A stretch of 64,000 nt of DNA, from IMG/VR virus record IMGVR_UViG_3300044712_001597, positions 1-64,000 of that record. One strand, 5' to 3'. Positions 1-64,000 of this stretch are shown here, piece by piece. The notes under the pieces are model-generated. The model was given only the letters and a program-made list of their open reading frames with translations, had not been told where the DNA came from and searched no databases. The DNA comes from a virus. Position 1 is the first letter of the stretch, and the number at the start of each line of letters is the position of its first letter. A program made the position numbers and the translations under genes.

Positions 1-138
1 GGATGGAAAGCGACGATTGCGGCGATTGATGGGTTGCTTCATTACTCTGAAACAGAGTCACTAATTCATGGCGATGGCGGTGCAGCGGCGGATGCCGCAA
101 TCGACGCCATCCTCGCCACATGGGAGGAGTTGGTATGA
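1..138 (+). CDS. C-terminal fragment of a small hypothetical protein (5' end outside window)
   Basis: Frame 1 is open from the window edge to TGA at 136-138, giving the last 45 residues of a protein that starts upstream. The piece is Ala/Asp-rich and probably helical. Its stop overlaps the next start (ATGA at 135-138), so the two are likely translationally coupled, and AGGAG lies a few bases before that ATG. This looks like the tail of a small accessory phage protein; no family is recognised. Confidence 0.55.
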   Translation, partial: GWKATIAAIDGLLHYSETESLIHGDGGAAADAAIDAILATWEELV

Positions 139-353
139 CAATCACTCTCCATCTTGGCTCGTGGTTGGTTCCGGCATCCATGTCTCTTTTAGCGGTCGTC
201 ATGCTGTTGTGGGCGTATGCCGTCGATAGGCGAGCGAGTGGATATACGCAGGGGGTTCTTTGCTTTCTCGCCCTGTGCGTCTGCATTCCTTTAGTCATAG
301 CGGCGTGGGTTGTTTTCTTCGTGATGGCTCTGGCGTCGGGAGGGAAGGTATGA
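135..353 (+). CDS. small two-span membrane protein
   Basis: 72 residues from the ATG at 135, which is preceded by AGGAG and overlaps the previous stop. An upstream ATG at 120 is possible but has no ribosome site. Two hydrophobic segments (about residues 8-30 and 44-67) flank a short charged loop, so the protein should sit in the inner membrane as a hairpin. Its stop overlaps the next start (ATGA at 350-353). A holin-like role cannot be excluded, but it lies far from the lysis cassette and no family is recognised. Confidence 0.6.
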   Translation: MTITLHLGSWLVPASMSLLAVVMLLWAYAVDRRASGYTQGVLCFLALCVCIPLVIAAWVVFFVMALASGGKV

Positions 354-430
354 CACCCAAAGCACAACGCATCGCCATCGCAGAAGCGCGTGGGTTTAAC
401 AGCATCAACCTTTGGGACGATTCAAAATGA
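350..430 (+). CDS. 26-residue peptide, possible remnant of a small phage protein
   Basis: An ATG overlapping the previous stop opens a 26-codon frame that ends at TGA 428-430, itself overlapping the next gene's ATG at 427. The N-terminus (MTPKAQRIAIAEARG) resembles the start of common small phage proteins of the MTPEQQRIAIAEACG type, which are normally much longer. It may be a truncated relic kept as a coupling element, or simply a short peptide. An SD-like GAGGGAAGG precedes the start. Confidence 0.4.
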   Translation: MTPKAQRIAIAEARGFNSINLWDDSK

Positions 431-819
431 AAACGACACTTGGAACAATCGCGATTGACTTCGATGGAGTCATTCATTCGTACGAGAAAGGCTGGGATGA
501 CGGTTCCATCTACGGCCATCTTGTGCCGGGAGCAAAAGACTTTATCTTCCGCATGCAAGCTCATGGCTATGCGGTCTTCATTCTCTCAACTCGTCCTGCG
601 CATGACATCGTAAGTTGGATGCGGACTATCTGCCCTGAGTTGGATTTCGATGTCGTCCCTCCAGAGACTCTTTTCTGGAATTCTACTCTCGTGGTCGGCG
701 TGACGGACCGCAAGCTTCCTGCGCTGCTTTACATCGATGACCGAGCAGTCCGGTATGACGGAAGCTGGGCGCGCACATCTCTCGAAGTCAACAACCTTTT
801 GAACCGCCATGGCCACTAA
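427..819 (+). CDS. HAD-superfamily hydrolase (putative nucleotidase/phosphatase)
   Basis: 130 residues from the ATG at 427, which overlaps the upstream stop; a start at 412 would add five residues. HAD motif I is DFDGV with D11 and D13 as nucleophile and acid/base. LSTRP near residue 58 is the motif II region, and YIDD near 102-105 is the acidic metal-binding motif IV. There is no large cap domain, as in small phage HAD proteins. It lies among nucleotide-metabolism genes, so a 5'-nucleotidase role is plausible; the substrate is inferred, not shown. Confidence 0.75.
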   Translation: MKTTLGTIAIDFDGVIHSYEKGWDDGSIYGHLVPGAKDFIFRMQAHGYAVFILSTRPAHDIVSWMRTICPELDFDVVPPETLFWNSTLVVGVTDRKLPALLYIDDRAVRYDGSWARTSLEVNNLLNRHGH

Positions 820-1018
820 GCTTACAGAAGAACTTTGCAAGTTTGTTCGCGGCCGCTCGCTTTCAGAAGATCCTATGGTGATTGCCCAGTGCGCAATGTC
901 AGAAGGATTGGTGGACGCGCGACTCAACTTGCGCGAAGTCACTCAACTCGTTACACGCTGTCGTCGCTTTGGCGTCCGCAAGGCTTTGCGCAAACCTCAA
1001 AAGAGGGCAAAGAAATGA
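809..1018 (+). CDS. small basic hypothetical protein
   Basis: 69 residues. It starts inside the last codons of the HAD gene (11-base overlap) and its stop overlaps the next ATG (1015), so it belongs to a tightly coupled chain. The N-terminal half is mixed helix and the last 15 residues are strongly Lys/Arg-rich, which would suit nucleic-acid contact. No family recognised. Confidence 0.55.
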   Translation: MATKLTEELCKFVRGRSLSEDPMVIAQCAMSEGLVDARLNLREVTQLVTRCRRFGVRKALRKPQKRAKK

Positions 1019-1314
1019 GCGCGTTTGGTTCCATCATTGACCCAGAGGATGACTCTCGTCCTTCCCGCCAAAGCTTATCCGCTCGTCAAAAGTCAATCAC
1101 ACCTCGTCAATCCTCGCGTCGCTCTCCACGCTCCGAGGAAGCACTTGACTCCATCCGTCACGACTTTCTCAACGATTTAGACAACAAGATCAGCGTGGAT
1201 GTCTCTGAGTTTGAAGCCGAGTTCATCGCTTCCAATCTCAACCGGAAGTCCTTCTCGCCCAAGCAGCGTCAAGTCATCGACCGGATGCGGAAGAAATACG
1301 AAAAAATTATTTGA
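1015..1314 (+). CDS. hypothetical protein with Ser/Arg-rich N-terminus
   Basis: 99 residues from the ATG at 1015 (ATGA overlap). Residues about 15-45 are Ser/Arg/Gln-rich and probably disordered. The C-terminal 50 residues form a predicted helical domain ending SPKQRQVIDRMRKKYE, a pattern seen at the ends of many small phage and plasmid proteins of unknown role. This is the last gene of the first run before the promoter at about 1321. Confidence 0.55.
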   Translation: MSAFGSIIDPEDDSRPSRQSLSARQKSITPRQSSRRSPRSEEALDSIRHDFLNDLDNKISVDVSEFEAEFIASNLNRKSFSPKQRQVIDRMRKKYEKII

Positions 1315-1320
1315 AGTTTT

Positions 1321-1362
1321 TTGTTTACTTTTAGATGCCTGCCATCTATAGTTTCAATTGTC
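1321..1362 (+). promoter_or_regulatory. leaderless-type promoter for the gene at 1363
   Basis: TTGTTTAC (1321-1328) is the -35 region. TATAGT (1347-1352) is the -10 box after an 18-base spacer from TTTAC. Exactly 10 bases (ending GTC) separate it from the ATG at 1363. A sigma-70-type start about 7 bases after the -10 box would leave about four leader bases, so the mRNA is essentially leaderless. The same layout recurs at six more plus-strand genes. Confidence 0.75.
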
Positions 1363-1572
1363 ATGAGCCCTAAAATCTATTTCAAGCATCCTCTTAGCAA
1401 CGGTGGAGTGTTGACTTTCTCTGCGCTGGTTGTTGCTACTCGTCTTCGTGATCGCGCTCCTATCGTACGCATTCCTTCTCGCGTGCGCAGCATTCCATTC
1501 CCTCCATTTGAAGGCCGCGCGATCGTTCAACTGAAACCCGAGTTTGCTCAACGCGTTGTTGAACTCCGCTAA
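1363..1572 (+). CDS. small hypothetical protein, first gene of a leaderless operon
   Basis: 69 residues from the ATG at 1363, chosen because it sits 10 bases after a TATAGT box in the shared gtcATGag context; the longer frame from 1321 would run through the promoter. The sequence is beta-rich and basic. Its stop shares a base with the next start (TAATG at 1570-1574). No family recognised. Confidence 0.6.
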   Translation: MSPKIYFKHPLSNGGVLTFSALVVATRLRDRAPIVRIPSRVRSIPFPPFEGRAIVQLKPEFAQRVVELR

Positions 1573-2105
1573 TGCAAACTTTCCTTCCCTATCCCGACTT
1601 CCGAGCCTCTGCAGCTTGCCTTGACAACAAGCGCCTTGGCAAACAGCGCGTTGAATGTCTCCAGATCTTCCACGCTCTCACTGGCTACAAGTGCGTGTTA
1701 GAGTCCGCGGAGCGAGGTTATGAAGTCCGCTTCACTCCTCAAGGTCCTAATCCTCGTGCCTGGTCTAAGCATCCAGCCGTCCGCATGTGGGAGTCTGACA
1801 TTCCTGCCTTGGTGGCTTACACCCTGGATGTCTGCAAAGAGTGGAAATCTCGCGGCTTCGTTGACAGCTGCGCGGACAAGATCATCCGGTCTTGGCGAGC
1901 CTACGCCGCGTCAAAAGGACTTCCGCAAGCCGTCTTTGCCACCGCTCCTTTTCCGTCCTGGATTACCATGGAGCTTTGCTTGTCGCATCGCTCTAACCTC
2001 ATCCGCAAAAATTGGTTGTTCTACGCTTCGTTGTGGCCGGGAGTTCCAAATGATCTTCCCTACGTCTGGCCAACTCCTCTCGCTCATCAATTCCAACCTC
2101 GCTAA
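1572..2105 (+). CDS. MSMEG_6728 / pyrimidine-dimer-glycosylase-like protein
   Basis: 177 residues. The N-terminus MQTFLPYPDF, then a run ending LDNKRLGKQRVE, is the signature of the MSMEG_6728 family, related to T4 endonuclease V (Pyr_excise), which cleaves the glycosyl bond at UV pyrimidine dimers. The W..HPA(V) and C.EW..RGF..SC motifs further on also fit that family. It probably acts on phage or host DNA in base-excision repair. The start overlaps the previous stop by one base. The family call is firm; the enzymatic activity is inferred. Confidence 0.7.
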   Translation: MQTFLPYPDFRASAACLDNKRLGKQRVECLQIFHALTGYKCVLESAERGYEVRFTPQGPNPRAWSKHPAVRMWESDIPALVAYTLDVCKEWKSRGFVDSCADKIIRSWRAYAASKGLPQAVFATAPFPSWITMELCLSHRSNLIRKNWLFYASLWPGVPNDLPYVWPTPLAHQFQPR

Positions 2106-2112
2106 AATCTCT

Positions 2113-2610
2113 ATGCTCACCGTTGCTCAACTCGCGGACGAAGTCGCCAAGTACGTCGTCGCTCAATCTGAAATTCCTGACGAAATTGCTTCTCAGATCA
2201 GCAAACTTGACGCTTCTCAGCTCGTGGAATTCAATACAGAGTTAGTCCGTAGTTTCACGCGACGTGGAACCGACGTCGTCCAAATTAAAGATCCTCGTGT
2301 CGCTGCGCTGGACTACATCCGAGCCGTGTACCACTTGGATGATTCGCAAAGTTTACCTAAGCGCCAAGAGCACGATGTCATCGCGGCCTTTGCTGCGGGA
2401 ATGCTCGAGTCTCACACTCTCTATTCTTCGTTGCTCTCCCACGGATTCTCTTCGAATTCTGGCGACACGCACTTCAACGCTCTTTATCATAAGCTTCTAC
2501 TTGTCAGTCTTAATCTCTCGGAATGTCTTTCTGAGTTTGCTAAACGGCACACGCAGGAAGCCGAGAATCTTAATCACTTCTCTCCTACCTTCCACCACCA
2601 ACAAAACTAA
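2113..2610 (+). CDS. hypothetical protein
   Basis: 165 residues from the ATG at 2113, seven bases after the previous stop, with no Shine-Dalgarno motif (AAAATCTCT precedes the ATG). It is helical throughout, with no Cys pair or nucleotide-binding motif. It ends QQN within ACCAACAAAACTAA, a 14-base sequence that also ends the next gene. No family recognised. Confidence 0.55.
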   Translation: MLTVAQLADEVAKYVVAQSEIPDEIASQISKLDASQLVEFNTELVRSFTRRGTDVVQIKDPRVAALDYIRAVYHLDDSQSLPKRQEHDVIAAFAAGMLESHTLYSSLLSHGFSSNSGDTHFNALYHKLLLVSLNLSECLSEFAKRHTQEAENLNHFSPTFHHQQN

Positions 2611-2659
2611 GTCGGCGAAAGAAATCGAAATTCGCATCGCCCTGACGGTTCGACAATTT

Positions 2660-3046
2660 ATGAATCAACACCCTGACCCTGTGGAGCCGGTGAAAACCGG
2701 AAAGATCGTATTTTCGATCAATGGCGTCCGCTTGCCAATCGAAGCGGAGATGATCCCCAAGCTTTTCGTCACGTACATCGCAGCAGAGCGGGCGGAATAC
2801 TACGCCGGAGTGGATGCCGCTCGGTGCGACGCTGCCGAAGGAGCAAACGCTTGCTTTGCCAGAGTGTTCCGTGAAGAAGTCAACCACGCGCTGCGTGACC
2901 GTGACGAGTTGGAAGACTGGCTTGCGAACAATACCAACTGGGCTTCGGAGCGAACGGACGGAATCACGGTCGAGTATTTGTCGCACGATACGCATCTGCC
3001 AGACACTGCCCAAACCACCACAAGTAATCCTAACCAACAAAACTAA
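2660..3046 (+). CDS. hypothetical acidic protein
   Basis: 128 residues from the first ATG in frame (2660), 49 bases after the upstream stop; no ribosome site supports another start. The N-terminal 40 residues look beta-rich. The middle is helical (AERAEYYAGVDAARCDAA), and an acidic stretch with two aromatic residues follows. The C-terminus ends QQN like the upstream gene. No family recognised. Confidence 0.5.
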   Translation: MNQHPDPVEPVKTGKIVFSINGVRLPIEAEMIPKLFVTYIAAERAEYYAGVDAARCDAAEGANACFARVFREEVNHALRDRDELEDWLANNTNWASERTDGITVEYLSHDTHLPDTAQTTTSNPNQQN

Positions 3047-3053
3047 ATCCAAC

Positions 3054-3365
3054 ATGACACATATCGCACTGACCCCGTTCGGCGCTCAGCAACTGCGCGC
3101 TCTTCGTATCTCTCAATCCGGAGCCGAAGTCCTTCGCAAGGGAGGAATTCTCTACGCCATCTCGCGCGGACGCGTCTACGACGAAGAGACAAAGATCGCC
3201 TTGTTGAAGCAGTCTGCTCTGCGACAAAGCCACGTCGATGACTGGAGACAAGAAACAGTCAAAGAGCGCTGCGACAGTCCGCAAGCCTGTCTGCGCGCTC
3301 TCGGTTTTCGTCCGGCGCACCGCCCCAATCTTCGCTTCATCGAGTCCTTCACCTGCTCCGAGTAA
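3054..3365 (+). CDS. small hypothetical protein
   Basis: 103 residues from the ATG at 3054, seven bases after the preceding stop. The N-terminal half has a possible helix-turn-helix-like run (QQLRALRISQSGAEVLRKGG), but there is too little to assign a fold. No SD motif precedes it. No family recognised. Confidence 0.5.
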   Translation: MTHIALTPFGAQQLRALRISQSGAEVLRKGGILYAISRGRVYDEETKIALLKQSALRQSHVDDWRQETVKERCDSPQACLRALGFRPAHRPNLRFIESFTCSE

Positions 3366-3369
3366 TCTT

Positions 3370-3729
3370 ATGGACGGCGTCATTTCGATTCTCTTCTTTC
3401 TCAAGAGCCATGGTCCTTTTCTGCTGATCGTCGCAGTCATTCTCGTGGCTTTCACGGTCCTGTCTTGCTGGTTTTGGAGCTGGCTGTCGCAGCGCCGAGT
3501 CTGGGTGATGGGCTACAACTCCATTTGCGATCAGATCCCTTTGCTTCAGAAAGGAGACCACGTACTCACTAACCCTCCGCCTCCTTCTTGGCTCAATCCT
3601 GGTCTTCAAACTCGGTTTCGTCAAGGACAACTGGCTTGTTTGCGCGAGATGCAAATCGCAAACACTCGAGAAGAGCAGCGGATCATGCGGCTGAAAACGC
3701 GGGCTGTGCATCGTCCAGGACGAGGGTAG
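3370..3729 (+). CDS. single-span membrane protein
   Basis: 119 residues. One strong hydrophobic segment at about residues 14-40 (FLLIVAVILVAF...) follows a short N-terminus, and the remaining 80 residues are polar with basic ends, so the bulk should be cytoplasmic or periplasmic behind a signal anchor. It starts four bases after the previous stop. No family recognised. Confidence 0.5.
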   Translation: MDGVISILFFLKSHGPFLLIVAVILVAFTVLSCWFWSWLSQRRVWVMGYNSICDQIPLLQKGDHVLTNPPPPSWLNPGLQTRFRQGQLACLREMQIANTREEQRIMRLKTRAVHRPGRG

Positions 3730-3738
3730 TTTTCCGCC

Positions 3739-3948
3739 GTGAAGATCGTGCACCATCTTAATCCGCAGTCCAAGCCGCGTACGTGGCGAAGTGGTATCTA
3801 TCTTTGCCACTCTTGCGGTAAGTACGTCGAGCGCGAAGCGGAAGAAGGAAAACCTTTGCCCAAGTGGAAAAAGTCATTCTGCACGTCGACTGGAAAAAAC
3901 GTACGCCTCTGGTTGAAACTCTCGCACGACCTTCCGCATCGACACTAA
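3739..3948 (+). CDS. small Cys-containing protein (GTG start)
   Basis: 69 residues starting at GTG 3739. A CHSC pair near residue 23 and a later FCTSTG give three cysteines with flanking His, suggestive of a degenerate zinc knuckle. It is strongly basic overall. It follows the membrane-protein gene by nine bases. No family recognised; the start codon is not certain. Confidence 0.45.
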   Translation: MKIVHHLNPQSKPRTWRSGIYLCHSCGKYVEREAEEGKPLPKWKKSFCTSTGKNVRLWLKLSHDLPHRH

Positions 3949-3955
3949 ACTCTCT

Positions 3956-4360
3956 ATGAAACCCTACCAGCGCCTTCAATACTGGATTCAACAGCTATAC
4001 GTCGTCTCCGTATCAATCACCGTACTCGGAGCGACACAAAAGTGGGGAATCGCCTTGGCTATTCTGATTCCACTCTCCATCTGGCTGTGGGAGTACAATT
4101 CCAAGCCGAACGCGCCATGTGATTTTGAGCGCGAACTTAAGGATACGAATGAACTGCTGCAAAATGTGATTCGAGAGCGAAACAAACTTGGGCGCGAAAT
4201 TACACGCCTTCGCGTCCGCGCCGAGTCGTCGGAGCATGAGAGCGCGATGCTTCGTGGTGAACTACAATCCATCGCGTGCTCAGACGGCGGCGCGAAATGG
4301 CTGCGCGATCTCGCGAGCCGCGCTTTGTCGAACAGCCAGATGAGGAATCACCAGCCATGA
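3956..4360 (+). CDS. membrane-anchored coiled-coil protein
   Basis: 134 residues. A hydrophobic stretch at about 14-46 gives one or two membrane passes, followed by about 60 residues of heptad-like helix rich in Glu/Arg (ELLQNVIRERNKLGREITRL). The topology resembles i-spanins and other phage envelope proteins, but no partner o-spanin lies next to it. Its stop overlaps the next ATG (4357-4360). Confidence 0.5.
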   Translation: MKPYQRLQYWIQQLYVVSVSITVLGATQKWGIALAILIPLSIWLWEYNSKPNAPCDFERELKDTNELLQNVIRERNKLGREITRLRVRAESSEHESAMLRGELQSIACSDGGAKWLRDLASRALSNSQMRNHQP

Positions 4361-4644
4361 AAGAGCCCCGCCACGGCCTGCCGCCCTGTGATCACGATGA
4401 ATGCCCGCCGACACGCTGCGCCCGGCTGGCTGGTGATTTCTCTCCATCGCCTTTTTCGGCGGTGCTCTGTGACATGTCAGGATGCCACGAACACGCGACA
4501 GGCGAAGTGCAAATCGGCGATGAATACATCCCGCTATGCGAACTGCACCGGAAGTCAGAAATGGAACGGCTTGCTCCAAAGTGGAGGCCGATGCCGCCAC
4601 ATTCGCCGAACACAAAGGCCAGCGGCCTCCCGAAAAAACCATGA
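4357..4644 (+). CDS. Cys/His-rich putative zinc-binding protein
   Basis: 95 residues, starting in an ATGA overlap. The N-terminal CDHDECPPTRC and the central CDMSGCHEH...CELH clusters give two candidate zinc sites. The base composition is clearly richer in GC than the genes around 1572-4000, and it is coupled by ATGA overlaps on both sides, in the style of the lysis cassette. No family recognised. Confidence 0.5.
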   Translation: MKEPRHGLPPCDHDECPPTRCARLAGDFSPSPFSAVLCDMSGCHEHATGEVQIGDEYIPLCELHRKSEMERLAPKWRPMPPHSPNTKASGLPKKP

Positions 4645-4922
4645 GTGATCCTACCGAAACTACATCCCCCGCGCGGGCACGAACCGGAGGTTCGCTGCAT
4701 CGCGCTGTTAGAGGGCCTGCGTGGTCGGCAAGCAAAGCGGAGGAAGTAATCGCTGGAATCTACCTGATCGCCGCCCTGCTCGCATGGAACGGCGGCATCA
4801 TCTGGCTTGCCGTGCTTCTCTTCATCAAGGCCGCGGCGGACACAGTGTGCGCCTTAACATTTGCCGCCATTGAAGTCTGCCACGAATCGAAACAGCCCTC
4901 TAACGTCCAAGAGGAGCCATGA
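4641..4922 (+). CDS. small membrane protein
   Basis: 93 residues, with its start overlapping the previous stop. An Arg/Ser/Thr-rich N-terminal tail of about 35 residues precedes two hydrophobic segments (about 38-55 and 57-78) separated by a very short turn. Its stop overlaps the ATG at 4919. No family recognised. Confidence 0.5.
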   Translation: MSDPTETTSPARARTGGSLHRAVRGPAWSASKAEEVIAGIYLIAALLAWNGGIIWLAVLLFIKAAADTVCALTFAAIEVCHESKQPSNVQEEP

Positions 4923-4990
4923 CCACCCGCAAAACAGACTCCGCAACTTCCAATGACCACCCACGCAACAGACTCCGCGACTTCCACTGA
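4919..4990 (+). repeat. imperfect 34-base tandem duplication containing two short start-coupled frames
   Basis: ATGACCACCCGCAAAACAGA at 4919 is repeated, with a few changes, from 4953. The first copy opens a 23-codon frame (4919-4990) and the second a 15-codon frame (4953-5000). The first start overlaps the upstream stop as ATGA, and the second frame's stop overlaps the next gene's ATG at 4997. The unit may be a duplicated translation-coupling leader or simply a slippage product. Confidence 0.6.
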
Positions 4991-4996
4991 CCGGGA

Positions 4997-5239
4997 ATGA
5001 ATATGCCGATTAAGCCGGGAGATTTTTTTCTCCTTCCATTCAAAGGGCCGAAGATAGCGCTGCTCGTTGAAGCCGTGCGCGAGCGCACCGTACTTGGTTA
5101 TGGCCAATGGGATGTTCGACACGTGCACAACGGAAAAATCCTTACATGCTACCTTCCGTCCTGCCACCGCTGTCCGCCGTCAAAGGCGCGAAAAATCATG
5201 CCGTCTCACTCTGGTTGTTCCTCCGTCGCCCGCAAATAA
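4997..5239 (+). CDS. small hypothetical protein
   Basis: 80 residues, with GGGA just before the ATG and an overlap with the short frame from 4953. The first half (PGDFFLLPFKGPKIALLVEA) looks like a small beta barrel of the kind seen in many short phage proteins. The C-terminus carries CYLPSCHRC, a possible metal-binding cluster. No family recognised. Confidence 0.5.
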   Translation: MNMPIKPGDFFLLPFKGPKIALLVEAVRERTVLGYGQWDVRHVHNGKILTCYLPSCHRCPPSKARKIMPSHSGCSSVARK

Positions 5240-5252
5240 CTATACCAAAACG

Positions 5253-5504
5253 ATGACAGCTAAAGAACGAGAAGGATACGAACTAACAAAGGGAGCAATG
5301 ATGTGCTTCGGCAAATACTTGTTGCTCGGAATGGCTCTCATCTTCCTTCTCGGGTTAGTGCGAAACTGGCAAGGCTGGGGTGTGGATGACTCAGACAAAG
5401 ACGCATGGAACCGCTCTGGATTGCGAATCCACACCGACGCAAAAACCGGGGTGCAATATCTGAGCGATGGCAAGGGAGGGCTGGTGCGTCGTGAGTATCG
5501 CTAA
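5253..5504 (+). CDS. membrane-anchored DUF6440-like protein
   Basis: 83 residues from the ATG at 5253; the frame is open further upstream but only inside the previous gene. A single hydrophobic helix spans about 22-40. The C-terminal part, GLRIHTDAKTGVQYLSDGKG, matches the short beta domain annotated as DUF6440 in other phage and bacterial proteins (tDk.TGVqYL...gg). The function of that domain is unknown. Confidence 0.55.
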   Translation: MTAKEREGYELTKGAMMCFGKYLLLGMALIFLLGLVRNWQGWGVDDSDKDAWNRSGLRIHTDAKTGVQYLSDGKGGLVRREYR

Positions 5505-5557
5505 CATCCAAGATGAGGGATCGGCACCCTCAACCAAGCTGCCGAAAACACACTGAT

Positions 5558-6091
5558 ATGAACGCCGCCAGACGTATCTTCATTGGAGGATCGAAACATG
5601 GACAAGTCTTTTCCGCTTTTAGAGAGCCATTTGTCAGAGTTGCGATTCCATCGTTATCGCCTACATTCGAGTTGGAGGTTATGCCTTGCGTTGAAGATAC
5701 CTTCACGCTCGAGACGTATCAACTGCGGACCTACGAACTCGCGGGAACTCGTCGCTCTGCTCAATATCTTGTCCTTCAAAGTCTCAGTGACTCTGAAGCC
5801 GCGCGACTTATCGAAGAGTATGAAGCACATAACTCGAGGAGCGAGTCTACTGTGAAAGCCAATACTTTCTTGAGCGTGGCGAGACTCTTATGGGACTGGC
5901 GAGGATGGACTAAGGTTGGAATTCTCGATGCAGTCACTTATCGCGACACGGGTCTCCATTTCTTTCTCAGCAGTTCATGCGTTAACTTGTGGAGCGAAAA
6001 ATCACCGCATCCCGTTTATTCGCCTAGTCTTGTTACCTGGATTTTCTTCATTTTGCTTTGCCTGCGCTTGCAAGTCTGCGCGAAACTTTAA
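5558..6091 (+). CDS. hypothetical protein with hydrophobic C-terminus
   Basis: 177 residues from the ATG at 5558; an earlier start at 5513 has no support. The first 110 residues form a mixed domain with YQLRTYELAGTRRSAQYLVL, resembling small phage proteins of unknown function. The final 20 residues (about 155-175) are strongly hydrophobic and could be a tail anchor. The helicase gene starts 14 bases later. Confidence 0.5.
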   Translation: MNAARRIFIGGSKHGQVFSAFREPFVRVAIPSLSPTFELEVMPCVEDTFTLETYQLRTYELAGTRRSAQYLVLQSLSDSEAARLIEEYEAHNSRSESTVKANTFLSVARLLWDWRGWTKVGILDAVTYRDTGLHFFLSSSCVNLWSEKSPHPVYSPSLVTWIFFILLCLRLQVCAKL

Positions 6092-6104
6092 CTCTCGCAA
6101 CTTA

Positions 6105-7472
6105 GTGATACAACTTCGTCCATACCAGATTGCTGCCGCGAGCAAGTTGTCCGATATCCTTGTCAAGCATCGCTTCGCGGTTGACGCTTCCGATACTGGA
6201 GTCGGAAAAACTTTCACGGCGATTGCCACCGCTCTTGAGTTCGAACCCCATCCTCCGGTGGCCGTCATTTGTAAAGCGAAGGCCGTGACGAAGTGGATGC
6301 AGGCTCTCGCGCAGTTCCCGCAATTGGAAGTCTTGTTCGTCACAAGCTGGGAAAAAGCCAGAAGCAAGAAGAATCCTCACTTCATCGCGAGCTTTACGTC
6401 AAAAGGAAAACTTCGCGGCTTCAACTTGCGACTCTCGCGTCCAACTATCGTAATCTTTGACGAGATTCATTGCGCTGGGGGTCAATCAAGCCAAAATGGA
6501 GAACTGGTGATCGCCTGCCACCGATGCCCTCAGGCGTGGACGCTGGGTCTATCAGCTACGCTGGCAACAGATCCTCTCCGGATGCGAGCTCTCGGCTATT
6601 GCCTCGGTCTCCATCAACTTCACGACTACTGGAATTGGTGTCGCAGCAACGGCTGTGGAAAAGCTCCCTTTGGCGGTTTGTACTTCCGCAACAAAGACCG
6701 CGAGCGAGTTCTCGGGAAGTTGAACCGCATTCTCTTTGACTCGGAAGATCCCCGAGGAATCCGACTCCGCAAGAAAGAGTTGATGGACTGTGGTCAATTT
6801 CCTAAGGTTGAAACATTCGTGGAGCTATGGGATGTTTCTCTGCACGCAGCCAAGTGGCTCCAGGAAGCTTTGACCGAAGTCGACAAAGCGGAAGACGCGG
6901 ATATGGAAAAGCATGACTGGCAGCCGCATGGCGGAATTCTGGCGATGCGCGATCGCCAACGCTCCGAGCTGTTGAAACTTCCTGCTCTGCTTGATGAGAT
7001 TCAAGACCGTTTAGACGAAGGCGAGTCCGTCATTGTGTTCTTGCAGTTTACTCGCTCCTTGCGAGTCGTAGGCGAACAGCTCAGCAAAGACGGGATTCTA
7101 TATTCGTTGGTGGCTGGAAACACGCCTCGCTCATCCTCGAAACGCCTTACTGCCCTTCCGGTGGAGGTCTTTCAGCGCAATCAGACACGAGTATGTCTCT
7201 GTCAAATCGACGCAGGATCGGACTCAATTGACTTGCACGATGTTCACGGCGGACATCCCCGGCACATGATTGTCTTCCCGACTTACAAGGCCGTCACTCT
7301 GATCCAAGCTCTTGGACGCGGAGACCGTTTTGGAGCAAAGACGCCCCTTGTCCGCCGAATCATCTACTCGGCTGGCGGTATCGAAGAGAAAATCGCCCGA
7401 GTCGTAGAGCGACGTCTTGAAAATCTGTCCATGCTCTCCGACGGCGAACTCAATGCAGGAGGAATGATATGA
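6105..7472 (+). CDS. superfamily II (SNF2-like) DNA helicase
   Basis: 455 residues from GTG 6105, chosen because MIQLRPYQ then begins exactly at the helicase Q/I region; the longer frame to 5916 adds unrelated sequence. Motifs in order: LRPYQ (4-8), Walker A DTGVGKT with K35, DEIH Walker B near 119, a SAT motif III, and motifs V-VI QIDAGSDSIDL...QALGRGDR near the C-terminus. It is likely an ATP-dependent DNA translocase or helicase in replication or recombination, as with UvsW-type phage enzymes. Its stop overlaps the start of the HNH gene. Confidence 0.85.
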   Translation: MIQLRPYQIAAASKLSDILVKHRFAVDASDTGVGKTFTAIATALEFEPHPPVAVICKAKAVTKWMQALAQFPQLEVLFVTSWEKARSKKNPHFIASFTSKGKLRGFNLRLSRPTIVIFDEIHCAGGQSSQNGELVIACHRCPQAWTLGLSATLATDPLRMRALGYCLGLHQLHDYWNWCRSNGCGKAPFGGLYFRNKDRERVLGKLNRILFDSEDPRGIRLRKKELMDCGQFPKVETFVELWDVSLHAAKWLQEALTEVDKAEDADMEKHDWQPHGGILAMRDRQRSELLKLPALLDEIQDRLDEGESVIVFLQFTRSLRVVGEQLSKDGILYSLVAGNTPRSSSKRLTALPVEVFQRNQTRVCLCQIDAGSDSIDLHDVHGGHPRHMIVFPTYKAVTLIQALGRGDRFGAKTPLVRRIIYSAGGIEEKIARVVERRLENLSMLSDGELNAGGMI

Positions 7473-7789
7473 AGTCCAAGAGACCAAATGGAACTCGCTG
7501 GATTCGATCGGCGCGACGTCTTCAAATCTATGCTCGCGACCGATGGACTTGCGTCTACTGCGAAACACCGGTATTCCGATCAACGGCTCACTTGCCTAAT
7601 GCTGCTTCGTTGGATCACATATTTCCTCGGTCTCAAGGCGGAACAAATGAGGCAACGAATCTCGTCACATGCTGCTTTCAATGCAACAGCCGTCGAGCTG
7701 ATTTGTCAGTTGTAGATTTCGCCATGACGTTTCATTTTCCTAAACAAGTTCTACGGCGTGTCAAAAACGCGCTACGCCGAAAAGTATAA
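7469..7789 (+). CDS. HNH endonuclease
   Basis: 106 residues, starting in an ATGA overlap with the helicase. The motif is complete: C28-x2-C31, LDHI with D49 and H50, GG.N..TN, and C69-x2-C72-N73, so a zinc-stabilised beta-beta-alpha-metal nuclease fold is expected. It could be a free-standing homing-type nuclease or a recombination nuclease working with the helicase. No split gene or intron is visible beside it. Confidence 0.85.
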   Translation: MKSKRPNGTRWIRSARRLQIYARDRWTCVYCETPVFRSTAHLPNAASLDHIFPRSQGGTNEATNLVTCCFQCNSRRADLSVVDFAMTFHFPKQVLRRVKNALRRKV

Positions 7790-7793
7790 CTCT

Positions 7794-8441
7794 ATGAAAA
7801 CCACCCTAGTTGCCACCACTACTCCGCGCATTGCCGGAGTCCAAACCGCCGACGAACTCATCGCTTATTGCGCGCGAGTTTCTAATCCTTCAAACCAACT
7901 CAACCACGAGACGGCTGACAAACTGCTGCGCTACTGCGCAAAGCATGGGCACTGGTCTGTGTTTGAGCAGGCGAGTATGACGGTGGAAATCGTCACCAGC
8001 CGCGCGATTGCAGCGCAGATTCTTCGTCACCGCTCTTTTTCGTTCCAAGAGTTCAGCCAGCGGTACGCGCGAGTTACGGCCTTTGAAGATGTCGAACTCC
8101 GTAAGCAAGGAGAGAAGAATCGTCAGGGCGGAGAGCAAGTCATCACGGAGGGACAAGCCATTCACTCAGTCAATCAAATCTTGGGCCTCATCAATGACGT
8201 CTATGACGACTTGCTTGAGCTTGGAGTGGCCAAAGAATGCGCGCGCATGATTCTTCCGCTCTGCACGCAAACGACGCTCTACATGACGGGCACCGTGCGC
8301 TCCTGGATCCACTATCTCCAACAGCGCTTGGATTCCCACGCGCAGAAAGAGCATAGACTTGTGGCCAATGGAGTGCGAGATATCTTCAAGCAGGAATTTC
8401 CTTCGGTATACCGAGCAGTGTTTGAGTTGCCTGGTGAGTAA
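7794..8441 (+). CDS. thyX: FAD-dependent thymidylate synthase ThyX
   Basis: 215 residues, the usual ThyX length. The family signature RHRxxSxxxxSxRY is present as RHRSFSFQEFSQRY starting near residue 78, and the C-terminal half has the SWIHYLQQR...HAQKEHR region. It methylates dUMP to dTMP using methylene-tetrahydrofolate, FAD and NADPH. The upstream dUMP source could be the dCMP deaminase encoded next. It starts at ATG 7794, four bases after the HNH stop. A second thymidylate-synthase-fold gene at 16036 is probably not redundant with it. Confidence 0.95.
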   Translation: MKTTLVATTTPRIAGVQTADELIAYCARVSNPSNQLNHETADKLLRYCAKHGHWSVFEQASMTVEIVTSRAIAAQILRHRSFSFQEFSQRYARVTAFEDVELRKQGEKNRQGGEQVITEGQAIHSVNQILGLINDVYDDLLELGVAKECARMILPLCTQTTLYMTGTVRSWIHYLQQRLDSHAQKEHRLVANGVRDIFKQEFPSVYRAVFELPGE

Positions 8442-8470
8442 ACAATTTTCTACGCAGAAGCCACTTTTCA

Positions 8471-8510
8471 ATTTACATATAAACAGCTGCCATCTATAGT
8501 CACCAGTGTC
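8471..8510 (+). promoter_or_regulatory. leaderless-type promoter for the dCMP deaminase gene
   Basis: TTTAC at 8472-8476, an 18-base spacer, TATAGT at 8495-8500, then 10 bases ending GTGTC before ATG 8511. The GCCATCTATAGT core is identical to that of the promoter at 1321. Confidence 0.75.
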
Positions 8511-9152
8511 ATGAGCTTTCCAACTAGTCTTACGGAGATTGAGCCCCTTTGCCTTCGCGACGCAGTTGCCCGCGCCGCCGAGGCCCGTAAACGAGGAGAA
8601 CCGATTTTGCCGTTCTACGCAACTCTTCCGAGTTTGCCGAATTTTGGATGGGCTCAATTCCGAGAATTGGTTCATTCTGTTCTCGCCCCCTCTCCGCAAG
8701 TTCCTCCGCGTCTTTCTTCCGATGACTACGCCATGGCCTTGGCTTACGTCGCTTCGCTGCGGAGCGAGGATCCAAAGCGGAAAGTAGGTGCAGTTGCGCT
8801 GAATCAAGAAAACCGCGTCATCGCTACGGCGTACAATGGACTGGTTCCAGGAGTGACCATGTCTGACGAGTGGTGGAGCGTAGATTCTAACCGTCGCACA
8901 TTTGTTCTTCACGCTGAGTCCAATCTTTGCAGTCTGACTTCTCGCGGCGATGTGGAGACCGTGGCCGTGACGACGGCTCCTTGTGGACCTTGTATGCTGA
9001 ATCTTATCGCCCATGGCGTCAAACGAGTGATCTACGGAGAGTCCTATCTCACTGACCCGAGTGGAGAACACATCGCAGAGTTCTATCAAGGTCGTATCGT
9101 TCTCAAGCACGTTCCGCTTTCTAAAGTTCACGATCTTCTCTCTATCGTCTAA
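8511..9152 (+). CDS. deoxycytidylate (dCMP) deaminase family protein
   Basis: 213 residues. A 75-residue N-terminal extension of unknown role precedes a cytidine/deoxycytidylate deaminase domain: KRKVGAVAL, zinc ligand H134 in HAE (E136 catalytic), and PCGPC with C158 and C161. dCMP deaminases make dUMP, the ThyX substrate. The start at 8511 is fixed by the leaderless promoter. The stop shares a base with the next gene's start (TAATG at 9150-9154). Confidence 0.85.
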   Translation: MSFPTSLTEIEPLCLRDAVARAAEARKRGEPILPFYATLPSLPNFGWAQFRELVHSVLAPSPQVPPRLSSDDYAMALAYVASLRSEDPKRKVGAVALNQENRVIATAYNGLVPGVTMSDEWWSVDSNRRTFVLHAESNLCSLTSRGDVETVAVTTAPCGPCMLNLIAHGVKRVIYGESYLTDPSGEHIAEFYQGRIVLKHVPLSKVHDLLSIV

Positions 9153-10342
9153 TGAAACCTCAAAAATCTCACTCTCAGCGGTCGCATAGCCGCATCAGTC
9201 CTTCCGGCCTAAAGTCGCTGCAGACTTGTCCAGGATACGAGCCTGAAGACAAACCTGAAGGCGACGCTTCAAAACGCGGAACTTTTCTGCATGAAATCAT
9301 GGAGCGTGGAAAGCTTCCTCCACAGCCTTGGCCTGCGTACATGCGCAGCGACGACCCCGAGCTCGCTCAGAAGATTTTGACTGTCGTCAAGCGTGCTGAC
9401 GCTCAATCGGAGTACGAACCTCTCAAGGAAGTCGAGTTGGACTTCACCCCGTTGAAACTCAAGGATTTCGAAAAAGGGCACGCGGATCGCATTATCATTC
9501 TTGGAGTAAATGATGACGAAGAGCCCGAGCACGCCGAGATGATCGACTTCAAGTTTGGCGCGTGGGAGGTCGAACAAGTCAACGAGAACATCCAGTTCCG
9601 GGCCTACGCTCTCGGGCTTTTCATCCAGTTTCCGTCTCTGCAGTCTGTGCGGGTCCGCATTATTCAACCCGAGCTTGGCCTTGATGCCAACCATACCTTT
9701 CTCCGGGCTCGCGACTATGACATGATTGTCACTCAGATTGGGGCGGTGGTTCGTCGCAGGCACAAGTGGCTTGAAACTCGTGACACTGCGCTGCTCCGCT
9801 CCAATCCTGACAACTGCTCGTTTTGCGGCGCTCAAGCGACCTGCGCGATCTGGCAACAGCAAATGGCTCGCATGGCTAACGACGCCAATGTTCTCAGCGC
9901 GCCAGTGGTTCCAATCGAACACCTGGAAGATCCTTCTACAGCGGACGTCAATGAACTGCTGCGGGCCTATCGCTGGATCAAACCCATGGAAGAGTATCTG
10001 AAGAAGTTCAAGCGCTTTGCCCTGGCCGTATACGACGCGGGTCTCATTTCGGATGAACTTACACTGACCGAGAAAAAAGGTGACGCCTCTATTCTCGATC
10101 CGCTGTTCGTGCGTGACTTCTTGAAAGAACGCTACGGCGTGTCCCATGATGAATTCATCGCCTCATGCGACATCTCCATTGGAAGTATCCGTAATCTGGT
10201 GCAGGAGAGGTCAAAGCATGGCGAAAAAGAGGCCAAGGGAAAAGAAGCCATCGACGCCTTGACCAAAGAAGGAGTCATCTCATTCGCTCCGAGTATCCGA
10301 TACGTTCAACTTCCTCGCGGAAAAAAGTCTAACAAATCCTAA
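9152..10342 (+). CDS. PD-(D/E)XK nuclease, RecB/Cas4-like (DUF2800 type)
   Basis: 396 residues. SPSGLKSLQTCPGY at the N-terminus, GHADRII, then E..MIDFKFG (acidic residues and the catalytic D..K-type motif) and NENIQFRAYALGL are the RecB-nuclease motifs. CSFCGAQATCAIW gives a Cys cluster that in Cas4/AddB-like enzymes holds an iron-sulfur cluster. DUF2800 proteins of this size are common phage replication/recombination exonucleases. It probably processes DNA ends with the neighbouring helicase and polymerase. Confidence 0.75.
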   Translation: MKPQKSHSQRSHSRISPSGLKSLQTCPGYEPEDKPEGDASKRGTFLHEIMERGKLPPQPWPAYMRSDDPELAQKILTVVKRADAQSEYEPLKEVELDFTPLKLKDFEKGHADRIIILGVNDDEEPEHAEMIDFKFGAWEVEQVNENIQFRAYALGLFIQFPSLQSVRVRIIQPELGLDANHTFLRARDYDMIVTQIGAVVRRRHKWLETRDTALLRSNPDNCSFCGAQATCAIWQQQMARMANDANVLSAPVVPIEHLEDPSTADVNELLRAYRWIKPMEEYLKKFKRFALAVYDAGLISDELTLTEKKGDASILDPLFVRDFLKERYGVSHDEFIASCDISIGSIRNLVQERSKHGEKEAKGKEAIDALTKEGVISFAPSIRYVQLPRGKKSNKS

Positions 10343-10352
10343 TATACCCACC

Positions 10353-10610
10353 ATGCAAACTCAAGCCGATGTCTTGTCCAAGATCGAAAGCGTCATCCAG
10401 CAATTTGTCGAACTTCACTCGGTTCCGTCCGAACTGTGTCTTCCCGAGCTTGGGCTAGATAGTCTCGACATCGTTGAGTTTGCTCTCGAGCTCGAATCCA
10501 CTTTTGAAATCGAAATCTCTGAGGAGCTTATCGAAAAGATGAGCTTTTTCTCAGTGAAGCAGATTTCAGAAACGATCTACGCGATCGTCAACCCACAACC
10601 AACCAAATAA
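10353..10610 (+). CDS. acyl carrier protein
   Basis: 85 residues, the normal ACP length. LGLDSLDIVEFALELESTF contains the DSL motif with S37 as the phosphopantetheine attachment site, and the protein is acidic with a four-helix pattern. No ketosynthase, acyltransferase or phosphopantetheinyl transferase is seen nearby, so the protein would have to use host enzymes or a partner outside the window. It lies between a nuclease and a repeat-rich DNA-associated protein in the replication arm. The family call is confident; the role is unknown. Confidence 0.85.
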   Translation: MQTQADVLSKIESVIQQFVELHSVPSELCLPELGLDSLDIVEFALELESTFEIEISEELIEKMSFFSVKQISETIYAIVNPQPTK

Positions 10611-10616
10611 ACTACT

Positions 10617-11744
10617 ATGGCCATTGCAAAATTGTCCCTGCGTAAAAAGTCTGCTGACGACGAGTCGGCTGACTCCAGCGCCGAAGAAACCCCGAAAAAA
10701 ACCCTGATGAAGAAGCGCCTCGGCGCTGGTCCGTCTTCTGCCGCCGACAAGGACGACGCCGAAGACGAAGCTCCGGCTCCAAAGAAGCTGCTCAAGAAAG
10801 CGCCTGCTGAGGAGGAAGCCGAAGAGCCCGAAGACGAAGCTCCGGCTCCAAAGAAGCTGCTCAAGAAAGCGCCTGCTGAGGAGGAAGCCGAAGAGCCCGA
10901 AGACGAAGCTCCGGCTCCGAAGAAAGCCGTGAAGACTTTGGAGACCGAAGTGGTCGACGAAGACGAAGCTCCGACTCCAAAGAAACTGGCCGTTCGCAAG
11001 AAAGCCTTGCCATCCGCCGCCGGCGAAGAGGACGAAGAACTCGACGCTCTTCCGGGAGTTGACCGCTCTCCGGTTGTGTATGACGCCATGAAGCTCGGCG
11101 CCATCGACGGTCCCATCGAGTCTCGCGATCTTTCGCGGCCGCGTATCCAGTTGGTGCAAAACAACAGCACCGATCTGGAAGAAGCTGGATTCACGGTAGG
11201 TCAGATCGCTCTGGCCGGCGAGGTGCTCATCTGGGACAAGGGCTGTGATCCGCTCAGCGTAGTGCTGATGACTGGCCGCAAGCGTTTCTCGCAAAAGCTG
11301 ACCGATGACGAGTACAAGGAAGGCGTCATTCCGATGACGTTTGACTCGCCGGAAGCAGCCGAGGAAGCCGGGTTCCGTACGACATGGGAAGGCGATCAAC
11401 CGCCTGAAGTCGATGCATTCTTGTCGACGCTGTTCCTCGTGGAGCAACCGGACTTCATCGAGCCCAATCCCATCTTCAATCTGGAGTACGAGGATCGGCG
11501 GTTCACCATCGCGGAAATGAAGTTCGCCGGAGTCAACTACCGCTCTCGCGGCGTCGCCGGAAACTGGTTGATGACTCAGAGTCGTGGAAGTCTCCTTCCG
11601 GATACTCGACTCTCGATGCTGGCCATGTCCGCAAGCCGTGAGAAGCAGAAGAAATCCGGCAACATCGTCACCGTGGCGAAGTTCCGGAATCTCGGAAAAC
11701 ACAGCGATCAAGAGTTCGCCGATTGGATTCTCTCGCTGAGCTAA
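10617..11744 (+). CDS. DNA-replication-associated protein with charged repeat N-terminus (possible ssDNA-binding)
   Basis: 375 residues. Residues about 1-145 are low-complexity, with alternating acidic blocks and PKK/LLKK basic blocks, including two near-identical 23-residue repeats. Residues about 150-375 form a folded domain (RPRIQLVQNNS, IALAGEVLIWDKG, LEYEDRRFTIAE) of the type found in phage proteins annotated as putative ssDNA-binding or recombination proteins beside RecB-like nucleases. It starts six bases after the ACP gene. The placement suggests single-strand binding during replication; this is inferred. Confidence 0.5.
   Translation: MAIAKLSLRKKSADDESADSSAEETPKKTLMKKRLGAGPSSAADKDDAEDEAPAPKKLLKKAPAEEEAEEPEDEAPAPKKLLKKAPAEEEAEEPEDEAPAPKKAVKTLETEVVDEDEAPTPKKLAVRKKALPSAAGEEDEELDALPGVDRSPVVYDAMKLGAIDGPIESRDLSRPRIQLVQNNSTDLEEAGFTVGQIALAGEVLIWDKGCDPLSVVLMTGRKRFSQKLTDDEYKEGVIPMTFDSPEAAEEAGFRTTWEGDQPPEVDAFLSTLFLVEQPDFIEPNPIFNLEYEDRRFTIAEMKFAGVNYRSRGVAGNWLMTQSRGSLLPDTRLSMLAMSASREKQKKSGNIVTVAKFRNLGKHSDQEFADWILSLS
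10761..10920 (+). repeat. 69-base tandem repeat, about 2.3 copies
   Basis: The unit starting GAAGACGAAGCTCCGGCTCC at 10761 is repeated almost exactly at 10830 and again in part at 10899. It is an in-frame multiple of three and encodes the repeated EDEAPAPKKLLKKAP block. Near-identity at the DNA level points to recent slippage or recombination. Confidence 0.85.
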
Positions 11745-11852
11745 GCAGCGCAACCCTTTGGGTTCTGGCTACGGCCAGAAACTCATGACCCGAGCTGGCA
11801 GACCTCGGAAAAGGAGCGGAGTTCATCTTCGCTCGTCTGCCACCCCACTTTT
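11745..11852 (+). other. gene-free, hairpin-rich intergenic segment
   Basis: Contains AACCC/GGGTT (11752-11764), which competes with TTCTGG/CCAGAA (11763-11780). TGGCAGAC (11796-11803) pairs perfectly with GTCTGCCA (11835-11842), and a GAGCG/CGCTC hairpin nests inside. There is no clear T-run, so it is not a standard terminator. It could be a structured 5' leader for the gene at 11853 or an RNA processing site. Confidence 0.45.
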
Positions 11853-12554
11853 ATGACTTACATCACTTCATATCGCTGCGCGGTTCACCATTACCGATGC
11901 AAGAACTTTCCTTCTACCGAAGGACCTGTCTCGGTGCGAGCAGCTTGCTATCTCTTTGAGCTCTCGGCGTATGACGCTTCGCTTCTCCCGCTTAGTCCGT
12001 GGACTACCGTGTATGTCAACCCGGCGACTGTACGAGAAGCAGATCCTTTTGTGTGGAGAACAGCCATCATCCGCCCGGATCTATGCGTCGAAATTGAGTC
12101 AGAGTCGGACGCGCAGAGTCTCAGCCTCCAACACGAGGCTTGCAATTCTTGGACTGCTTTCGTCCAGTCCGTCAAAAAGTCCATAACTTGGATGCGGCGA
12201 ATCGGGGTTCATCCACACATTCTTTCTCGGATGGCTTCGCCTTACGAAATGCGGATGGTCGAAGTGCGCACTCTGCAAGACGATTATCTCGCTCGCATGG
12301 CCGCCAGCGGCAATGCTGAAATCGCCAGAATGGCTCACACGCTGCATGAGTATGAGACCATGGTCCGAAAGAACGACGTGATGGCCGATCCGTGCGTGGA
12401 GTTCAGTTCGTTTCTTTGGAATCCTGAATGGTCGCGCATCCCTGAGTGGGCTCGAAAGAAGTACTTGCAAGCTCGAGATGAAAAAGGCTTTACTTATCTC
12501 GATTCTACTTTCGCGCCAAAAGACGACAAAGTTGAAGTCAACTTCCAAGCGTAA
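11853..12554 (+). CDS. hypothetical protein
   Basis: 233 residues, starting 10 bases after the hairpin segment. It is rich in Trp, Met and His in the middle (SITWMRRIGVHPHILSRM) and has a long helical C-terminal half (ARMAHTLHEYETMVRKND). It was compared by eye with ThyX-like and methyltransferase motifs without a match. The stop shares a base with the next start (TAATG at 12552-12556). No family recognised. Confidence 0.55.
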   Translation: MTYITSYRCAVHHYRCKNFPSTEGPVSVRAACYLFELSAYDASLLPLSPWTTVYVNPATVREADPFVWRTAIIRPDLCVEIESESDAQSLSLQHEACNSWTAFVQSVKKSITWMRRIGVHPHILSRMASPYEMRMVEVRTLQDDYLARMAASGNAEIARMAHTLHEYETMVRKNDVMADPCVEFSSFLWNPEWSRIPEWARKKYLQARDEKGFTYLDSTFAPKDDKVEVNFQA

Positions 12555-12802
12555 TGAGTTCCGAGATTACAGATGACGAAATCGTGGACCAACTGCGCGG
12601 AACCTGCGTGTCAGAGAGCGAAGCCGCCGAGTCTCTAAACGTTTCGGTCGAGCGTATTCAAGAAGCCATTCAACGAAGTGGAGACGATATTTTTCTCTGC
12701 GAACTTTGCGGTTGGTGGTGTGAAAGCAGCGAACTCGCTAAAGATAGTTCGTGCACAGACTGCTGCGACGTTGAAAACGAAGATTCCGACGAAGATGAGT
12801 AA
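12554..12802 (+). CDS. small zinc-ribbon protein
   Basis: 82 residues. The N-terminal half looks like a short helix-turn-helix (EAAESLNVSVERIQEAIQ). The C-terminal half has CELCGWWC and CTDCC, enough for one zinc ribbon, followed by an acidic tail. It overlaps the DNA polymerase start by eight bases, so it is co-translated with the polymerase and may be a regulator or accessory factor. No family recognised. Confidence 0.6.
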   Translation: MSSEITDDEIVDQLRGTCVSESEAAESLNVSVERIQEAIQRSGDDIFLCELCGWWCESSELAKDSSCTDCCDVENEDSDEDE

Positions 12803-14630
12803 GCACGCGGCAGTTGATTTCGAGACCACCTTTTTTCCGAAGCGTAAGATATCGCTGAAGAACTTGGGAGTAGATCAATATCTCTGGCATCCAGAGGTTG
12901 AGGTCTATATGGTTTCAATCTATACCGCCGACGGGTCATACGTAGGCCATCCTCGTGAATTTGACTGGGGTCAGATTGCACATCTTGATTGGGTAAGTCA
13001 CAACGCTGCCTTTGATCGTCGCGTTTTCCGGCGTCTTAGCTTCGACGATCCTTCCATTCGGCGCTATCACCCCAAGAATTGGTACTGCACGGCAAACTTG
13101 GTTGCTTGGATGGGGTGCAAGCGAGATTTGAAATCATCATGCCGAGAGCTGTTCAACGTGGACGTCGACAAAGATGCTCGAAAAGCCATGGAGAACAAGA
13201 CGGTTCGCGAACTGATGAACGGACCTCACTGGCGCGAAATCTGCGAGTATGCTGAAAGAGACGCGTATTGGTGCTGGCGATTGTGGGATGAATTTTCGGT
13301 TTCTTGGCCGACAGTTGAGCGGAAGATCAGCGAGATGACAACTCAACAGTGTCTACGCGGACTTCCTGCAGATCAAGAGTATATCCAAGAGGCGATTCAA
13401 CGCTTGGATCGTTGTTGCTTCGACGCGAAAAAGCAGTTGCCGTGGGCCAATGGGACTTCAGACGAAAAAAAGGTTCTTTCGCTTATTGCGGTAGCTGAGG
13501 AATGCCGCAAACTCGGAATCAAACCTCCTCGATCCACAGCCGAAGACAGCGACGACTGCCAGCAGTGGGAAGCTGAGCATCCGGAGATTCCGTGGGTCCG
13601 ATCCATGCGGCGGTATCGCAAAGCCAACTTGCTCAAGACTAAGTTCGAGAAGATGCTCTCTCGCATTCGTCCTTTTGACGGCCGGATTGACTTCAGTCAG
13701 AAGTACTGCGGAGCTCACACGAAGCGAATGACTGGCGATTCCGGCTTCAACGTGCATGGCTTTCAACGGGATCCATTTGCTTGCGTGGAGCTCGAAGCGG
13801 GACAGTCTGTTAAGTCTTTGGATCCTCGACTGGTTGTCGACATGCGCCGGGCTATCTGCGCTCCAGAGGATCAACAAATCGTAGTCGCTGATCTTTCGCA
13901 GATTGAACCCCGCACTCTTGCGTGGATCGTCAACGACCGCGTCAAACTCGATCTCATCAACCGCGGGATTTCGGTCTATCAGGTCCACGCGATCCAGACT
14001 CTTGGATGGGACGAGCTTGAAGATCTAAAGAAAAAAGATCCAAAGCTTTATCAGATGTGCAAGATGCGAGTCCTTGGATTGTCCTATGGCTGCGGAGCGC
14101 CAAAGTTCGTGAGCTACTGTTGGAACCAGTATGGATATCGCATGACTCTGGCAGAGTCAAAAAAGCAAGTGCGAGATTTCCGTCGAAAAGAGAAGTTGGT
14201 GACTCGTCTTTGGGAAAGACTTCAAACGAAGCTCGAAGCCTCTGTGGGCGACGATCTACACATCGAACTCCCAAGCTGGAACACGCAGGTCTATCGAGAC
14301 GTGCGGTCAGTCAAGGGAGCAACTCGCATGGAGTACACGGCCTCAATTGCCGGTGGACGTCGTAATCGTCTTTGGGGCTCCTTGCTTTGCGAAAACATCA
14401 TTCAAGCGACGGCTCGAGATTGCTTCTATGAAAAAGTGACGATGCTCGAAGACGGCGGTCTTCCTACTCTACTTCCAGTCCACGACGAAATTGTATCCGA
14501 TGCCATCCCGGCCCGAGACGCAAAAGAAGCTCGCGAGTTCGTGCGAGAAGTCATGCGAGCCGAGTGCGAATGGATGCCGGGAGTCGCTCTCGACTCTGAA
14601 TGCTTTACCACACCCTACTATGTCAAATGA
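12795..14630 (+). CDS. DNA polymerase, family A, with 3'-5' exonuclease domain
   Basis: 611 residues from ATG 12795, chosen because it places the exonuclease Exo I motif (D8, E10 in AVDFETT) at the N-terminus. Exo II is SHNAAFDRRV and Exo III YAERDAYW. Polymerase motif A is DLSQIEP with D366, motif B is KMRVLGLSYGCG, and motif C is HDE at 563-565. This is the T7-like replicative polymerase layout without a 5' nuclease domain. A host thioredoxin-type processivity factor may be needed, but no insertion was identified. Confidence 0.93.
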   Translation: MSKHAAVDFETTFFPKRKISLKNLGVDQYLWHPEVEVYMVSIYTADGSYVGHPREFDWGQIAHLDWVSHNAAFDRRVFRRLSFDDPSIRRYHPKNWYCTANLVAWMGCKRDLKSSCRELFNVDVDKDARKAMENKTVRELMNGPHWREICEYAERDAYWCWRLWDEFSVSWPTVERKISEMTTQQCLRGLPADQEYIQEAIQRLDRCCFDAKKQLPWANGTSDEKKVLSLIAVAEECRKLGIKPPRSTAEDSDDCQQWEAEHPEIPWVRSMRRYRKANLLKTKFEKMLSRIRPFDGRIDFSQKYCGAHTKRMTGDSGFNVHGFQRDPFACVELEAGQSVKSLDPRLVVDMRRAICAPEDQQIVVADLSQIEPRTLAWIVNDRVKLDLINRGISVYQVHAIQTLGWDELEDLKKKDPKLYQMCKMRVLGLSYGCGAPKFVSYCWNQYGYRMTLAESKKQVRDFRRKEKLVTRLWERLQTKLEASVGDDLHIELPSWNTQVYRDVRSVKGATRMEYTASIAGGRRNRLWGSLLCENIIQATARDCFYEKVTMLEDGGLPTLLPVHDEIVSDAIPARDAKEAREFVREVMRAECEWMPGVALDSECFTTPYYVK

Positions 14631-14832
14631 TCCAACACCACTAACGCGCGAATGCCTTCTTCGGAAGCTTCGCTCTACTGAATCTGAAGAACTCACGGCC
14701 CACGACGTGGTGGCGCTCATCGTGCTTCCCAGCTTTGTCGAACGTGGGTTAGACGCAGCGGAAGCCGTGGCCGAATCCCGAGTCATCGCAGACGAATTTC
14801 TCATACAAAAACACCAAACTTCACTTTCATGA
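14620..14832 (+). CDS. small hypothetical helical protein
   Basis: 70 residues from ATG 14620, overlapping the polymerase C-terminus by 11 bases and the Nudix start by four. It is all helix, with an acidic C-terminal half. The longer frame to 14491 is only a shadow of the polymerase gene. No family recognised. Confidence 0.5.
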   Translation: MSNDPTPLTRECLLRKLRSTESEELTAHDVVALIVLPSFVERGLDAAEAVAESRVIADEFLIQKHQTSLS

Positions 14833-15368
14833 ACCGCGAACCCATTCTTGCCCAAAGCCTGCAAGACATCGCGTTGCCACACTTCGTGGTTTCGTGTATT
14901 GTCTACAACCCAAAGGAAAAAACCATGCTCCTCATGTGGCGCACAGACAAAGTGCGCTCTGCAAAAAACTGCTGGTCAATTCCGAGCGGATTATTCGAAC
15001 ACGGAGAAACCTTCGAGTCGGCAATCTTTCGTGAGTTGCAAGAGGAACTTGGACTTGAAAGACCTCGTCTGCATCGACTTCAGTTCCACACACTCTACAA
15101 CAACCTTCCTGGAGACGGCTTTCATTGGGTCGTGGGAATCTGGTCGGTCGCTTGTACTGATTTGTCGATCGACTCCGTTGTGAACCACGAACCTGACAAA
15201 CACCAAATTGTCATCCTGCCTCTTACGACCGTGCACGACATGCTGAGTCTTGAACTCGAGCAACAAGTGACGGTGTTTGAGCCGCGTCGTATTTTTGGCG
15301 GAAATCTGGCTGCTCCGCTTGTTGAAAGTTTGAACCGCATCATCTCAACCTCATGCACCGTCCGATAA
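14829..15368 (+). CDS. Nudix hydrolase
   Basis: 179 residues. The Nudix box GX5EX7REUXEEXGU is complete at residues 54-76 (GLFEHGE...FRELQEELG). It should hydrolyse a nucleoside-diphosphate-X bond with Mg2+. In this context a (d)NTP or modified nucleotide is the likely target, for example to clear unwanted dNTPs. Its C-terminus overlaps the kinase start at 15353 by 16 bases. Confidence 0.85.
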   Translation: MNREPILAQSLQDIALPHFVVSCIVYNPKEKTMLLMWRTDKVRSAKNCWSIPSGLFEHGETFESAIFRELQEELGLERPRLHRLQFHTLYNNLPGDGFHWVVGIWSVACTDLSIDSVVNHEPDKHQIVILPLTTVHDMLSLELEQQVTVFEPRRIFGGNLAAPLVESLNRIISTSCTVR

Positions 15369-16039
15369 TCATTCTCGAAGGACCAGACGGAGTAGGAAAG
15401 ACTACCTTTGCAAAAGCGTTCTGCGAAAGGTTCAATGGATTTTACATCCATCTCACGCTCCGCAAAAATATGCACGCTCATCAAGTGGCTGCGTTATCTT
15501 TGGCGCTTCGCAAATCTCGCCGACACCCCGTCATCATTGATCGTCATTGGCCTTCGGAGCAAATCTACGCGGCCGTGTATCGCGGCGGATCCAATCTTCA
15601 GGACGAGGCTAAGTGGATGCATCGAACGTGCAACACTCTTGGAGTATTTACTCTTGTTTGCCTCGCCGGTTCAGTTGACCAAATGGTTAAGTCGCACCAT
15701 GCTCTATCGCAAGCCCGCAACGAGATGTATGAGCCCAGTAAGAAGTTTGAAGAAGTCGTCCGTTGCTACTATGATTGGTGGCATGGAACAAATCTGCGAA
15801 TGACGCACATGGGCTTCTGTGAAGAACTCAAACCCATGCGCACTCGTCACATGGCTTCAACGCTTTACGATCGTCTACAGTACGCCAGTCCTTTAGCCCT
15901 AAAAGAAGCTTGTGAAAACGTGCACGCTCTCGCGCAAGCTTGGCGAAAGTTCAACATGGAAGATCCTTTTGCTCAGCGGCTAGCTACACAATCCTATTTA
16001 CTTCGTTCAACTCTCGGGTATAAATCAAAATTGTCATGA
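15353..16039 (+). CDS. deoxynucleoside monophosphate kinase (thymidylate-kinase-like)
   Basis: 228 residues. The P-loop GPDGVGKTT has K16, and the LID/substrate region has IDRHWPSEQIYAAVYRGGS, the DR..xSE.xY pattern of phage dNMP/thymidylate kinases. It would make dNDPs from dNMPs. It overlaps the ThyA-family gene by four bases (16036-16039), which makes it the natural candidate to phosphorylate that enzyme's product. Confidence 0.8.
   Translation: MHRPIIILEGPDGVGKTTFAKAFCERFNGFYIHLTLRKNMHAHQVAALSLALRKSRRHPVIIDRHWPSEQIYAAVYRGGSNLQDEAKWMHRTCNTLGVFTLVCLAGSVDQMVKSHHALSQARNEMYEPSKKFEEVVRCYYDWWHGTNLRMTHMGFCEELKPMRTRHMASTLYDRLQYASPLALKEACENVHALAQAWRKFNMEDPFAQRLATQSYLLRSTLGYKSKLS
15997..16035 (+). 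promoter_or_regulatory. candidate leaderless-type promoter inside the kinase gene, for the ThyA-family gene
   Basis: TTTAC at 15997-16001, a 17-base spacer, TATAAA at 16019-16024, then 11 bases ending TTGTC before ATG 16036. It fits the family, with one extra base, and lies within the end of the kinase gene. Confidence 0.5.
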
Positions 16040-16902
16040 GTTCTGTTACTTCCCTTCCACCGGTCCAATCGCGTTCTTACTCGGCTAGCGCAGTATGGCG
16101 TAGGCTTCTTCGCCAAGTTCTGTGCGAAGGCGCTCCTTCAAAGCCAAGAGGAATGGAGATTCTCGAAGTCATTGGAAACCAGGTGCGCGTCGACATGCGG
16201 CATCCAGTGGTTCTCAGCCGAACCCGTCGCCTCAACTACAAGTTTATGGCGGCCGAAGCTTGGTGGATTCTCAGTGGCAAAAGAGATACGCAGTCCATTG
16301 GAAAGTTCTGCAAGAACATACTTCAGTTTTCCGACGACGGCGAAACCTTTTTTGGAGCCTACGGTCCGAAGATCCGAAACCAACTTGGGTCCGTCATTCG
16401 CTGCCTTGAGATGGATCGTGACTCACGCCAAGCGGTGATCAATATCTGGCGAGAAAATCCTCCAGTCTCAAAAGATATTCCGTGCACTCTGTCCGCACAG
16501 TTTCTCATTCGCGACAACAAACTGCACTGCATTGACACGATGCGATCTAACGACGTCTGGCTCGGATTTCCCTACGACGTCTTCAACTTCTCAATGCTGT
16601 CGTGGAAAGTTCTTGACGAACTGCGGTTTCGTAATCCTTCCTACCAATCTTTGGAGCTCGGTAGTCTTTACCTCAACGCCGGATCGCATCATCTCTACGA
16701 GAGAAACCGAGTCATGGCTGAAAGAATCACCGCCGAGGAAAATGATCTCGAGTATGATCCACTTCCGGAAGCAGGCTACTTCGTGGAGTCGGTAATCGAG
16801 GCTCAACTCGGCTGGGCGATAGGAACAGACGGCCTTCCGCTAAGCCTGTTGGTAACTCCATTTTTCAACTCGCTCCGGAACTTGCAAAAAGTTGAGTCCT
16901 GA
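16036..16902 (+). CDS. ThyA-family nucleotide C5 (hydroxy)methyltransferase, predicted dCMP-specific
   Basis: 288 residues with the thymidylate-synthase fold. The active-site Cys is C150 (DIPC), phosphate-binding R170-S171 and D173 lie in RSND, and HHLY matches the TS HLY motif. The residue aligned with E. coli TS Asn177 is Asp181 (GFPYD). Asp there is found in T4 dCMP hydroxymethylase, and the matching Asn-to-Asp change turns L. casei TS toward dCMP. A dCMP hydroxymethylase or methylase is therefore more likely than a second dTMP synthase, especially with ThyX present. A dUMP hydroxymethylase is less likely. Confidence 0.75.
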   Translation: MSSVTSLPPVQSRSYSASAVWRRLLRQVLCEGAPSKPRGMEILEVIGNQVRVDMRHPVVLSRTRRLNYKFMAAEAWWILSGKRDTQSIGKFCKNILQFSDDGETFFGAYGPKIRNQLGSVIRCLEMDRDSRQAVINIWRENPPVSKDIPCTLSAQFLIRDNKLHCIDTMRSNDVWLGFPYDVFNFSMLSWKVLDELRFRNPSYQSLELGSLYLNAGSHHLYERNRVMAERITAEENDLEYDPLPEAGYFVESVIEAQLGWAIGTDGLPLSLLVTPFFNSLRNLQKVES

Positions 16903-16947
16903 GGAAGATCAAGGTGTTCTCCGTCACCCGGATCCTGGTATGAATAG

Positions 16948-19065
16948 ATGACTCAGGCTATGAAGTTTCCATGCATCGCCAATCTATCGTCGCAAGACAC
17001 GGAGCTTATTACTCCGTGGGAGTTTAAGCCCAAGGTTCCCAAGTTCAACACCAAGCGCTTGTACAAAGAATGGCTTGCGCAAGAATCTACCAAGCACTGT
17101 CTCTACTCGGGTTTCACAGGCGTTGTTCCGTCTCTGCGCATTCACCGAGAAGCAAATCCCGTCCATTCGATCCACGCTCTCGTCGCGGACTACGATTCTG
17201 ACATTACGCAGTCTGATATCGAATCCATGCTGGACCGATCAGTGGATCTAGCACCAAACTGGGTGCATACGACACCATCCGGAGGAGCTCGACTGGTGTG
17301 GATTATTGAACGACCAGTGCTAGTTGCTACGGCGCAAATTCTCAAGAAGACACTGACTTCTGCTGCCAAAGCTCTCGACTTGAAAGGGCTGCTTCCCGGA
17401 TTTGACTTCGAAAACGCGTTTCTCAATTTCACTATCTACTACGACGTCGGACTCGAATGGTGCGAAGTTGAAGGATCCTCGCTACTGCCTGCTTCCGTAG
17501 TAGAAGGTTGGATGCTCAAAGCTTCATCCAGCGCGTCCTGGTCAGGAACTGAAGTCCCGCTTCCTTTGATCGAGAAAGCAGTGCATGAGCGATTCCCTGG
17601 ACGATGGGAAGGACCTTTTGAAGAAGGTTCTCGAGGTGTGCGATTCTGGGATCCCATGGCCGACAATCCCACGGCGGCTGTTGTGCGCCCTACGGGAATG
17701 CAATGCTTCACCGGTCCCTCGGGGTTCGTGTCTTGGTCACAGATTTTCGGAGTTCCTTTTATAGAGCAGTTTACGGCCAAGCGAGTGGGCGATATGCTCG
17801 ACGGCATTTGGTACGATGGACGGAGTTACTGGTATCAATCGGCCGATGAGAAATGGGAATCTCGTGCCGAGAAAGAGATGATCCGTTTTTTCAAGGTCGA
17901 GCACGGTCTCTCAGCCGATCGCGAAAAAGGAGCTATTTACAGCGAGGTTGAACAAGCCTTGCACCTCGTCGATCAACACCGCCGAGTCGCTGGAGCCGCT
18001 CCATTCGTCTACTTTCCTACGGGAATGATCGAGTTCATGGGGCGCAGAGTTCTCAACACGGCCAGTGTCAAAGTTCTTTCCCCGGCTGAAGGAGTTTACG
18101 ACTGGGGCGAAAACTTTCCGTGGATTCAAGCGTTCATTGAAACTCTATTCGGCGATGAAGAGCAAGTGTTGATTTTCATCAGCTGGTTAAAACGCTTTTA
18201 CTGCTCGGCGCTCGCCGGACGTCTGCTGCAAGGTCAAGCTGTCTTTATCGCAGGAACTTCTGGCAAAGGAAAAACGCTTCTCTCTAACATGATCGTATCC
18301 GGCTTAGTGGGCGGTCACATGGACGCGGCCAGTTTCATGCTTGGAGGCTCAAGCTTCAACAAGAATCTCTACCACGTTGGACTTTGGACTATCGACGACG
18401 CCACTCCAGGAGACTCGGTGTCTGACCACAAAAAATTCTCCAGCTTGCTTAAGAAAGTCACGGCAAATACAACTTTTGAGTATCACGCAAAGTTCGCGGA
18501 TTCGGCGATGGTAGAATGGTGCGGCCGAGTCGTCATCACGGGCAACATTGACGCCGAGTCTCTTCGCATTCTTCCGGACTTGGATACCTCAATTCTTGAC
18601 AAGCTTCTTCTGTTCAAGATCGCTGACATCAAGCAAAACTTTCCTGAGAAGCATGAGCTCGCTGAGATCATTCACCGAGAACTTCCCTACTTGGCTGCGT
18701 TTCTTACGCACTTCGAGATTCCTTCTGAGTATCTCAGCGGAGAACAGCGGTATGGCATTGTCAACTATCATCATCGAGAACTCAAGTGCGCGGCTGGTGA
18801 AACCACGGACGTCGCGGTTCTTGAACAGATTTTGGATAGCTTCATCGCTGAGCGAAAACGCAATCGCGAGCCTGTGCCGTGGGTAGGAACCGCTACTGCG
18901 CTGATGCAGGAGATTTACCTGGATGATGTTCTCAAGAGCTTGGTCGGTCGTAACTCGGCAAAATGGTTTGCTATCAATCTTGGAAAACTTGAAGCGCAGA
19001 AGCGCTTTGCTCTTACCTCAGAAATAAAGAACAATCGTCGACTCTACTCTATTGGAACGCCATGA
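16948..19065 (+). CDS. primase-helicase (AEP-like primase plus SF3-type helicase)
   Basis: 705 residues; a start at 16960 is equally possible. The N-terminal part has VADYDSD and the downstream TTPSGGARLVW motif typical of archaeo-eukaryotic-type primase domains. After a linker, the helicase domain has Walker A GTSGKGKT (about 436-443), Walker B WTIDDAT (about 480-486) and VVITGN (motif C, about 531), as in superfamily 3. It should unwind DNA and prime the family A polymerase at the fork. Its stop overlaps the start of the glycosyltransferase gene by four bases. Confidence 0.85.
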   Translation: MTQAMKFPCIANLSSQDTELITPWEFKPKVPKFNTKRLYKEWLAQESTKHCLYSGFTGVVPSLRIHREANPVHSIHALVADYDSDITQSDIESMLDRSVDLAPNWVHTTPSGGARLVWIIERPVLVATAQILKKTLTSAAKALDLKGLLPGFDFENAFLNFTIYYDVGLEWCEVEGSSLLPASVVEGWMLKASSSASWSGTEVPLPLIEKAVHERFPGRWEGPFEEGSRGVRFWDPMADNPTAAVVRPTGMQCFTGPSGFVSWSQIFGVPFIEQFTAKRVGDMLDGIWYDGRSYWYQSADEKWESRAEKEMIRFFKVEHGLSADREKGAIYSEVEQALHLVDQHRRVAGAAPFVYFPTGMIEFMGRRVLNTASVKVLSPAEGVYDWGENFPWIQAFIETLFGDEEQVLIFISWLKRFYCSALAGRLLQGQAVFIAGTSGKGKTLLSNMIVSGLVGGHMDAASFMLGGSSFNKNLYHVGLWTIDDATPGDSVSDHKKFSSLLKKVTANTTFEYHAKFADSAMVEWCGRVVITGNIDAESLRILPDLDTSILDKLLLFKIADIKQNFPEKHELAEIIHRELPYLAAFLTHFEIPSEYLSGEQRYGIVNYHHRELKCAAGETTDVAVLEQILDSFIAERKRNREPVPWVGTATALMQEIYLDDVLKSLVGRNSAKWFAINLGKLEAQKRFALTSEIKNNRRLYSIGTP

Positions 19066-20093
19066 ACATACTCGTCACTGGATCTACGCCTCAACACAAC
19101 GGTCGTAAGAATCGACCCGGCTACATCAGCGTCACCGCCATGCTGGTCTCTGTGCTTAAAAATCTCGGCCATCAAGTTCAGAATCGGCCATTTGACGTGC
19201 ACTCAGATCACGCGAGCGACTTCGATGTCGTCATCGTAGGAATGCACTCATTCACTGGACTTCCTGCAATCCACAAATATCAAGCTTGCGAGTGCATTTA
19301 TCAGGCCGCTGAGGATGGGATTCCTTGTTTCTTCATGCTCGATGACTGGGACATTAAGAAAGTCATCAATGGCTCACGAGCTGTAATGAACCAACCATCG
19401 CGGATTACCAAGCCTCTCTACGAGTATTGCCACGAGTTCAAGTGGGCCACAGAAAACAAAAAGCGGCGGGATCGCATCTTCGAAGCCTGTCGCATCGTGG
19501 TAGATCCGCTCAGTTGGCCGTCTTGCTTGACTCCTCTCTATCCCGGAGGAGAAGTCGCGAAGCTCACAAACTTGATTCCGCCAGAAACGCTGATTCCGTG
19601 GAATCCAGCCAGCGTCACCCCGCAGTACGCCGGGACTCCGTGCATGGACGAAACTCGTGAGGCTCGTTGGATTTTTGCCGTTTTGACGAACCAGTTCAAA
19701 TGGCTTGAGTCTCTCAAACTTGAGTGGCCAGTGCTTCACGCCGGAGGAAAAGCCAGCAAGGCGGACATCTTTCTTTCGGAAGTGCGAATCTTTGAGGAGA
19801 TGTGCCAAAGCTGGGGATCGCTGTCTTGCCCCTACTGGCATCTCGGCAGTGGATGGTACCGCATTCGTCACTGCCTAGCGGTTCAAGCTGGGTGCTTGAT
19901 CGCAGGGGACCCGCGTGAACTGTCGTTTATCGACCCGAGTTTCGCAGTGACGCCTCAGCAGCTTGAAAACCTTGACTTGGACGAAGCCCGGGATCTGCGC
20001 GACCGCCAGCGCTTGGCGTGGAAGACGAAGATCGAGTCGGTTGACGCGCATCGCCAAATCAAGGCAATCTTGCGCGACGTAAAAAAATCTTAA
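19062..20093 (+). CDS. putative glycosyltransferase (GT-B-like), candidate DNA glucosyltransferase
   Basis: 343 residues, starting in an ATGA overlap with the primase-helicase. The N-terminus MNILVTGS, followed by a Rossmann-like pattern and DFDVVIVGMHS, plus the C-terminal SGWYRIRHCLAVQAGCLIAG (as in the sugar-nucleotide half of GT-B enzymes, where W.R.R..EA..AGC recurs), point to a glycosyltransferase. Because it is coupled to replication genes rather than to virion genes, DNA is an attractive acceptor. Both the family and the acceptor are inferred from motifs. Confidence 0.5.
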   Translation: MNILVTGSTPQHNGRKNRPGYISVTAMLVSVLKNLGHQVQNRPFDVHSDHASDFDVVIVGMHSFTGLPAIHKYQACECIYQAAEDGIPCFFMLDDWDIKKVINGSRAVMNQPSRITKPLYEYCHEFKWATENKKRRDRIFEACRIVVDPLSWPSCLTPLYPGGEVAKLTNLIPPETLIPWNPASVTPQYAGTPCMDETREARWIFAVLTNQFKWLESLKLEWPVLHAGGKASKADIFLSEVRIFEEMCQSWGSLSCPYWHLGSGWYRIRHCLAVQAGCLIAGDPRELSFIDPSFAVTPQQLENLDLDEARDLRDRQRLAWKTKIESVDAHRQIKAILRDVKKS

Positions 20094-20098
20094 GATTT

Positions 20099-20140
20099 TT
20101 GTTTACATAGCTGGCATCTAGAGTTATAGCTCTACTTGTC
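20099..20140 (+). promoter_or_regulatory. leaderless-type promoter for the DUF932 gene
   Basis: TTGTTTAC ends at 20106, an 18-base spacer follows, then TATAGC at 20125-20130 and 10 bases ending TTGTC before ATG 20141. A TAGAGT upstream (20118-20123) would give too short a spacer. Confidence 0.7.
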
Positions 20141-20980
20141 ATGAGCAACCTAACTCACTCCAATCAACTTATCGAACTGACAGAATCCGATCTTCGCGAG
20201 CGCGTACCCGCAATCTACGCGACCGACGCAGACAGCCGAGTTTCTGACCGGTACACCTTCGTTCCAACATCCGACGTCCTTCCTGTCTTGCAAGATAGCG
20301 GTTTCGTCGTCACCTCTGCTTCTACTCGGCGAAGCGGTGGGATTCATGCCCGGCATCGTCTCGAACTGTTTCACCGAGACAGTCTCGATGATCTCCGTAA
20401 AGGCCGGTTGGATGGATGTCCGCGGGTGATTCTCGAGAACAGTCACGACCGCAGCCGCCGTTTGGTTCTACTGGCCGGGTATTACCGGCTGGTTTGCTCC
20501 AACGGTCTAGTGGTCGCCAGCGGAGCGTCCGGCGAACTCAAGTCGCTGCACCTCAAATTGGACCGCACGGCGATTTGCACGTTGGTCAAAGATCTCGCGC
20601 GAATGCTCGATGCGACCACCTCGGCTGCGGAGTCCTTCCGCAAGCGCATGTTGACTCCAATGGAGAAATCAACTTTCGCGTGCTACGCGCTCGAAGCTCG
20701 CTATCGCGGATGGAACTACTACCCCATCGAAGCGAAGTCCTTGCTGGCTGTTCGCCGCGACGCCGATAAAGGAGACGATCTTTGGACCGTGTTCAACCGA
20801 GTGCAGGAGAATATCGTGCGCGGAGGAATGACAACCAACGCAGGTCGCCGCAGTCAAGGCTTGAAAAGCTTCCACGCGTCCGTGAAGGTCAATCAGCAAC
20901 TTTGGGCCGGAGCCGAAGCTCTTGCTGCCGGAGGAACGAAGGCGCTACAAGTTCTGCGCAAGCAAATCTCCAAGGAGTAG
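20141..20980 (+). CDS. DUF932-domain protein
   Basis: 279 residues. RYTFVPTSDVLPVLQDSGF, the HARHRLEL region and RLVLLAGYYRLVCSNGLVV are the hallmarks of the phage/plasmid DUF932 family (TIGR03299-like). These proteins are common near recombination genes, but their function is unknown. It is a monocistronic unit with its own leaderless-type promoter and a strong terminator 16 bases after the stop, which implies high, separately controlled expression. Confidence 0.8.
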   Translation: MSNLTHSNQLIELTESDLRERVPAIYATDADSRVSDRYTFVPTSDVLPVLQDSGFVVTSASTRRSGGIHARHRLELFHRDSLDDLRKGRLDGCPRVILENSHDRSRRLVLLAGYYRLVCSNGLVVASGASGELKSLHLKLDRTAICTLVKDLARMLDATTSAAESFRKRMLTPMEKSTFACYALEARYRGWNYYPIEAKSLLAVRRDADKGDDLWTVFNRVQENIVRGGMTTNAGRRSQGLKSFHASVKVNQQLWAGAEALAAGGTKALQVLRKQISKE

Positions 20981-20996
20981 TCTTCATCTTCTTCAT

Positions 20997-21039
20997 AGAG
21001 GGTCGAGACCGCAAGATCTCGGCCCTCTAAACTTTTTTT
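20997..21039 (+). terminator. rho-independent terminator after the DUF932 gene
   Basis: A 12-bp stem, AGAGGGTCGAGA (20997-21008) with TCTCGGCCCTCT (21017-21028), has one T-G wobble and an 8-base loop. AAAC and seven T residues (21033-21039) follow. Confidence 0.9.
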
Positions 21040-21056
21040 CACTTTCTCAAAGATTT

Positions 21057-21097
21057 TTGTTTACTTCTTAGCAGAAGTTGATATGGTCAGAAATGTC
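21057..21097 (+). promoter_or_regulatory. leaderless-type promoter with embedded palindrome, for the AAA ATPase gene
   Basis: TTGTTTAC at 21057-21064, a 17-base spacer, TATGGT at 21082-21087, then 10 bases ending TGTC before ATG 21098. The spacer contains the perfect palindrome ACTTCT-TAGC-AGAAGT (21063-21078), a candidate operator shared with the promoter at 22119. Confidence 0.75.
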
Positions 21098-22051
21098 ATG
21101 AGCAAACCAAACAACATCCAAATCGGCACCCCGGTCCAAGTCAAGATTCGCGGTGAGATTGTCACAGCAACCTACGTCGGCTGGAGCGACCGCTACGACA
21201 CGGGAATTGTGGAGTACAATGGCGATCGCCACTACCGCAAGATTCAAACGGACGGGTCGAGCAGCTTGTCTTCCTCGTCTCCTATCGAAGTTAAGCCAAG
21301 CCGCTTCAACATCAACACGCGGTTCGACTTCATCGAGCAGGTCGTGGACATGGTCATCGCCGGCGAAAGCAAGTCAGTGATCATCACGGGTGATGGCGGT
21401 CTCGGAAAAACTCACACGGTCATGGACCGCGTAAAGAAAGCGGGTCTTGCAGCCAGCGAAGTTTTGGAAGACGCCGATGAAGATGATGAAGAAGGAGAAC
21501 GCACCAGCGGGGTCACGGTCGGCGATTACTTCGTGGTGAAAGGCTTCATCACCAGCCGCGCTCTCTATGAACTGCTCTACGAAAACCGCGACCGCATCGT
21601 GATTTTCGACGATTGCGATAGCGTGTGGGAAGCTCCTACGTCGGTATCGATTCTCAAAGCTGCGTTGGACAGCTACGACACTCGCACAATCAGCTGGCTC
21701 AGCGCGATGAGCGACCCCGACATTCCGCGCTCCTTTGAGTTCCGCGGGCGCATCATCTTCGTCAGCAACCAGAGTCTCGGTAAGCTGGATCAAGCGGTGC
21801 TTAGCCGCTGCCTCTACGTGGACGTTACGATGACGCCAACGGAGAAAATCGAGCGCATCCGCTTTATCGCTCCCAATGTCCGCCCCGATATGTCGATGGC
21901 CGCGAAGAAAGAAGTGGTTGATCTGCTCGAGGAGTTCAAGGACCGCGTGGGCGATCTCAACATCCGCACGTTCTTGAAGGTGTGCGACATCCGCAGTCGT
22001 GGTTCCGAAAACTGGCGCGATCTCGCGGAGTATATGATCACTGCGTTCTAA
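21098..22051 (+). CDS. AAA-family ATPase
   Basis: 317 residues from ATG 21098, set by the promoter. A beta-rich N-terminal part of about 60 residues (TPVQVKIRGEIVTATYVGWSD) resembles a small barrel. Walker A GDGGLGKT is at about 98-105, an acidic insert EDADEDDEEGE follows, Walker B IFDDCD is near 169, and a later Arg in LSRC is a sensor/arginine-finger candidate. The role is unknown; phage AAA proteins of this sort act in replication or protein remodelling. It is a single-gene unit with its own promoter and terminator. Confidence 0.8.
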   Translation: MSKPNNIQIGTPVQVKIRGEIVTATYVGWSDRYDTGIVEYNGDRHYRKIQTDGSSSLSSSSPIEVKPSRFNINTRFDFIEQVVDMVIAGESKSVIITGDGGLGKTHTVMDRVKKAGLAASEVLEDADEDDEEGERTSGVTVGDYFVVKGFITSRALYELLYENRDRIVIFDDCDSVWEAPTSVSILKAALDSYDTRTISWLSAMSDPDIPRSFEFRGRIIFVSNQSLGKLDQAVLSRCLYVDVTMTPTEKIERIRFIAPNVRPDMSMAAKKEVVDLLEEFKDRVGDLNIRTFLKVCDIRSRGSENWRDLAEYMITAF

Positions 22052-22063
22052 CACACAGGTTGG

Positions 22064-22110
22064 AGGCTCCTGAGGACATAAAACTCCTCGGGAGCCTTCA
22101 TCATTTTCTT
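22064..22110 (+). terminator. rho-independent-like terminator after the AAA ATPase gene
   Basis: AGGCTCCTGAGG (22064-22075) pairs with CCTCGGGAGCCT (22086-22097), with one wobble and a 10-base A-rich loop. A modest T-rich tract follows (TTCATCATTTTCTT). Confidence 0.8.
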
Positions 22111-22118
22111 GAAGTTTT

Positions 22119-22159
22119 TTGTTTACTTCTTAGCAGAAGTCGGTACTATCTAAATCGTC
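22119..22159 (+). promoter_or_regulatory. leaderless-type promoter with embedded palindrome, for the DUF2786 gene
   Basis: TTGTTTAC at 22119-22126, a 17-base spacer, TACTAT at 22144-22149, then 10 bases ending CGTC before ATG 22160. ACTTCT-TAGC-AGAAGT (22125-22140) repeats the palindrome of the promoter at 21057. Confidence 0.7.
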
Positions 22160-22888
22160 ATGAGCAACACCACATCTACTTCACAGCAGGAAAGCCTGCT
22201 CAACAAAATCCGTAATCTCCTCAAGCTGGCTGATCCGGCAAACGGAGCCACGCAGGCCGAAATGGAAACCGCGATGCGCAAAGCGCAAGAGCTTATGGTT
22301 CGCCACGGCATCGAGCAAATGGACCTCGGCAGCGCCGCCGAAGCCTCTCCCGTGGACGAAGAGCGCGTCACGATGTCCCGCAAGAAGTATCCGCAAGATC
22401 GTTGGATCCCGCGGGTTCTGAAAGCAGTGTTCGACGTCGACATTTTGGTCTCTTCCGCTTGGCGTCATGGAGCATACCGCCACATGTACATCATCATTGG
22501 AGAGCCGGTTGACCGTGAAGCCGCGAAGATGGCGATCACCTACGTTTTCGACGCGATGACAAAAGGCCTCAATGCGTACCTCAAAGTGACGGGCCAATCA
22601 TGGAATTCTACGACGGCTCATTCGTTCTATCGTGGAGTCGCTGAAGGTTTCATCCGCGAATCGGCTCACGGACGCGCAGCCGCTATGAAGCGCTTTAAGA
22701 AAGAAGAGCAAGACCGCTTCGCGATTGTTCTGGTCGACAAGTCGAAAGCGATCGCCAAGTACGTCGAGACGAAATATCCGAAGCTGCGCTACGGCAGCCG
22801 AGGAATCCGCGCGAACTTCGATGAGTCAGCCCACGCGGCCGGGCACGCAGCGGGAGCCGCTATCGACTTCTCCACGAAGCTCAATTAA
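22160..22888 (+). CDS. DUF2786-domain protein
   Basis: 242 residues. The N-terminal KIRNLLKLADPANGATQAEM and a following KAQELMVRHGI match DUF2786. The remainder (YIIIGEPVDREAAKMAITYVF...AHSFYRGVAEGF) fits the domain that usually follows it (DUF7168-like). The function is unknown; such proteins are common in phages and mobile elements. It lies directly behind its own leaderless-type promoter and is followed by two very small genes. Confidence 0.75.
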   Translation: MSNTTSTSQQESLLNKIRNLLKLADPANGATQAEMETAMRKAQELMVRHGIEQMDLGSAAEASPVDEERVTMSRKKYPQDRWIPRVLKAVFDVDILVSSAWRHGAYRHMYIIIGEPVDREAAKMAITYVFDAMTKGLNAYLKVTGQSWNSTTAHSFYRGVAEGFIRESAHGRAAAMKRFKKEEQDRFAIVLVDKSKAIAKYVETKYPKLRYGSRGIRANFDESAHAAGHAAGAAIDFSTKLN

Positions 22889-22900
22889 CGACCCTCGGTC

Positions 22901-23014
22901 ATGGATTACTCACTTTTGCTCCAAGTGCTGTGGAAGTTAGCTCAAAACTTCTGGCACATCCTTCTCTTCGTGGGAATTCTCGCCATCGTCAGCCTGTGGC
23001 CCATCCGGAAGTAG
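22901..23014 (+). CDS. 37-residue single-span membrane peptide
   Basis: An ATG 12 bases after the DUF2786 stop opens a 37-codon frame with one continuous hydrophobic helix (about residues 13-33, FWHILLFVGILAIVSLW) and a basic C-terminus (PIRK). The size and topology fit a small phage membrane protein; a holin-like role is possible but unsupported by context. Confidence 0.5.
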   Translation: MDYSLLLQVLWKLAQNFWHILLFVGILAIVSLWPIRK

Positions 23015-23184
23015 TCAAAACGCTTCAACGCGAATTCGTCGGTCGATGCTCTTGCGGTCGGCCGGCGAATGTTCGCATCCGCACGGTGCTTGAGCGAAAG
23101 CAAATGTTCGACGGAAAAGTAGTTCCCATTTGCACCGTGGGTTATCTTCTTTGCGAAGAATGCGCGACTTCGCGATCTCATTGA
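22996..23184 (+). CDS. small zinc-ribbon protein
   Basis: 62 residues if started at GTG 22996; the frame is open back to a GTG at 22930. CSC near residue 18 and CEEC near residue 55 form a four-Cys zinc-ribbon pattern. It overlaps the preceding membrane peptide. It is the last gene of the plus-strand arm and ends inside the stop region of the opposing giant gene (overlap 23178-23184), with no terminator between. Confidence 0.5.
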   Translation: MAHPEVVKTLQREFVGRCSCGRPANVRIRTVLERKQMFDGKVVPICTVGYLLCEECATSRSH

Positions 23185-26100
23185 TGGCGCGGATTTCGCA
23201 GAACCTGCTTGATCATCTCTTCGTATTCTTCGGGAGACGCGTCGGCTTTACGAATTCCGCGATTCAGTAGAATGGTTTCCGCTTTCTTGCGTTCCTCTAT
23301 CCAGGACTGACGATTGAAGGACCCGTCCGGATTAGAATAGCGCGGATTGTATCCCGGCATGGCCCGGAACGGCTCTTCTGCGAGTCCTGACAGAAAACGA
23401 GTCATCGAGGATGAGCCAGGCGTGACTTTTATTGGCTCAGATGCAAGATTTACCGCGGACAGGGGAGAAATCACGCCTGACTCGCCGTCGATCACTTCTG
23501 GAATATCAGACCCGACATCTGACAAAGGCATGGCCTGAAATCCTGGGCCTCCTGGCTTTTTTGAGTCTATCAAGCTTTGAAGCTCTTCGTCAGAGACATT
23601 TTCGACTAGAGCGGCAAAAAGTAAATTGGCCGTGACGGATGCCGAGTGGATGTTTGATACTGGAAGTCCAACAGGGTGATTGTTCAAAGTCAAGCCGTAA
23701 GTAATATCGTTAGGGTCGATAATCTTCCACACGTTTCCTTGAGGATCTGTGTGCACGTTGGATTTCGACCAATCTTGACTGCTAGCCCAATTCACTAAAC
23801 TTTCTGCAAGATTTTTTTTCGGCGGACTCGTTTTGGTCTTCTTTGGTTTTCCAAAGACTGCCGCGACGGCCTCGTCCAGCGTGTCGTAGGATTCTCCTTC
23901 CTTGATACGGCGACCGATTTCCCAAACCGACCATCCTCCGTTTCGCTTCTCGATGAACGTTTTTCGCTTAGACTTAGGACTATTAGGATTAAATACCGTG
24001 AATTCGTCGATGTTTCCGAGTCCCGAGACCCCTGTAATTTTCAAATCGGGGTATTTCATAAGAAACTCGGCCATGAAATCTGCTGAGATAGAGCTCTTAG
24101 CGGCATCGTGCAGAGTATCTGATTTATGAGGTTTTCCATCCGACGTGCTTGACCCAAACGAAGTATCCTTGTGGGCTTCTGCTTGGCTCTGAGCGAGAGC
24201 AAATACTTGATCCAACGACGGCAACGTCCCAAACACCTTTCCGGCCATCTGAACGTCCCATCCTTTAGAGTCATCTCCGCTCACGTCGATAGTCTGCGAT
24301 GGAGAAACTTTCAACTCGAAAGTTAAGGAATCTGCGAATCCATGCAAGTTTTCAACTTGAACATCTGGAGCAATCTTTTTCGCAGCGTTTATGAAGTCCG
24401 CCGTTGTCATTCCCGCAGACAGTTTGGGGCTTTGATTGGCTTCTTTGCTCTGCGGGTCTACCGACTCAGGCGCGTCGAGAGATTTGAAAGCGATGTCAAA
24501 TCCTGGACTTGTGCTCTTGTCGAACTCCGGCTCGCTTGCTAAATCTTTCCAGCTTTTCGCACTTGCGATATCTTCAAAAGACTTGGCGCTAACGATTTCT
24601 TTTAGATACTTCAAACTTTTGTTGATTCCTTGTCTATGGTAGACGCCATAATTAAACTCAATTCCATGCGCGTCAAACGAGTGAATTTGAATTCCTGTCT
24701 TGTCGATGATAAGCGTGTTCGCGATGTCGCTCGGAGTAGTCCACTCGTAAATCAGCGGTGGATCCGTCGGACTAAACGGCTCTGCGCCGGCCCATCCCCA
24801 CCAATCTTCTTTCGAAAACGGTTTGAACGCGGATAGTAGCGACTCTGAAGAGATGAGAGTTTTTTGCGACTTTGGTTGCGGCGATTTTGAAATCATCTCG
24901 GACACTGGACGCTCAACTTGCTCTCCGCGTCCTTCAAGGTCCTTGAGCACCGGCAACGCGATCTTGCGCATCTTGCTGGACACAAACGGAAGCAGTTCAC
25001 GGATAGACTTCGCATTGGCTTTGAAGTCAAGCATCTTCTTGATCCAACGATGTCCCTCAGAAGCGCGGTAGTAATTCTGCAGTTTGTTGAACACCGTGTC
25101 CGTATTATGCTGCAAGTCGTAAACGTGGTCGATAGCCACCGCTTTTTGAGACAGCGTCTGCGCGTTTCGCAGCATCAACCAGCCGTCAGCGATTCCGGCC
25201 CACGCGCGTCCGCCATACGCACTGTTCCATCTTCCTTTGGAGAACAAAGTTTGCGCGAAGCTGACAACTTGCGTGCGAGTCCAGCCGAGTTTGTCGGCAG
25301 CTCGGCGCAGCGCAGCGTAACTAGTCTCATAGCTATCGCTTTGTCCCTTAAGCTCGGCATCTTCACCTGGCTTACGGTTTTCGTATCCTGCTTTGTAGGC
25401 ACTATGATACTTGATAAACTGTTGATAGAGCGGATTGTCTTGAATTTCTTTAGGTTGTTTGTTGTCGAGTCCGTGGCGAAACTCTGCGGCAATCGCGAAA
25501 TACACTGCGTCCAAAAGCTTTTCTTGAAGATTGGGATAGAATATCCGCTTGGCGTAGTCCAAGTCGTTTTCATACTCTTTGTAGCGAAGACCGCGAATCC
25601 TGTCCGGCGAGTTGACAGACGATGCGAATATCTTATCAAAAGGCATAGTCTCCAAGTACGACAAGACGTAGAAGTCAGCCATTGTCACCTTCGGATCATG
25701 CGGAAGATCGTATGTCACCGAAGGCATGAACTGCGGCTGGCCTTGGGTAATCACGTCGCGCCGCATTTCGGGGGTAATGCTGACACGATGAATCGGGACT
25801 TTCTCGCCCGCAACGCTCACCTTGAACTCCATGTTTTCGTCAGGAGCGATGATCATCTCCCACCCAAGATTTTCTGCTTCTTCTTTGGTCTTAACCGACA
25901 GTAAGTCTTCTAAAATGGAGTTTGCTTGCTCAAGACCTTCTCTGGAAGAAGTGTTATCTTCTTCGCGAAAGAACATCGACATTTCAAATTCTGCTTCGCC
26001 GCCGATTACTGAGACTCCATTCCTGTCAACTATGATACTCGCGGGTCTTCCATTCACCGCAAGCTCTCCAATATAGGGCCGGATCTTGTCAGAGAATTCC

Positions 26101-29100
26101 TCTGCTCCAGCAAAAGCCTCCCAGTCCACATCTGTAATGGGGTTAAGTTTTGGAACTTTAAGTTCTCCCAGCTCGATATCACCGCGCTCCACCTTCCCGC
26201 CCCACTGCTTGACGTATTTGGCGATCTCCTTCGGGAGAATCTGGTCGTAGAAGCCCTTCATGCCTTCGCCGCCTACTTTAAGGTCGAGGCCAGAGTATGT
26301 TTGTCGGTTGCTTGGGTTCTCGGATATTTTTGCGGCCAGCTCTTTTCCAATAACGTCTGGCAATTCTTCGATTGTCGCAGTTTTGACAATCGCGCTACTG
26401 AACGACCTGCCAGATCCCTTTGGCCAGATGAAGAGTTGTTTTGCCGCTTTGTCGTAGTCGATTTTATCGACCTGCTTGCTCAGGTCATACCGCTCGGCCT
26501 GCGTTTCGCCAGTCGTCCACCCGATCCACTCCTTGCCCGTCTCGACGGCCTCACGGAGGGCGCGCTTGAACATTTGTAATGGCCAGGTTTTGCGGAATGG
26601 CGCGTCAGGAACCTTCGCAGCCTCGTCCATCGTCGCAGGAACCACAGTGCCGAACGGAGAGATGGCCATTTGTAATGTGTCGCGATACCCCTTCTCTCTT
26701 CCCACCTGGTGCAGCTTGCTTTGAATTTCTTCAATGAACAGACCGGGCTTTCCGTCGGCGTCTATGCGGTCATTCACGCGGGTCCAAGCAAGAGCTTTCA
26801 GGTCGGAGTAATGAGCTGTGTCAGAAGAAGAGAATGGATATTGGCTCTTTGCGACGCCGCCGATTGCATCCCTGGCGGCCTTCAGATAGAAGCGCTTTTT
26901 GTCATCGTCAAGAGTTTTCCAGTGTTCCTCATCCGACTTTGAACCTCCGACGTTTGCCAGGGCCTTAGAGCGCTGGTGAATGTCGATCTCAATCTGCTCT
27001 TCGGTCGCCAGTTTCTGGACCGGCTCGATAGTCGCGCCGAGTTCTTCGACAGTGGCGTTGTTGATTTGCCTAACTGCTCGTCTGGCATGATCCTCAGTAA
27101 GATACAAGGCGCCTCCCATCTGAATCATGCCGCCCTTCATCACCTTGTAATAAGTGATCGTTCGCGATGACGGTCCAAACCCCGGAGCCTTCAACACGAT
27201 TTCGCGGTGGTTATCTCCGCCCGGAAGAGTCCAGTTTGTGTTGCGAGGAAGTTCGTCTTTCCTTTTCTTTGGCTTACGAACAGGCACTATTTCATAGCCA
27301 GACTCTTCCAGAGACAATCCTTCAACTGCGTCGATTTCATTTATTGCCTCTTGGGGAGACCGGAAAGACGTTGAGTAGACATCCGACCCATTCTTCTTGA
27401 CTCTCCAAACGGTCTCTGTCTCCGAGCTGTCTCCAAGAACGATCTCTGCCAGTTCAACATTTCCCTCATTCTGAAGGTAATCCAGAATATCCTGCTTCGT
27501 CACGGACTCGCGATCTTGAATCCACGGAATGATGCCAGTCCACTTGAGTTCCTCTTCATTGGTGAACTTGCGCGCAAGGGCCTCTGCTTGTTGGGCTGTA
27601 AACTTCTCTTGCTTCTGCTCTTCGAATCCTTTTCCAAGGCGCGAGTAGAAGCCATTGGCCGTCGGCATGAACTTCGGATAGGCGGAGGTCGCTTTGAGTT
27701 TATTTGGTTTAAGCACAGCGTACTCTTTGCCAACTCCTGGTACTCCACGCGCGACTATTACGTCATGCCCATTCTGTTTTGCGAACTCAACTACTCGCTT
27801 ACCGAGCTCTGCTGGCGATATTATTTTTTCGTCGCTATGCGCAAAGTCGTCCCATAGATCCAACTCGCCTTTTCTACGCTTTCCTGATACTCGAATGAGC
27901 AACGGATTTTCCGCTTCTAGCGTAGCCAACACAACGTGAGAACCTAGACCCCACGTATCTGTCGTGAGAGACACGGTTTCTGGAAAAAGGCGCTGCTCGC
28001 TAGAAGCGATAATACGAAATCCGTTCTGCTGGATATCACGAGCTCCTTCTGCATTCGTGGTGTGGTACAACTCTTCCCACACAGCCGGATTTCCAGTTAT
28101 TTCTCGCGGCATGAATTGCACTCGATCAGTAGTCGGTGAAAGCATCCGTTCTCTCTTAAAAACCAGAATAGAGATATCTCCAGGCTGTCCGGGTGACGCT
28201 TCGTTTTCGTTGCGGTAGGCAATAGAATCGTAGCCGTTTTTAACGAGCTGGTCGATAGTGGCGTCAATACGGTCGTCGAATCCCAATTTTTTTATCTCTG
28301 CAATTTGAGAGTCAGATAAGGGAGCTACGCTTAACCCGTGAGGATTTCCTGGACGCAGCACGAAGTCGGTGAGCGCCGCGCTGTCATCAACATCTCGTGG
28401 AATAACCAGCGTTTTTGACAGGTCTGCTCTTGTCTTGTAGACAAATCCTTTTCGGGTTTCGTGCTCATCTGCTAACTCAACTTCGGCGACATTTCGACCC
28501 AAAGCGTCATCAGAAAATTCACCGAGCGAAACAGAAAAAGAAGAAGGAGTATCGTCATACAGATTCCAAATTCTGTTGTAGGCTTGTTTGAGCGTTTGGC
28601 CGAAATGAGCTCCGTGCTGATTGGCCTCGTCAAAAGTCATCGTCCCCGTAATGGGACGTGGTCCACCATGGTACCATGTCATGCCGTTCAATATTCGAGC
28701 GACTTCCGTCGGAGATTGATTCTTCGCGATTTCAAACAAATCGCTAAATTGCGTTACATTTTTTGCTCTTTGTCGAGCTACAAAATCTCCAGGCATGAAT
28801 TGCGGTTGGCCGGAGTCGGGGCGGGAAAGTAGATTCTCTGCTTCATTGATGACTTGGTCTACGATGCTCAAGTCATCTCGTCCACCCCACTCGGAATACT
28901 GCTCTTTGATACCACGAGCGGCTTCGTCAAGACGCTCAAGAAACTCTGGCGAGAAATACCCTTCCGGCGCGTCCTGCGAGATGAACTGCAGCTCGTCGAT
29001 CATATCCTGCGAAGTTAAGTCATCGCCGTCGTTGTAGCGATCAAATAAGTCGGTGAGACGTTCGCGAGTGTAGTCTTGACTTTCGCCTGGCATGAACTTT

Positions 29101-32100
29101 GGTCCCCCCGGAGAGTCGTAAACGGCGGTCATTCCGTTTTCGATGGCCGTATCTTCAATTTCTTTGCGCTGCTTTCGAGTAGGACTTCCTTCGTAGTAAA
29201 TTGTGTCCCCATACGTCTGAACCCGGACATATCCCGCGGCCATGACATCCTCATAGTCCACCCGCCGCATATTAACATACTCTTCCGGAAACACGTCAAT
29301 ATGATTGGACACGTTGATCCACTCTAAGTTTTTTCCTAACCAAGCAGCGCCGCGGACTCTATACGAATTGGAAATCTTTTGCTTCGACATAAAGCTTTTC
29401 GCGAGCTTAATACGCTCAGGAGTAGAGTCGTTCTCTGAAGCGGGCATGAAGTTGATTGTCATCTTGCCGTAGTCCACTGGAATCTTCTCAGCGGAGGAAA
29501 TCTCAAAGGCGTTGATGCGATCCATGCGCGCGGACATGATCAACCGATCAGCCGAGTCTTGCCCTCGTTTAACTGGCAGACGACTGCGGTCTGGGTTGAG
29601 ACCCTCGGTGTCTTTTGTGAAAAGGTTGAAGAAATCGTTGACGATATTCTTCTTCTGGAGCGCGATTGCTGGGTCCGTGTCCAGTCCAACTGCGCCTTTT
29701 TCGCCAGCTTGGTGATTGACGAGAACTCTATGCACGTCAGTCCAAAACTTCGCTTTGTCACGTCCCCACAGATTGAGCCGCTCGGGCTTTTTCTCGCTCC
29801 ATAGATTCAGTTTGTCGAACATACGGCTAACCGAGATGGTTGTAGCCAAGAAGTTTCCGTCCTTGCTGAAGTGAAAGCCGATAGGAACCACATCGCGAAT
29901 CCGCGGAGCAAGAGATTTATATTTTCCCGCCTTCAAGGCCGCTTGATACTCCATCACGATGCGAGTCCCGTCTTGTTTTTGGAGCACAGTGTTGAACGAG
30001 CGGATTCGCCGCTTCAATGAAGGAGATACGATGTCGTTGGACAGCGCATCGATGGCTGCGAGCTGAGAAGGAGTAAGAATTCCGCGGTAGACTCCGTTTC
30101 CAACGTCTTGAAAGCGATTTGGAGTTCCGTCATTCGGAGCCCGGTCAACGGCTTCTCGAATAAGCTTTCCACGCAGCCGAGCTCGCGACTTTACTTCTTT
30201 CGCAGTAAGCTGAATCGGAGTTCCGTCTACGTTACGCTTGATGACAGTGTCTGTAGAAACCTTTGCGCCCTCCGGCAGGTTAGACATATCGATCGTGGGC
30301 GGCAAAGTCATTTCTCGTCCATTCTCGTCAACCAGACGTCCATTCTGGACGCGATATTCCTGGACCAGACGAGCAGCAGCTTGCTCCAGATCCGGAGTCA
30401 CTTTGATTTCTCTCAGCGTCACGCCGTCCTTATCACGAATGACGATGGCGATTTCTGTGCTCAAGACTTCAGACGTGTCTTTGTACTTCTCTTGCAGAAC
30501 TCGGTTAGTGAGAAGCTCGGGAATGGATACTTCTGGTTGACGAGCATCTGAAGATGACGCCGCCTCGATCAAGGCTCCGTTCAACGAGCGAACGCTCCGC
30601 TCGAACTGCCGGTAGAGCGCCAGCATCTGAGGCGTGAGGGTGAGTCCAAGAATATCTGAGAATCTTCCAGCTTCATCAAAAAGACCCGTGGACTGCAACG
30701 CGCTCTTAAGCACCTGCACTGCGCGGTTTTTCGATCCGACGTTCACCCAGTCAGCGATTGCTTGTCCCGGAGAATCGAGGGCATCTCGCAGCGAGAATGC
30801 GTCGTTATTGGAAAACCCGGAAAGCTCAGCAAGAATCTCTTCACGAATGTAGGCGCGCATGTTTTCTTGAGAGCCCATGGAGTTCTTCCAGGCGGCAGGA
30901 TTCGCCATGTGCGCGGCGTACACTTCGGCCGCGTAGTCCAGTTGATCATCTGAGATAATTCCCGGAGACTGCTGAGAAACAGTGCCGTCAACATTTTGAT
31001 TGTAGCGGCCGAACAGTTGATCTCGGAGCGGAGTGAGACGATCTTGAACTTCTTTGAACTGCAGCAAATTGTGAAAGATTTCGTGGTGCAGAACCCGGCG
31101 CATATCTCCAAAAGAGTTGCGTGAAGACAGGATAGCATCCAGATTAACGAACATCGAAGGAATCTCAAGATTCTGCGGGCGCAAAGCTGGATCCACGTTG
31201 GCATACGAACGCTTTGAAAATGCAGCTCCGCGAGTTTGAGAAAGCTCGTTCGCCGTGTATTGCACCTTGTCAACCAATTGGCGAGCGAGTTGAAGCATCG
31301 CTTTCTCGGAGTCCGAAAGGGAAGCATCGTTTTTCGCCCCAAGATTGGCGATGATTGACTCGGCCTCGGTGAGCTTAGAACCGTAGAGTTCACGAACAAA
31401 GTCTATGGCGTTCTCAGCGTTGAGAAGGCGGATGTTCATGTTGGATCCTATACCCGAGTCAGAAGCCAACGTTCCGGCTTTCTCAAAGGCGTCAAGCACG
31501 ATCAACGAGTAAGCTCGGCGCGTCGCAGCGATGTCCTCTGGTTTGCTTGAGGATAGCACTTCCCGACGAGCTCGCAGCGACCTGATCTTGTCGTCAAGAT
31601 CGGCGTCGAGAATTCCTTGCTCGGTATTCGACTGCTGTTTGGCGATGGCTTGCGAGAGTTTCGCGTCAATTTGATTGACAGCTTCTTCCGGGTTGCTGAG
31701 ACGATCAATGGCCGCAAGCGTTTCTGGGCTTGCAGACTTACGGAACCGCTCGACGTCTGCGTCGTCATCCCGCTGGCGATCACGCGCGTCAATCTCAAGA
31801 GCCGTATCCAACTTTTGGCGGAAAGAAGTTTCAGGATCAAGCGCGACCTCTGCTTTTCGAGCAAGATCGGCTCCCATGGACACACCGATGCCATATCCCG
31901 AGCCAGCTTGGCGCGCGAGGTCTTCAGCATTCTCAATGTCCGGAAGCGCGAGCATGACGCCAAGCACTGCGCCATTCACTCCACTCTTGTTCAAGGCCCC
32001 CGACTGACGAATCACCCAGTCAACAGTTCGCGCGCGGTTGCGTCCGCGAGAACTTCTCTGAACTCGGCGAGCAGACTCTTCTGCGAACTCTTCAGGAGTA

Positions 32101-33530
32101 AGCGTCTTTTTCGACTTGTCAACGCCCGTTCCGAAAGCCCTGCGAGTCCAATCGGCTGAGTCCGCATCCGCTCCTACCCGCTCAATCAGCCCTTTCCGTC
32201 CACGAATTCCGATGTCGTCGATTTGTCTTCCAAGGTCTCGCATGAAACGCCCTGGAACTTCCAGTGCTTTCGCGGGAATATGCGTTGCCATGGAGATAGG
32301 CGTATGCATCCCGGCGATCCAAGAATCTCGGCTTCCGGTAAGCCACTCGCTGAAGTCTTGAGACTTGACTCTCGCGATTTCCCCGGTTTTACGAAGTCCT
32401 GCTCCAAGGGCTTCAATCGGGTGCTTTCCGAGCACGACTGGCTTCAATAGAGCCCGGGATGCCACATCGCCCACGGTCTCAATGGCCGCCGTAGTAGCTT
32501 GTGAAAGTGGACGCACGGCCGCTGCAGGAAGACTCAGCGGAGAAAGAATTTCGCCAAGATCGGAGATTGACTCAGTTGGAACGATTGACTGCGCAAGTAC
32601 GAGATCTTGGTAGGCCTGTTTAGCTTTCTCAGCTTCCTCAGGACTTGCGCCTTGAAGCTCGGCCGCTTTTTGTGCGGCAGCCTGCAACAGCGGATTCTGA
32701 GAAAGCAGTTCGGTCGCGCGATCGGGATTCGAAGCGGCGCCCTGCTGCTCCGCAGTGCGCATGATGTCGCGAAGTTGATAGTTCTCGAATGATTTTTCCT
32801 CAGACTGCGGCTCGAGTGAAATAGGACTCGGAGCTCCGACAAGAGCAGAAGCGAGAAGTCGGGCAGTGGCGGTCACGGGGCCTCCTTGCATCGCGACGTC
32901 CAACAGCGGCGATCCCCCCGGAACTTCGCGCATTCTATCGCTGGCTGTAGATCCGTAAAGCGAACCGCGAACGCCGGAGTTCGCTGTTTCTTCGGCATCT
33001 TTAGCCACGCCTGAGGCGACAGACCTCCACGCTTGATTGAGCTGCTTTTCTGCTTCCACGAGCTTTTCAGGCTTAGGTGTCTGAGCTGGCGTAGTCGCGC
33101 CGAGAACTTCACCAGACGCCGGCTGCGGCTTTTGAAAGCTTGACGCCATAGCTTCTTTTCCAAAATTCGCGGTGGCTCCGGCTAACTCAACCGCTCCTCG
33201 AGCCATACTTCCGAGCTGATCGACAGCCGCAGCCGCGAAAGTAGGAAGTTCACGAACGTCAATCAGTGGACGGGAGCGATCGTCCTCGAAAAGAAGTCGA
33301 AGTTGATCTTGAGTGAGAGTCTCACCGGCCAGTTTACGCTGGCGCAGAGAATCGACGTTTCGGTCAGCTTTCTTTTGTTCGTCCTCCAACTCATCGAGAA
33401 TTTGCTTTTTGATTCCCGAAGGCTTTGCTGCTTCTGCTTCGAGCTCAGCTGCGATTTCGTCTTTGATCGTTTTTGGAGTTTTAGGCTTCTCGCTTTCAAG
33501 CTCCCTTGCGATTTCGTCTTTGATGCTCAT
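23178..33530 (-). CDS. giant polyvalent virion-associated protein (HExxH peptidase, ART-like and EIQSxxHQ-type domains)
   Basis: 3450 residues, the last gene of the minus-strand structural operon. The N-terminus repeats IKDEIAxELE-like segments. A zinc-metallopeptidase motif HEIFH lies at 816-820, with EEILAEL near 900 as a possible third ligand. YHGG...HGAHFG (about 1617-1642) and ELYHTTNAEG (about 1818) look like ADP-ribosyltransferase-type folds. EEIQSKLHQVGREKGY near 2265 and the following VPDAPF..TW are a known phage polyvalent-protein domain. The motif FMP recurs at domain borders. Proteins of this kind are packaged and injected with the genome. The individual activities are predictions. 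Confidence 0.8.
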   Translation of the reverse strand: MSIKDEIARELESEKPKTPKTIKDEIAAELEAEAAKPSGIKKQILDELEDEQKKADRNVDSLRQRKLAGETLTQDQLRLLFEDDRSRPLIDVRELPTFAAAAVDQLGSMARGAVELAGATANFGKEAMASSFQKPQPASGEVLGATTPAQTPKPEKLVEAEKQLNQAWRSVASGVAKDAEETANSGVRGSLYGSTASDRMREVPGGSPLLDVAMQGGPVTATARLLASALVGAPSPISLEPQSEEKSFENYQLRDIMRTAEQQGAASNPDRATELLSQNPLLQAAAQKAAELQGASPEEAEKAKQAYQDLVLAQSIVPTESISDLGEILSPLSLPAAAVRPLSQATTAAIETVGDVASRALLKPVVLGKHPIEALGAGLRKTGEIARVKSQDFSEWLTGSRDSWIAGMHTPISMATHIPAKALEVPGRFMRDLGRQIDDIGIRGRKGLIERVGADADSADWTRRAFGTGVDKSKKTLTPEEFAEESARRVQRSSRGRNRARTVDWVIRQSGALNKSGVNGAVLGVMLALPDIENAEDLARQAGSGYGIGVSMGADLARKAEVALDPETSFRQKLDTALEIDARDRQRDDDADVERFRKSASPETLAAIDRLSNPEEAVNQIDAKLSQAIAKQQSNTEQGILDADLDDKIRSLRARREVLSSSKPEDIAATRRAYSLIVLDAFEKAGTLASDSGIGSNMNIRLLNAENAIDFVRELYGSKLTEAESIIANLGAKNDASLSDSEKAMLQLARQLVDKVQYTANELSQTRGAAFSKRSYANVDPALRPQNLEIPSMFVNLDAILSSRNSFGDMRRVLHHEIFHNLLQFKEVQDRLTPLRDQLFGRYNQNVDGTVSQQSPGIISDDQLDYAAEVYAAHMANPAAWKNSMGSQENMRAYIREEILAELSGFSNNDAFSLRDALDSPGQAIADWVNVGSKNRAVQVLKSALQSTGLFDEAGRFSDILGLTLTPQMLALYRQFERSVRSLNGALIEAASSSDARQPEVSIPELLTNRVLQEKYKDTSEVLSTEIAIVIRDKDGVTLREIKVTPDLEQAAARLVQEYRVQNGRLVDENGREMTLPPTIDMSNLPEGAKVSTDTVIKRNVDGTPIQLTAKEVKSRARLRGKLIREAVDRAPNDGTPNRFQDVGNGVYRGILTPSQLAAIDALSNDIVSPSLKRRIRSFNTVLQKQDGTRIVMEYQAALKAGKYKSLAPRIRDVVPIGFHFSKDGNFLATTISVSRMFDKLNLWSEKKPERLNLWGRDKAKFWTDVHRVLVNHQAGEKGAVGLDTDPAIALQKKNIVNDFFNLFTKDTEGLNPDRSRLPVKRGQDSADRLIMSARMDRINAFEISSAEKIPVDYGKMTINFMPASENDSTPERIKLAKSFMSKQKISNSYRVRGAAWLGKNLEWINVSNHIDVFPEEYVNMRRVDYEDVMAAGYVRVQTYGDTIYYEGSPTRKQRKEIEDTAIENGMTAVYDSPGGPKFMPGESQDYTRERLTDLFDRYNDGDDLTSQDMIDELQFISQDAPEGYFSPEFLERLDEAARGIKEQYSEWGGRDDLSIVDQVINEAENLLSRPDSGQPQFMPGDFVARQRAKNVTQFSDLFEIAKNQSPTEVARILNGMTWYHGGPRPITGTMTFDEANQHGAHFGQTLKQAYNRIWNLYDDTPSSFSVSLGEFSDDALGRNVAEVELADEHETRKGFVYKTRADLSKTLVIPRDVDDSAALTDFVLRPGNPHGLSVAPLSDSQIAEIKKLGFDDRIDATIDQLVKNGYDSIAYRNENEASPGQPGDISILVFKRERMLSPTTDRVQFMPREITGNPAVWEELYHTTNAEGARDIQQNGFRIIASSEQRLFPETVSLTTDTWGLGSHVVLATLEAENPLLIRVSGKRRKGELDLWDDFAHSDEKIISPAELGKRVVEFAKQNGHDVIVARGVPGVGKEYAVLKPNKLKATSAYPKFMPTANGFYSRLGKGFEEQKQEKFTAQQAEALARKFTNEEELKWTGIIPWIQDRESVTKQDILDYLQNEGNVELAEIVLGDSSETETVWRVKKNGSDVYSTSFRSPQEAINEIDAVEGLSLEESGYEIVPVRKPKKRKDELPRNTNWTLPGGDNHREIVLKAPGFGPSSRTITYYKVMKGGMIQMGGALYLTEDHARRAVRQINNATVEELGATIEPVQKLATEEQIEIDIHQRSKALANVGGSKSDEEHWKTLDDDKKRFYLKAARDAIGGVAKSQYPFSSSDTAHYSDLKALAWTRVNDRIDADGKPGLFIEEIQSKLHQVGREKGYRDTLQMAISPFGTVVPATMDEAAKVPDAPFRKTWPLQMFKRALREAVETGKEWIGWTTGETQAERYDLSKQVDKIDYDKAAKQLFIWPKGSGRSFSSAIVKTATIEELPDVIGKELAAKISENPSNRQTYSGLDLKVGGEGMKGFYDQILPKEIAKYVKQWGGKVERGDIELGELKVPKLNPITDVDWEAFAGAEEFSDKIRPYIGELAVNGRPASIIVDRNGVSVIGGEAEFEMSMFFREEDNTSSREGLEQANSILEDLLSVKTKEEAENLGWEMIIAPDENMEFKVSVAGEKVPIHRVSITPEMRRDVITQGQPQFMPSVTYDLPHDPKVTMADFYVLSYLETMPFDKIFASSVNSPDRIRGLRYKEYENDLDYAKRIFYPNLQEKLLDAVYFAIAAEFRHGLDNKQPKEIQDNPLYQQFIKYHSAYKAGYENRKPGEDAELKGQSDSYETSYAALRRAADKLGWTRTQVVSFAQTLFSKGRWNSAYGGRAWAGIADGWLMLRNAQTLSQKAVAIDHVYDLQHNTDTVFNKLQNYYRASEGHRWIKKMLDFKANAKSIRELLPFVSSKMRKIALPVLKDLEGRGEQVERPVSEMISKSPQPKSQKTLISSESLLSAFKPFSKEDWWGWAGAEPFSPTDPPLIYEWTTPSDIANTLIIDKTGIQIHSFDAHGIEFNYGVYHRQGINKSLKYLKEIVSAKSFEDIASAKSWKDLASEPEFDKSTSPGFDIAFKSLDAPESVDPQSKEANQSPKLSAGMTTADFINAAKKIAPDVQVENLHGFADSLTFELKVSPSQTIDVSGDDSKGWDVQMAGKVFGTLPSLDQVFALAQSQAEAHKDTSFGSSTSDGKPHKSDTLHDAAKSSISADFMAEFLMKYPDLKITGVSGLGNIDEFTVFNPNSPKSKRKTFIEKRNGGWSVWEIGRRIKEGESYDTLDEAVAAVFGKPKKTKTSPPKKNLAESLVNWASSQDWSKSNVHTDPQGNVWKIIDPNDITYGLTLNNHPVGLPVSNIHSASVTANLLFAALVENVSDEELQSLIDSKKPGGPGFQAMPLSDVGSDIPEVIDGESGVISPLSAVNLASEPIKVTPGSSSMTRFLSGLAEEPFRAMPGYNPRYSNPDGSFNRQSWIEERKKAETILLNRGIRKADASPEEYEEMIKQVLRNPRHQ

Positions 33531-33537
33531 AGCAGAA

Positions 33538-35058
33538 TTAGCGGGATTGGCGCATAAGGTTTTTCAGCTGCTCGCGGGTTTGAGCAAACGCAGGATCTGA
33601 GCGATCCATTTTTTCAAGGCGCTCAGCCAAGGCGTCAATTTGACGTTGACGATCTTGCGATTGCTGACTTTGCAAGTTCTTAAGGTTGGACGTAACAAGT
33701 TCCACGAAGTCTTTACGCGCTTTCTGGATTCGTTGGAGATTTTCTTTGAACAGGCGCGGAGAGAGTGAAGGACTGATCGAGCCTTCAGCGGCGGCCAACA
33801 GCGCCAGTTCTTTTTCTGAAATCGCGCCAAGTGCTCCTCCTGTTGGAGAATTACGGCGCATATCGGCCAGAGTCTTGAACGCCACGTCGGCCTCGATGTT
33901 TTCGATGAGCTTGCGCACGTCGTTAGCTCCAGTGTCAAAAGGAACTTTTGCGATAAAGTCAGACATGCGCCCCACGGCTGGCAATTTCGACTTGTTCACC
34001 AAAGCGACTACTTTGTCGATGTCTTCCACTGCACGAGTTGCTTGAGCAAGACCAGACTTGAGTGACTCGATTTCGCGCTCGGTGTCCGTGTTCGCCGTAT
34101 CCGGCTCAAAGCGATACTGAACCTGGCCTTTCGCGTTGGTTTCAGCGCTCTTGATGCGGAATCCTTCGGGAACTTCCACTTCCGTGGCCGACAACGGAGC
34201 TCCCGGAGATTGTAGCCGAGCAGTCGGAGTCTTTTCCGCTTCTTCAACTCGCACCTGGCTCTCTGGCAAAATCTGCTGAGTGACGCGGTCCACTACCACG
34301 CTTCCGCCGTTCTCCACGTTCATGCGGACAAAGCGACTTGGAGCTTGCGTTTGCTCCTTCTGCGCTTGAATATCTTCACGCTGCGCGCGGGTTTGCATGC
34401 TTGACATCCGCTCTCCGAGATTGATATCGCGCACGGCCATCAACGGAGTTTCGTTGTACGCTCCAACAAACTCTTCAACAGGAGGAACTAAAAGATCAGC
34501 CAGTGGAGTCCGTCCCTGGAAAGCGCCGCTTGAGTCAATCGATCGAGGCGTTGTGCTGATTCCTTGTTTTGAGGGGTACGCCGTGTCAAACAGCGGAAGA
34601 TCGGGATCGACGTCTGTCGTCAAAGAACCGAAAGGTTCCATTGAGGATCCAGCATTCTTTTGGCGAAGAACGTTGACTTCTTCTTGAGCTTTCTCCGCTT
34701 CGATGAGTTCGCGATTAAGCTTAGCTTGTTCCAAAGGAGTAAGAGGCTTTTCTTCGCCCGCGGTTTCGCGAGCTAACTCCAACGCTCCGCGAGCCGCGTC
34801 AATCTTTTGCTGCTCACGCTTAAGATTATAGTCTTGCACTCCTTTGACCGTATCGACCAACGACCCGGCTCCGATGCGGATTCCGCTCAACAGCGACTCC
34901 AAGCCTGCGATTGACCCTTTCGCCAGCGAGTCAACCCCAGATTCAACTTGAAGAGCCGGCGTAGGAACGAGAGTGCGTCCATCAACCAGGGCCAACGGAG
35001 AAAGCGAAACCGTTCGCGGAAGAGCAGCTGTTGAAGGAGAAAAGCTGAACCCAGCCAT
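33538..35058 (-). CDS. putative internal virion protein
   Basis: 506 residues, seven bases upstream of the giant gene. It has long helical, Glu/Lys/Gln-rich stretches (about 65-135 and 330-506) around a less ordered middle, and no enzymatic motif. Its position between tail genes and the injected giant protein is where T7-like phages encode internal core proteins. No direct family match is recognised, so the role rests on synteny. Confidence 0.5.
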   Translation of the reverse strand: MAGFSFSPSTAALPRTVSLSPLALVDGRTLVPTPALQVESGVDSLAKGSIAGLESLLSGIRIGAGSLVDTVKGVQDYNLKREQQKIDAARGALELARETAGEEKPLTPLEQAKLNRELIEAEKAQEEVNVLRQKNAGSSMEPFGSLTTDVDPDLPLFDTAYPSKQGISTTPRSIDSSGAFQGRTPLADLLVPPVEEFVGAYNETPLMAVRDINLGERMSSMQTRAQREDIQAQKEQTQAPSRFVRMNVENGGSVVVDRVTQQILPESQVRVEEAEKTPTARLQSPGAPLSATEVEVPEGFRIKSAETNAKGQVQYRFEPDTANTDTEREIESLKSGLAQATRAVEDIDKVVALVNKSKLPAVGRMSDFIAKVPFDTGANDVRKLIENIEADVAFKTLADMRRNSPTGGALGAISEKELALLAAAEGSISPSLSPRLFKENLQRIQKARKDFVELVTSNLKNLQSQQSQDRQRQIDALAERLEKMDRSDPAFAQTREQLKNLMRQSR

Positions 35059-35059
35059 G

Positions 35060-35512
35060 TTAGTACCCTCCGAGTTTGATTCCGCCGGGACTATAGAAAA
35101 GATTTCCGGCTTTCAGTGACTGGCCAAAAGGCGAGAGACCTGGAGCGTTCTTGTCTGCCACGGCCATCTTAGCTCCGGCGGCAGAAGGAATCGAAGTTCC
35201 CGGAAGGACGCCCGTAGCTTGAGCGGCTGCGGCCTGAGAAGAAGCATCAAAGTTGGTTTTCGCAACCCGATCTTTTTCTTTCTGCACGGAGTCGAAGCGC
35301 TCTTGCTCGCGCTTGGCTTCTTCAGCTTTTCGGGCCGCCTCTTCTCGAGCTCGCTGCTGCTCGAGACTGCGCTGCAGCGCCGCTTGTTGCTCCTGCTGCA
35401 TTCGACGTTGAGCTTCCATTTCAGCCTGCCAAATGGACATGCTGTTATCTGACGAGGTGTTGCGCCTCTCGTTAGACTTCTTCTTTTTTCCGCCGCCTCC
35501 AGATCCGCCCAT
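35060..35512 (-). CDS. small coiled-coil structural protein
   Basis: 150 residues. The N-terminus is Gly/Lys-rich (GGSGGGGKKKK). Residues about 25-90 are a highly charged Gln/Arg/Glu coiled coil, and the C-terminus is Gly/Pro-rich. It lies one base from the next gene, among internal virion genes. No enzymatic motif; probably a virion or assembly component. Confidence 0.5.
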   Translation of the reverse strand: MGGSGGGGKKKKSNERRNTSSDNSMSIWQAEMEAQRRMQQEQQAALQRSLEQQRAREEAARKAEEAKREQERFDSVQKEKDRVAKTNFDASSQAAAAQATGVLPGTSIPSAAGAKMAVADKNAPGLSPFGQSLKAGNLFYSPGGIKLGGY

Positions 35513-35515
35513 AGT

Positions 35516-36394
35516 TTACTCCTTGCTAGTTTGAGTTGTTGGTTTCCACGAAAAGAGAGGTCCTAGCTCAGAGTCTACGCGCAAGTTGCAATACGCGGCC
35601 GAAGGAGATTCCCATGCCACCAAGTCGGGACGATTGACGACCTCAGTTTGATACTTCGGGCAAAACACGGAAGAGGGTTTTGACGGATCCACGCAGCGAA
35701 AGCAAGCCGAGTAATAGTCTGAGTTGAGAGTCTTATCCGACTTGGTTTGACCGGAGGCCGCGTCATAGCGGTTTTCATCGAGAGGAACATCGTACTGCCG
35801 AGCGTATTCAAAAACGTCTTCATCCGTCCAGTTCCTCAACGGGAAAGCAGCCGCGGCTCCCAGAGGATTCTGCACAAACGATACGCTGAGCGGAATATCG
35901 CCCGAACACGGATCGCTATCCACGGATTTGTGGCCGTGGAACATACAATTCCAAGTAAAGTCGAAAGATCCTGTCGGACGAGACAAAAAAGAAGTCAGAC
36001 CGCACAAAAACGAACTTTCGACTCCAGGCTCTGTAGTTCCGCGCGCCAGGGTGAGATAGTCCGGAGATGGAGAAGCGAAAGAGCTGATTTGATACTTCTG
36101 AAGAACATCCACACGCCCATTGCCTGCGCAAAGAGAAATTGACGACGGTGCGTAGTCATAGGTCTCAAGATTCCACTCTTGAATCAGGCGGAAAATAAAC
36201 TGCAACTTGCGCGGATACCACGGTTCTTTCCAGCACACGACTGGAAGTTCAACTCCAAGGCCGAAGCGAAGCAAGTGCAGCATGACGGTCGAATCTTTTC
36301 CGCCGCTCCAAAGAACGCACGGACGAGTATTCTCGCGAAGCACTTTTTCGCAGAAATCCAAAGTGGAAGAAACTTTTGCGGAAAGAGCGTCCAT
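35516..36394 (-). CDS. PAPS-reductase-family / N-type ATP pyrophosphatase
   Basis: 292 residues. SGGKDSTV (30-37) is the PP-loop of the adenine-nucleotide alpha-hydrolase superfamily. Later Cys residues (CFRC, FCPKY) could bind metal or a cluster. The family covers PAPS/APS reductases, DndC-type phosphorothioation proteins and sulfurtransferases. It sits oddly inside the virion-protein operon (three bases after the upstream gene), not with the nucleotide enzymes. The substrate cannot be told from sequence. Confidence 0.75.
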   Translation of the reverse strand: MDALSAKVSSTLDFCEKVLRENTRPCVLWSGGKDSTVMLHLLRFGLGVELPVVCWKEPWYPRKLQFIFRLIQEWNLETYDYAPSSISLCAGNGRVDVLQKYQISSFASPSPDYLTLARGTTEPGVESSFLCGLTSFLSRPTGSFDFTWNCMFHGHKSVDSDPCSGDIPLSVSFVQNPLGAAAAFPLRNWTDEDVFEYARQYDVPLDENRYDAASGQTKSDKTLNSDYYSACFRCVDPSKPSSVFCPKYQTEVVNRPDLVAWESPSAAYCNLRVDSELGPLFSWKPTTQTSKE

Positions 36395-36397
36395 AGT

Positions 36398-37210
36398 TTA
36401 GAAAGCCAGCAATCCCGCACCCGCTAAAGAAGTTCCTCCGGCGATCAACGAGCCAGTAAGATTTCCCGAGTTTGAAAGATTTGCTCCAGTCATCGCGTTT
36501 GTAGCTTGCGCATTTCCCGATCTACGAGCTGCTTCAAGCTGAGCATTGTTCGTGCGACGTTGCGTCTCCATCTGCATGGCTTGTTGAAACGCGTTGAGTA
36601 CGTTTGAAGCGTTGTTGCCGAGAAAGCCAAGTACCTCTCCGCGATGAGAGTCTCGGGCATCAGCGTTGGCGGACCGGACGGCCGTCATGTTTGAAGCAAT
36701 AGCTCCCGGATCCAAACCGGCGACGGGACGAGGAGTCCCTGCCATGATCGAAGCAGCCTTGGTTTGAATTCTATCACGGTCCGCGATAAAGTCACGCCTT
36801 GTCCGGTCTGCGAGCGAAGAACGTGCAAATCCAGAGCCCAAGCGAGTGCCTGTGGCAATAGCGTCTTCCAATCCTTGACGCACCCAGAGGTTCGAGAGTT
36901 CGGTAGAAGGTCCGCCTTCGAGCTCGGACAGCACTTCACGCGGAAGTTTCTCACGCATGGTGGCCACTTCGGGATTGAGTTGACGGTCCAACTCTCGAGA
37001 CTTGAGTTCATTCACCAGCGACTCGCGGGCCACTGCTTTCTGCAGCGCATCGGTATCCGCAATTCTGAGTTCAGGCGGAAGCGCGATGGCCGCATCAGTG
37101 AGATTGCTCGAAAGTCGCAAAGCTTCAAGCAACCGAGAATTGTATCCTTCAAGAGGATTGACTTCAACCGGTTTTGCGACAACTGGTTTGGATGACGATG
37201 TTCCGCCCAT
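36398..37210 (-). CDS. putative internal virion or tail protein
   Basis: 270 residues. The N-terminus MGGTSSSKPV is followed by a helical body (about 25-160) with an Arg/Asp-rich centre. A Gln/Asn/Ala-rich stretch follows, then a Gly/Ala/Ser-rich C-terminus (SGNLTGSLIAGGTSLAGAGL) that could insert into a membrane, as in ejected core proteins. The start is separated from the preceding gene by 14 bases. The role is inferred from position and composition. Confidence 0.5.
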   Translation of the reverse strand: MGGTSSSKPVVAKPVEVNPLEGYNSRLLEALRLSSNLTDAAIALPPELRIADTDALQKAVARESLVNELKSRELDRQLNPEVATMREKLPREVLSELEGGPSTELSNLWVRQGLEDAIATGTRLGSGFARSSLADRTRRDFIADRDRIQTKAASIMAGTPRPVAGLDPGAIASNMTAVRSANADARDSHRGEVLGFLGNNASNVLNAFQQAMQMETQRRTNNAQLEAARRSGNAQATNAMTGANLSNSGNLTGSLIAGGTSLAGAGLLAF

Positions 37211-37224
37211 AGTGCTTGGATATA

Positions 37225-37608
37225 TTATGACTCTGACAATGAGTAAATCTCCCGCTTCAATCGAGTAAATCCAGCGGATTCAATCATTTCAGTGGGAAAT
37301 GTGGAGCGATCAGCCGCGAGCGGAACTCCAATCAAGCCATCGCCAGCATTCTGAAACTGACAGTGAGCTCTCCAGCTCTGAAGAACTTCTACGACTCCGC
37401 GAGGAGTAGTCAGCGCGGGATGAAACGCTGGAAAAGCAATAGGGACGTAGAGAACGTCGGCGTAGCCAAACACTCTGCCCTCTCGCTCGAAGCAAAACAC
37501 TTTTCCATTCCGCATAGGGTGAATTTCGTGGTCGAAAGTGCGCGCAAACTGCTGGAGCTTTACAAACTCAGGAGTATACGTTGGAACATCGCAGATTTTG
37601 GTTTTCAT
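37225..37608 (-). CDS. hypothetical protein, possibly GNAT-like
   Basis: 127 residues, overlapping the upstream stop as ATGA (37605-37608). It has a compact alpha/beta pattern, with GRVFGYADVLYVPIAFPAF followed by a helix and ESAGFTRLKREIYSL at the C-terminus; the last resembles the end of GNAT acetyltransferase-like phage proteins. The CoA-binding motif is not clear, so the assignment is weak. Confidence 0.45.
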   Translation of the reverse strand: MKTKICDVPTYTPEFVKLQQFARTFDHEIHPMRNGKVFCFEREGRVFGYADVLYVPIAFPAFHPALTTPRGVVEVLQSWRAHCQFQNAGDGLIGVPLAADRSTFPTEMIESAGFTRLKREIYSLSES

Positions 37609-38318
37609 GGGAGTCGTTGGATTCTAAAGATTACCGGAGAACTTCCGGCACGATTGTCAGTATATGGATTGTCATACACACTGATTCCTAGCGGTCCGCC
37701 AGAATGATAGAAATCCATTGTTGGCTGAAGAGCTACCGCGGACAAGGCTTCGGCTTCAGTAAAGAATCTGGGCGTCTCGTACCAGTTGATTCGGCCGGTC
37801 ATAGCCGTAGGAGTTTCGATATCTGTGTAGGTCGTGAGAAGTTGAACTCCGTGCCGTCTTCCGCCAGAAGGAGAAAAATGATTAAGACCCCAAAAACTGG
37901 TCCCAGAGAAACCTACGACTCCTCCTATCCACGTCGCACGATAGTTTCCTGCCGGAGCGCTGAAATACCACCAACTCGGATTCCATCCAAAGATATCCAG
38001 AACCACGTCGCGGAATTCCACCCACGGATCAACTACGAAGTCAGGACGGATCGGAGGAATCACGGGCTCAGTTACTTGAAGCGACTCGCTTTCGACGTTC
38101 TCAAACTGAGAAGCGGAGCTAGCAAAAGTCTTGTCAAACTCAAGTTGTTCAAGTGTCGAGAGCGAGGCATTGACGAGCGCGCAAGGAAGGCAATCCGACG
38201 ACCGAGACTGTTTGACCGGAATAGACGAGTAGAGACTCGGAGTTCGGTAAGATGATAGCGGGCTTACGAAGCTTGAAGTTGTCTTAGAGAAGACCGCGTT
38301 AGAACTTGCCGCAGGCAT
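37605..38318 (-). CDS. tail-associated protein, paralogue of the next gene upstream
   Basis: 237 residues. The N-terminal 90 residues share a pattern with the neighbour at 38322-38978 (MPA.S, F.SP(L/M)S, SLYSSIP, RSS..CL.CA), while the C-terminal beta-rich domain (WWYFSAPAGNYRATWIGGVVG) is different. It is probably a structural adaptor or fibre with a conserved attachment end and a variable distal domain. It follows the tail tubular B gene in the operon. Confidence 0.55.
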   Translation of the reverse strand: MPAASSNAVFSKTTSSFVSPLSSYRTPSLYSSIPVKQSRSSDCLPCALVNASLSTLEQLEFDKTFASSASQFENVESESLQVTEPVIPPIRPDFVVDPWVEFRDVVLDIFGWNPSWWYFSAPAGNYRATWIGGVVGFSGTSFWGLNHFSPSGGRRHGVQLLTTYTDIETPTAMTGRINWYETPRFFTEAEALSAVALQPTMDFYHSGGPLGISVYDNPYTDNRAGSSPVIFRIQRLP

Positions 38319-38321
38319 GAG

Positions 38322-38978
38322 TTAAAGAATTGGAGAACGAAAAAGACGAAGAACGCCGTTTGCGCTGTATGATCCTCCTCCGTTGTAGAGAGTAAGCGTC
38401 CAAGATGTATTGGCCGGAATGAAAGCCAGAAGCGTCGTTTCTCCGCCGTTAAGTAAACCCGCCACGCTGTAAGGTTGGCCGTCAATCGATCCTGCGATGG
38501 GAGGAAACACTACGCGTTGACCGTTGATTTCGAGATTGTTGTCTACCGAGGCCGGATTGTCGGACGGACTGTAGATCCAGCGATCAAATGGAGCCGGAGG
38601 CAAGGAATAAACTCCATAAGGATAGCCCGGAGGATCAGTAAATCCTCCTCCCGGAAACAGAGGCTCCAGAGCGATTTCTTCATACGGCTGAAAAGCTCCA
38701 TCGGGAGGAACAGCAGGAATTTGAGGAAGAGTCGAAGACACACTTTGAGAATCTTGTCCTTCAAAAGCACGGGTAGAGGGAGTTTGAGCCAAAGTAGTGA
38801 TAATCTCACGGCTAGAGCTTGAAGAAATATCAAGAACGGCACAAGAAAGACAACGAACCGCCGAAGAACGCAACAGTGGAATCGAAGAGTACAAAGACAC
38901 TGGCAAAGTTCCACTCATCGGGCTAAGAAAAGCGCTCGGAGCTGTCTCGCTGAAAGAAACGTCTTTAGAAGCAGGCAT
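38322..38978 (-). CDS. tail-associated protein, paralogue of the next gene downstream
   Basis: 218 residues. It shares the N-terminal SLYSSIP and CL.CA pattern with the gene at 37605-38318. The C-terminal 110 residues are Pro/Gly/Ser-rich and beta-predicted (FIPANTSWTLTLYNGGGSYS), as in fibre-tip or exposed virion proteins. It starts nine bases after the tail tubular B stop. Confidence 0.55.
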   Translation of the reverse strand: MPASKDVSFSETAPSAFLSPMSGTLPVSLYSSIPLLRSSAVRCLSCAVLDISSSSSREIITTLAQTPSTRAFEGQDSQSVSSTLPQIPAVPPDGAFQPYEEIALEPLFPGGGFTDPPGYPYGVYSLPPAPFDRWIYSPSDNPASVDNNLEINGQRVVFPPIAGSIDGQPYSVAGLLNGGETTLLAFIPANTSWTLTLYNGGGSYSANGVLRLFRSPIL

Positions 38979-38987
38979 GCGTAAAAA

Positions 38988-41900
38988 TTATGGACACGGA
39001 AGCAAGGCGGCGACCGCTTGATTAGCAAGACTTTGGGCCACAGAATCCGCATCCGCTTGACTGATTGCTGACCGGTGACTTCGAGTCGCCGTCGCGGCGG
39101 TGAAAGACGAAACGAAAGATCCAAGCTGCGTGATTTTTGCAAAATACGGCGACGGACTCGTGATAACCGTGGTGAAATCGCCGCCAATAAACAAGAATCC
39201 GCTGTCCGCGATCTCAATTGCCCGCACCGCGCCATTGAGAACGTACAGTCCGGAGTTGAAGGCCGCGTTACGAGAGCCGTTTGAATTCAAACGCACCATG
39301 CGCTGAACCGCTGCTCCTCCATAAGTCGTAAAAGATCCTCCAACATAGATAGAAGTGTCTACGCAGCGCACCGCATGGACATCCGCGTTGAATCCGAGTC
39401 CGGTGAACGTCCCATCCACAGTTCCAGAAGGATTCAAGCGCACAATGTCAGCTCCCGAAGCAATTCCGTCGGCCGCGAGAACTAACTTTCCGTCTGGTTG
39501 AACGTCAAACCCGATAGACTCGGACACCGGAAGAGTGAACGAGTACGGGGTAAAAGAAGGATCCGACGATCCGTTAGAAAGCAGGCGAACGACTTGTCCT
39601 CCCGTAGGAGAAACTTTCACCACGGCCACAATTTCTCCGGAAGGTAGAACTGCCAGTTTGAACACTCGTGAGTAGCCAGAAGGTGGAGTGAAAGCGCCGT
39701 CAAGTTGACCAGTGATGCTCAAACGGCAAAGTGCAGAGCTCAACGAAACTCCACCGTAAGAAGTAAAAGATCCTCCTACGAGTACTTGATTGTCCGGTTG
39801 AATCGCCAGACAGAGTCCTTGACGAGTGGATCCAAGACCAGTTCCAGTTTGAAAAGTTGGATCGAACTCGCCAGAAGGAAGAAGACGAGCAATTCCTGCG
39901 CTGATCGAACCGTTATACTCTGAAAAATCTCCGCACACGACTACCCGGTTTGAAAAGTCAAGAGCCACTGCGCGCACGACGTCGTTGAAAGCTGTTCCGA
40001 CGGCGAAAGGAAGCAGCCGAGTTCCGTCTGGATTTCGAGCAGCCACTCGAGCTTGCGAAACAGTGCGGTCGAGGGTGAACTCACCTCCTAGAATTGCATT
40101 ATTTCCCGCGCGGTAGGCGATAGAAAGAACGGAGTCGTTGAGCGCCGCCGTGCAACGAGTGTCGGCAATCTTAGTGGCGTCCCAGAAACAAGGATACTGT
40201 GTGCGTAAATAGGCCGCTTGATTCTGAGCAGACTCTGTGGCGGCGGACAGAGCCCGCGCGTCGGCATCCTCTTGCGAGATTTTTGAGCGGTAGTTTCCTG
40301 TGGCCGTCACCACGATCGCTCCGGTCACTGACCCCTCATCGCAAGACAGAGTTTCAGTGAAAGTTTGAGAAGAGGTCCAAACTTGACGCGACACGGCCGA
40401 GTACAATTGGTCGGACGGAACGAATTTAGGATCCCGATCAAAGGCTTCGCTGGACCCATCCTCGAACACCAGACATGCCTTAGATTCATCCGGAGTGCAT
40501 TGGCCATTAGATTTCTCAGGATACGCGCTCAAGAACACTCTCAGGGACTCGAGAGCGGCTTGACCGCACCATCTCACGAGCAAAGAAAAGGCCTTGTCGA
40601 TGTTTTCTCGCTCGTGGGCCTCACAAGTACCGCAACCTGCTTGCGAATTTGAAACCTCAGTAGTCAGTCGACGACTCTGCTTGCGCAAGTCTGAAAAGTC
40701 ATGATCGTCGCCAGAAGGAAGAAGTATTCCAGCGCTCTCTTTGGAGACCGGGGCGATGATTTTTTGACAATGGATTTGCTTGTAAGCTCCTCTACGCCCA
40801 CGGTAGTCGACTCGAACCGACACGTCATCGGCAAGCTCCATGAAATCCAACTGAGCGAATTGAAACTCTTTCAGATCTTGCCCATCGCCGAGCAAACGAG
40901 TTTCAAACTCGCAGAAAATAGGCTGCTGATACTCGGTCAACGTGAAGTCGTCGTCCAGCTCGAAGAAAGAATCTTCACGCTCAGGCATGAAAGCTTCCCA
41001 GACATGGTTATGACTTCCATCGGACAAAGCTGCATAGTCAACGGAAGCGGCGAAGGCTCGACGGCGTCCTTGGATATTTGCTGAAGTCCACTGCACAGGA
41101 CGAATTCCCGTCCACACAGAAGACCAAGCAGGAATCTTATCGGATGTCGACTCAGAAACCGGAGAATAGTCAAGCACGAAAGTCTCGGCATTGAGACTCT
41201 GACGAACGGGCATGGACATCAGCAGATAGTTCTCGAAGCTAAGGCCACAAATTCCTGAGCGGTCTTCACTGAGAAATTGCTTTGAGAAAGCCATCTCGGC
41301 GTCTTTGAAATTGACTTGGCTGGTGAGTTGAGATGACGCGACGGCGTCAGAGGAAACCAATCCTCCCGAACTGTACCACCACATGAGACCCGCCTGGAAA
41401 ACGATGCTTCGTCCAGCAATGCAACCGGTAGAAGGAAACAGCATTGACTGAAAATCTTGAGTGAGAGGCCACTGCGACCGATTACGAATACCCGACCGGA
41501 GAATTTCGCTGCGCTCTTCGGTAAACACTACAACGACTTCCGAGCGACTGTCACTCGTGAAGGAAGTCAATCCTGTCACGGGCTGACGGAAAGAAAAATC
41601 TCCGCGACCTTCTCCCTGCGTTCGCTCGGTAAACTTCAAAGGATCAAGAAGATCGGACGCGATCACCAACTTATCTCGAGCGATCCACAAGCGACCCCCA
41701 GAAAATGACATCCACGTCCCACGAGGAGTTTCCAACGATGGCGCCGACTCGTCAAGATGCCGAGAAAATTCGCCATCCCAGAAAGCCGACTGGGATACTC
41801 CGTCCTGCATGACGAGAACGTTGTAGGTCGGAACGATTTGAATGGTTGAGTCTGCAAGAGTTTGAACCGTCTTCTCGCAATCGCAAAAATGAACCATCGG

Positions 41901-42257
41901 AGCCAACGGATTGAATTTCACGTTGGACAGGCGGAACTGACGCCAATCTCGCGGTTGCGCAAGCGGAAACGGAACTGCGTAGACATAACCATCGACTGCG
42001 CAGACCAGATAGTCAACTTCAGTAGAATTCTTGGTGACTCGGAAATGAGTCATTCCTTGGAGATTACCTTCCGGAAGGATGAGCTTCATCGCGAATCCTG
42101 GACGAGTCTGAGCAATTCCGCCGCGATTGACAATGTTGACCGCTCGTTGATACTGACCTTCAGGAAGCAACCAAGGATGACGAACCGTGTTCATCCCGGC
42201 GATCCATCCGGCGTCAACCTTTACCGCTTGGCCTGATTCGATGGTAGGAGACCGCAT
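38988..42257 (-). CDS. tail tubular protein B-like, with DUF5977 and delta-60 beta-propeller insert
   Basis: 1089 residues. The first 600 residues (DAGWIAGMNTVRHPWLLPEG, NRGGIAQTRPGF, FSGGRLWIARDKLVIASDL) match the nozzle protein of T7-like tails (gp12). After a Cys-rich linker (CGTCEAHE), a DUF5977 module begins near 645. Delta-60 (DUF5122) repeats, with the pattern DGxLVVGGxF..Y.G....RL...G..D..F, fill about 700-1040. A second DUF5977-like piece ends the protein. The add-on domain could be an exposed receptor-binding or stabilising propeller. Confidence 0.8.
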   Translation of the reverse strand: MRSPTIESGQAVKVDAGWIAGMNTVRHPWLLPEGQYQRAVNIVNRGGIAQTRPGFAMKLILPEGNLQGMTHFRVTKNSTEVDYLVCAVDGYVYAVPFPLAQPRDWRQFRLSNVKFNPLAPMVHFCDCEKTVQTLADSTIQIVPTYNVLVMQDGVSQSAFWDGEFSRHLDESAPSLETPRGTWMSFSGGRLWIARDKLVIASDLLDPLKFTERTQGEGRGDFSFRQPVTGLTSFTSDSRSEVVVVFTEERSEILRSGIRNRSQWPLTQDFQSMLFPSTGCIAGRSIVFQAGLMWWYSSGGLVSSDAVASSQLTSQVNFKDAEMAFSKQFLSEDRSGICGLSFENYLLMSMPVRQSLNAETFVLDYSPVSESTSDKIPAWSSVWTGIRPVQWTSANIQGRRRAFAASVDYAALSDGSHNHVWEAFMPEREDSFFELDDDFTLTEYQQPIFCEFETRLLGDGQDLKEFQFAQLDFMELADDVSVRVDYRGRRGAYKQIHCQKIIAPVSKESAGILLPSGDDHDFSDLRKQSRRLTTEVSNSQAGCGTCEAHERENIDKAFSLLVRWCGQAALESLRVFLSAYPEKSNGQCTPDESKACLVFEDGSSEAFDRDPKFVPSDQLYSAVSRQVWTSSQTFTETLSCDEGSVTGAIVVTATGNYRSKISQEDADARALSAATESAQNQAAYLRTQYPCFWDATKIADTRCTAALNDSVLSIAYRAGNNAILGGEFTLDRTVSQARVAARNPDGTRLLPFAVGTAFNDVVRAVALDFSNRVVVCGDFSEYNGSISAGIARLLPSGEFDPTFQTGTGLGSTRQGLCLAIQPDNQVLVGGSFTSYGGVSLSSALCRLSITGQLDGAFTPPSGYSRVFKLAVLPSGEIVAVVKVSPTGGQVVRLLSNGSSDPSFTPYSFTLPVSESIGFDVQPDGKLVLAADGIASGADIVRLNPSGTVDGTFTGLGFNADVHAVRCVDTSIYVGGSFTTYGGAAVQRMVRLNSNGSRNAAFNSGLYVLNGAVRAIEIADSGFLFIGGDFTTVITSPSPYFAKITQLGSFVSSFTAATATRSHRSAISQADADSVAQSLANQAVAALLPCP

Positions 42258-42268
42258 GTCTTAAGAAG

Positions 42269-45223
42269 TTAGTCCATCCAGTCGGATGGATTGGTTGTGA
42301 CGTCTTCGTTGATCTGCAACGGAACGGTTCTCGGACCGTCAATGGCTCGATTTCGCTTGTTGAGATAATCAACAGCCTGCACGCGATACCGTTCTGCCTC
42401 GTCGTAAAAGTTCTTGAACAGAAGATCCTGAGACTTCACCATCATCACTACGGCCATGATCGAGTCAAGGTTGATGAAGTCTCGCTCAGACAAAGACGAA
42501 GAAGCCCGTGCTCGGTAGCGCATGCGAATGGCCTTGGCGTTATTCGCAACTTGAATCCGACGATAAGACGAAGTGGTCTCGAGCGGACGCATGTCTGCGA
42601 TAAGCGTGAGATTGTCGCTGCGCTGAGTATCCCACGCATAAACTCGCACATCGCCCGAGGAACTTGGCTTCTCAACCCGGTCGACGGAGGCTACGCTGAT
42701 CCACGGTCGAAGATGCGTTAGTCTCAGAATTCCAACTCCCGTCGAAGTCAAAGACACTCTCCCCGTAGTGGAAGGAGAATTCAGAGCTTGGCTTTGACTG
42801 GCGTAGAGCTCAACTTCAGATATCGAAATCGGGCGCACGAAGTAGTCGGTAGAAACTTGCAGCGGAGTGCTGAGCGTGTCCGTAGACTCGACTTGAATCT
42901 TGTCTCCCGCTTGGAAATGGTGCTGCGTAATTTCGAGCGAGGTCGAAGGAGAAACCGCAAAGTCGCGAGAAATTTGAAGAGTGTGAAGTCCACTTCCAAC
43001 GGTCGTAAAGTCGATAGGAGTTCCAGCAGAGTAGACCTGCAGCTTACCGTCGACCAGCGCAATTTCGTAGTCCGTGTTGGCGACAAGCGGAGCAGGTAGA
43101 GTTCCGGTGGTGCTAAACTTCGCAGAAGTAAAGTTCTCAATGAACCCCGGAACATCGAGCGTGAGTAAGCTGTCTCGCGGAATAGCCGACACCGCTTTCT
43201 CCGTTGAGAGGAAAAGATCGCCGGCTCCAAGAGCTACCGCAGAAAGTCGTCCGGTAGTTGACAACAGATTTGTCGCGTTGGACAAAGTGTCGTAGATTTC
43301 GACGAGCGAAGAAGACAGTTTGCGCAAGTAATACAGCGTGGTTCCGTCAACTGGAGGAGAGACGGTCGGGAACGCTCCTTGCGTGTAAAACCTCACTGCT
43401 TGTCCGGTTGAATACGAAGCTGTGTCGGTCTTCCACTGAGGCTGAAACCCGACAGAAAACGAGCGACTTACCACTAAGAAAAGTTGCCCTGATCCAAGTG
43501 AAGTGAGATTGATCGCTTCCGGCGTAGTGGAATTCAGCGTGAAGGACGTCGCGGACATCGGGGCTTCGGCTCGATAAACGGTTCCTTGAGCCGTAGGAGC
43601 TGGAAGAGATCCATTCGTGGTCAGCGTGACGAAACTTCCGCCGGCCGCGATGATTTGAACCGCAGGAGCAGAAGTGTACCCCGTTCCTCCAGTGACGACT
43701 TGGATGGACGTTACAACTCCACCAGAGACGATCGCTTGGGCTGTAGCTCCGGTCCCTCCTCCGCCGGTCAACCGGACGATAGGAGCGGCGACGTACCCGG
43801 ATCCTCCTCGGGTTACTGCAATGCTTGAAACAGAACCTGTCGTAAGCGCGGCGGTGGCAGTCGCACCGGTTCCGGCAGGCGTACTCAAGTTGTGAGGCAA
43901 AGCCGTGGTGATGTTGTTGACATTGCCGAGCGCGACAAAGGCTGGTATCGTCTTCACCAGCGAGCTTGTTCCGGATCCCACCGTTGTCAAGGTGATAGAA
44001 TTAGCGCCGGTGAAAGCGTCATCCAGAGTGGAGTGAATCGTCACGGACTGCGGAGTCACCACTCGCACGTAGTAAGTGCTTCCTGCTACGAGCGGAGCCG
44101 GAATCTCTCCTCCCGCATTCGCCGCGGTGACAGCGTCTCCTGTCAAAAAGTTGTGAGGAACTTGAAAGTTCAACGAGGTCACTGGAGTAACAACCTTGAG
44201 AGCTCGGACTTTGAGATCGACTCCCGGCTCGTAAACGTCAATCGCGTTCGACGACGCAGATGCCGATTCTTGCGACTCATAGATTGAAAACTTGTCTGGC
44301 CCGTTTACTCGAGCCACATAAGTCGAGTTAGACGAGAGAGGAGAAGGAACTTGCGTGCCAAGAAACGTCACCAACCCAAAATCGACCAGCTCGCTGGAAC
44401 CGGTTGTTTGAAACTGAGTTCGAGTTTTAACCGAACGCTTGTCCACGAACTCAAGAACCGATGCCGGCATCGTCGTGAGCTGAATCGCGCCTTGATTCGT
44501 GCGGGCGTCTAGACGAGAAACATGGAGCGACACACGGTCAGCGTCGACTGCTCGAATAAAGTACCGCGAGCCATTAACTAAGGGAAGAGGAATCGACCCG
44601 GACTTTAGAGCGACTTGAACTTCGGCACCGGTAGCGAGACCGTGCGCTGAGCTGCTAAACTCAAAGACGGGAGAAACCCTGAACTGTCGAACAAACTTGC
44701 GAGTTGTCGGAGCAGAATTCGGAAAAACCGTCTGAACAGGAAAAAGAATACCATCAATCCAAGTTCCGTCTTCAAGCTGATCCCGAAGAATGCGGCCATT
44801 AGAATCCTTACCTAGCGCCCTCAAAATCACGCTGGCGTCAACGGGGATGGCCGCAACAGCGAATAAAGGACCTGCCTCGATGATATCTTGAAAGCTTCCT
44901 GAGACTCCGCGATCGTCCCACGCCCAGCGAACGACTTGAGAGTCTAAAAGACCCTCGCCGTTGAGATGGTAGCGATAAAACTCATCGCGCATGAAAGCTG
45001 GAATTCCAGCAACCGAAACCGCCAAAGGAGTTTCCACCTCGCTTGGAAGCGAAACATGGCCATTCTCATCGGCGGCTTGAATGTCTAGGCCGCCAATGTT
45101 CGCGTTCCAGTCTCCTTCGTCTTGGAGAGCTTGAACGGCCAAAGCGATTCGCTGAAGAGCAAAAGACTTGTCGCAGCGCCCAAGAACTTCGACTGCGTGA
45201 GGCAGTAACTCCGAGACAAACAC
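42269..45223 (-). CDS. tail tubular protein A-like, with seven beta-repeat modules
   Basis: 984 residues from a GTG start at 45223, three bases after the upstream stop. The first 170 residues and last 150 match a T7 gp11-like gatekeeper core (the C-terminus has SLSERDFINLDSIMAVVM and KNFYDEAERYR). Between them about seven repeats of 70-90 residues share the pattern P.PL...T.Y.VR....V.IY....A....I.LT..G.G, and one Gly-rich GGSGY..AP.V.LTGGGGTGA module is inserted. T7 gp11 itself is only about 200 residues, so the repeats are an elaboration, probably exposed. Confidence 0.75.
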   Translation of the reverse strand: MFVSELLPHAVEVLGRCDKSFALQRIALAVQALQDEGDWNANIGGLDIQAADENGHVSLPSEVETPLAVSVAGIPAFMRDEFYRYHLNGEGLLDSQVVRWAWDDRGVSGSFQDIIEAGPLFAVAAIPVDASVILRALGKDSNGRILRDQLEDGTWIDGILFPVQTVFPNSAPTTRKFVRQFRVSPVFEFSSSAHGLATGAEVQVALKSGSIPLPLVNGSRYFIRAVDADRVSLHVSRLDARTNQGAIQLTTMPASVLEFVDKRSVKTRTQFQTTGSSELVDFGLVTFLGTQVPSPLSSNSTYVARVNGPDKFSIYESQESASASSNAIDVYEPGVDLKVRALKVVTPVTSLNFQVPHNFLTGDAVTAANAGGEIPAPLVAGSTYYVRVVTPQSVTIHSTLDDAFTGANSITLTTVGSGTSSLVKTIPAFVALGNVNNITTALPHNLSTPAGTGATATAALTTGSVSSIAVTRGGSGYVAAPIVRLTGGGGTGATAQAIVSGGVVTSIQVVTGGTGYTSAPAVQIIAAGGSFVTLTTNGSLPAPTAQGTVYRAEAPMSATSFTLNSTTPEAINLTSLGSGQLFLVVSRSFSVGFQPQWKTDTASYSTGQAVRFYTQGAFPTVSPPVDGTTLYYLRKLSSSLVEIYDTLSNATNLLSTTGRLSAVALGAGDLFLSTEKAVSAIPRDSLLTLDVPGFIENFTSAKFSTTGTLPAPLVANTDYEIALVDGKLQVYSAGTPIDFTTVGSGLHTLQISRDFAVSPSTSLEITQHHFQAGDKIQVESTDTLSTPLQVSTDYFVRPISISEVELYASQSQALNSPSTTGRVSLTSTGVGILRLTHLRPWISVASVDRVEKPSSSGDVRVYAWDTQRSDNLTLIADMRPLETTSSYRRIQVANNAKAIRMRYRARASSSLSERDFINLDSIMAVVMMVKSQDLLFKNFYDEAERYRVQAVDYLNKRNRAIDGPRTVPLQINEDVTTNPSDWMD

Positions 45224-45226
45224 GTG

Positions 45227-45505
45227 CTATCCTCCCATGTTGGCAGCAGAAAGCGTAGAAAGCTCATCGCCGAATCCGGCGAGCGGATCCGAAGAACCAA
45301 CCAGTTGACTCATTTTCTCATCAGCCGCTGCCGACTTTTCTTGCGCCTTGATTGTTGCGTCGGCGGCGTCGAGAGACTGACCAAAAGCTTTGACAAACTG
45401 CCGAGCCAAATCCAGGGTCTCTCGAGGAAGCTCGATAGACACCATGTCTTGTTGTACTGGAGCAGAAGGAGGAACAGCGCCAAGAGCGGAAAGAGTAGGA
45501 TTCAT
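45227..45505 (-). CDS. small helical structural protein
   Basis: 92 residues. A helical middle (LDLARQFVKAFGQSLDAADA) lies between a Pro-rich N-terminus and a Gly/Ser/Ala C-terminus. It is encoded between a small head-associated protein and tail tubular protein A. No motif; a head-tail region component is possible. Confidence 0.5.
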   Translation of the reverse strand: MNPTLSALGAVPPSAPVQQDMVSIELPRETLDLARQFVKAFGQSLDAADATIKAQEKSAAADEKMSQLVGSSDPLAGFGDELSTLSAANMGG

Positions 45506-45511
45506 AGGTGC

Positions 45512-45883
45512 TTAGTCTTCAGATTCTTCAGACTCTTCCGATTTGAGACCTGCTTCAATGGCCTTCATCGCCGAGTCGAGGTCGCCTGATTTGCTTGACG
45601 AAGTTTCCTTAGATGAGGAGAGCGGAGAAAGACTGTGAACCTCCAGATCCAAGCGACAGGACTTTTCGCCGTTGCGGTCAGTGACGGCTCGCTCAGTCAC
45701 TTTGAACTTGATGATTGCTTCACCTTCATCCGGAAGATCAATGACTTCTTTCAGGTTTCCCATGTAGAGCGACGGATAGTGCATCTTCGGCTTCTCAGAA
45801 GACTCCGACTCTTTGTCTGGGCTGGACGCCAAGGCCGTTGGCTCGTCGTAAGTATATCCAAGGTCGTATGATTTAGTTTCCAT
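45512..45883 (-). CDS. small acidic structural protein (possible capsid-associated protein)
   Basis: 123 residues from METKSYDLGY at 45883. The central YPSLYMGNLKEVIDLPDEGEAIIKFKVTE and the following strand form a beta domain of the kind seen in small capsid-associated phage proteins. The C-terminal 40 residues are Ser/Glu/Lys-rich and disordered. It lies at the edge of the compositional island at 45961-50163. The role is inferred from position and pattern only. Confidence 0.5.
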   Translation of the reverse strand: METKSYDLGYTYDEPTALASSPDKESESSEKPKMHYPSLYMGNLKEVIDLPDEGEAIIKFKVTERAVTDRNGEKSCRLDLEVHSLSPLSSSKETSSSKSGDLDSAMKAIEAGLKSEESEESED

Positions 45884-45960
45884 GGGTTTATAGATACTCC
45901 AGATTGACAAGGTTGAACACTAGCAAAATCTCGCGATAAGAAAAAGTTGAATTTGCGCAG

Positions 45961-46389
45961 TCACCAGTTTGCAGGGTAACCCCGGCCGTCGACATGAACA
46001 AAGGTCGGATAAGTTCCAATCCCTCCAGAAAAAACGCCTTGCTGCCGGAAGCGGCGAAGCACGTCGCGCCACTCGCGAGGCGTCCCCTTCGCACACCGAA
46101 AGTCGCAGGCCATGAAGCGCATGTGGAAAGAGTTTTTCTCCCCGCCAATCGCTCGGTTGTAGGCCGGAGCGCGGTAAATCGAGAGCAGCGTCACCGGAGC
46201 GCCGACCTCGTCGCGAAATCTGTCTAGTGTGCGCAGCGCCGGGAGAATGTTCAGCCACAACTCCTCGGGCGGGTCGGTGTTCAATCGAAGCCGCTCGTCG
46301 CTGGCTCCCCGGAATAACACCTCGTGCGCCTTGAAATGGCGTATCTTGTTCTCATCGAGAAACGCTTGGAACTTTTGCTCGGTATTCAT
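45961..46389 (-). CDS. endolysin, M15-family peptidase
   Basis: 142 residues from ATG 46389 (ATGA overlap with the hydrolase gene). The zinc-peptidase pattern SxHxxxxAxD is present as S87, H89, A94, D96, and the second HVD site is H132-D134. M15 enzymes cut peptide cross-links in peptidoglycan. It has no signal peptide, so it would need the holin. It is the last gene of the five-gene coupled lysis chain. Confidence 0.85.
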   Translation of the reverse strand: MNTEQKFQAFLDENKIRHFKAHEVLFRGASDERLRLNTDPPEELWLNILPALRTLDRFRDEVGAPVTLLSIYRAPAYNRAIGGEKNSFHMRFMACDFRCAKGTPREWRDVLRRFRQQGVFSGGIGTYPTFVHVDGRGYPANW

Positions 46390-46991
46390 TTCGCGGGATG
46401 GGTGACAAGCCAAAATGTGCCGTCGTAGCACTTCTCAGAGAACCAAGAGTTGTGGTCGTGGTTAGAAGGGATTGTGCGAAGCTTTGAGTAGACGGACGAG
46501 TCGACGTTCTTCGGTCCAGTATAGCCGAGCCTGCCGTAACCGAGAAAAGAACCGATCTTGGCGATTGTGCGAAGCACGCAATCTCTCGCTCCAGTGTAGA
46601 CGTGAATCGTGCCCACTTTTCCGTCCCGAAGAGCTTGGTTCCAGCCTCCGCGTTCAAAGTCTTCATCAGTCGCTCCGGCGATCAAATGTACTTCGCTGAC
46701 GACACAGCCGAGATGCGAGAGCGCCTGCCGGATGACTTCGCATCCGTTGCTGTGGCCAACGAGAACAGGCGTGTAGCCCTGCTCGAAAGCCCGGTGCGCG
46801 AGGCTCGCGACGTAGCGTGCGCGTTCGTCCTGCCTCGACTTCGGCGTGATCGCGAGAGCCAAGTAGCGGAACTCCTCGGCCTTGGAATCCGTCTTGAGAT
46901 TGATGTCGCTCGCCATCTTGACGGACCAGTTCGACCAGTCCTTCGGATTGGTTCGGATGCCGGGAAGCAGGATGTAGTAGCGGGCGCTCAT
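46386..46991 (-). CDS. alpha/beta-hydrolase (esterase/lipase-like) in the lysis cassette
   Basis: 201 residues. The nucleophile elbow GHSNG lies at 79-83 with S81. YYILLPGIRTNPKDW is the oxyanion-hole strand, and ...SNHDHNSWF provides a late His. It has no signal peptide. It overlaps both neighbours by four bases. Its place between the o-spanin-like lipoprotein and the endolysin suggests a role in envelope disruption (esterase acting on lipid or wall polymer), comparable in idea to mycobacteriophage LysB; the substrate is unknown. Confidence 0.7.
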   Translation of the reverse strand: MSARYYILLPGIRTNPKDWSNWSVKMASDINLKTDSKAEEFRYLALAITPKSRQDERARYVASLAHRAFEQGYTPVLVGHSNGCEVIRQALSHLGCVVSEVHLIAGATDEDFERGGWNQALRDGKVGTIHVYTGARDCVLRTIAKIGSFLGYGRLGYTGPKNVDSSVYSKLRTIPSNHDHNSWFSEKCYDGTFWLVTHPAK

Positions 46992-47143
46992 TGCTTGTCA
47001 GGAAGGAAGGTCGGGCCTTGGTTCCAGTCGATCTCCGGGGCCTTGTAATACGCGCCCACCGTGCCGTAGCGCCCTCGGTCGCCGAGAGGCATCTCGCACG
47101 TTACGAGGAGCAGGCAGCACACGGTTAAAGCGGCGAGCTTCAT
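46988..47143 (-). CDS. small lipoprotein, o-spanin-like
   Basis: 51 residues. MKLAALTVCCLLLVTC is a short signal peptide with a lipobox-type LVTC, so the mature protein would begin at Cys16 and be an outer-membrane lipoprotein of about 36 residues with Tyr/Pro/Gly content. It overlaps the genes on both sides by four bases (ATGA). Phage lysis cassettes commonly carry such tiny o-spanins. Confidence 0.6.
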   Translation of the reverse strand: MKLAALTVCCLLLVTCEMPLGDRGRYGTVGAYYKAPEIDWNQGPTFLPDKQ

Positions 47144-47448
47144 CGGTCTTCGGCAATTCTGCGTTTGACTTCAACCTGCGTCTCGACGGCTTTGGTGAGT
47201 TCGCGGATCGCGGCGGCGTTCTCGGCTTGGACTGCGGCCATGCGCTCAAAAGCGACAATGACGCGGTCGTTGAGTTCGCTCATGTCCTCATAGACCTTCG
47301 CCGTCCCGATCAATGCGACCGCCGCAACGATGACGCCGACGCCCCACCGACCAGCAGCCCACAGCAAGAGCCCCGCGATGGTATTGGGAACAACGACCTC
47401 TTGAGGAGTATCTCGGTTTGCAATGGCGTGTAGTTCTTCTCGGCTCAT
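47140..47448 (-). CDS. membrane protein with coiled coil (i-spanin or holin candidate)
   Basis: 102 residues from ATG 47448 (ATGA overlap). A hydrophobic region at about 23-50 (TIAGLLLWAAG...VIVAAVALIG) is followed by about 50 residues of heptad-like helix (DRVIVAFERMAAVQAENAAAIREL). The order of a membrane coiled-coil protein followed directly by a small lipoprotein fits an i-spanin/o-spanin pair; a holin role is the alternative. Confidence 0.6.
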   Translation of the reverse strand: MSREELHAIANRDTPQEVVVPNTIAGLLLWAAGRWGVGVIVAAVALIGTAKVYEDMSELNDRVIVAFERMAAVQAENAAAIRELTKAVETQVEVKRRIAEDR

Positions 47449-47792
47449 GGGTAGAATGCGTCGTCGAGGTGCTCGCGGGACCGCGTGGCATTCAGCCAAG
47501 CGCGGGCCGTAGACATTGGGTCGCTCCAATCTGCGAGAAGCAGACGGTTGCTTTTCCAGTAAGAATCCCAGCCCCACAGGGAACCGCTAGAAAGCCGGTA
47601 AGTCGCGATTGCGTGCCCGCGCTCCGGCGTCTGGAAACTCAAAACTCTCGACGGGATGCGGTACTCTTGCAACCCGGCCACCATCGCCTCGGCCTCGGGC
47701 AAACAGGCGTTCTTGTAGCGGCCAGCAAAAGCGGGCTCAGGAACCCGTGCAGCACACCCGGTCAGCAAGAGAGCGAGTAGCATCCACTTCAT
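47445..47792 (-). CDS. lipoprotein with transglutaminase/cysteine-peptidase-like segment
   Basis: 115 residues. MKWMLLALLLTGCAAR is a lipoprotein signal with lipobox LTGC (C13). The mature part has NACLPEAEAMVAGL, then RGHAIATYRL and LWGWDSYWKS, a C...H...D order seen in small phage lipoproteins related to bacterial transglutaminase-like cysteine peptidases. It overlaps both neighbours by four bases. Confidence 0.55.
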   Translation of the reverse strand: MKWMLLALLLTGCAARVPEPAFAGRYKNACLPEAEAMVAGLQEYRIPSRVLSFQTPERGHAIATYRLSSGSLWGWDSYWKSNRLLLADWSDPMSTARAWLNATRSREHLDDAFYP

Positions 47793-48361
47793 ACGGCCTC
47801 GACTTCTTCAACGGTTGTGGCAGCGGCCAAGTTGGCGGCGCGGATGACGAAGGGGGCAAGCGCAGCGACGAGGGCGGCTTGGGTCGCAGCGAGCGGCTCG
47901 GGAACTAAGCAGGTTTCTACGATTAGCTTTGCCTTCGCGATGTCCCCGATCTTCGCGGCTTCGTCGCTTGCGTCGAGCACAGGCTTGAACTGAGCCTGCA
48001 CGCCAAGCGGAAGTTGAGAGAAGATCGCGAGCGTTGCGGCGCGGCCTTCGAGGTAGAGCTTGCGGGCCTTGGCTTGTTTGGCCTGCGCGACGATCTCGGC
48101 GACGTGGGACTCGATGTCTGAGGGCCATGCTCGCTCGCTTGCGGTGTCGGGGCCGTGGTTGCGCACGCGCACGATCCGGCAGCCACCGACGTTGAGTGTG
48201 CCTACGACGCGGAAACCGGGGCCAGCGGGCGCGACGTAGGTGACGACCGAGACGGTCTGGTTCGCGTTGCCGCCGACTGCCTGCGGGGCTTGCTTTTGCG
48301 GGTTTGCGAGCGCGGCTTGGTAAGCCGCGTCGATGGCTGCGTTGATTGCGGTAAGGTCCAT
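47789..48361 (-). CDS. hypothetical protein, possibly fibre-associated
   Basis: 190 residues from ATG 48361, six bases after the receptor-binding protein stop. It is mostly alanine-rich helix (KARKLYLEGRAATLAIFSQL), preceded by a beta segment (FRVVGTLNVGGCRIVRVRNHG). Its position directly after a fibre gene suggests a chaperone or fibre partner, but no family is recognised. It is the first gene of the ATGA-coupled chain. Confidence 0.5.
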   Translation of the reverse strand: MDLTAINAAIDAAYQAALANPQKQAPQAVGGNANQTVSVVTYVAPAGPGFRVVGTLNVGGCRIVRVRNHGPDTASERAWPSDIESHVAEIVAQAKQAKARKLYLEGRAATLAIFSQLPLGVQAQFKPVLDASDEAAKIGDIAKAKLIVETCLVPEPLAATQAALVAALAPFVIRAANLAAATTVEEVEAV

Positions 48362-48366
48362 AAGAA

Positions 48367-50163
48367 TTACACGGGTTCGAGTCCGGCTCCGGCGTTGTAG
48401 AGTAGGGTGATTTCTTCGTCCGTGAGAGCGCGGTTCCAGATGCCCGCTGCGTCGATCTTGCCAACCCATTTGAGTGAGCCGTGGAGACTGAGCGCGGGAG
48501 AAAACTCGTCTGGGATCGGCCAAGTGAGTGAAGGGTCAACTTCAGTCAACACTTTTACTCCATCGACCCATAGGTCGATAGTCTTAGCCGACCGATGCGA
48601 CACAACAGCGATGTGATACCACTGATCGGCGGACAACGCGCCAGCGGTCAACCCCATCGCTTGCGGATACACAGCAATATCCCACCCACTCGGTCCGGGC
48701 TTTAGGAACACCGGGGAATCACTCTCCGGCGTATTAAAAATGACATGCTCGCCAGAACCAGCCGACAAATACACCCACGCACTCAACGAAAAATTCTCTG
48801 ATCCGATGTTGACTGAGCCAGATTGCAACCAGTTCGTGCCGTCAAACTCTGCCGCATCCCCGATTTTACCCGGGCCGAACGTCACGCCATTGTTATTCGT
48901 CAGCGTGTTACCGTTGCCGCTTGCGTCGGCGAGGTCGGAGAGCTTCCAGAAAGCAAGCAGCCCAGCAAGCGGAAACCCCGGATCATAAACAACGCCGGAG
49001 GCGTTGCTCGCAGACGAAACAGAAGTTCCGTTTGCGTTAGCAGCCGAAACCATGCACCGCACTTGCTTGTGCAGGTCTTGCGCTCCTAGCACGTAGGTCT
49101 GATTCGTAGCCCCCGCCACGTTTTGCCAACTGTGAATCTCTCCGAAGTTCCGGTTCGTAATGTTGAGTTCCCCGTTACCCCCGTCGCTTTCGGGTTCGGC
49201 ATCTGGTTCGGTTTCCCAGACGACTCGGACCTTTGTGTCGTCGAAGACTTCGGCAAAGAGGATGCCCCCTGCGCTGCCCCAATCGTTGAGCAGATCGGCC
49301 AGCGCGATTGCGCCTTCGGCTTGGGTTTCCCACACAGCGGATTGGCTGTCAGGGCCGAGGAGTTCCCACTTAGCTCCTCCGGCGGCAGAAATGGGTTGAA
49401 GTTCCGTGACATTCCCGAATGGGACGACGGCGTTGCCATTGGAAAGCACAGCCGCAGCATCGCCGATGATCTCGACCTCAGTGATCGCGAGCGCCCGGCG
49501 CTGCCACTGATAGGAAAAGGCTGTGGGGTTTCCCGTCCACGAGCCGTTGGTCGCCGTGAGCGTGCTGCCCTGCGCGGGAGTGCCGGAAATCGTCGGCGCG
49601 ACAAGGTTGATCGGTCGAGTTCCGCTCGCGAGGATGCGCCAGCCGGTATCGGCTCCGACATAGAGCAGTCGGAAGAATGTGCCCGCTGCATTATTGACGA
49701 AATCGACCTGCACTCCCTCAATGAGATGGCCGTTGCGAGCGACCACGATTGGATCACTGGCCCATTGACCGAATGCGTCGGCTACGTCGATCCAGTCTCC
49801 GATCTGAGGGGTGTTTGGCAGCGTGAGTGTAAGCCCGCCCAGCGCTGCGTAGGCAGACATTGGAAGGACGGATGCCGACTCGGTGAGGAGGGTGTAGGGT
49901 CCGCCAGAGCCTGTGCTCTGCTCAACCCAGGTCGCTTGTCCAGGAGCAGAGTTAACGCACACCCACCGCCGAGAACCGAAAATCCAAAGAGAACCGCGGC
50001 GAAAATGTTGATTGGCGTCATCGTAGGACGCCGGAGGACGAGAGGCCTGCAGATTATTGCGGCGATAGACGGAAGTCGCTCCACCGGCCTCGAGCGTGAA
50101 ATCTCGTATCTCCGTGGCGCCGCTGATTACCGTGGAAGGAGCAAGTTTAGATCCGGAAGACAT
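48367..50163 (-). CDS. tail fibre / receptor-binding protein with LamG domain
   Basis: 598 residues. The N-terminal 160 residues would attach to the tail. A repeat-type Ig-like segment follows (PTISGTPAQGSTLTATNGSW, about 190-240). The C-terminal 200 residues are a LamG/concanavalin-like domain (AFWKLSD...GNGNTL...DGTNWLQSG...FSLSAWVYL...WYHIAVV...DLWVDG), ending NRALTDEEITLLYNAG. LamG domains bind surface glycans, so this is the best candidate for host recognition. It is GC-richer than the capsid gene next to it. Confidence 0.75.
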   Translation of the reverse strand: MSSGSKLAPSTVISGATEIRDFTLEAGGATSVYRRNNLQASRPPASYDDANQHFRRGSLWIFGSRRWVCVNSAPGQATWVEQSTGSGGPYTLLTESASVLPMSAYAALGGLTLTLPNTPQIGDWIDVADAFGQWASDPIVVARNGHLIEGVQVDFVNNAAGTFFRLLYVGADTGWRILASGTRPINLVAPTISGTPAQGSTLTATNGSWTGNPTAFSYQWQRRALAITEVEIIGDAAAVLSNGNAVVPFGNVTELQPISAAGGAKWELLGPDSQSAVWETQAEGAIALADLLNDWGSAGGILFAEVFDDTKVRVVWETEPDAEPESDGGNGELNITNRNFGEIHSWQNVAGATNQTYVLGAQDLHKQVRCMVSAANANGTSVSSASNASGVVYDPGFPLAGLLAFWKLSDLADASGNGNTLTNNNGVTFGPGKIGDAAEFDGTNWLQSGSVNIGSENFSLSAWVYLSAGSGEHVIFNTPESDSPVFLKPGPSGWDIAVYPQAMGLTAGALSADQWYHIAVVSHRSAKTIDLWVDGVKVLTEVDPSLTWPIPDEFSPALSLHGSLKWVGKIDAAGIWNRALTDEEITLLYNAGAGLEPV

Positions 50164-50187
50164 GAGAAATTGAAAGTTGAAACTGAA

Positions 50188-50274
50188 TTTCCTGGATGGT
50201 TAGATTCTTAGCCCTCGCGAACAGATGTCATGAGCTACAACCATCGCGCTAAGAAGAGCTAACCATCCAGGAAA
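50188..50274 (-). repeat. long two-part inverted repeat after the capsid gene
   Basis: TTTCCTGGATGGTTAG (50188-50203) pairs perfectly with CTAACCATCCAGGAAA (50259-50274), and TTCTTAGC (50205-50212) with GCTAAGAA (50248-50255), giving a stem of about 24 bp with a 35-base loop. It begins 20 bases beyond the capsid stop on the minus strand. There is no U-run after it, so partial termination, RNA processing or 3'-end protection of the capsid mRNA are all possible. The loop also contains plus-strand GTCATGAGC. Confidence 0.85.
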
Positions 50275-50293
50275 GAGTTCAATCAGTGTTGAA

Positions 50294-51502
50294 TTAGAGT
50301 CCCGTCGAAGAACTCAGGCAGGTTTCCAACCCCGTATCGAACGGGCAGCGCTCGTAGGCGAAGGGAACCACCGCGTGGGGACGAATCGGCTGGTATGCGC
50401 GACTGATCTGGTAGATGTGTTGACCGTAGTCAAGGAACAAGTTGCAGTCGTTGTCGCGTTGAGCCACCCACTCGAGCTCACCCATGTGCAGCTGCGGAGC
50501 GAACTTGAAGGATCCTTCTCCAACGTACCTCTCGGGAGTCAACCGAGAGAAGCTTTCTCCGGCGACCAAGAAGCCAATTTCGTACTTCGCCTTGACCCAC
50601 GCCGGATTACGGCGGGCAGCTTTTCCGTTGGTTGCGGCCACTCCAACTTCGGGCTCAAGGAGCACGGGATTGCCGTTTCCGTCGAGAACGTTGAAGCGCA
50701 GAGGCTGCGAGTCGACGCCGAAGGCAAAACCCCGGTATCCCTTGAACTGATAGCCGGCGATGGACTCCTCGCCGAGCTTGAAGGATCCCGTGGTGAGTGC
50801 GATCAGGTCTTCCTTGACGTCCGCGTCGTTACGGAACGACTCGATTTGGTCGATGGAGGCGAGCACCATGAAGAAGTCACCTTGTGCCGTGCCAAACGGA
50901 TCGGCAAGAAGATCTTCACGGAGCACAGAACCCAAGCGGTAAAGCGACTTGAAGCTCATTTGCGCGTCCGGGAGGGCCGCATAGAACTTCGTGTCGACTT
51001 GCTGGGCGTCGCCGGTGATCAGGTTATCGAACGAGACTCCCTTCTTGGCCAAGAACTTGACGCCCGAGCGGAACAGAAGAGTCGCCCGGATGTCGGCGTT
51101 CATGATCTTAAGGATGCCTTTCTCCAAGGCCATCTGAGCCTGGAGGTAAGCGCCCTTGAAGGCCGTGCGGCTCGTCTTGATGCAGACGCGAGGACCGCGA
51201 CCGCGGAGAGACTGGAGCTGGTATTGGTACTCAGTCGAACCCACTTCATCGGCATCGGCGCCGGTGCCGCAGAGTTCCACGTCGTTAGTGAAGGTGGGAT
51301 TCGCAAGACTCGACTGCATGACAGCCTGCTCTTGAACCACCGAGCGGACCACCTCCGAAACATTCGGAATAGTTCCGCCCTTGAGGACGTTCATGTAGGG
51401 AGACTTGCGAGCGAGAACTTTCGCGATCTGCCCAACGATTCGGTTTGCATCTTTCGTGGCAAAGTTTTGCACGGCCGAAAGATCGATACATTCATTAGCC
51501 AT
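50294..51502 (-). CDS. major capsid protein
   Basis: 402 residues. The length, the lack of enzymatic motifs, the HK97-like order of mixed beta strands and helices, and the position between scaffold/portal and tail genes support this. Features include a helical N-terminus, an RGRGPRVC loop near 95-105 and a C-terminal conserved-looking GELEWVAQRDNDCNLF. It has its own promoter and a long leader, as expected for the most abundant virion protein. No frameshift or second capsid form is visible. Confidence 0.8.
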   Translation of the reverse strand: MANECIDLSAVQNFATKDANRIVGQIAKVLARKSPYMNVLKGGTIPNVSEVVRSVVQEQAVMQSSLANPTFTNDVELCGTGADADEVGSTEYQYQLQSLRGRGPRVCIKTSRTAFKGAYLQAQMALEKGILKIMNADIRATLLFRSGVKFLAKKGVSFDNLITGDAQQVDTKFYAALPDAQMSFKSLYRLGSVLREDLLADPFGTAQGDFFMVLASIDQIESFRNDADVKEDLIALTTGSFKLGEESIAGYQFKGYRGFAFGVDSQPLRFNVLDGNGNPVLLEPEVGVAATNGKAARRNPAWVKAKYEIGFLVAGESFSRLTPERYVGEGSFKFAPQLHMGELEWVAQRDNDCNLFLDYGQHIYQISRAYQPIRPHAVVPFAYERCPFDTGLETCLSSSTGL

Positions 51503-51683
51503 AACGATTTCTTTCTTTTTGAGGTTGAAGCTGACGGTTGTCTACTCTTCGTCCTCGGCACGTTAGGACTGATTGCGGCCTGTGCGTCTTACACTAACAC
51601 TCTAAGACTGAGTAGCTCGTGCGTGAGCCATTCGATGATGTAGCCTATAACTCGGAAAAGGCCGACAGGTAAACAAAAAAATT
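51503..51683 (-). promoter_or_regulatory. promoter and long leader of the major capsid gene
   Basis: On the minus strand GTTTAC (51674-51669, preceded by TT) and TATAGG (51649-51644) form the same promoter type as the plus-strand leaderless genes. Here the start codon lies about 140 bases further on. The leader ends CAAAAAGAAAGAAATCGTT before the ATG, an A/G-rich ribosome site. Unlike the plus-strand genes this is a leadered mRNA, perhaps for high translation or control. Confidence 0.6.
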
Positions 51684-52403
51684 CTACTTGAGCAAGATTT
51701 CGCGAGCGTGTTCTCGAGCCGACCCGTCTTTGATTCCGTGCAGCCAAGAAGCGCCAGACTTTTTCCAGCGCAGAAATTCTTCTCGAGCGATAGAAGGAAC
51801 TTTCCAAATGCTTCGGATGTGATGCGTGTCCGCCCATCCCAGAGACTCGAAGACTGGAGCGTGATGAGTATCCCATCCTTCATGTTGCCCGCAGCCGACC
51901 AGCGAAGAGTGAAGCGAAACCAGTTTCACATCAAACAACGCATTTCCATTGATGTGCCCGCAGTGTGATCCGCTATTGAGCCAGTGTCCAACTACCACAG
52001 CGTCAGGATGCTCGTGCCAAGCTTTACACAGGCGAACATCCCAGTCCAGCGCAAGAGGAACAGCATCTCCTTCGGTTGTGAGAACGGCGGAGTAGTCCAT
52101 CTTGCGCGTGCGATGAAGCTCGTGCACCCAGTGCATCAAGTCATGCCAGACTCCATTTGCTCCGGCAGGATAGCCGATTTCGCGACGGCGGGTTCGATGA
52201 ACCCAAACGCGATCGAAGACTTTTTCGAGATCTTTGCAGAGACCGAAGTGAAAGTTGCGGCAGTCAAAGCGCGTCACCAGAGCGATGTCGCTATACTGAT
52301 ACCGCGTAGAAGCAGGAGCGAGCTCAATGAGAAGGCGAGCGAGATCTTCGCTCTCTTCAATGTCTCCTTCCCATGCCTGAATTGCGGTGAGAATCTTTTT
52401 CAT
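51684..52403 (-). CDS. glycosyltransferase-like protein
   Basis: 239 residues from ATG 52403; the longer frame to 52505 lies inside the upstream gene. Features are a SDIALVTRFDCRNFHF region, a helix with YSAVLTTEGDAVPLALDW (an acidic E.D motif where GT-A enzymes have DxD), and a His-rich C-terminal half. It directly follows the clearer GT-A gene, one base apart, so the two probably act on the same product. The family call is tentative. Confidence 0.5.
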   Translation of the reverse strand: MKKILTAIQAWEGDIEESEDLARLLIELAPASTRYQYSDIALVTRFDCRNFHFGLCKDLEKVFDRVWVHRTRRREIGYPAGANGVWHDLMHWVHELHRTRKMDYSAVLTTEGDAVPLALDWDVRLCKAWHEHPDAVVVGHWLNSGSHCGHINGNALFDVKLVSLHSSLVGCGQHEGWDTHHAPVFESLGWADTHHIRSIWKVPSIAREEFLRWKKSGASWLHGIKDGSAREHAREILLK

Positions 52404-52404
52404 G

Positions 52405-53307
52405 TTATATCGAGTTGAAGTTTGACGTGTGCAGTCCGTACACCGCGAAACCGACATGCGGCACATGCAAACGCGTATCGACATACGGTTGGATTCCGCA
52501 CTCACGAGCGCGGGCGCAAAATGCGATATCCTCTCCGCGACCGTCCGTCATCGGCTGAAAGAAGTTCCAAGGCATTCCAGACTGAGAAGGCGCGAGTTCT
52601 GGAAAACGTTCTTGCATGAGCTCGAAAACTTTTCGAGAAACGAGCAGGCAGCCGGTCCCGACCCAGTCGCATGGAAGAATGGTGTCTCGGAACTCCGCCG
52701 CCAACTCGCGATAGCGAGAATCAGTAGAGAGCGAGTTGACAGAACCCGCTGACGGCTGACGACCAAAGTACGTCGCACCAACCAAATCTCGGTTGTGGCT
52801 CAACAAACGGTCGATCGTCTGCAGTCCGGCAGAAGAATCTGGGAAGTTTGCAGGAAGCCGGCACATCTGCCGCAAGAAGGACGGACGGCCGATGGGAATG
52901 ATCATGTCATCGTCGATGAAGAGCATCCACTTGGCGTCAGTAGCCAAGAACTTCATCGCCAGACGATTGCGGGCGTGGTAGATCATTCCATCTCCAAGCT
53001 CCATATCGAACCGGACGCGCTCTTTGCCGTAATCGAGAGCAATGGCCGCAAGAGTCCAAGCGGTCGCCGGATTCGTGAACTTGTACGACGGAAATGCAAC
53101 GAAAACGTCCCTTCCGGTCCACTCGTCTAGAAACTGGCGCAACGCGTCCTGCGAATTCGTTTCTACGGGCGTCGTAGAGTCATCCAGGTTGGACGAGGCG
53201 TGACTTTCTTCCTTCGAGTGCGTGGTTTCTCGGTCGACTGGAATGGGACTCTCCTCGAGACTCGAGGTGACTTTCCGCTTGATTTTGAGTTTGGATGTAG
53301 AAGCCAT
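52405..53307 (-). CDS. GT-A-fold glycosyltransferase
   Basis: 300 residues. A disordered Ser/Glu/Thr-rich N-terminus of about 60 residues precedes a nucleotide-sugar transferase core: VFVAFPSYK, ARNRLAMKFL, LFIDDDMIIP (the DxD metal site), DLVGATYFGR, GTGCLLVSRKVFE and GRGEDIAFCARARECG (the catalytic acidic helix). It lies between scaffold and capsid genes, so virion-protein glycosylation is more likely than DNA modification. Confidence 0.7.
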   Translation of the reverse strand: MASTSKLKIKRKVTSSLEESPIPVDRETTHSKEESHASSNLDDSTTPVETNSQDALRQFLDEWTGRDVFVAFPSYKFTNPATAWTLAAIALDYGKERVRFDMELGDGMIYHARNRLAMKFLATDAKWMLFIDDDMIIPIGRPSFLRQMCRLPANFPDSSAGLQTIDRLLSHNRDLVGATYFGRQPSAGSVNSLSTDSRYRELAAEFRDTILPCDWVGTGCLLVSRKVFELMQERFPELAPSQSGMPWNFFQPMTDGRGEDIAFCARARECGIQPYVDTRLHVPHVGFAVYGLHTSNFNSI

Positions 53308-53319
53308 GGGTCAAAAAGA

Positions 53320-54633
53320 TTAAAGATCCGACTCTGCGGCGCTCAAACCGCGCTCCACCGCTTCTTCGTCCGACAACTTGGCCTGCGAAGAAGCCGCGTC
53401 TTCTGCTGTTTTCACCGCGGGGCGAGAAGAAGGCAGACGAGAAGCTTTGCGAATCTGAGAAAGCTCGGCTTCGAGTTTCTTGCGGGTCTCAACTTCGGCG
53501 TCATACTGCTTCTTCAGGCCCTCCAGCGCGTTAGCCAGATGGATGGAAGCGGCAGCAGCAGCGGCGACTTCTGCTCGAGACTTCGGGTTCGCCGGGTAGA
53601 GGGCTTGCTTGAAGTTGGCTTCGAGTTGTTCCACGCTCTTATTGTGCTGCTCGATTTCTTCGCGTTCTTTCTTGCTGGCATTCTCTGGAATCTCTCGATA
53701 GCGAGCCCACGGAGTGTCTTTCGTGAGCGCGTCGAGATGTTCTTCGATTTGAGTCTGCTCAGCTTCGAAACGCTGTCTCTCTTGCTCCTCTTGCGACTTG
53801 AGATAGGACTCGCGATCTTCGGCGAACTTTCCAAGCTCTTTTTGACGCTGCTCGGCAATGTCCACGCGCTGAGCGAGACGCTGCTCCAACCGAGTGCGAT
53901 CGATGGCGGGAAGCTTCGACAAGATCGCGGAGTCCCACCACTTCGGATCCACGCGATCGAGTCCGATTTCACGGAGCTTGTCGGCTTGCTCTTTCGGCAG
54001 ACCGCGCTGTTGCAGAAGCTCGAACACCGACTCGTCAACGGCGCTCAGCTTCTCATCAAACTGCTTCTTGAACTCTGGATCGTTCTCCGTGTCGAAAATC
54101 TTGCGGAACCGACGGAGCTCGGTGAGTTCTTTTTCCACGGGCTCCGGAAGAGCGCGAGAAGTGGTCAGTTCGGCAACTCGGGCTTCGAGCTCGTCCACTC
54201 GAGCAGCCTTAGTCTTGAAGTGCTTTGCGACTTCGCGCAGTTTGTCGAAGTTGACAAGATTGCGCGGGCTGACATTCGCTGGAGCCTTGATCGCGTCCAA
54301 ATCAAGCTCCTCGAGATCCTTCTCACTGGACTTCTCCTCAGGCTTTTCTTCAGGCTTCTCCTCAGGCTTTTCTTCAGGCTTCTCCTCAGGCTTTTCTTCA
54401 GGCTTCTCCTCAGGCTTTTCTTCAGGCTTTTCTTCAGGCTTCTCCTCAGGCTTTTCTTCGGGCTTTTCTTCGGGCTTTTCTTCGGGCAGAGGATCATCGT
54501 CCAGTCCGGCGAGACGCATCGCTTCGTCGAGAGAATTGATGTGCTCGTTGGTGGGAACTTCGGTTGACTCCAGATGGAGATCGTTGGGGATCACGGAATC
54601 AGTGACGGACGCGGGTGCGGTGGACTTTGGCAT
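53320..54633 (-). CDS. capsid scaffolding protein with EEKP repeats
   Basis: 437 residues, placed directly upstream of the glycosyltransferases and capsid gene. It is highly charged and mostly coiled coil (DELEARVAEL, ELTELRRFRKIF, EQRQKELGKFAED). Near residue 50 it carries about 13 EEKP units. This acidic, coiled-coil, low-complexity composition and the position between portal and capsid are typical of podoviral scaffolds. The role is inferred from synteny and composition. Confidence 0.7.
   Translation of the reverse strand: MPKSTAPASVTDSVIPNDLHLESTEVPTNEHINSLDEAMRLAGLDDDPLPEEKPEEKPEEKPEEKPEEKPEEKPEEKPEEKPEEKPEEKPEEKPEEKPEEKSSEKDLEELDLDAIKAPANVSPRNLVNFDKLREVAKHFKTKAARVDELEARVAELTTSRALPEPVEKELTELRRFRKIFDTENDPEFKKQFDEKLSAVDESVFELLQQRGLPKEQADKLREIGLDRVDPKWWDSAILSKLPAIDRTRLEQRLAQRVDIAEQRQKELGKFAEDRESYLKSQEEQERQRFEAEQTQIEEHLDALTKDTPWARYREIPENASKKEREEIEQHNKSVEQLEANFKQALYPANPKSRAEVAAAAAASIHLANALEGLKKQYDAEVETRKKLEAELSQIRKASRLPSSRPAVKTAEDAASSQAKLSDEEAVERGLSAAESDL
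54334..54487 (-). repeat. 12-base tandem repeat encoding EEKP units
   Basis: About 13 copies of a 12-base unit (TTTTCTTCAGGC / TTCTCCTCAGGC on the plus strand), in frame in the scaffold gene. The two unit types partly alternate, so the array probably grew by duplication of a 24-base pair. Copy number is likely variable. Confidence 0.85.
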
Positions 54634-54651
54634 AGGATGGTTGGGTTGAGA

Positions 54652-54912
54652 TTACATTTCTCTGAAGCCAGGATCGACTGGCGTCGGAGGTTGCCGTTCT
54701 TTAAGCGAAAGAATGAAGTCCACAGCCGCTTCGTAACCAGCACGAAAACAAGCGAGCCGCGAAACTGCGTTGTCGTCATTTTTCAGAGCGATGTCGGGGG
54801 TGATCGCCGCGGGACATCCGTTCATCGCTGTTTCTTTGAATTTTTGAGGCGAAACGCGACTGAAAAAATCGCGAGTCGCCACACTATCTTCGGGTTTCCA
54901 CTGGTTGCTCAT
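54652..54912 (-). CDS. small hypothetical protein between portal and scaffold
   Basis: 86 residues. The first half is charged (EDSVATRDFFSRVSPQKFKE). The second is helical (DNAVSRLACFRAGYEAAVDFIL), with the ending PTPVDPGFREM. No metal or nucleotide motif. Its position in the head operon suggests an assembly role; nothing more can be supported. Confidence 0.55.
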   Translation of the reverse strand: MSNQWKPEDSVATRDFFSRVSPQKFKETAMNGCPAAITPDIALKNDDNAVSRLACFRAGYEAAVDFILSLKERQPPTPVDPGFREM

Positions 54913-54938
54913 GATACGTAAAACGTGGTCGCCGAGGT

Positions 54939-57236
54939 TCAGGACGAGACTACCCCTCGAGGCGGAGTCGGACGAACGGGATCGGCCACGGATTGAATTG
55001 ACTGCTGGGGAGCCGGGACCAAGCTTGGCATTGGCGGAGCATCTTGCGCGACTTCCGTGGCTGGAACTACTCCGGGTTGAAGAGCAGAAGCAGTGGCTTG
55101 GTAAGCTTGTTGATCCACAGGCGGAAGAGGAATTATTTGCTCGAGCTGAGCGAGTAGGGCTTGAGCGTCGGCGAGTTGGTCGGGAGGAACTCCTTTCTGC
55201 GTCGCGGATTGAACGTGCGCAGTCGTGTGCTCGGCCACGGCGATGAAAAACTGTTGGCTGGTCAACAGCGGATTCACCTGCAGATTTTCGAGCATAGGAA
55301 GAACTCGCGAGACGATCACCGCCAAATGCACGACGTCGTCATCTGTGGGATCGACTGGCATGCTAGCGAAGTCATTCAGCATGGAAGTCAGCTCCATCAG
55401 CTGTGTGCGCTGCTGCTTAAGCGGGCTCAGCGGATTCAAGTCGACGTTGAGCAATCGTTCGGCGGCTCCTGCTCCGAGCTTCGACGACAGGTGACGGCGT
55501 TTAAGCTCAACGGCATCGACGAGAGGGTCTGCCGCGTAACTTGCAACCACCATATCGAGAATGCCGGACTGCGATGCGATGGCGTCGTCAACGTTCGCGC
55601 GGCTGGAGGTATTCGCGAGAACGAGTATCTCAGGACCCGTGAGTCCTTCAAGAAGCATCTCAGTAACGCACTTCACCGCATCGGCGTCGAGTTCTTCAGG
55701 AATTGAAGCCAAGAAAAATTGCTCGGCATATCCTGCTTGGGTAAGCGCTTGGTAAAGTTCGGCGTCGTAAATAATCTCGGCAGAATTACTCAGCGCGCGG
55801 TACTCTTGGACAATCGCCTCGGCAGCTGCAACGTTTTCAGGAAGACAAATACGGCGCTGAATCTCGTCGATGCTGTTGAATGTCTGATCCGCGTAGCGGG
55901 CAAGTACTCCGGCTCGAATCTGAGCGTCGATGGACGCGACATAGTTGACTTCGGAGGCTGTTCGTCGCTCGCCCGCTTCGTTGACGATTTGGCCGGGCAT
56001 GAATGCGCCGACTTGAATCTCAGCTTGCGAAGTAGAATGCCGGTCAAGAGCGAAAAAGGCTTCGGAGTTGACTTCAAACTTGACGTTCTCAACTACGTCA
56101 TATCCATCGCCAAGTACCGCGAAAGGATGATTGACAGAGAGTCCTGGAGTTTCAGTCGCTCCGCTTCCGGCTTTGGTCGTGCGCTTGAGCAGCAAGAGAC
56201 CAGAAAGATGAAGCGCGTCGTTGATCAAGTTGCGAGACTGTTCGACCGAGACGTGCGTGTTGTAGAGAGTTCGTCCTGCTCCGCGCGAACCGTGGAGAGT
56301 ACGATCGCCGACCTCGGCAGAGAACAGAGCAAGAATGTGCTCCATCTTGGCGTAGCGGCCACGCCGGAAGAAAAGTCCTTTGCCGTCGTCGCGGTCAAAG
56401 ATGTAGTGATCCACTCCGCCTTGAGGATTCTGCACGAACAGATGCCCGGTCTTTACGACGCGAATAGTGGAAGTGAAACTCGAAGCCAGGTTATTCTCGC
56501 GAATGAGGTCTTCGTAGACTCGAGCGTTTTCGTCTGTGCTTTTGTCATCGAATTGCTTACTCGCCGAGTTGAGCTTCGCGACCAAGGCTTTCACTCTCCA
56601 TCCTGCAGCTTCAGCAGCTTCGGGTCTTTTGAGAATCTCCGCGATTTCGTCGACGTAATAGTCTTTCTTGCGGGCCCAGGTTTTGCACTCCTTCGCAAGC
56701 TGCGGACAGCCGACGTAGAACAAGGCTTCGTCTTGGCGGCAGAGCTCCGGCTTCCACGAGTAGTCATCGTTCCACGTGACGGCTGCGTAGCCGTAACCGA
56801 CATTCTCATCAATGAGCTGTTGTTGATAATCGGACCAACCAGACCAAGAGCGAATGGTGTCGGTAATCTTTTTGCGGAAAATGTCTTGCTTCGCTTCTTT
56901 GTCTTGCGCGCCTGGAAACCGAGAGAAAGTTAAGAGTGGAAGCTGGTCCACCATCTGCTTGTAGGGAGGAGCAATGCGCTTGAGCATCGCGGACATGAAG
57001 CCGGTCGGGCGATTGCTTCTCCACGACTGACCTGCCGCTTTTAGTTTCCGAGGATTCCAAGGTTGCTCATTGTTGATCTTGCGAGCGATGGCTGCGTTTT
57101 TGCGATTCCTCTCCTTGTTGTCCTGGACGAAGTTCTTGTAAATCGCATGCGCCTGCGTAAAACCAATCACGCCAGACTCGAGCTCGAGTGTCTCGGGGTT
57201 GATGACGTTTTTTGACTCTGTCAGATCGGCAGACAT
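54939..57236 (-). CDS. portal protein (head-tail connector)
   Basis: 765 residues, larger than T7 gp8 (about 536). It follows the terminase genes and precedes the scaffold, the usual place. The core has the portal-type GFMSAMLKRIAPPYKQMVDQ region, a beta-rich wing, long helices (RTLYNTHVSVEQSRNLINDA) and a Pro/Gln-rich C-terminal tail. Twelve copies are expected at the packaging vertex. The assignment rests on length, order and overall pattern. Confidence 0.75.
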   Translation of the reverse strand: MSADLTESKNVINPETLELESGVIGFTQAHAIYKNFVQDNKERNRKNAAIARKINNEQPWNPRKLKAAGQSWRSNRPTGFMSAMLKRIAPPYKQMVDQLPLLTFSRFPGAQDKEAKQDIFRKKITDTIRSWSGWSDYQQQLIDENVGYGYAAVTWNDDYSWKPELCRQDEALFYVGCPQLAKECKTWARKKDYYVDEIAEILKRPEAAEAAGWRVKALVAKLNSASKQFDDKSTDENARVYEDLIRENNLASSFTSTIRVVKTGHLFVQNPQGGVDHYIFDRDDGKGLFFRRGRYAKMEHILALFSAEVGDRTLHGSRGAGRTLYNTHVSVEQSRNLINDALHLSGLLLLKRTTKAGSGATETPGLSVNHPFAVLGDGYDVVENVKFEVNSEAFFALDRHSTSQAEIQVGAFMPGQIVNEAGERRTASEVNYVASIDAQIRAGVLARYADQTFNSIDEIQRRICLPENVAAAEAIVQEYRALSNSAEIIYDAELYQALTQAGYAEQFFLASIPEELDADAVKCVTEMLLEGLTGPEILVLANTSSRANVDDAIASQSGILDMVVASYAADPLVDAVELKRRHLSSKLGAGAAERLLNVDLNPLSPLKQQRTQLMELTSMLNDFASMPVDPTDDDVVHLAVIVSRVLPMLENLQVNPLLTSQQFFIAVAEHTTAHVQSATQKGVPPDQLADAQALLAQLEQIIPLPPVDQQAYQATASALQPGVVPATEVAQDAPPMPSLVPAPQQSIQSVADPVRPTPPRGVVSS

Positions 57237-57242
57237 AGCAAA

Positions 57243-57473
57243 TTACCAGAGAGCTTCAGGGCAAGACTCGGTTGAGAAAAGAATTTTTGCGCGAATGAGG
57301 CATAAACACTTAGAACATTGGACACCATCTCGATAATCGCAAGAATCGCAGATGGACAATCTTTTTTTCTTGGTAGCAGCATCTACGAAGGCGCTCTCTC
57401 CATGCGAAACTTTCTCAATGATCCGTCCTGCAGCCTGCGCAGCGGTCTTGAAAGCCTCAGGTTGAAGTTTCAT
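57243..57473 (-). CDS. small zinc-binding protein upstream of portal
   Basis: 76 residues from ATG 57473, which overlaps the preceding stop as ATGA; a longer frame exists but lies inside the neighbour. C-terminal CDSCDYRDGVQCSKC forms a compact zinc ribbon (two CxxC). A similar Cys cluster occurs in the next gene upstream, so the two may be related or act together. Confidence 0.6.
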   Translation of the reverse strand: MKLQPEAFKTAAQAAGRIIEKVSHGESAFVDAATKKKRLSICDSCDYRDGVQCSKCLCLIRAKILFSTESCPEALW

Positions 57474-58075
57474 CGCAGCCAGCAGTGAGATGGAAGATCG
57501 GGGCTGCTCGCGAGATTGGAGCGTCGCAGCCACACGGCGGCTCGATTTTCATGCCCGAGAATTTGACAAGCTCGCAGTTTCTTTCCGGGACGAGTATCTT
57601 GTCCGCAGCGTAGAATCGTGGACATGCGGTTGACGGCGTCCACGCAGGTGGAGCAAGAACTGTTCCAGCGAACGTTGTAAGGACAGCGCGAACAAATCTC
57701 GGCGCGTCGCTCAGCTTCCGACTTCAGTTCGAGATTCTCAATGGAGTGGTTTTCAATGCGAGAATCGAGCCACTCGAGCATGCGATCCGTGAGCGTGACG
57801 ATTTGCTTGGGAAGCGAGTACTTGACTTCCACCGTGACGGAGGCTCCAGGAACCCGATGGCACATGTGCGGAAAGTTTGAGCAGATATACTCCTCAACTT
57901 CTGCTTCGACGTCGCCGATGGGAATGACGTTGTCTGCCCGGAACTTGATGACTGCTTGGATCAGCTGCTGATACGAGTTGGATCGCAGTGGAGAGGGAAG
58001 CGGTTTTCCTGTGCGGTCCAGCACGGGAAAGTGCCAGCCTCCAGGCATCACAATGGAATCAATCACTCGGCTCAT
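57470..58075 (-). CDS. hypothetical protein with Cys cluster
   Basis: 201 residues from MSRVIDS at 58075. The N-terminal part is a mixed domain (SPLRSNSYQQLIQAVIKFRADN). The C-terminal half has CSRCPYNVRWNSSCSTC, a four-Cys zinc site like that of the next gene. It overlaps both neighbours. It lies in the terminase-portal interval; no family recognised. Confidence 0.55.
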   Translation of the reverse strand: MSRVIDSIVMPGGWHFPVLDRTGKPLPSPLRSNSYQQLIQAVIKFRADNVIPIGDVEAEVEEYICSNFPHMCHRVPGASVTVEVKYSLPKQIVTLTDRMLEWLDSRIENHSIENLELKSEAERRAEICSRCPYNVRWNSSCSTCVDAVNRMSTILRCGQDTRPGKKLRACQILGHENRAAVWLRRSNLASSPDLPSHCWLR

Positions 58076-58244
58076 CGTCGATTTCTTGGTCGTTAGCTTC
58101 TTGGAATAACGTAAGAATGTGCCACTGTAAAATGCCAATGACTTCAACGTAGGTTAAGTTGAGCTCGTCACGAGCGTAGTCCACAGCGCCTTGAACTCGG
58201 TCGCTGACGATCCTCATTTGCTGTTCGCGGTCCACGGTGCTCAA
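58059..58244 (-). CDS. small helical protein downstream of terminase
   Basis: 61 residues. The start overlaps the terminase stop (ATGA, 58241-58244) and the end overlaps the next gene by 17 bases. It is all helix, with an acidic tail (EANDQEIDDEPSD). No family recognised. Confidence 0.5.
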   Translation of the reverse strand: MSTVDREQQMRIVSDRVQGAVDYARDELNLTYVEVIGILQWHILTLFQEANDQEIDDEPSD

Positions 58245-60223
58245 TCTGATGTGACGTCCATGAACTCAAGCTCGTCCACGATTCCATGGCGCGCAGCAGA
58301 AGCAGGAGCGATCCTGCGTTTGATGGGATTCTCCACAAGAAGACCGGAGATTCCCACGTTCATACGGATGCCGTGGACTCCAACGAGCAGCGAATCGAAA
58401 TGGTCTGGCGATTCGCCGTTATGGCGCTTCTTGAAGTCTTTCTTGGACTCCAATCGAAGTATCCCTCGACCTTGTTGCTGGTAGTGACGGGTTGTGCTCT
58501 GCTTTTCGAGTTTGTTCCAGTTGATGCCGGGATTGAGTTTGAGTAGATCAGCTTCGATGAACTTGCGCACGGCCCACGCCATCTCGGTGATGATGTCGTA
58601 ATATCTCTCAGCGCAGGTCTCTTCGTCATCGTCAAGAATCTTGGAGTCTGTCGCGCTCCAACTGAACATGATGCCAAACACTTCGGGCCCAAACAAACTC
58701 TTGAGAGCGTCGTGGATTCCTGTGGCGTTACCCGTGCGGTCCGTGGAGAGCCACTGCGGCTTGACACCCATGTCGCGGCAGAGACGCCGAATGGACTCGG
58801 CAGCTGGAATCGTGTCTTTCTTCTCAAGCGGAAGCTGCTGCTCTACTTGGATGACACGGCGCTCGGTGGCGAATGGGTGGAATACTCCATTGAGATCCGT
58901 CCAACCAGTTGAGTTTCCTGTTCGCAGCAGCGTGAAGATCATGGAGTCATTGCCTTCGAAGGCAGGATCCAACCCAGCAGCGGTGATGGTAGGACCGCTG
59001 AACACGTAAAGTCCTTTTGATCGAGCGAACGACGCCGTTGAGACGATGACGATCTGAGCAGACTGCTCGGGAAACCAACCGCGGGCCATCGTATAGTATT
59101 CGGGATTGTCGAGTCCCAGCTTGAGCAGCCGCTCGAATCCTTCCCACGTTTGAAGACCTGGAAAGACGACTCTTTTCTGGTCGACATTCTCGCACTTCGC
59201 TCCGTCTAATCGAACGACGTTCCAACCAGAAGCAGCTTCCCAAGTCTCGTGGATGTCGATGTCGACAGAACCCCATCCGCCTTTCGGCTCTGCAAGTTGA
59301 CCAAACTTGCTGTTACGATCCTTCGGGTTGGTTGCGGCGAAGACTCCGACATGCGAGTCAGTAGACTCCTCAGTCAACAGAACGTTGTTGACATCTTCCC
59401 AGACTCCTTCAGGAATTTCCTCTGCTTCGTCGAGGAGCAGGAACACGCGACTAAGCTTTCCAAAGCGTGCGTGCTCAACTGGACGTGGGACGGGGTGAAA
59501 CCCTCGCAGTCGTCCTTTGCCTGTGTCGCCCTGAGGAATCGAGGCCAAATGGATTCCTTGCTTCTCATCCTCGTTGACTTTGATGGACTCCGACTTGACG
59601 TCCAGATTGGGAATGGGCACGATCGTGGACTGCAGCAGACTCTTGAGGTGAGCGAAGATGTTGGTGACCGCGTGTGAGCGAGTAACTGACATCACTTTGA
59701 TGCAAGTCCATTCAGGATCCCGCATGAACTCGAGGCCGAAGTAGACGGCACCGGAGTAGCTCTTAGAGAGTGATCCGCCACCCATGACGAGATTCTTCGC
59801 ATGCGCTTTGAGAGCGTTCCACACCAACTGCGTGCAATGCGGTTCTGGTGTAAACAACTCAGGTCCCCACGCGATGAGGGCTGCGGCTTCATAGCACTCG
59901 ACCTCTAACATGCGCTGAATGTAACGCCACACAAGAAACTCGGCGTCTTGGAAAGTCAACTCAATTTCGCCGCCTTCTGGACGTCTCTTCGTGTAGTGGC
60001 GGATGATGTGCTCGGCGACGTCGAAGACTGCTTCCTGCTTGTCAAGGTTCGCAGAGTAGATGCGGCGCAGAACATGTGCTCGCTCACAATACTCACGAGA
60101 AGTCAAGACCATTCCTGCTTGCCGCTGCTGGTCGAGGGTGAGTACTTTATCAGGGGTGACGGATCCGCGCACGCCTGTGCGATTGTAGTGCAATTGCCGA
60201 CCTTTATTCGCGCGCCAGGCCAT
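58241..60223 (-). CDS. terminase large subunit
   Basis: 660 residues. The ATPase has a variant Walker A MGGGSLSKSYS (about 147-157), Walker B VFLLLDEAEEIP with D265 and E266, and coupling motif FAATNPKD. The RNase H-like nuclease has AAGLDPAFEGNDS, LSTDRTGN and SPDHFDSLLVG acidic residues. It packages and cuts the genome. It starts 15 bases after the small-subunit stop, which is on the higher-coordinate side. Confidence 0.9.
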   Translation of the reverse strand: MAWRANKGRQLHYNRTGVRGSVTPDKVLTLDQQRQAGMVLTSREYCERAHVLRRIYSANLDKQEAVFDVAEHIIRHYTKRRPEGGEIELTFQDAEFLVWRYIQRMLEVECYEAAALIAWGPELFTPEPHCTQLVWNALKAHAKNLVMGGGSLSKSYSGAVYFGLEFMRDPEWTCIKVMSVTRSHAVTNIFAHLKSLLQSTIVPIPNLDVKSESIKVNEDEKQGIHLASIPQGDTGKGRLRGFHPVPRPVEHARFGKLSRVFLLLDEAEEIPEGVWEDVNNVLLTEESTDSHVGVFAATNPKDRNSKFGQLAEPKGGWGSVDIDIHETWEAASGWNVVRLDGAKCENVDQKRVVFPGLQTWEGFERLLKLGLDNPEYYTMARGWFPEQSAQIVIVSTASFARSKGLYVFSGPTITAAGLDPAFEGNDSMIFTLLRTGNSTGWTDLNGVFHPFATERRVIQVEQQLPLEKKDTIPAAESIRRLCRDMGVKPQWLSTDRTGNATGIHDALKSLFGPEVFGIMFSWSATDSKILDDDEETCAERYYDIITEMAWAVRKFIEADLLKLNPGINWNKLEKQSTTRHYQQQGRGILRLESKKDFKKRHNGESPDHFDSLLVGVHGIRMNVGISGLLVENPIKRRIAPASAARHGIVDELEFMDVTSD

Positions 60224-60238
60224 GAGGATTGTTTGAGA

Positions 60239-60739
60239 CTAGTCCAGGGATTGAGCAAGATCGACGACTCTTGGAGAGACGTTGACGTCCACGCGCTCTG
60301 TGAGCTCACCAGCGAGTTTCGCGTCCAATTGAAGAGCGGCGAGTTTATCCACGCTCTTGACGACGTCTCCATGCGGAGTAGGACGAATCTCCGAAGCTAA
60401 GTCAGAATGGATGTGGATTTCGCCGATGGGAGTTCGTACGGCTCGGGCGAGGAAGTCGCGTTTTTCGTCCAAGCTCAAGAAGCGATCACTCTGTGAGCGA
60501 GCAGCGAGTCGTGCTTTGAGCTCAGCGACATAAGCTTGGACTTCCGGCTTGCGGATGAGCTTAGTGGCTCGATTGGCCGCCATTCCGCCTCGAGCTTTCT
60601 CGCTGGCCACGTTCCATGACGCGCAGTGCTGTGGAAAAGCTGCGAGATACGCACGATAGAGCGGATAACCATCGAGAACGTGCATGTCCACGAATTCTCG
60701 TTGCTGCAGAGTCAAACGTTGTGCGGCGCGGGATAGCAT
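60239..60739 (-). CDS. terminase small subunit
   Basis: 166 residues from ATG 60739; a TTG at 60757 is possible. LTLQQREFVDMHVLDGYP followed by AYLAAFP is the DNA-binding helix-turn-helix signature of small terminases. A helical oligomerisation region (KPEVQAYVAELKARL) follows. It recognises the packaging site and hands DNA to the large subunit. The lower-coordinate gap to the large-subunit gene is 15 bases. Confidence 0.8.
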   Translation of the reverse strand: MLSRAAQRLTLQQREFVDMHVLDGYPLYRAYLAAFPQHCASWNVASEKARGGMAANRATKLIRKPEVQAYVAELKARLAARSQSDRFLSLDEKRDFLARAVRTPIGEIHIHSDLASEIRPTPHGDVVKSVDKLAALQLDAKLAGELTERVDVNVSPRVVDLAQSLD

Positions 60740-60784
60740 AACGCCGGCAAGATACAACTCGCGAAGCCTGCAAGTAAAACAGAC

Positions 60785-61264
60785 TTATCTGCCGAGAAGG
60801 TGCGAGGCCATCGCGATCAACGGCGCGTCGCAAGTCATGTTGGTCCACTTCCAGTCTGGCCAGTATTCTTGAGCGAGAGCTTTGAGTTGTTTCTTTCGAA
60901 TCGCTCTATCTCTACTCCGAGCAGAACGAGGTAGAACTCGGTTCATCCAGTATTCTGGAGGAGGTTGATAAAAACTGAGAGTAGGTTTCTCAATCAGCTG
61001 GTACATCAAGATGGCTCCGCGAATCAACGCGTAGTTCTCGTGCAGAACGGACATGATGGCCGCGGATCGATTTTCGCCAGCAAACTTGGGGATCAACTCC
61101 ATATACACTCTATCGCAAGCAGAGCATACCTCTCGGCAGACGCGCACAATCTCTGAGTCCGTTTCAGGCATCTTCCAGCCAGAAGTCACGCGGTACGCTC
61201 CATTCTCTACTGAGAGCATGACGATTCCGCCTCCTTTTCCTGGATCTACCCCGCAGATGTTCAT
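60785..61264 (-). CDS. RuvC-like Holliday-junction resolvase (RNase H fold)
   Basis: 159 residues. MNICGVDPGKGGG gives the first catalytic Asp (D7) in the RuvC-type GxDPG motif. YMELIPKFAG supplies the acidic residue of strand 4, and MTCDAPLIAMASHLL at the C-terminus the last Asp. It would resolve branched DNA before packaging. It is the first gene of the minus-strand operon. Confidence 0.8.
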   Translation of the reverse strand: MNICGVDPGKGGGIVMLSVENGAYRVTSGWKMPETDSEIVRVCREVCSACDRVYMELIPKFAGENRSAAIMSVLHENYALIRGAILMYQLIEKPTLSFYQPPPEYWMNRVLPRSARSRDRAIRKKQLKALAQEYWPDWKWTNMTCDAPLIAMASHLLGR

Positions 61265-61426
61265 GTTTCGGACACTATCTTACTTCGCAGTAAACCAGCA
61301 CTCAAAATTACTTAGCAGAAAAATAGTTTGTAACATAGGATGTGCACGGACTAAACTTATGTGGGAGTTTTTAGAAATATAGGCTGAATAGGGGGGTTGA
61401 GTAGTGTGAGCCCCCCTGTTCTGACC
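61265..61426 (+). promoter_or_regulatory. divergent intergenic region between the two operons
   Basis: Contains promoter-like signals for both strands. On the minus strand TTGAGT and TAAGAT (17-base spacer) lie 12 bases before the resolvase ATG. A TTACT-TCGC-AGTAA palindrome overlaps them, and CTTAGCAGAA nearby matches the core of the promoter palindromes at 21063 and 22125. On the plus strand, GGGGGG (61391-61396) and CCCCCC (61411-61416) form a hairpin just before ATG 61427. Confidence 0.5.
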
Positions 61427-62275
61427 ATGTTTCGAAAAACCGCCAATGAAGTTTGGTCAACTCACATCGCTATGTTACAAAAAACCAGAAAACTCAACTT
61501 GAAGCCCGTATCTGACCCTGTTCCAGGGACTTATACACTTCTTCCAGAAAATACACAACCCGGCGAGCTCGTAGAAACTGCGTCCGAGGAGTACGAAAAG
61601 GCCTGCCAATTGGAATCCGATGCCCTCGAAAGGCTCAATTTGGCCAAGCAATCGCTGGTCGCCTTGCGAGCGGAACACACCCGCCAAAAGGCCAATTTGG
61701 CCCAAAAAATCGCAGACGAGACACAGAAAGCCAACGTTTTCGTGCTCGAGTGCCGTGAAAACTTCCTCCGATTTCAGAAACTTCGGGGCAAACTGCGCCG
61801 TCAAATTGGTGATAAAACCATCGCGCAGGAGGTCGCTTTGGCCAACCGGTTGAGCCGAAATGACAAACTTCATGCCATTCGCATCGACCTTATTGACGTC
61901 AAAGCTCATTTGCGGCAAATCAAGGCTCTTTCGCGCCGTGGAGTGTCGCTTTCCAACGATCCTCGTCTTGAAGAATATCTTCCTCATCGACTCAAGGGAG
62001 AGTCCATTCCTAATCTCTTGACCCGATTGTTCCGCCACTTCGAGAAGAAGCTTCTTGAGCTGGAGCGAGAGTACGTGCGGGCGAAAGCCGGGCCGATCTA
62101 CAAAGAGTCGGCCGCGAGAGACATCTTCCCTGCGAAGCCTTCTAAAGCAGTTGAAGAACCTTCTCCCGCGCATAGCCACTTCGACGCTGAGGAAGTTGCG
62201 AAGCAGCTGCGCAAACACAAGGCTCCCAAGATTGACGACCTGCCCGTGAAGCTGACCATCTCAAAGAAAAAATAA
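61427..62275 (+). CDS. coiled-coil protein of unknown function
   Basis: 282 residues from ATG 61427. The upstream TTG-started frame (61397) would run through the G/C hairpin and is rejected. Residues about 50-180 form a long Lys/Glu-rich coiled coil (ALERLNLAKQSLVALRAEHT), then helices with REYVRAKAGPIYKES, and a basic C-terminus. Without enzymatic motifs its role is open. It is the first gene of the right-hand plus-strand run, divergent from the structural operon. Confidence 0.6.
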   Translation: MFRKTANEVWSTHIAMLQKTRKLNLKPVSDPVPGTYTLLPENTQPGELVETASEEYEKACQLESDALERLNLAKQSLVALRAEHTRQKANLAQKIADETQKANVFVLECRENFLRFQKLRGKLRRQIGDKTIAQEVALANRLSRNDKLHAIRIDLIDVKAHLRQIKALSRRGVSLSNDPRLEEYLPHRLKGESIPNLLTRLFRHFEKKLLELEREYVRAKAGPIYKESAARDIFPAKPSKAVEEPSPAHSHFDAEEVAKQLRKHKAPKIDDLPVKLTISKKK

Positions 62276-62280
62276 TTTTT

Positions 62281-62322
62281 TTGTGTACATGGCAGCTTGC
62301 TACGGATATAGATCTACTCGTC
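62281..62322 (+). promoter_or_regulatory. leaderless-type promoter for the HTH gene
   Basis: TTGTGTAC at 62281-62288, an 18-base spacer, TATAGA at 62307-62312, then 10 bases ending CGTC before ATG 62323, matching the family at 1321, 8471, 20099, 21057 and 22119. Confidence 0.7.
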
Positions 62323-62682
62323 ATGAGCAAACCATCTACTTCTCACGTGGAAGGATTCTTTCGCGGCGCAAGCCCGAGAATCGGAACCATCAAGCAGGAT
62401 TATCACGCGGCGATCCTCACCGGTTTGGGATTCTCTTCTCGAGCCATCGCCGAGAGGTTGTCCATTCCAAAGTCCCGAGTCACGCGTATCTCTTCCATCG
62501 TTGGAATCTCTTGCCGAGGCTACCGCGACATGCTGTCTCCTGCGAGTGCGTCCATTGCGAATATGGCCCTCAAAACCCGAGTGACGGAGCTGCAGGTTGA
62601 GAAATTCACTGGCCATGTCATCTCCCGTTTGCTGGGCGCTCGACTCTCCCCGGACGGTCTCACCCTCTACAAGCCATATTGA
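62323..62682 (+). CDS. helix-turn-helix DNA-binding protein
   Basis: 119 residues from ATG 62323, set by the leaderless promoter. GFSSRAIAERLSIPKSRVTR is a clear helix-turn-helix with a preceding helix, as in resolvase-type and sigma-factor-like domains. It is a candidate regulator of the shared promoter set. Its 3' end (ending TLYKPY) is duplicated 268 bases downstream. Confidence 0.65.
   Translation: MSKPSTSHVEGFFRGASPRIGTIKQDYHAAILTGLGFSSRAIAERLSIPKSRVTRISSIVGISCRGYRDMLSPASASIANMALKTRVTELQVEKFTGHVISRLLGARLSPDGLTLYKPY
62661..62682 (+). repeat. left copy of a direct repeat (end of HTH gene)
   Basis: CACCCTCTACAAGCC followed by TA. It matches 62929-62950 with a few substitutions, and the two copies flank the structured noncoding segment. 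Confidence 0.7.
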
Positions 62683-62685
62683 AAC

Positions 62686-62906
62686 TTGACAAAAACTTTC
62701 AGTGAGCGCGAATAAACTTACAAACCGGAGCGCACTCGTCGTGGGCTCGCAATGCCGAGGGTCGGCGAGCATCTGGCCCTGCACCCCTTCTCAGGGGTCG
62801 ACTGAAGAGCGAAAGCGAAACGCCAAACGGCGTCTCGTGGAGTGGACCCAGCAGGGGAATAACCTGTCCACCCGCCCTCGGCACCTTGCCCCGCGACGAG
62901 TGCGCT
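62686..62906 (+). ncRNA. predicted structured RNA, unrecognised class
   Basis: A gene-free 268-base interval holds a nested pairing set. AGCGCACTCGTCG (62729-62741) pairs perfectly with CGACGAGTGCGCT (62894-62906), and GCCGAGGG (62754-62761) with CCCTCGGC (62875-62882). Inside are hairpins ACCCC/GGGGT (62783-62798), ACGCC/GGCGT (62820-62833), GTGGAC/GTCCAC (62842-62871) enclosing CAGG/CCTG, and a GCGAAAGC tetraloop-type element. TTGACA at 62686 is a -35-like box upstream. It does not read as tRNA, tmRNA or RNase P. An 81-codon frame across it is discarded because it overlaps this structure. Confidence 0.6.
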
Positions 62907-62928
62907 TCTTAAGTTCATTCCGCGTTCC

Positions 62929-62950
62929 CACCCTCTACAAACCGTAATCA
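62929..62950 (+). repeat. right copy of a direct repeat
   Basis: CACCCTCTACAAACC followed by GTA, a near copy of 62661-62682. The last base is the A of the next gene's ATG (62950). The pair resembles a duplicated gene-end attachment site. Confidence 0.7.
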
Positions 62951-63393
62951 TGATTGGCGAAGATTTCTTACCTCTACCGGACTCCTTTGAAAAAGTCCTG
63001 ACGCCTGAGAACCGAGTTCCTCTCGAGTTTCTTCCAGCTCATTGGCTTTTCATCGTCTTGACTAACGCATCTCGCAATGAGTACGCGTTCACCTACGGCG
63101 GTGAGCTTCATGTCAACTGGGAGAGTTCATATATCCATCACTTCTCTTCCACGAGCACAGGAATTCCTCCAACCTGCATCCAGATTGAGTGTCCTAATGG
63201 TCAAGTGATCGCCGTCAAGATTACTAGCATGCGGGAAAAGAAAGTCACGCCTGTTCAATCCTCGAAGCCTAAGACGACAAAATCTCCGGCTCCGTCATCC
63301 CACTTTGCTCAAGCTGCGCGCGCGGAAGCAGCCGAGCAATCCACAGAAACTCCGCGCAAGAAACTCACTCTCCGCCTCAAGCGAGACGGATAG
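62950..63393 (+). CDS. hypothetical protein with basic C-terminus
   Basis: 147 residues. The first 95 residues are beta-rich (PAHWLFIVLTNASRNEYAFTYG). The rest is Ser/Thr/Ala/Lys-rich, ending KKLTLRLKRDG, and probably binds nucleic acid or is disordered. The start lies at the edge of the right direct repeat. No family recognised. Confidence 0.5.
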   Translation: MIGEDFLPLPDSFEKVLTPENRVPLEFLPAHWLFIVLTNASRNEYAFTYGGELHVNWESSYIHHFSSTSTGIPPTCIQIECPNGQVIAVKITSMREKKVTPVQSSKPKTTKSPAPSSHFAQAARAEAAEQSTETPRKKLTLRLKRDG

Positions 63394-63419
63394 CAAGAAA
63401 GGAAACTCGTACACATACC

Positions 63420-63779
63420 ATGTACCCCGACGAAAACACACCTGCAGCCTCCAAGGTTGCCAAGCCCAAGAAACCCACCAAGAAGGTGGCCGAGAAGAAA
63501 GCGGTCGAGAAAAAGACCGCCGACGTCGCTGCCGAGAAAAAGCAGAAACGCGCCTCTGCGGAGAAGTTGCCCTACAACTTCCGCACCCGCTCGCTGGCCC
63601 GCGCTCTCATCAACGCCGTGGACGGCGAAGACGAGAAAAAGGAAGCCCGCAAGGCGCTGAAGGAAGCTCGCACGTTCGAGGAGACTCGCACGGCCGCTCT
63701 CACTCTCGTCAGCAAGGCTGACTTCGAAGCCCTGGTGGAAGCCTGGTTCGACGCAGGCGAGGAGAAGTCCAAAGACTAA
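63420..63779 (+). CDS. small basic protein with Lys/Ala/Pro-rich N-terminus
   Basis: 119 residues. Residues about 10-50 are Lys/Ala-rich with PKKPTKK and EKKAVEKK blocks, like histone-H1-type tails. The second half is helical (RSLARALINAVDGEDEKKEA). It could compact or coat DNA. It starts 26 bases after the previous stop. No family recognised. Confidence 0.55.
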   Translation: MYPDENTPAASKVAKPKKPTKKVAEKKAVEKKTADVAAEKKQKRASAEKLPYNFRTRSLARALINAVDGEDEKKEARKALKEARTFEETRTAALTLVSKADFEALVEAWFDAGEEKSKD

Positions 63780-63797
63780 CCTCGACTCTGAGAATCT

Positions 63798-63860
63798 GGA
63801 GTTTGGGCGCTTCGAGACCACGTGCGCAAAGCGGCACTTCAATCGCCGCGCTCAAACTCC
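63798..63860 (+). other. intergenic stem-loop upstream of the last gene
   Basis: GGAGTTTGGGCGC (63798-63810) pairs with GCGCTCAAACTCC (63848-63860), with one G-T wobble and a 37-base loop. A pyrimidine-rich stretch follows, then ATG 63887. It is a possible terminator or leader structure. Confidence 0.6.
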
Positions 63861-63886
63861 TTCTCAAGTCTCAACTCTTTCTTCTC

Positions 63887-64000
63887 ATGGCTCGACGAAA
63901 AGGCTACATGTCTCCGGCTGCTCGAAAAGCAGAAATCGCTCGGATCCGCAAGATCCTTTCTTCCTCTACCCTTCGCTTCACAGCAAAAGAAATCGCCAGT
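63887..64000 (+). CDS. N-terminal fragment of a basic protein (runs off window)
   Basis: The ATG at 63887 opens a frame with no stop in the remaining 38 codons. The start is basic (MARRKGYMSPAARKAEIARI), followed by a run ending FTAKEIAS that could begin a helix-turn-helix. Its 5' side holds the stem-loop at 63798-63860. No family can be assigned from the fragment. Confidence 0.5.
   Translation, partial: MARRKGYMSPAARKAEIARIRKILSSSTLRFTAKEIAS

Follow-up and report, generated by a model that had tools for sequence, protein, structure and literature searches.

The middle and late genes of the Thermus phage P23-45 are leaderless, lambda-type operator-promoters carry a short dyad between or overlapping the -35 and -10 boxes, and the virion RNA polymerase of phage N4 uses hairpin promoters. 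Lambda cI is likewise a leaderless phage transcript (PMC9031893), and according to the AR9 paper the transcripts of phages often lack a leader (PMC5312081). For the TA-led leaderless genes of bacteria, Zheng et al. 2011 (PMC3160421) place the first T of a TANNNT box about 12 bases ahead of the start codon.

Here we describe a family of gene starts in the window, by which we mean the whole 64,000-nucleotide stretch analysed (positions 1 to 64,000 of IMG/VR virus record IMGVR_UViG_3300044712_001597). The arrangement is real, conserved and a variant of the known leaderless gene start. As in lambda-type operator-promoters, a short dyad is placed between or overlapping the -35 and -10 boxes, but here one 13-bp dyad, imperfect and varying in its offset, recurs in many scattered promoters, and the regulator proposed for it is a weak candidate. 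The locus shares with the N4 system small dyads near phage gene starts and a giant virion protein, but it has canonical -35/-10 boxes, its dyads are not universal and no sequence homology to the N4 enzyme was detected. Known leaderless phage transcripts have their start codon at or close to the 5' end, as these genes would; what differs is that a multi-gene family, mainly in the early region, shares a single conserved promoter, a spacer motif and a 5' sequence. TA-led leaderless genes likewise have TANNNT close to the start codon at a fixed distance, and need no Shine-Dalgarno (SD) sequence (PMC3160421). Unlike them, the phage repeats GTC-ATG-AG and a spacer motif across unrelated genes, and its predicted leader is 3-4 bases. 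Against the strict leaderless spacing of about 12 bases (PMC3160421), the phage -10 sits about 4 bases farther out; because its first T is at about 16 bases, we call the sites near-leaderless rather than strictly leaderless.

Make-up of the plus-strand sites

The initial annotation placed seven plus-strand genes (1363, 8511, 16036, 20141, 21098, 22160 and 62323) behind one promoter family, and all seven sites are present at the positions it gave (table 1). Their layout is TKTAC-N33/34-ATG, with TTTAC at six and TGTAC at 62323, and the start context gtcATGAG is seen at 7/7. The boxes vary more than had been proposed. The -35 is TTGTTTAC-like in general but not at 8511 and 16036 (ATTTAC) or 62323 (TGTAC), and the -10 is TATAGT-like at some sites but poor at others (TATAAA, TATAGC, TATAGA). 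At 16036 the -10 lies 11 bases from the ATG, and the promoter falls within the 3'-terminal part of the gene before it.

Table 1. Promoters, spacer motifs and associated features in the window.
Feature	Position	Strand	Details
Near-leaderless promoter, 69-aa gene 1363-1572	1324..1367	+	TTTAC 1324-1328; -10 TATAGT 1347-1352; gtcATGAG
Operator-like TAGATGCCTGCCA, promoter of gene 1363-1572	1332-1344	+	
Near-leaderless promoter, dCMP deaminase gene 8511-9152	8472..8515	+	TTTAC 8472-8476; -10 TATAGT 8495-8500
Operator-like TAAACAGCTGCCA, dCMP deaminase promoter	8480-8492	+	
Near-leaderless promoter, thymidylate-synthase-like gene 16036-16902	15997..16040	+	TTTAC 15997-16001; -10 TATAAA 16019-16024
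Near-leaderless promoter, DUF932 gene 20141-20980	20102..20145	+	TTTAC 20102-20106; -10 TATAGC 20125-20130
Operator-like TAGCTGGCATCTA, DUF932 gene promoter	20108-20120	+	
Near-leaderless promoter, gene 21098-22051 (phrog_1250)	21060..21102	+	TTTAC 21060-21064; -10 TATGGT 21082-21087
Motif TAGCAGAAGTTGA, promoter of gene 21098-22051	21069-21081	+	
Near-leaderless promoter, DUF2786 gene 22160-22888	22122..22164	+	TTTAC 22122-22126; -10 TACTAT 22144-22149
Motif TAGCAGAAGTCGG, DUF2786 gene promoter	22131-22143	+	
Near-leaderless promoter, gene 62323-62682	62284..62327	+	TGTAC 62284-62288; -10 TATAGA 62307-62312
Best operator match TGGCAGCTTGCTA, promoter of gene 62323-62682	62290-62302	+	
119-aa protein, candidate spacer-operator regulator (weak)	62323..62682	+	sub-threshold HTH signal
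Near-leaderless promoter, gene 36398-37210 (ATGGGCGGA)	37208..37247	-	TTTACT 37247-37242; -10 TATATC 37224-37219
Covarying RNA hairpin CAGGCCGCA in capsid leader	51551..51582	-	stem GTCCT/AGGAC, loop AACGTGCCG
Capsid promoter	51644..51676	-	TTGTTTAC 51676-51669; weak -10 TATAGG 51649-51644
Near-leaderless promoter, terminase small subunit gene (ATG 60739)	60737..60778	-	TTTACT 60778-60773; -10 TATCTT 60754-60749

As a control for chance, the 65,686-base record was shuffled 200 times at the dinucleotide level. The joint motif TKTAC-N30/31-GTCATGAG occurred seven times on the plus strand and not at all on the minus strand, against a shuffle mean of 0.005 (maximum 1). The loose form TKTAC-N33/34-ATG alone gave 9 matches with 2.5 expected from shuffles, so the significance is carried by the joint motif. 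The hexamers are near the sigma70 consensus and 16-18 bp apart. With an independent E. coli consensus sigma70 matrix, 8472 ranked first and 1324 second on the plus strand, six of the seven sites scored above the 8.3 threshold, and the -10-to-ATG distance of the predicted promoters peaked at 10 bases. The -10 ended 9-11 bases before the ATG in 23/28 sites, with a pyrimidine at -4 in 26/28 and a G, partly selected for, at -3 in 27/28; the 20 bases upstream of the -35 are 73% A+T. The fixed spacing thus predicts a leader of about 3-4 bases, and the pyrimidine-G step predicts transcripts that begin 5'-GUC-AUG. Shuffles, matrix, relatives and orthologs agree on the proposed single promoter family with fixed -10-to-ATG spacing across unrelated genes.

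Most spacers also contain a 13-bp dyad-like motif, TRGC-N5-GYYA, which the initial annotation overlooked. Its score of 259 against 186 (shuffle maximum 200) is partly circular, because the consensus was taken from these same sites. A shared motif overlapping the promoters is expected of an operator-controlled regulon, and among the seven sites examined it is absent from the 16036 promoter. We read the motif as the probable operator of a single DNA-binding protein through which these genes are regulated together. A candidate for that protein is the 119-aa product of 62323-62682, whose match to HTH_6 (E=0.01) falls short of the curated cut-off.

Conservation and reach of the element

Searches of related IMG/VR phages returned 30 element matches, compared with 2 for reversed-pattern controls, and GTCATGA was found in 30/30 even though the search pattern had left the G free. 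The promoter is kept at orthologs of four genes, with diverging spacer sequences: dCMP deaminase (8511) and DUF932 (20141), each in G001, G002 and G006; phrog_1250 (21098), in G010, G011, G002 and G006; and DUF2786 (22160), in G001, G002 and G011. Orthologs of the thymidylate-synthase-like gene 16036 are without it, and no ortholog of gene 62323-62682 was found among the relatives.

One scan gave 474 terminase relatives. The exact element is restricted to one sub-clade: relatives whose terminase is about 40% identical, or whose DNA polymerase is about 30% identical, essentially lack it. Within the phage, too, the description of the family as phage-wide was too broad: the seven sites are real, but all are on the plus strand (early region). 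Across IMG/VR, the exact short pattern was present at the right spacing in 17 stretches, and an off-spacing control (ATG 36-37 bases from TTTAC) in 9. Of the 17, the spacer motif is present only in L035, L045 and L043, the last on the same contig as L017; with so few carrying it, these matches are mostly chance. In L067, a 9-codon frame opens at the same ATG and overlaps the start of the next gene. Neither the 705-aa primase-like protein nor the 765-aa protein had a match among isolated phages, whose DNA polymerases are at most 25% identical. A host search of genome contigs by DNA polymerase and terminase found nothing.

Late-strand promoters and the capsid leader

That no SD sequence fits between -10 and ATG had been taken as special evidence. 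An SD-like motif was found in 8% of called genes versus 11% at random positions; with SD at background genome-wide, its lack at the seven sites is not special. A split into early leaderless and late leadered classes had also been suggested. On the late strand, however, the -10 is 9 bases from the ATG of the terminase small subunit gene (60739) and 8 bases from that of gene 36398-37210, which has a like arrangement in G002 and G026. Relatives back the promoters at both 60739 and 37210, and because these late-strand genes are near-leaderless too, the split is unsupported. A possible promoter at 61264, also on the late strand, was set aside, since no conservation was found in relatives.

The capsid gene had been assigned a minus-strand relative of the family. 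Its good TTTGTTTAC -35 and long leader stand, but the -10 is only TATAGG. The leader runs for about 135-140 bases up to the capsid ATG at 51502, and the hairpin within it has no Rfam match. In a pattern search with this hairpin, most of the matches listed were chance.

Proposed mechanism and competing explanations

We consider co-regulated, near-leaderless, sigma70-type promoters the best explanation as a whole, and probably the correct one. The seven sites would form a single family (-35 TTTACW, 16-18 bp spacer, -10 TANNNT) used by the host's RNA polymerase, which would begin transcription three bases ahead of the ATG, on the G of GTC. Translation of the 5'-GUC-AUG-AG message would then follow a leaderless-like route; in this host, the phage's genes make little use of SD sequences. 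The spacing would stay constant because promoter and start codon act as one unit: the -10 determines where the message begins, and that end in turn presents the AUG. One DNA-binding protein probably acts at the spacer operator, possibly as a repressor, to co-regulate the genes, among which several have roles in nucleotide metabolism and replication.

The sites could instead be the ordinary leaderless starts of an SD-poor host, found at any promoter-proximal gene of phage and host alike. Such a host would fit the background level of SD and the late-strand genes that likewise sit close behind their promoters, and several groups of bacteria make wide use of leaderless genes (PMC3160421, PMC5397173). 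However, GTC-ATG-AG and the spacer motif are specific to these sites and missing from most late-strand genes, and the second codon is AGC/AGT in 7/7 sites versus 3/41 other genes, although the sites had been picked by gtcATGag. We therefore regard this explanation as rather unlikely.

Another reading places the start of transcription close to TTTAC, by analogy with the AT-rich promoters of phage RNA polymerases, and takes the following 33-34 bases as an untranslated leader of conserved sequence. The TTTAC-to-ATG distance (33 or 34) is indeed as constant as that from -10 to ATG. Yet these 34 bases vary in sequence while TANNNT recurs 9-11 bases before the ATG, the -35/-10 spacing is that of sigma70, and the putative leader has neither an SD nor a common structure, which makes leadered messages improbable.

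Recognition of the spacer dyads as hairpins by a phage-encoded polymerase of the N4 virion type, located in the 3450-aa protein, seems very improbable. Several spacers do contain good dyads (ACTTCT-TAGC-AGAAGT, TAGATG-CCTGC-CATCTA), and we take the sizes of the 402-aa capsid protein, the 765-aa protein and the 3450-aa protein to be reminiscent of N4 virion genes. An N4-like assignment from gene sizes was nevertheless rejected, as it had no sequence support. The 3450-aa protein matches nothing convincingly in Pfam or among the solved structures, which include the N4 enzyme. The dyads have no fixed place and are absent or weak at 8511 and 16036, and the canonical boxes already account for the constant positions. 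Recent duplication of one promoter cassette, with spacing shared by descent and not by constraint, is hardly credible: 21098 and 22160 have the first 14 bases of the spacer in common, but the remaining spacers and discriminators differ, and orthologs from phages whose DNA polymerases are about 60% identical keep the spacing despite a changed spacer.

The family of co-regulated sigma70-type promoters may, more tentatively, be a dedicated near-leaderless initiation signal of the clade. All 5'-GUC-AUG-AG messages would be loaded by host ribosomes without an SD, in some phages by way of the 9-codon frame, a minicistron coupled to the gene proper (L067). A single phage regulator would switch the whole set at the spacer operator, and the capsid message would stand apart with its long leader and conserved RNA hairpin.

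For a large uncultivated phage clade, sequence alone thus yields the starts of transcription units and a candidate regulon, with no isolate needed. Correct start codons can be read from it as well (21098, not 21083; 16036, not 16153). Start-codon choice in SD-poor bacteria could also be studied with these phages, whose short-leader messages form a natural series sharing a single fixed 5' sequence.

Promoters joined to start codons at seven genes

Reading the upstream regions of the seven plus-strand genes directly, we found TTTAC (TGTAC at 62323), then 33 or 34 bases, then GTC-ATG-AG in all seven, as described by the initial annotation, which had also proposed a genome-wide search against a shuffled control. 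Across the complete 65,686-base record, which is 1.7 kb longer than the window, TKTAC-N30/31-GTCATGAG occurred seven times on the plus strand and never on the minus strand, against a mean of 0.005 in 200 dinucleotide shuffles. The loose form, TKTAC with an ATG at 33-34, gave 9 occurrences against 2.5 expected, so significance rests on the joint motif. An E. coli-consensus promoter matrix, built without the seven sites, ranked 8472 (gene 8511) and 1324 (gene 1363) first and second on the plus strand and placed six of the seven sites above threshold, each with 10 or 11 bases to the start codon.

The family combines a -35 TTTACW, a spacer of 16-18 bp and a -10 TANNNT; the 20 bases before the -35 are 73% A+T, compared with 47% in the genome. 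When position was left unconstrained, 23 of 28 sites had their best -10 ending 9-11 bases ahead of the ATG, where shuffles predict about 5% per distance. The pyrimidine-G step found at -4/-3 is 7-8 bases downstream of the -10, the usual transcription start distance, which predicts that messages would begin 5'-GUC-AUG. Because the first T of TANNNT is about 16 bases from the start codon here, and about 12 in the published signature of bacterial leaderless genes (PMC3160421), we class the family as near-leaderless, with a predicted leader of 3-4 bases.

The missing Shine-Dalgarno (SD) sequences in the seven gaps, stressed initially, turned out not to be special: SD-like motifs precede 8% of called genes in this genome and 11% of random positions, so SD-free gaps are ordinary for this phage. 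At each of the two positions preceding the ATG, 77% of genes have a pyrimidine. The host may plausibly come from an SD-poor group; these include Bacteroidetes, Cyanobacteria, Chlorobi and Planctomycetes, and show upstream-of-start signals, maybe from leaderless messages or protein S1 (PMC5397173).

Among related loci, GTCATGAG opens a 9-codon frame in the contig shared by L035 and L067 and in L045. At the L067 site, TTTACAAAAGAGGCAGCCAGCC, the frame reads MRQQTPSHQ and ends in a stop that overlaps the start of the following frame (AATGAAAG), an indication that the fixed-spacing ATG is wanted for itself. The frame could be a near-leaderless minicistron coupled to the gene.

A candidate operator and the distribution of the element

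Most spacers carry a 13-bp motif, the imperfect dyad TRGC-N5-GYYA, which is close to TRGCAGYYAGYYA or to the reverse of it; the initial annotation missed this motif, which is absent from site 16036. Its summed score over 26 sites was 259, compared with 186 in shuffled spacers (maximum 200), and window sites alone gave p=0.0005, in a test that is partly circular because the consensus was derived from the very sites scored. The motif is probably an operator. The 62323 promoter has the best match in the genome (12/13) and the small protein of this gene gives a sub-threshold HTH signal, which together make it a candidate autoregulator, nothing stronger.

The DNA polymerase query returned 11 IMG/VR contigs at 58-64% identity, and an alignment-based search added ten at about 30%; the terminase query returned 474 relatives, of which 80 were retained. 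No close isolate was found in the phage collection, and none of the genome contigs searched for relatives carries one. Across the close relatives plus two additional contigs, TKTAC-N30-32-TCATGA matched 30 times, against 2 for the reversed pattern, and G preceded TCATGA in all 30 although it was not part of the search pattern; in a small number of other sites the ending is GTTATG. The element is essentially missing from relatives at about 40% terminase or about 30% DNA polymerase identity and is therefore confined to one sub-clade. Within it, orthologs of 8511, 20141, 21098 and 22160 (three or four related records each, some near-duplicates) keep the promoter at unchanged spacing despite diverged spacers and N-termini. 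Orthologs of 16036 exist without the promoter, none were found for 1363 and 62323 in the related records, and operon-internal genes mostly lack the element.

The capsid leader and the late strand

The capsid gene is a genuine exception to the near-leaderless pattern: its leader is about 135-140 bases long and its -10 is weak. This leader contains a conserved hairpin that also stands ahead of the same capsid gene across much of the clade, including many of the related loci L184-L262. It comprises CAGGCCGMA, followed by a linker and then a variable stem with the loop A[AG]CGUGCCG. Every one of the 32 distinct sequences forms four stem pairs, and compensatory changes are many. Across 18 aligned sequences, pairing holds in 97% of cells (76% in shuffles; 26-56% in slid controls), with 30 double-sided changes compared with 8.6 in shuffles. 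A GGC-GCC match in the loop never varies and would allow a pseudoknot. About 29 of 81 loci lack the searched form; among the IMG/VR pattern matches listed, the stem was present in only 7 of 80 examined, and no fewer than six of the 7 precede this capsid protein. Rfam returned no match to the hairpin. The natural guess is that the hairpin controls the capsid message, and it may represent a new structured RNA associated with this capsid family.

A division into early leaderless and late leadered classes is not supported, because on the late strand the promoters of the terminase small subunit gene (60739) and of the gene at 37210 have only 8-9 bases from -10 to ATG. The 37210 arrangement recurs in the related records G002 and G026, and several relatives, not all, have a TTTAC about 30-34 bases ahead of their terminase small subunit gene.

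Positions of genes with kept promoters and of other features in the window
Feature	Position	Strand	Remarks
Gene with kept promoter	8511	+	dCMP deaminase
Gene with kept promoter	20141	+	DUF932
Gene with kept promoter	21098	+	phrog_1250
Gene with kept promoter	22160	+	DUF2786
Capsid-leader hairpin	51551-51582	-	
9-codon frame ATGGCTCACGCACGAGCTACTCAGTCTTAG	51632-51603	-	starts about 12 bases past capsid-promoter -10; similar letters in some relatives, frame itself not conserved
In relatives, inverted repeat GGCAGAC...GTCTGCC just before a GTCATGAG	near 11786 in window coordinates; L008 9280, L015 9321, L016 8153	-	beside DNA polymerase region; candidate terminator or other RNA element
3450-aa protein	23178-33530	-	hardly any family matches; the exception is one short stretch, similar to a PHROG of unknown function
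Two distinct thymidylate-synthase-like genes in one phage	7758-8441 and 16036-16902	+	types phrog_85 and phrog_5131/phrog_160
85-aa protein	10353-10610	+	above-cut-off match to the phosphopantetheine attachment (acyl carrier protein) family, an unusual find for a phage
Gene in virion gene cluster	35516-36394	-	partial PAPS reductase match, residues 7-47

The sigma70-type promoter family joined to start codons is real and conserved; where transcription starts, which polymerase and regulator act, when the genes are expressed and how their messages are translated we infer. In the proposed arrangement, a sigma70-type promoter would be fused to the start codon, the transcript would start at the G of GTC and a likely operator would sit in the spacer. 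The near-leaderless kind is already known, and start-codon-joined promoters with a likely spacer operator are a new variant of it, in one uncultivated sub-clade only.
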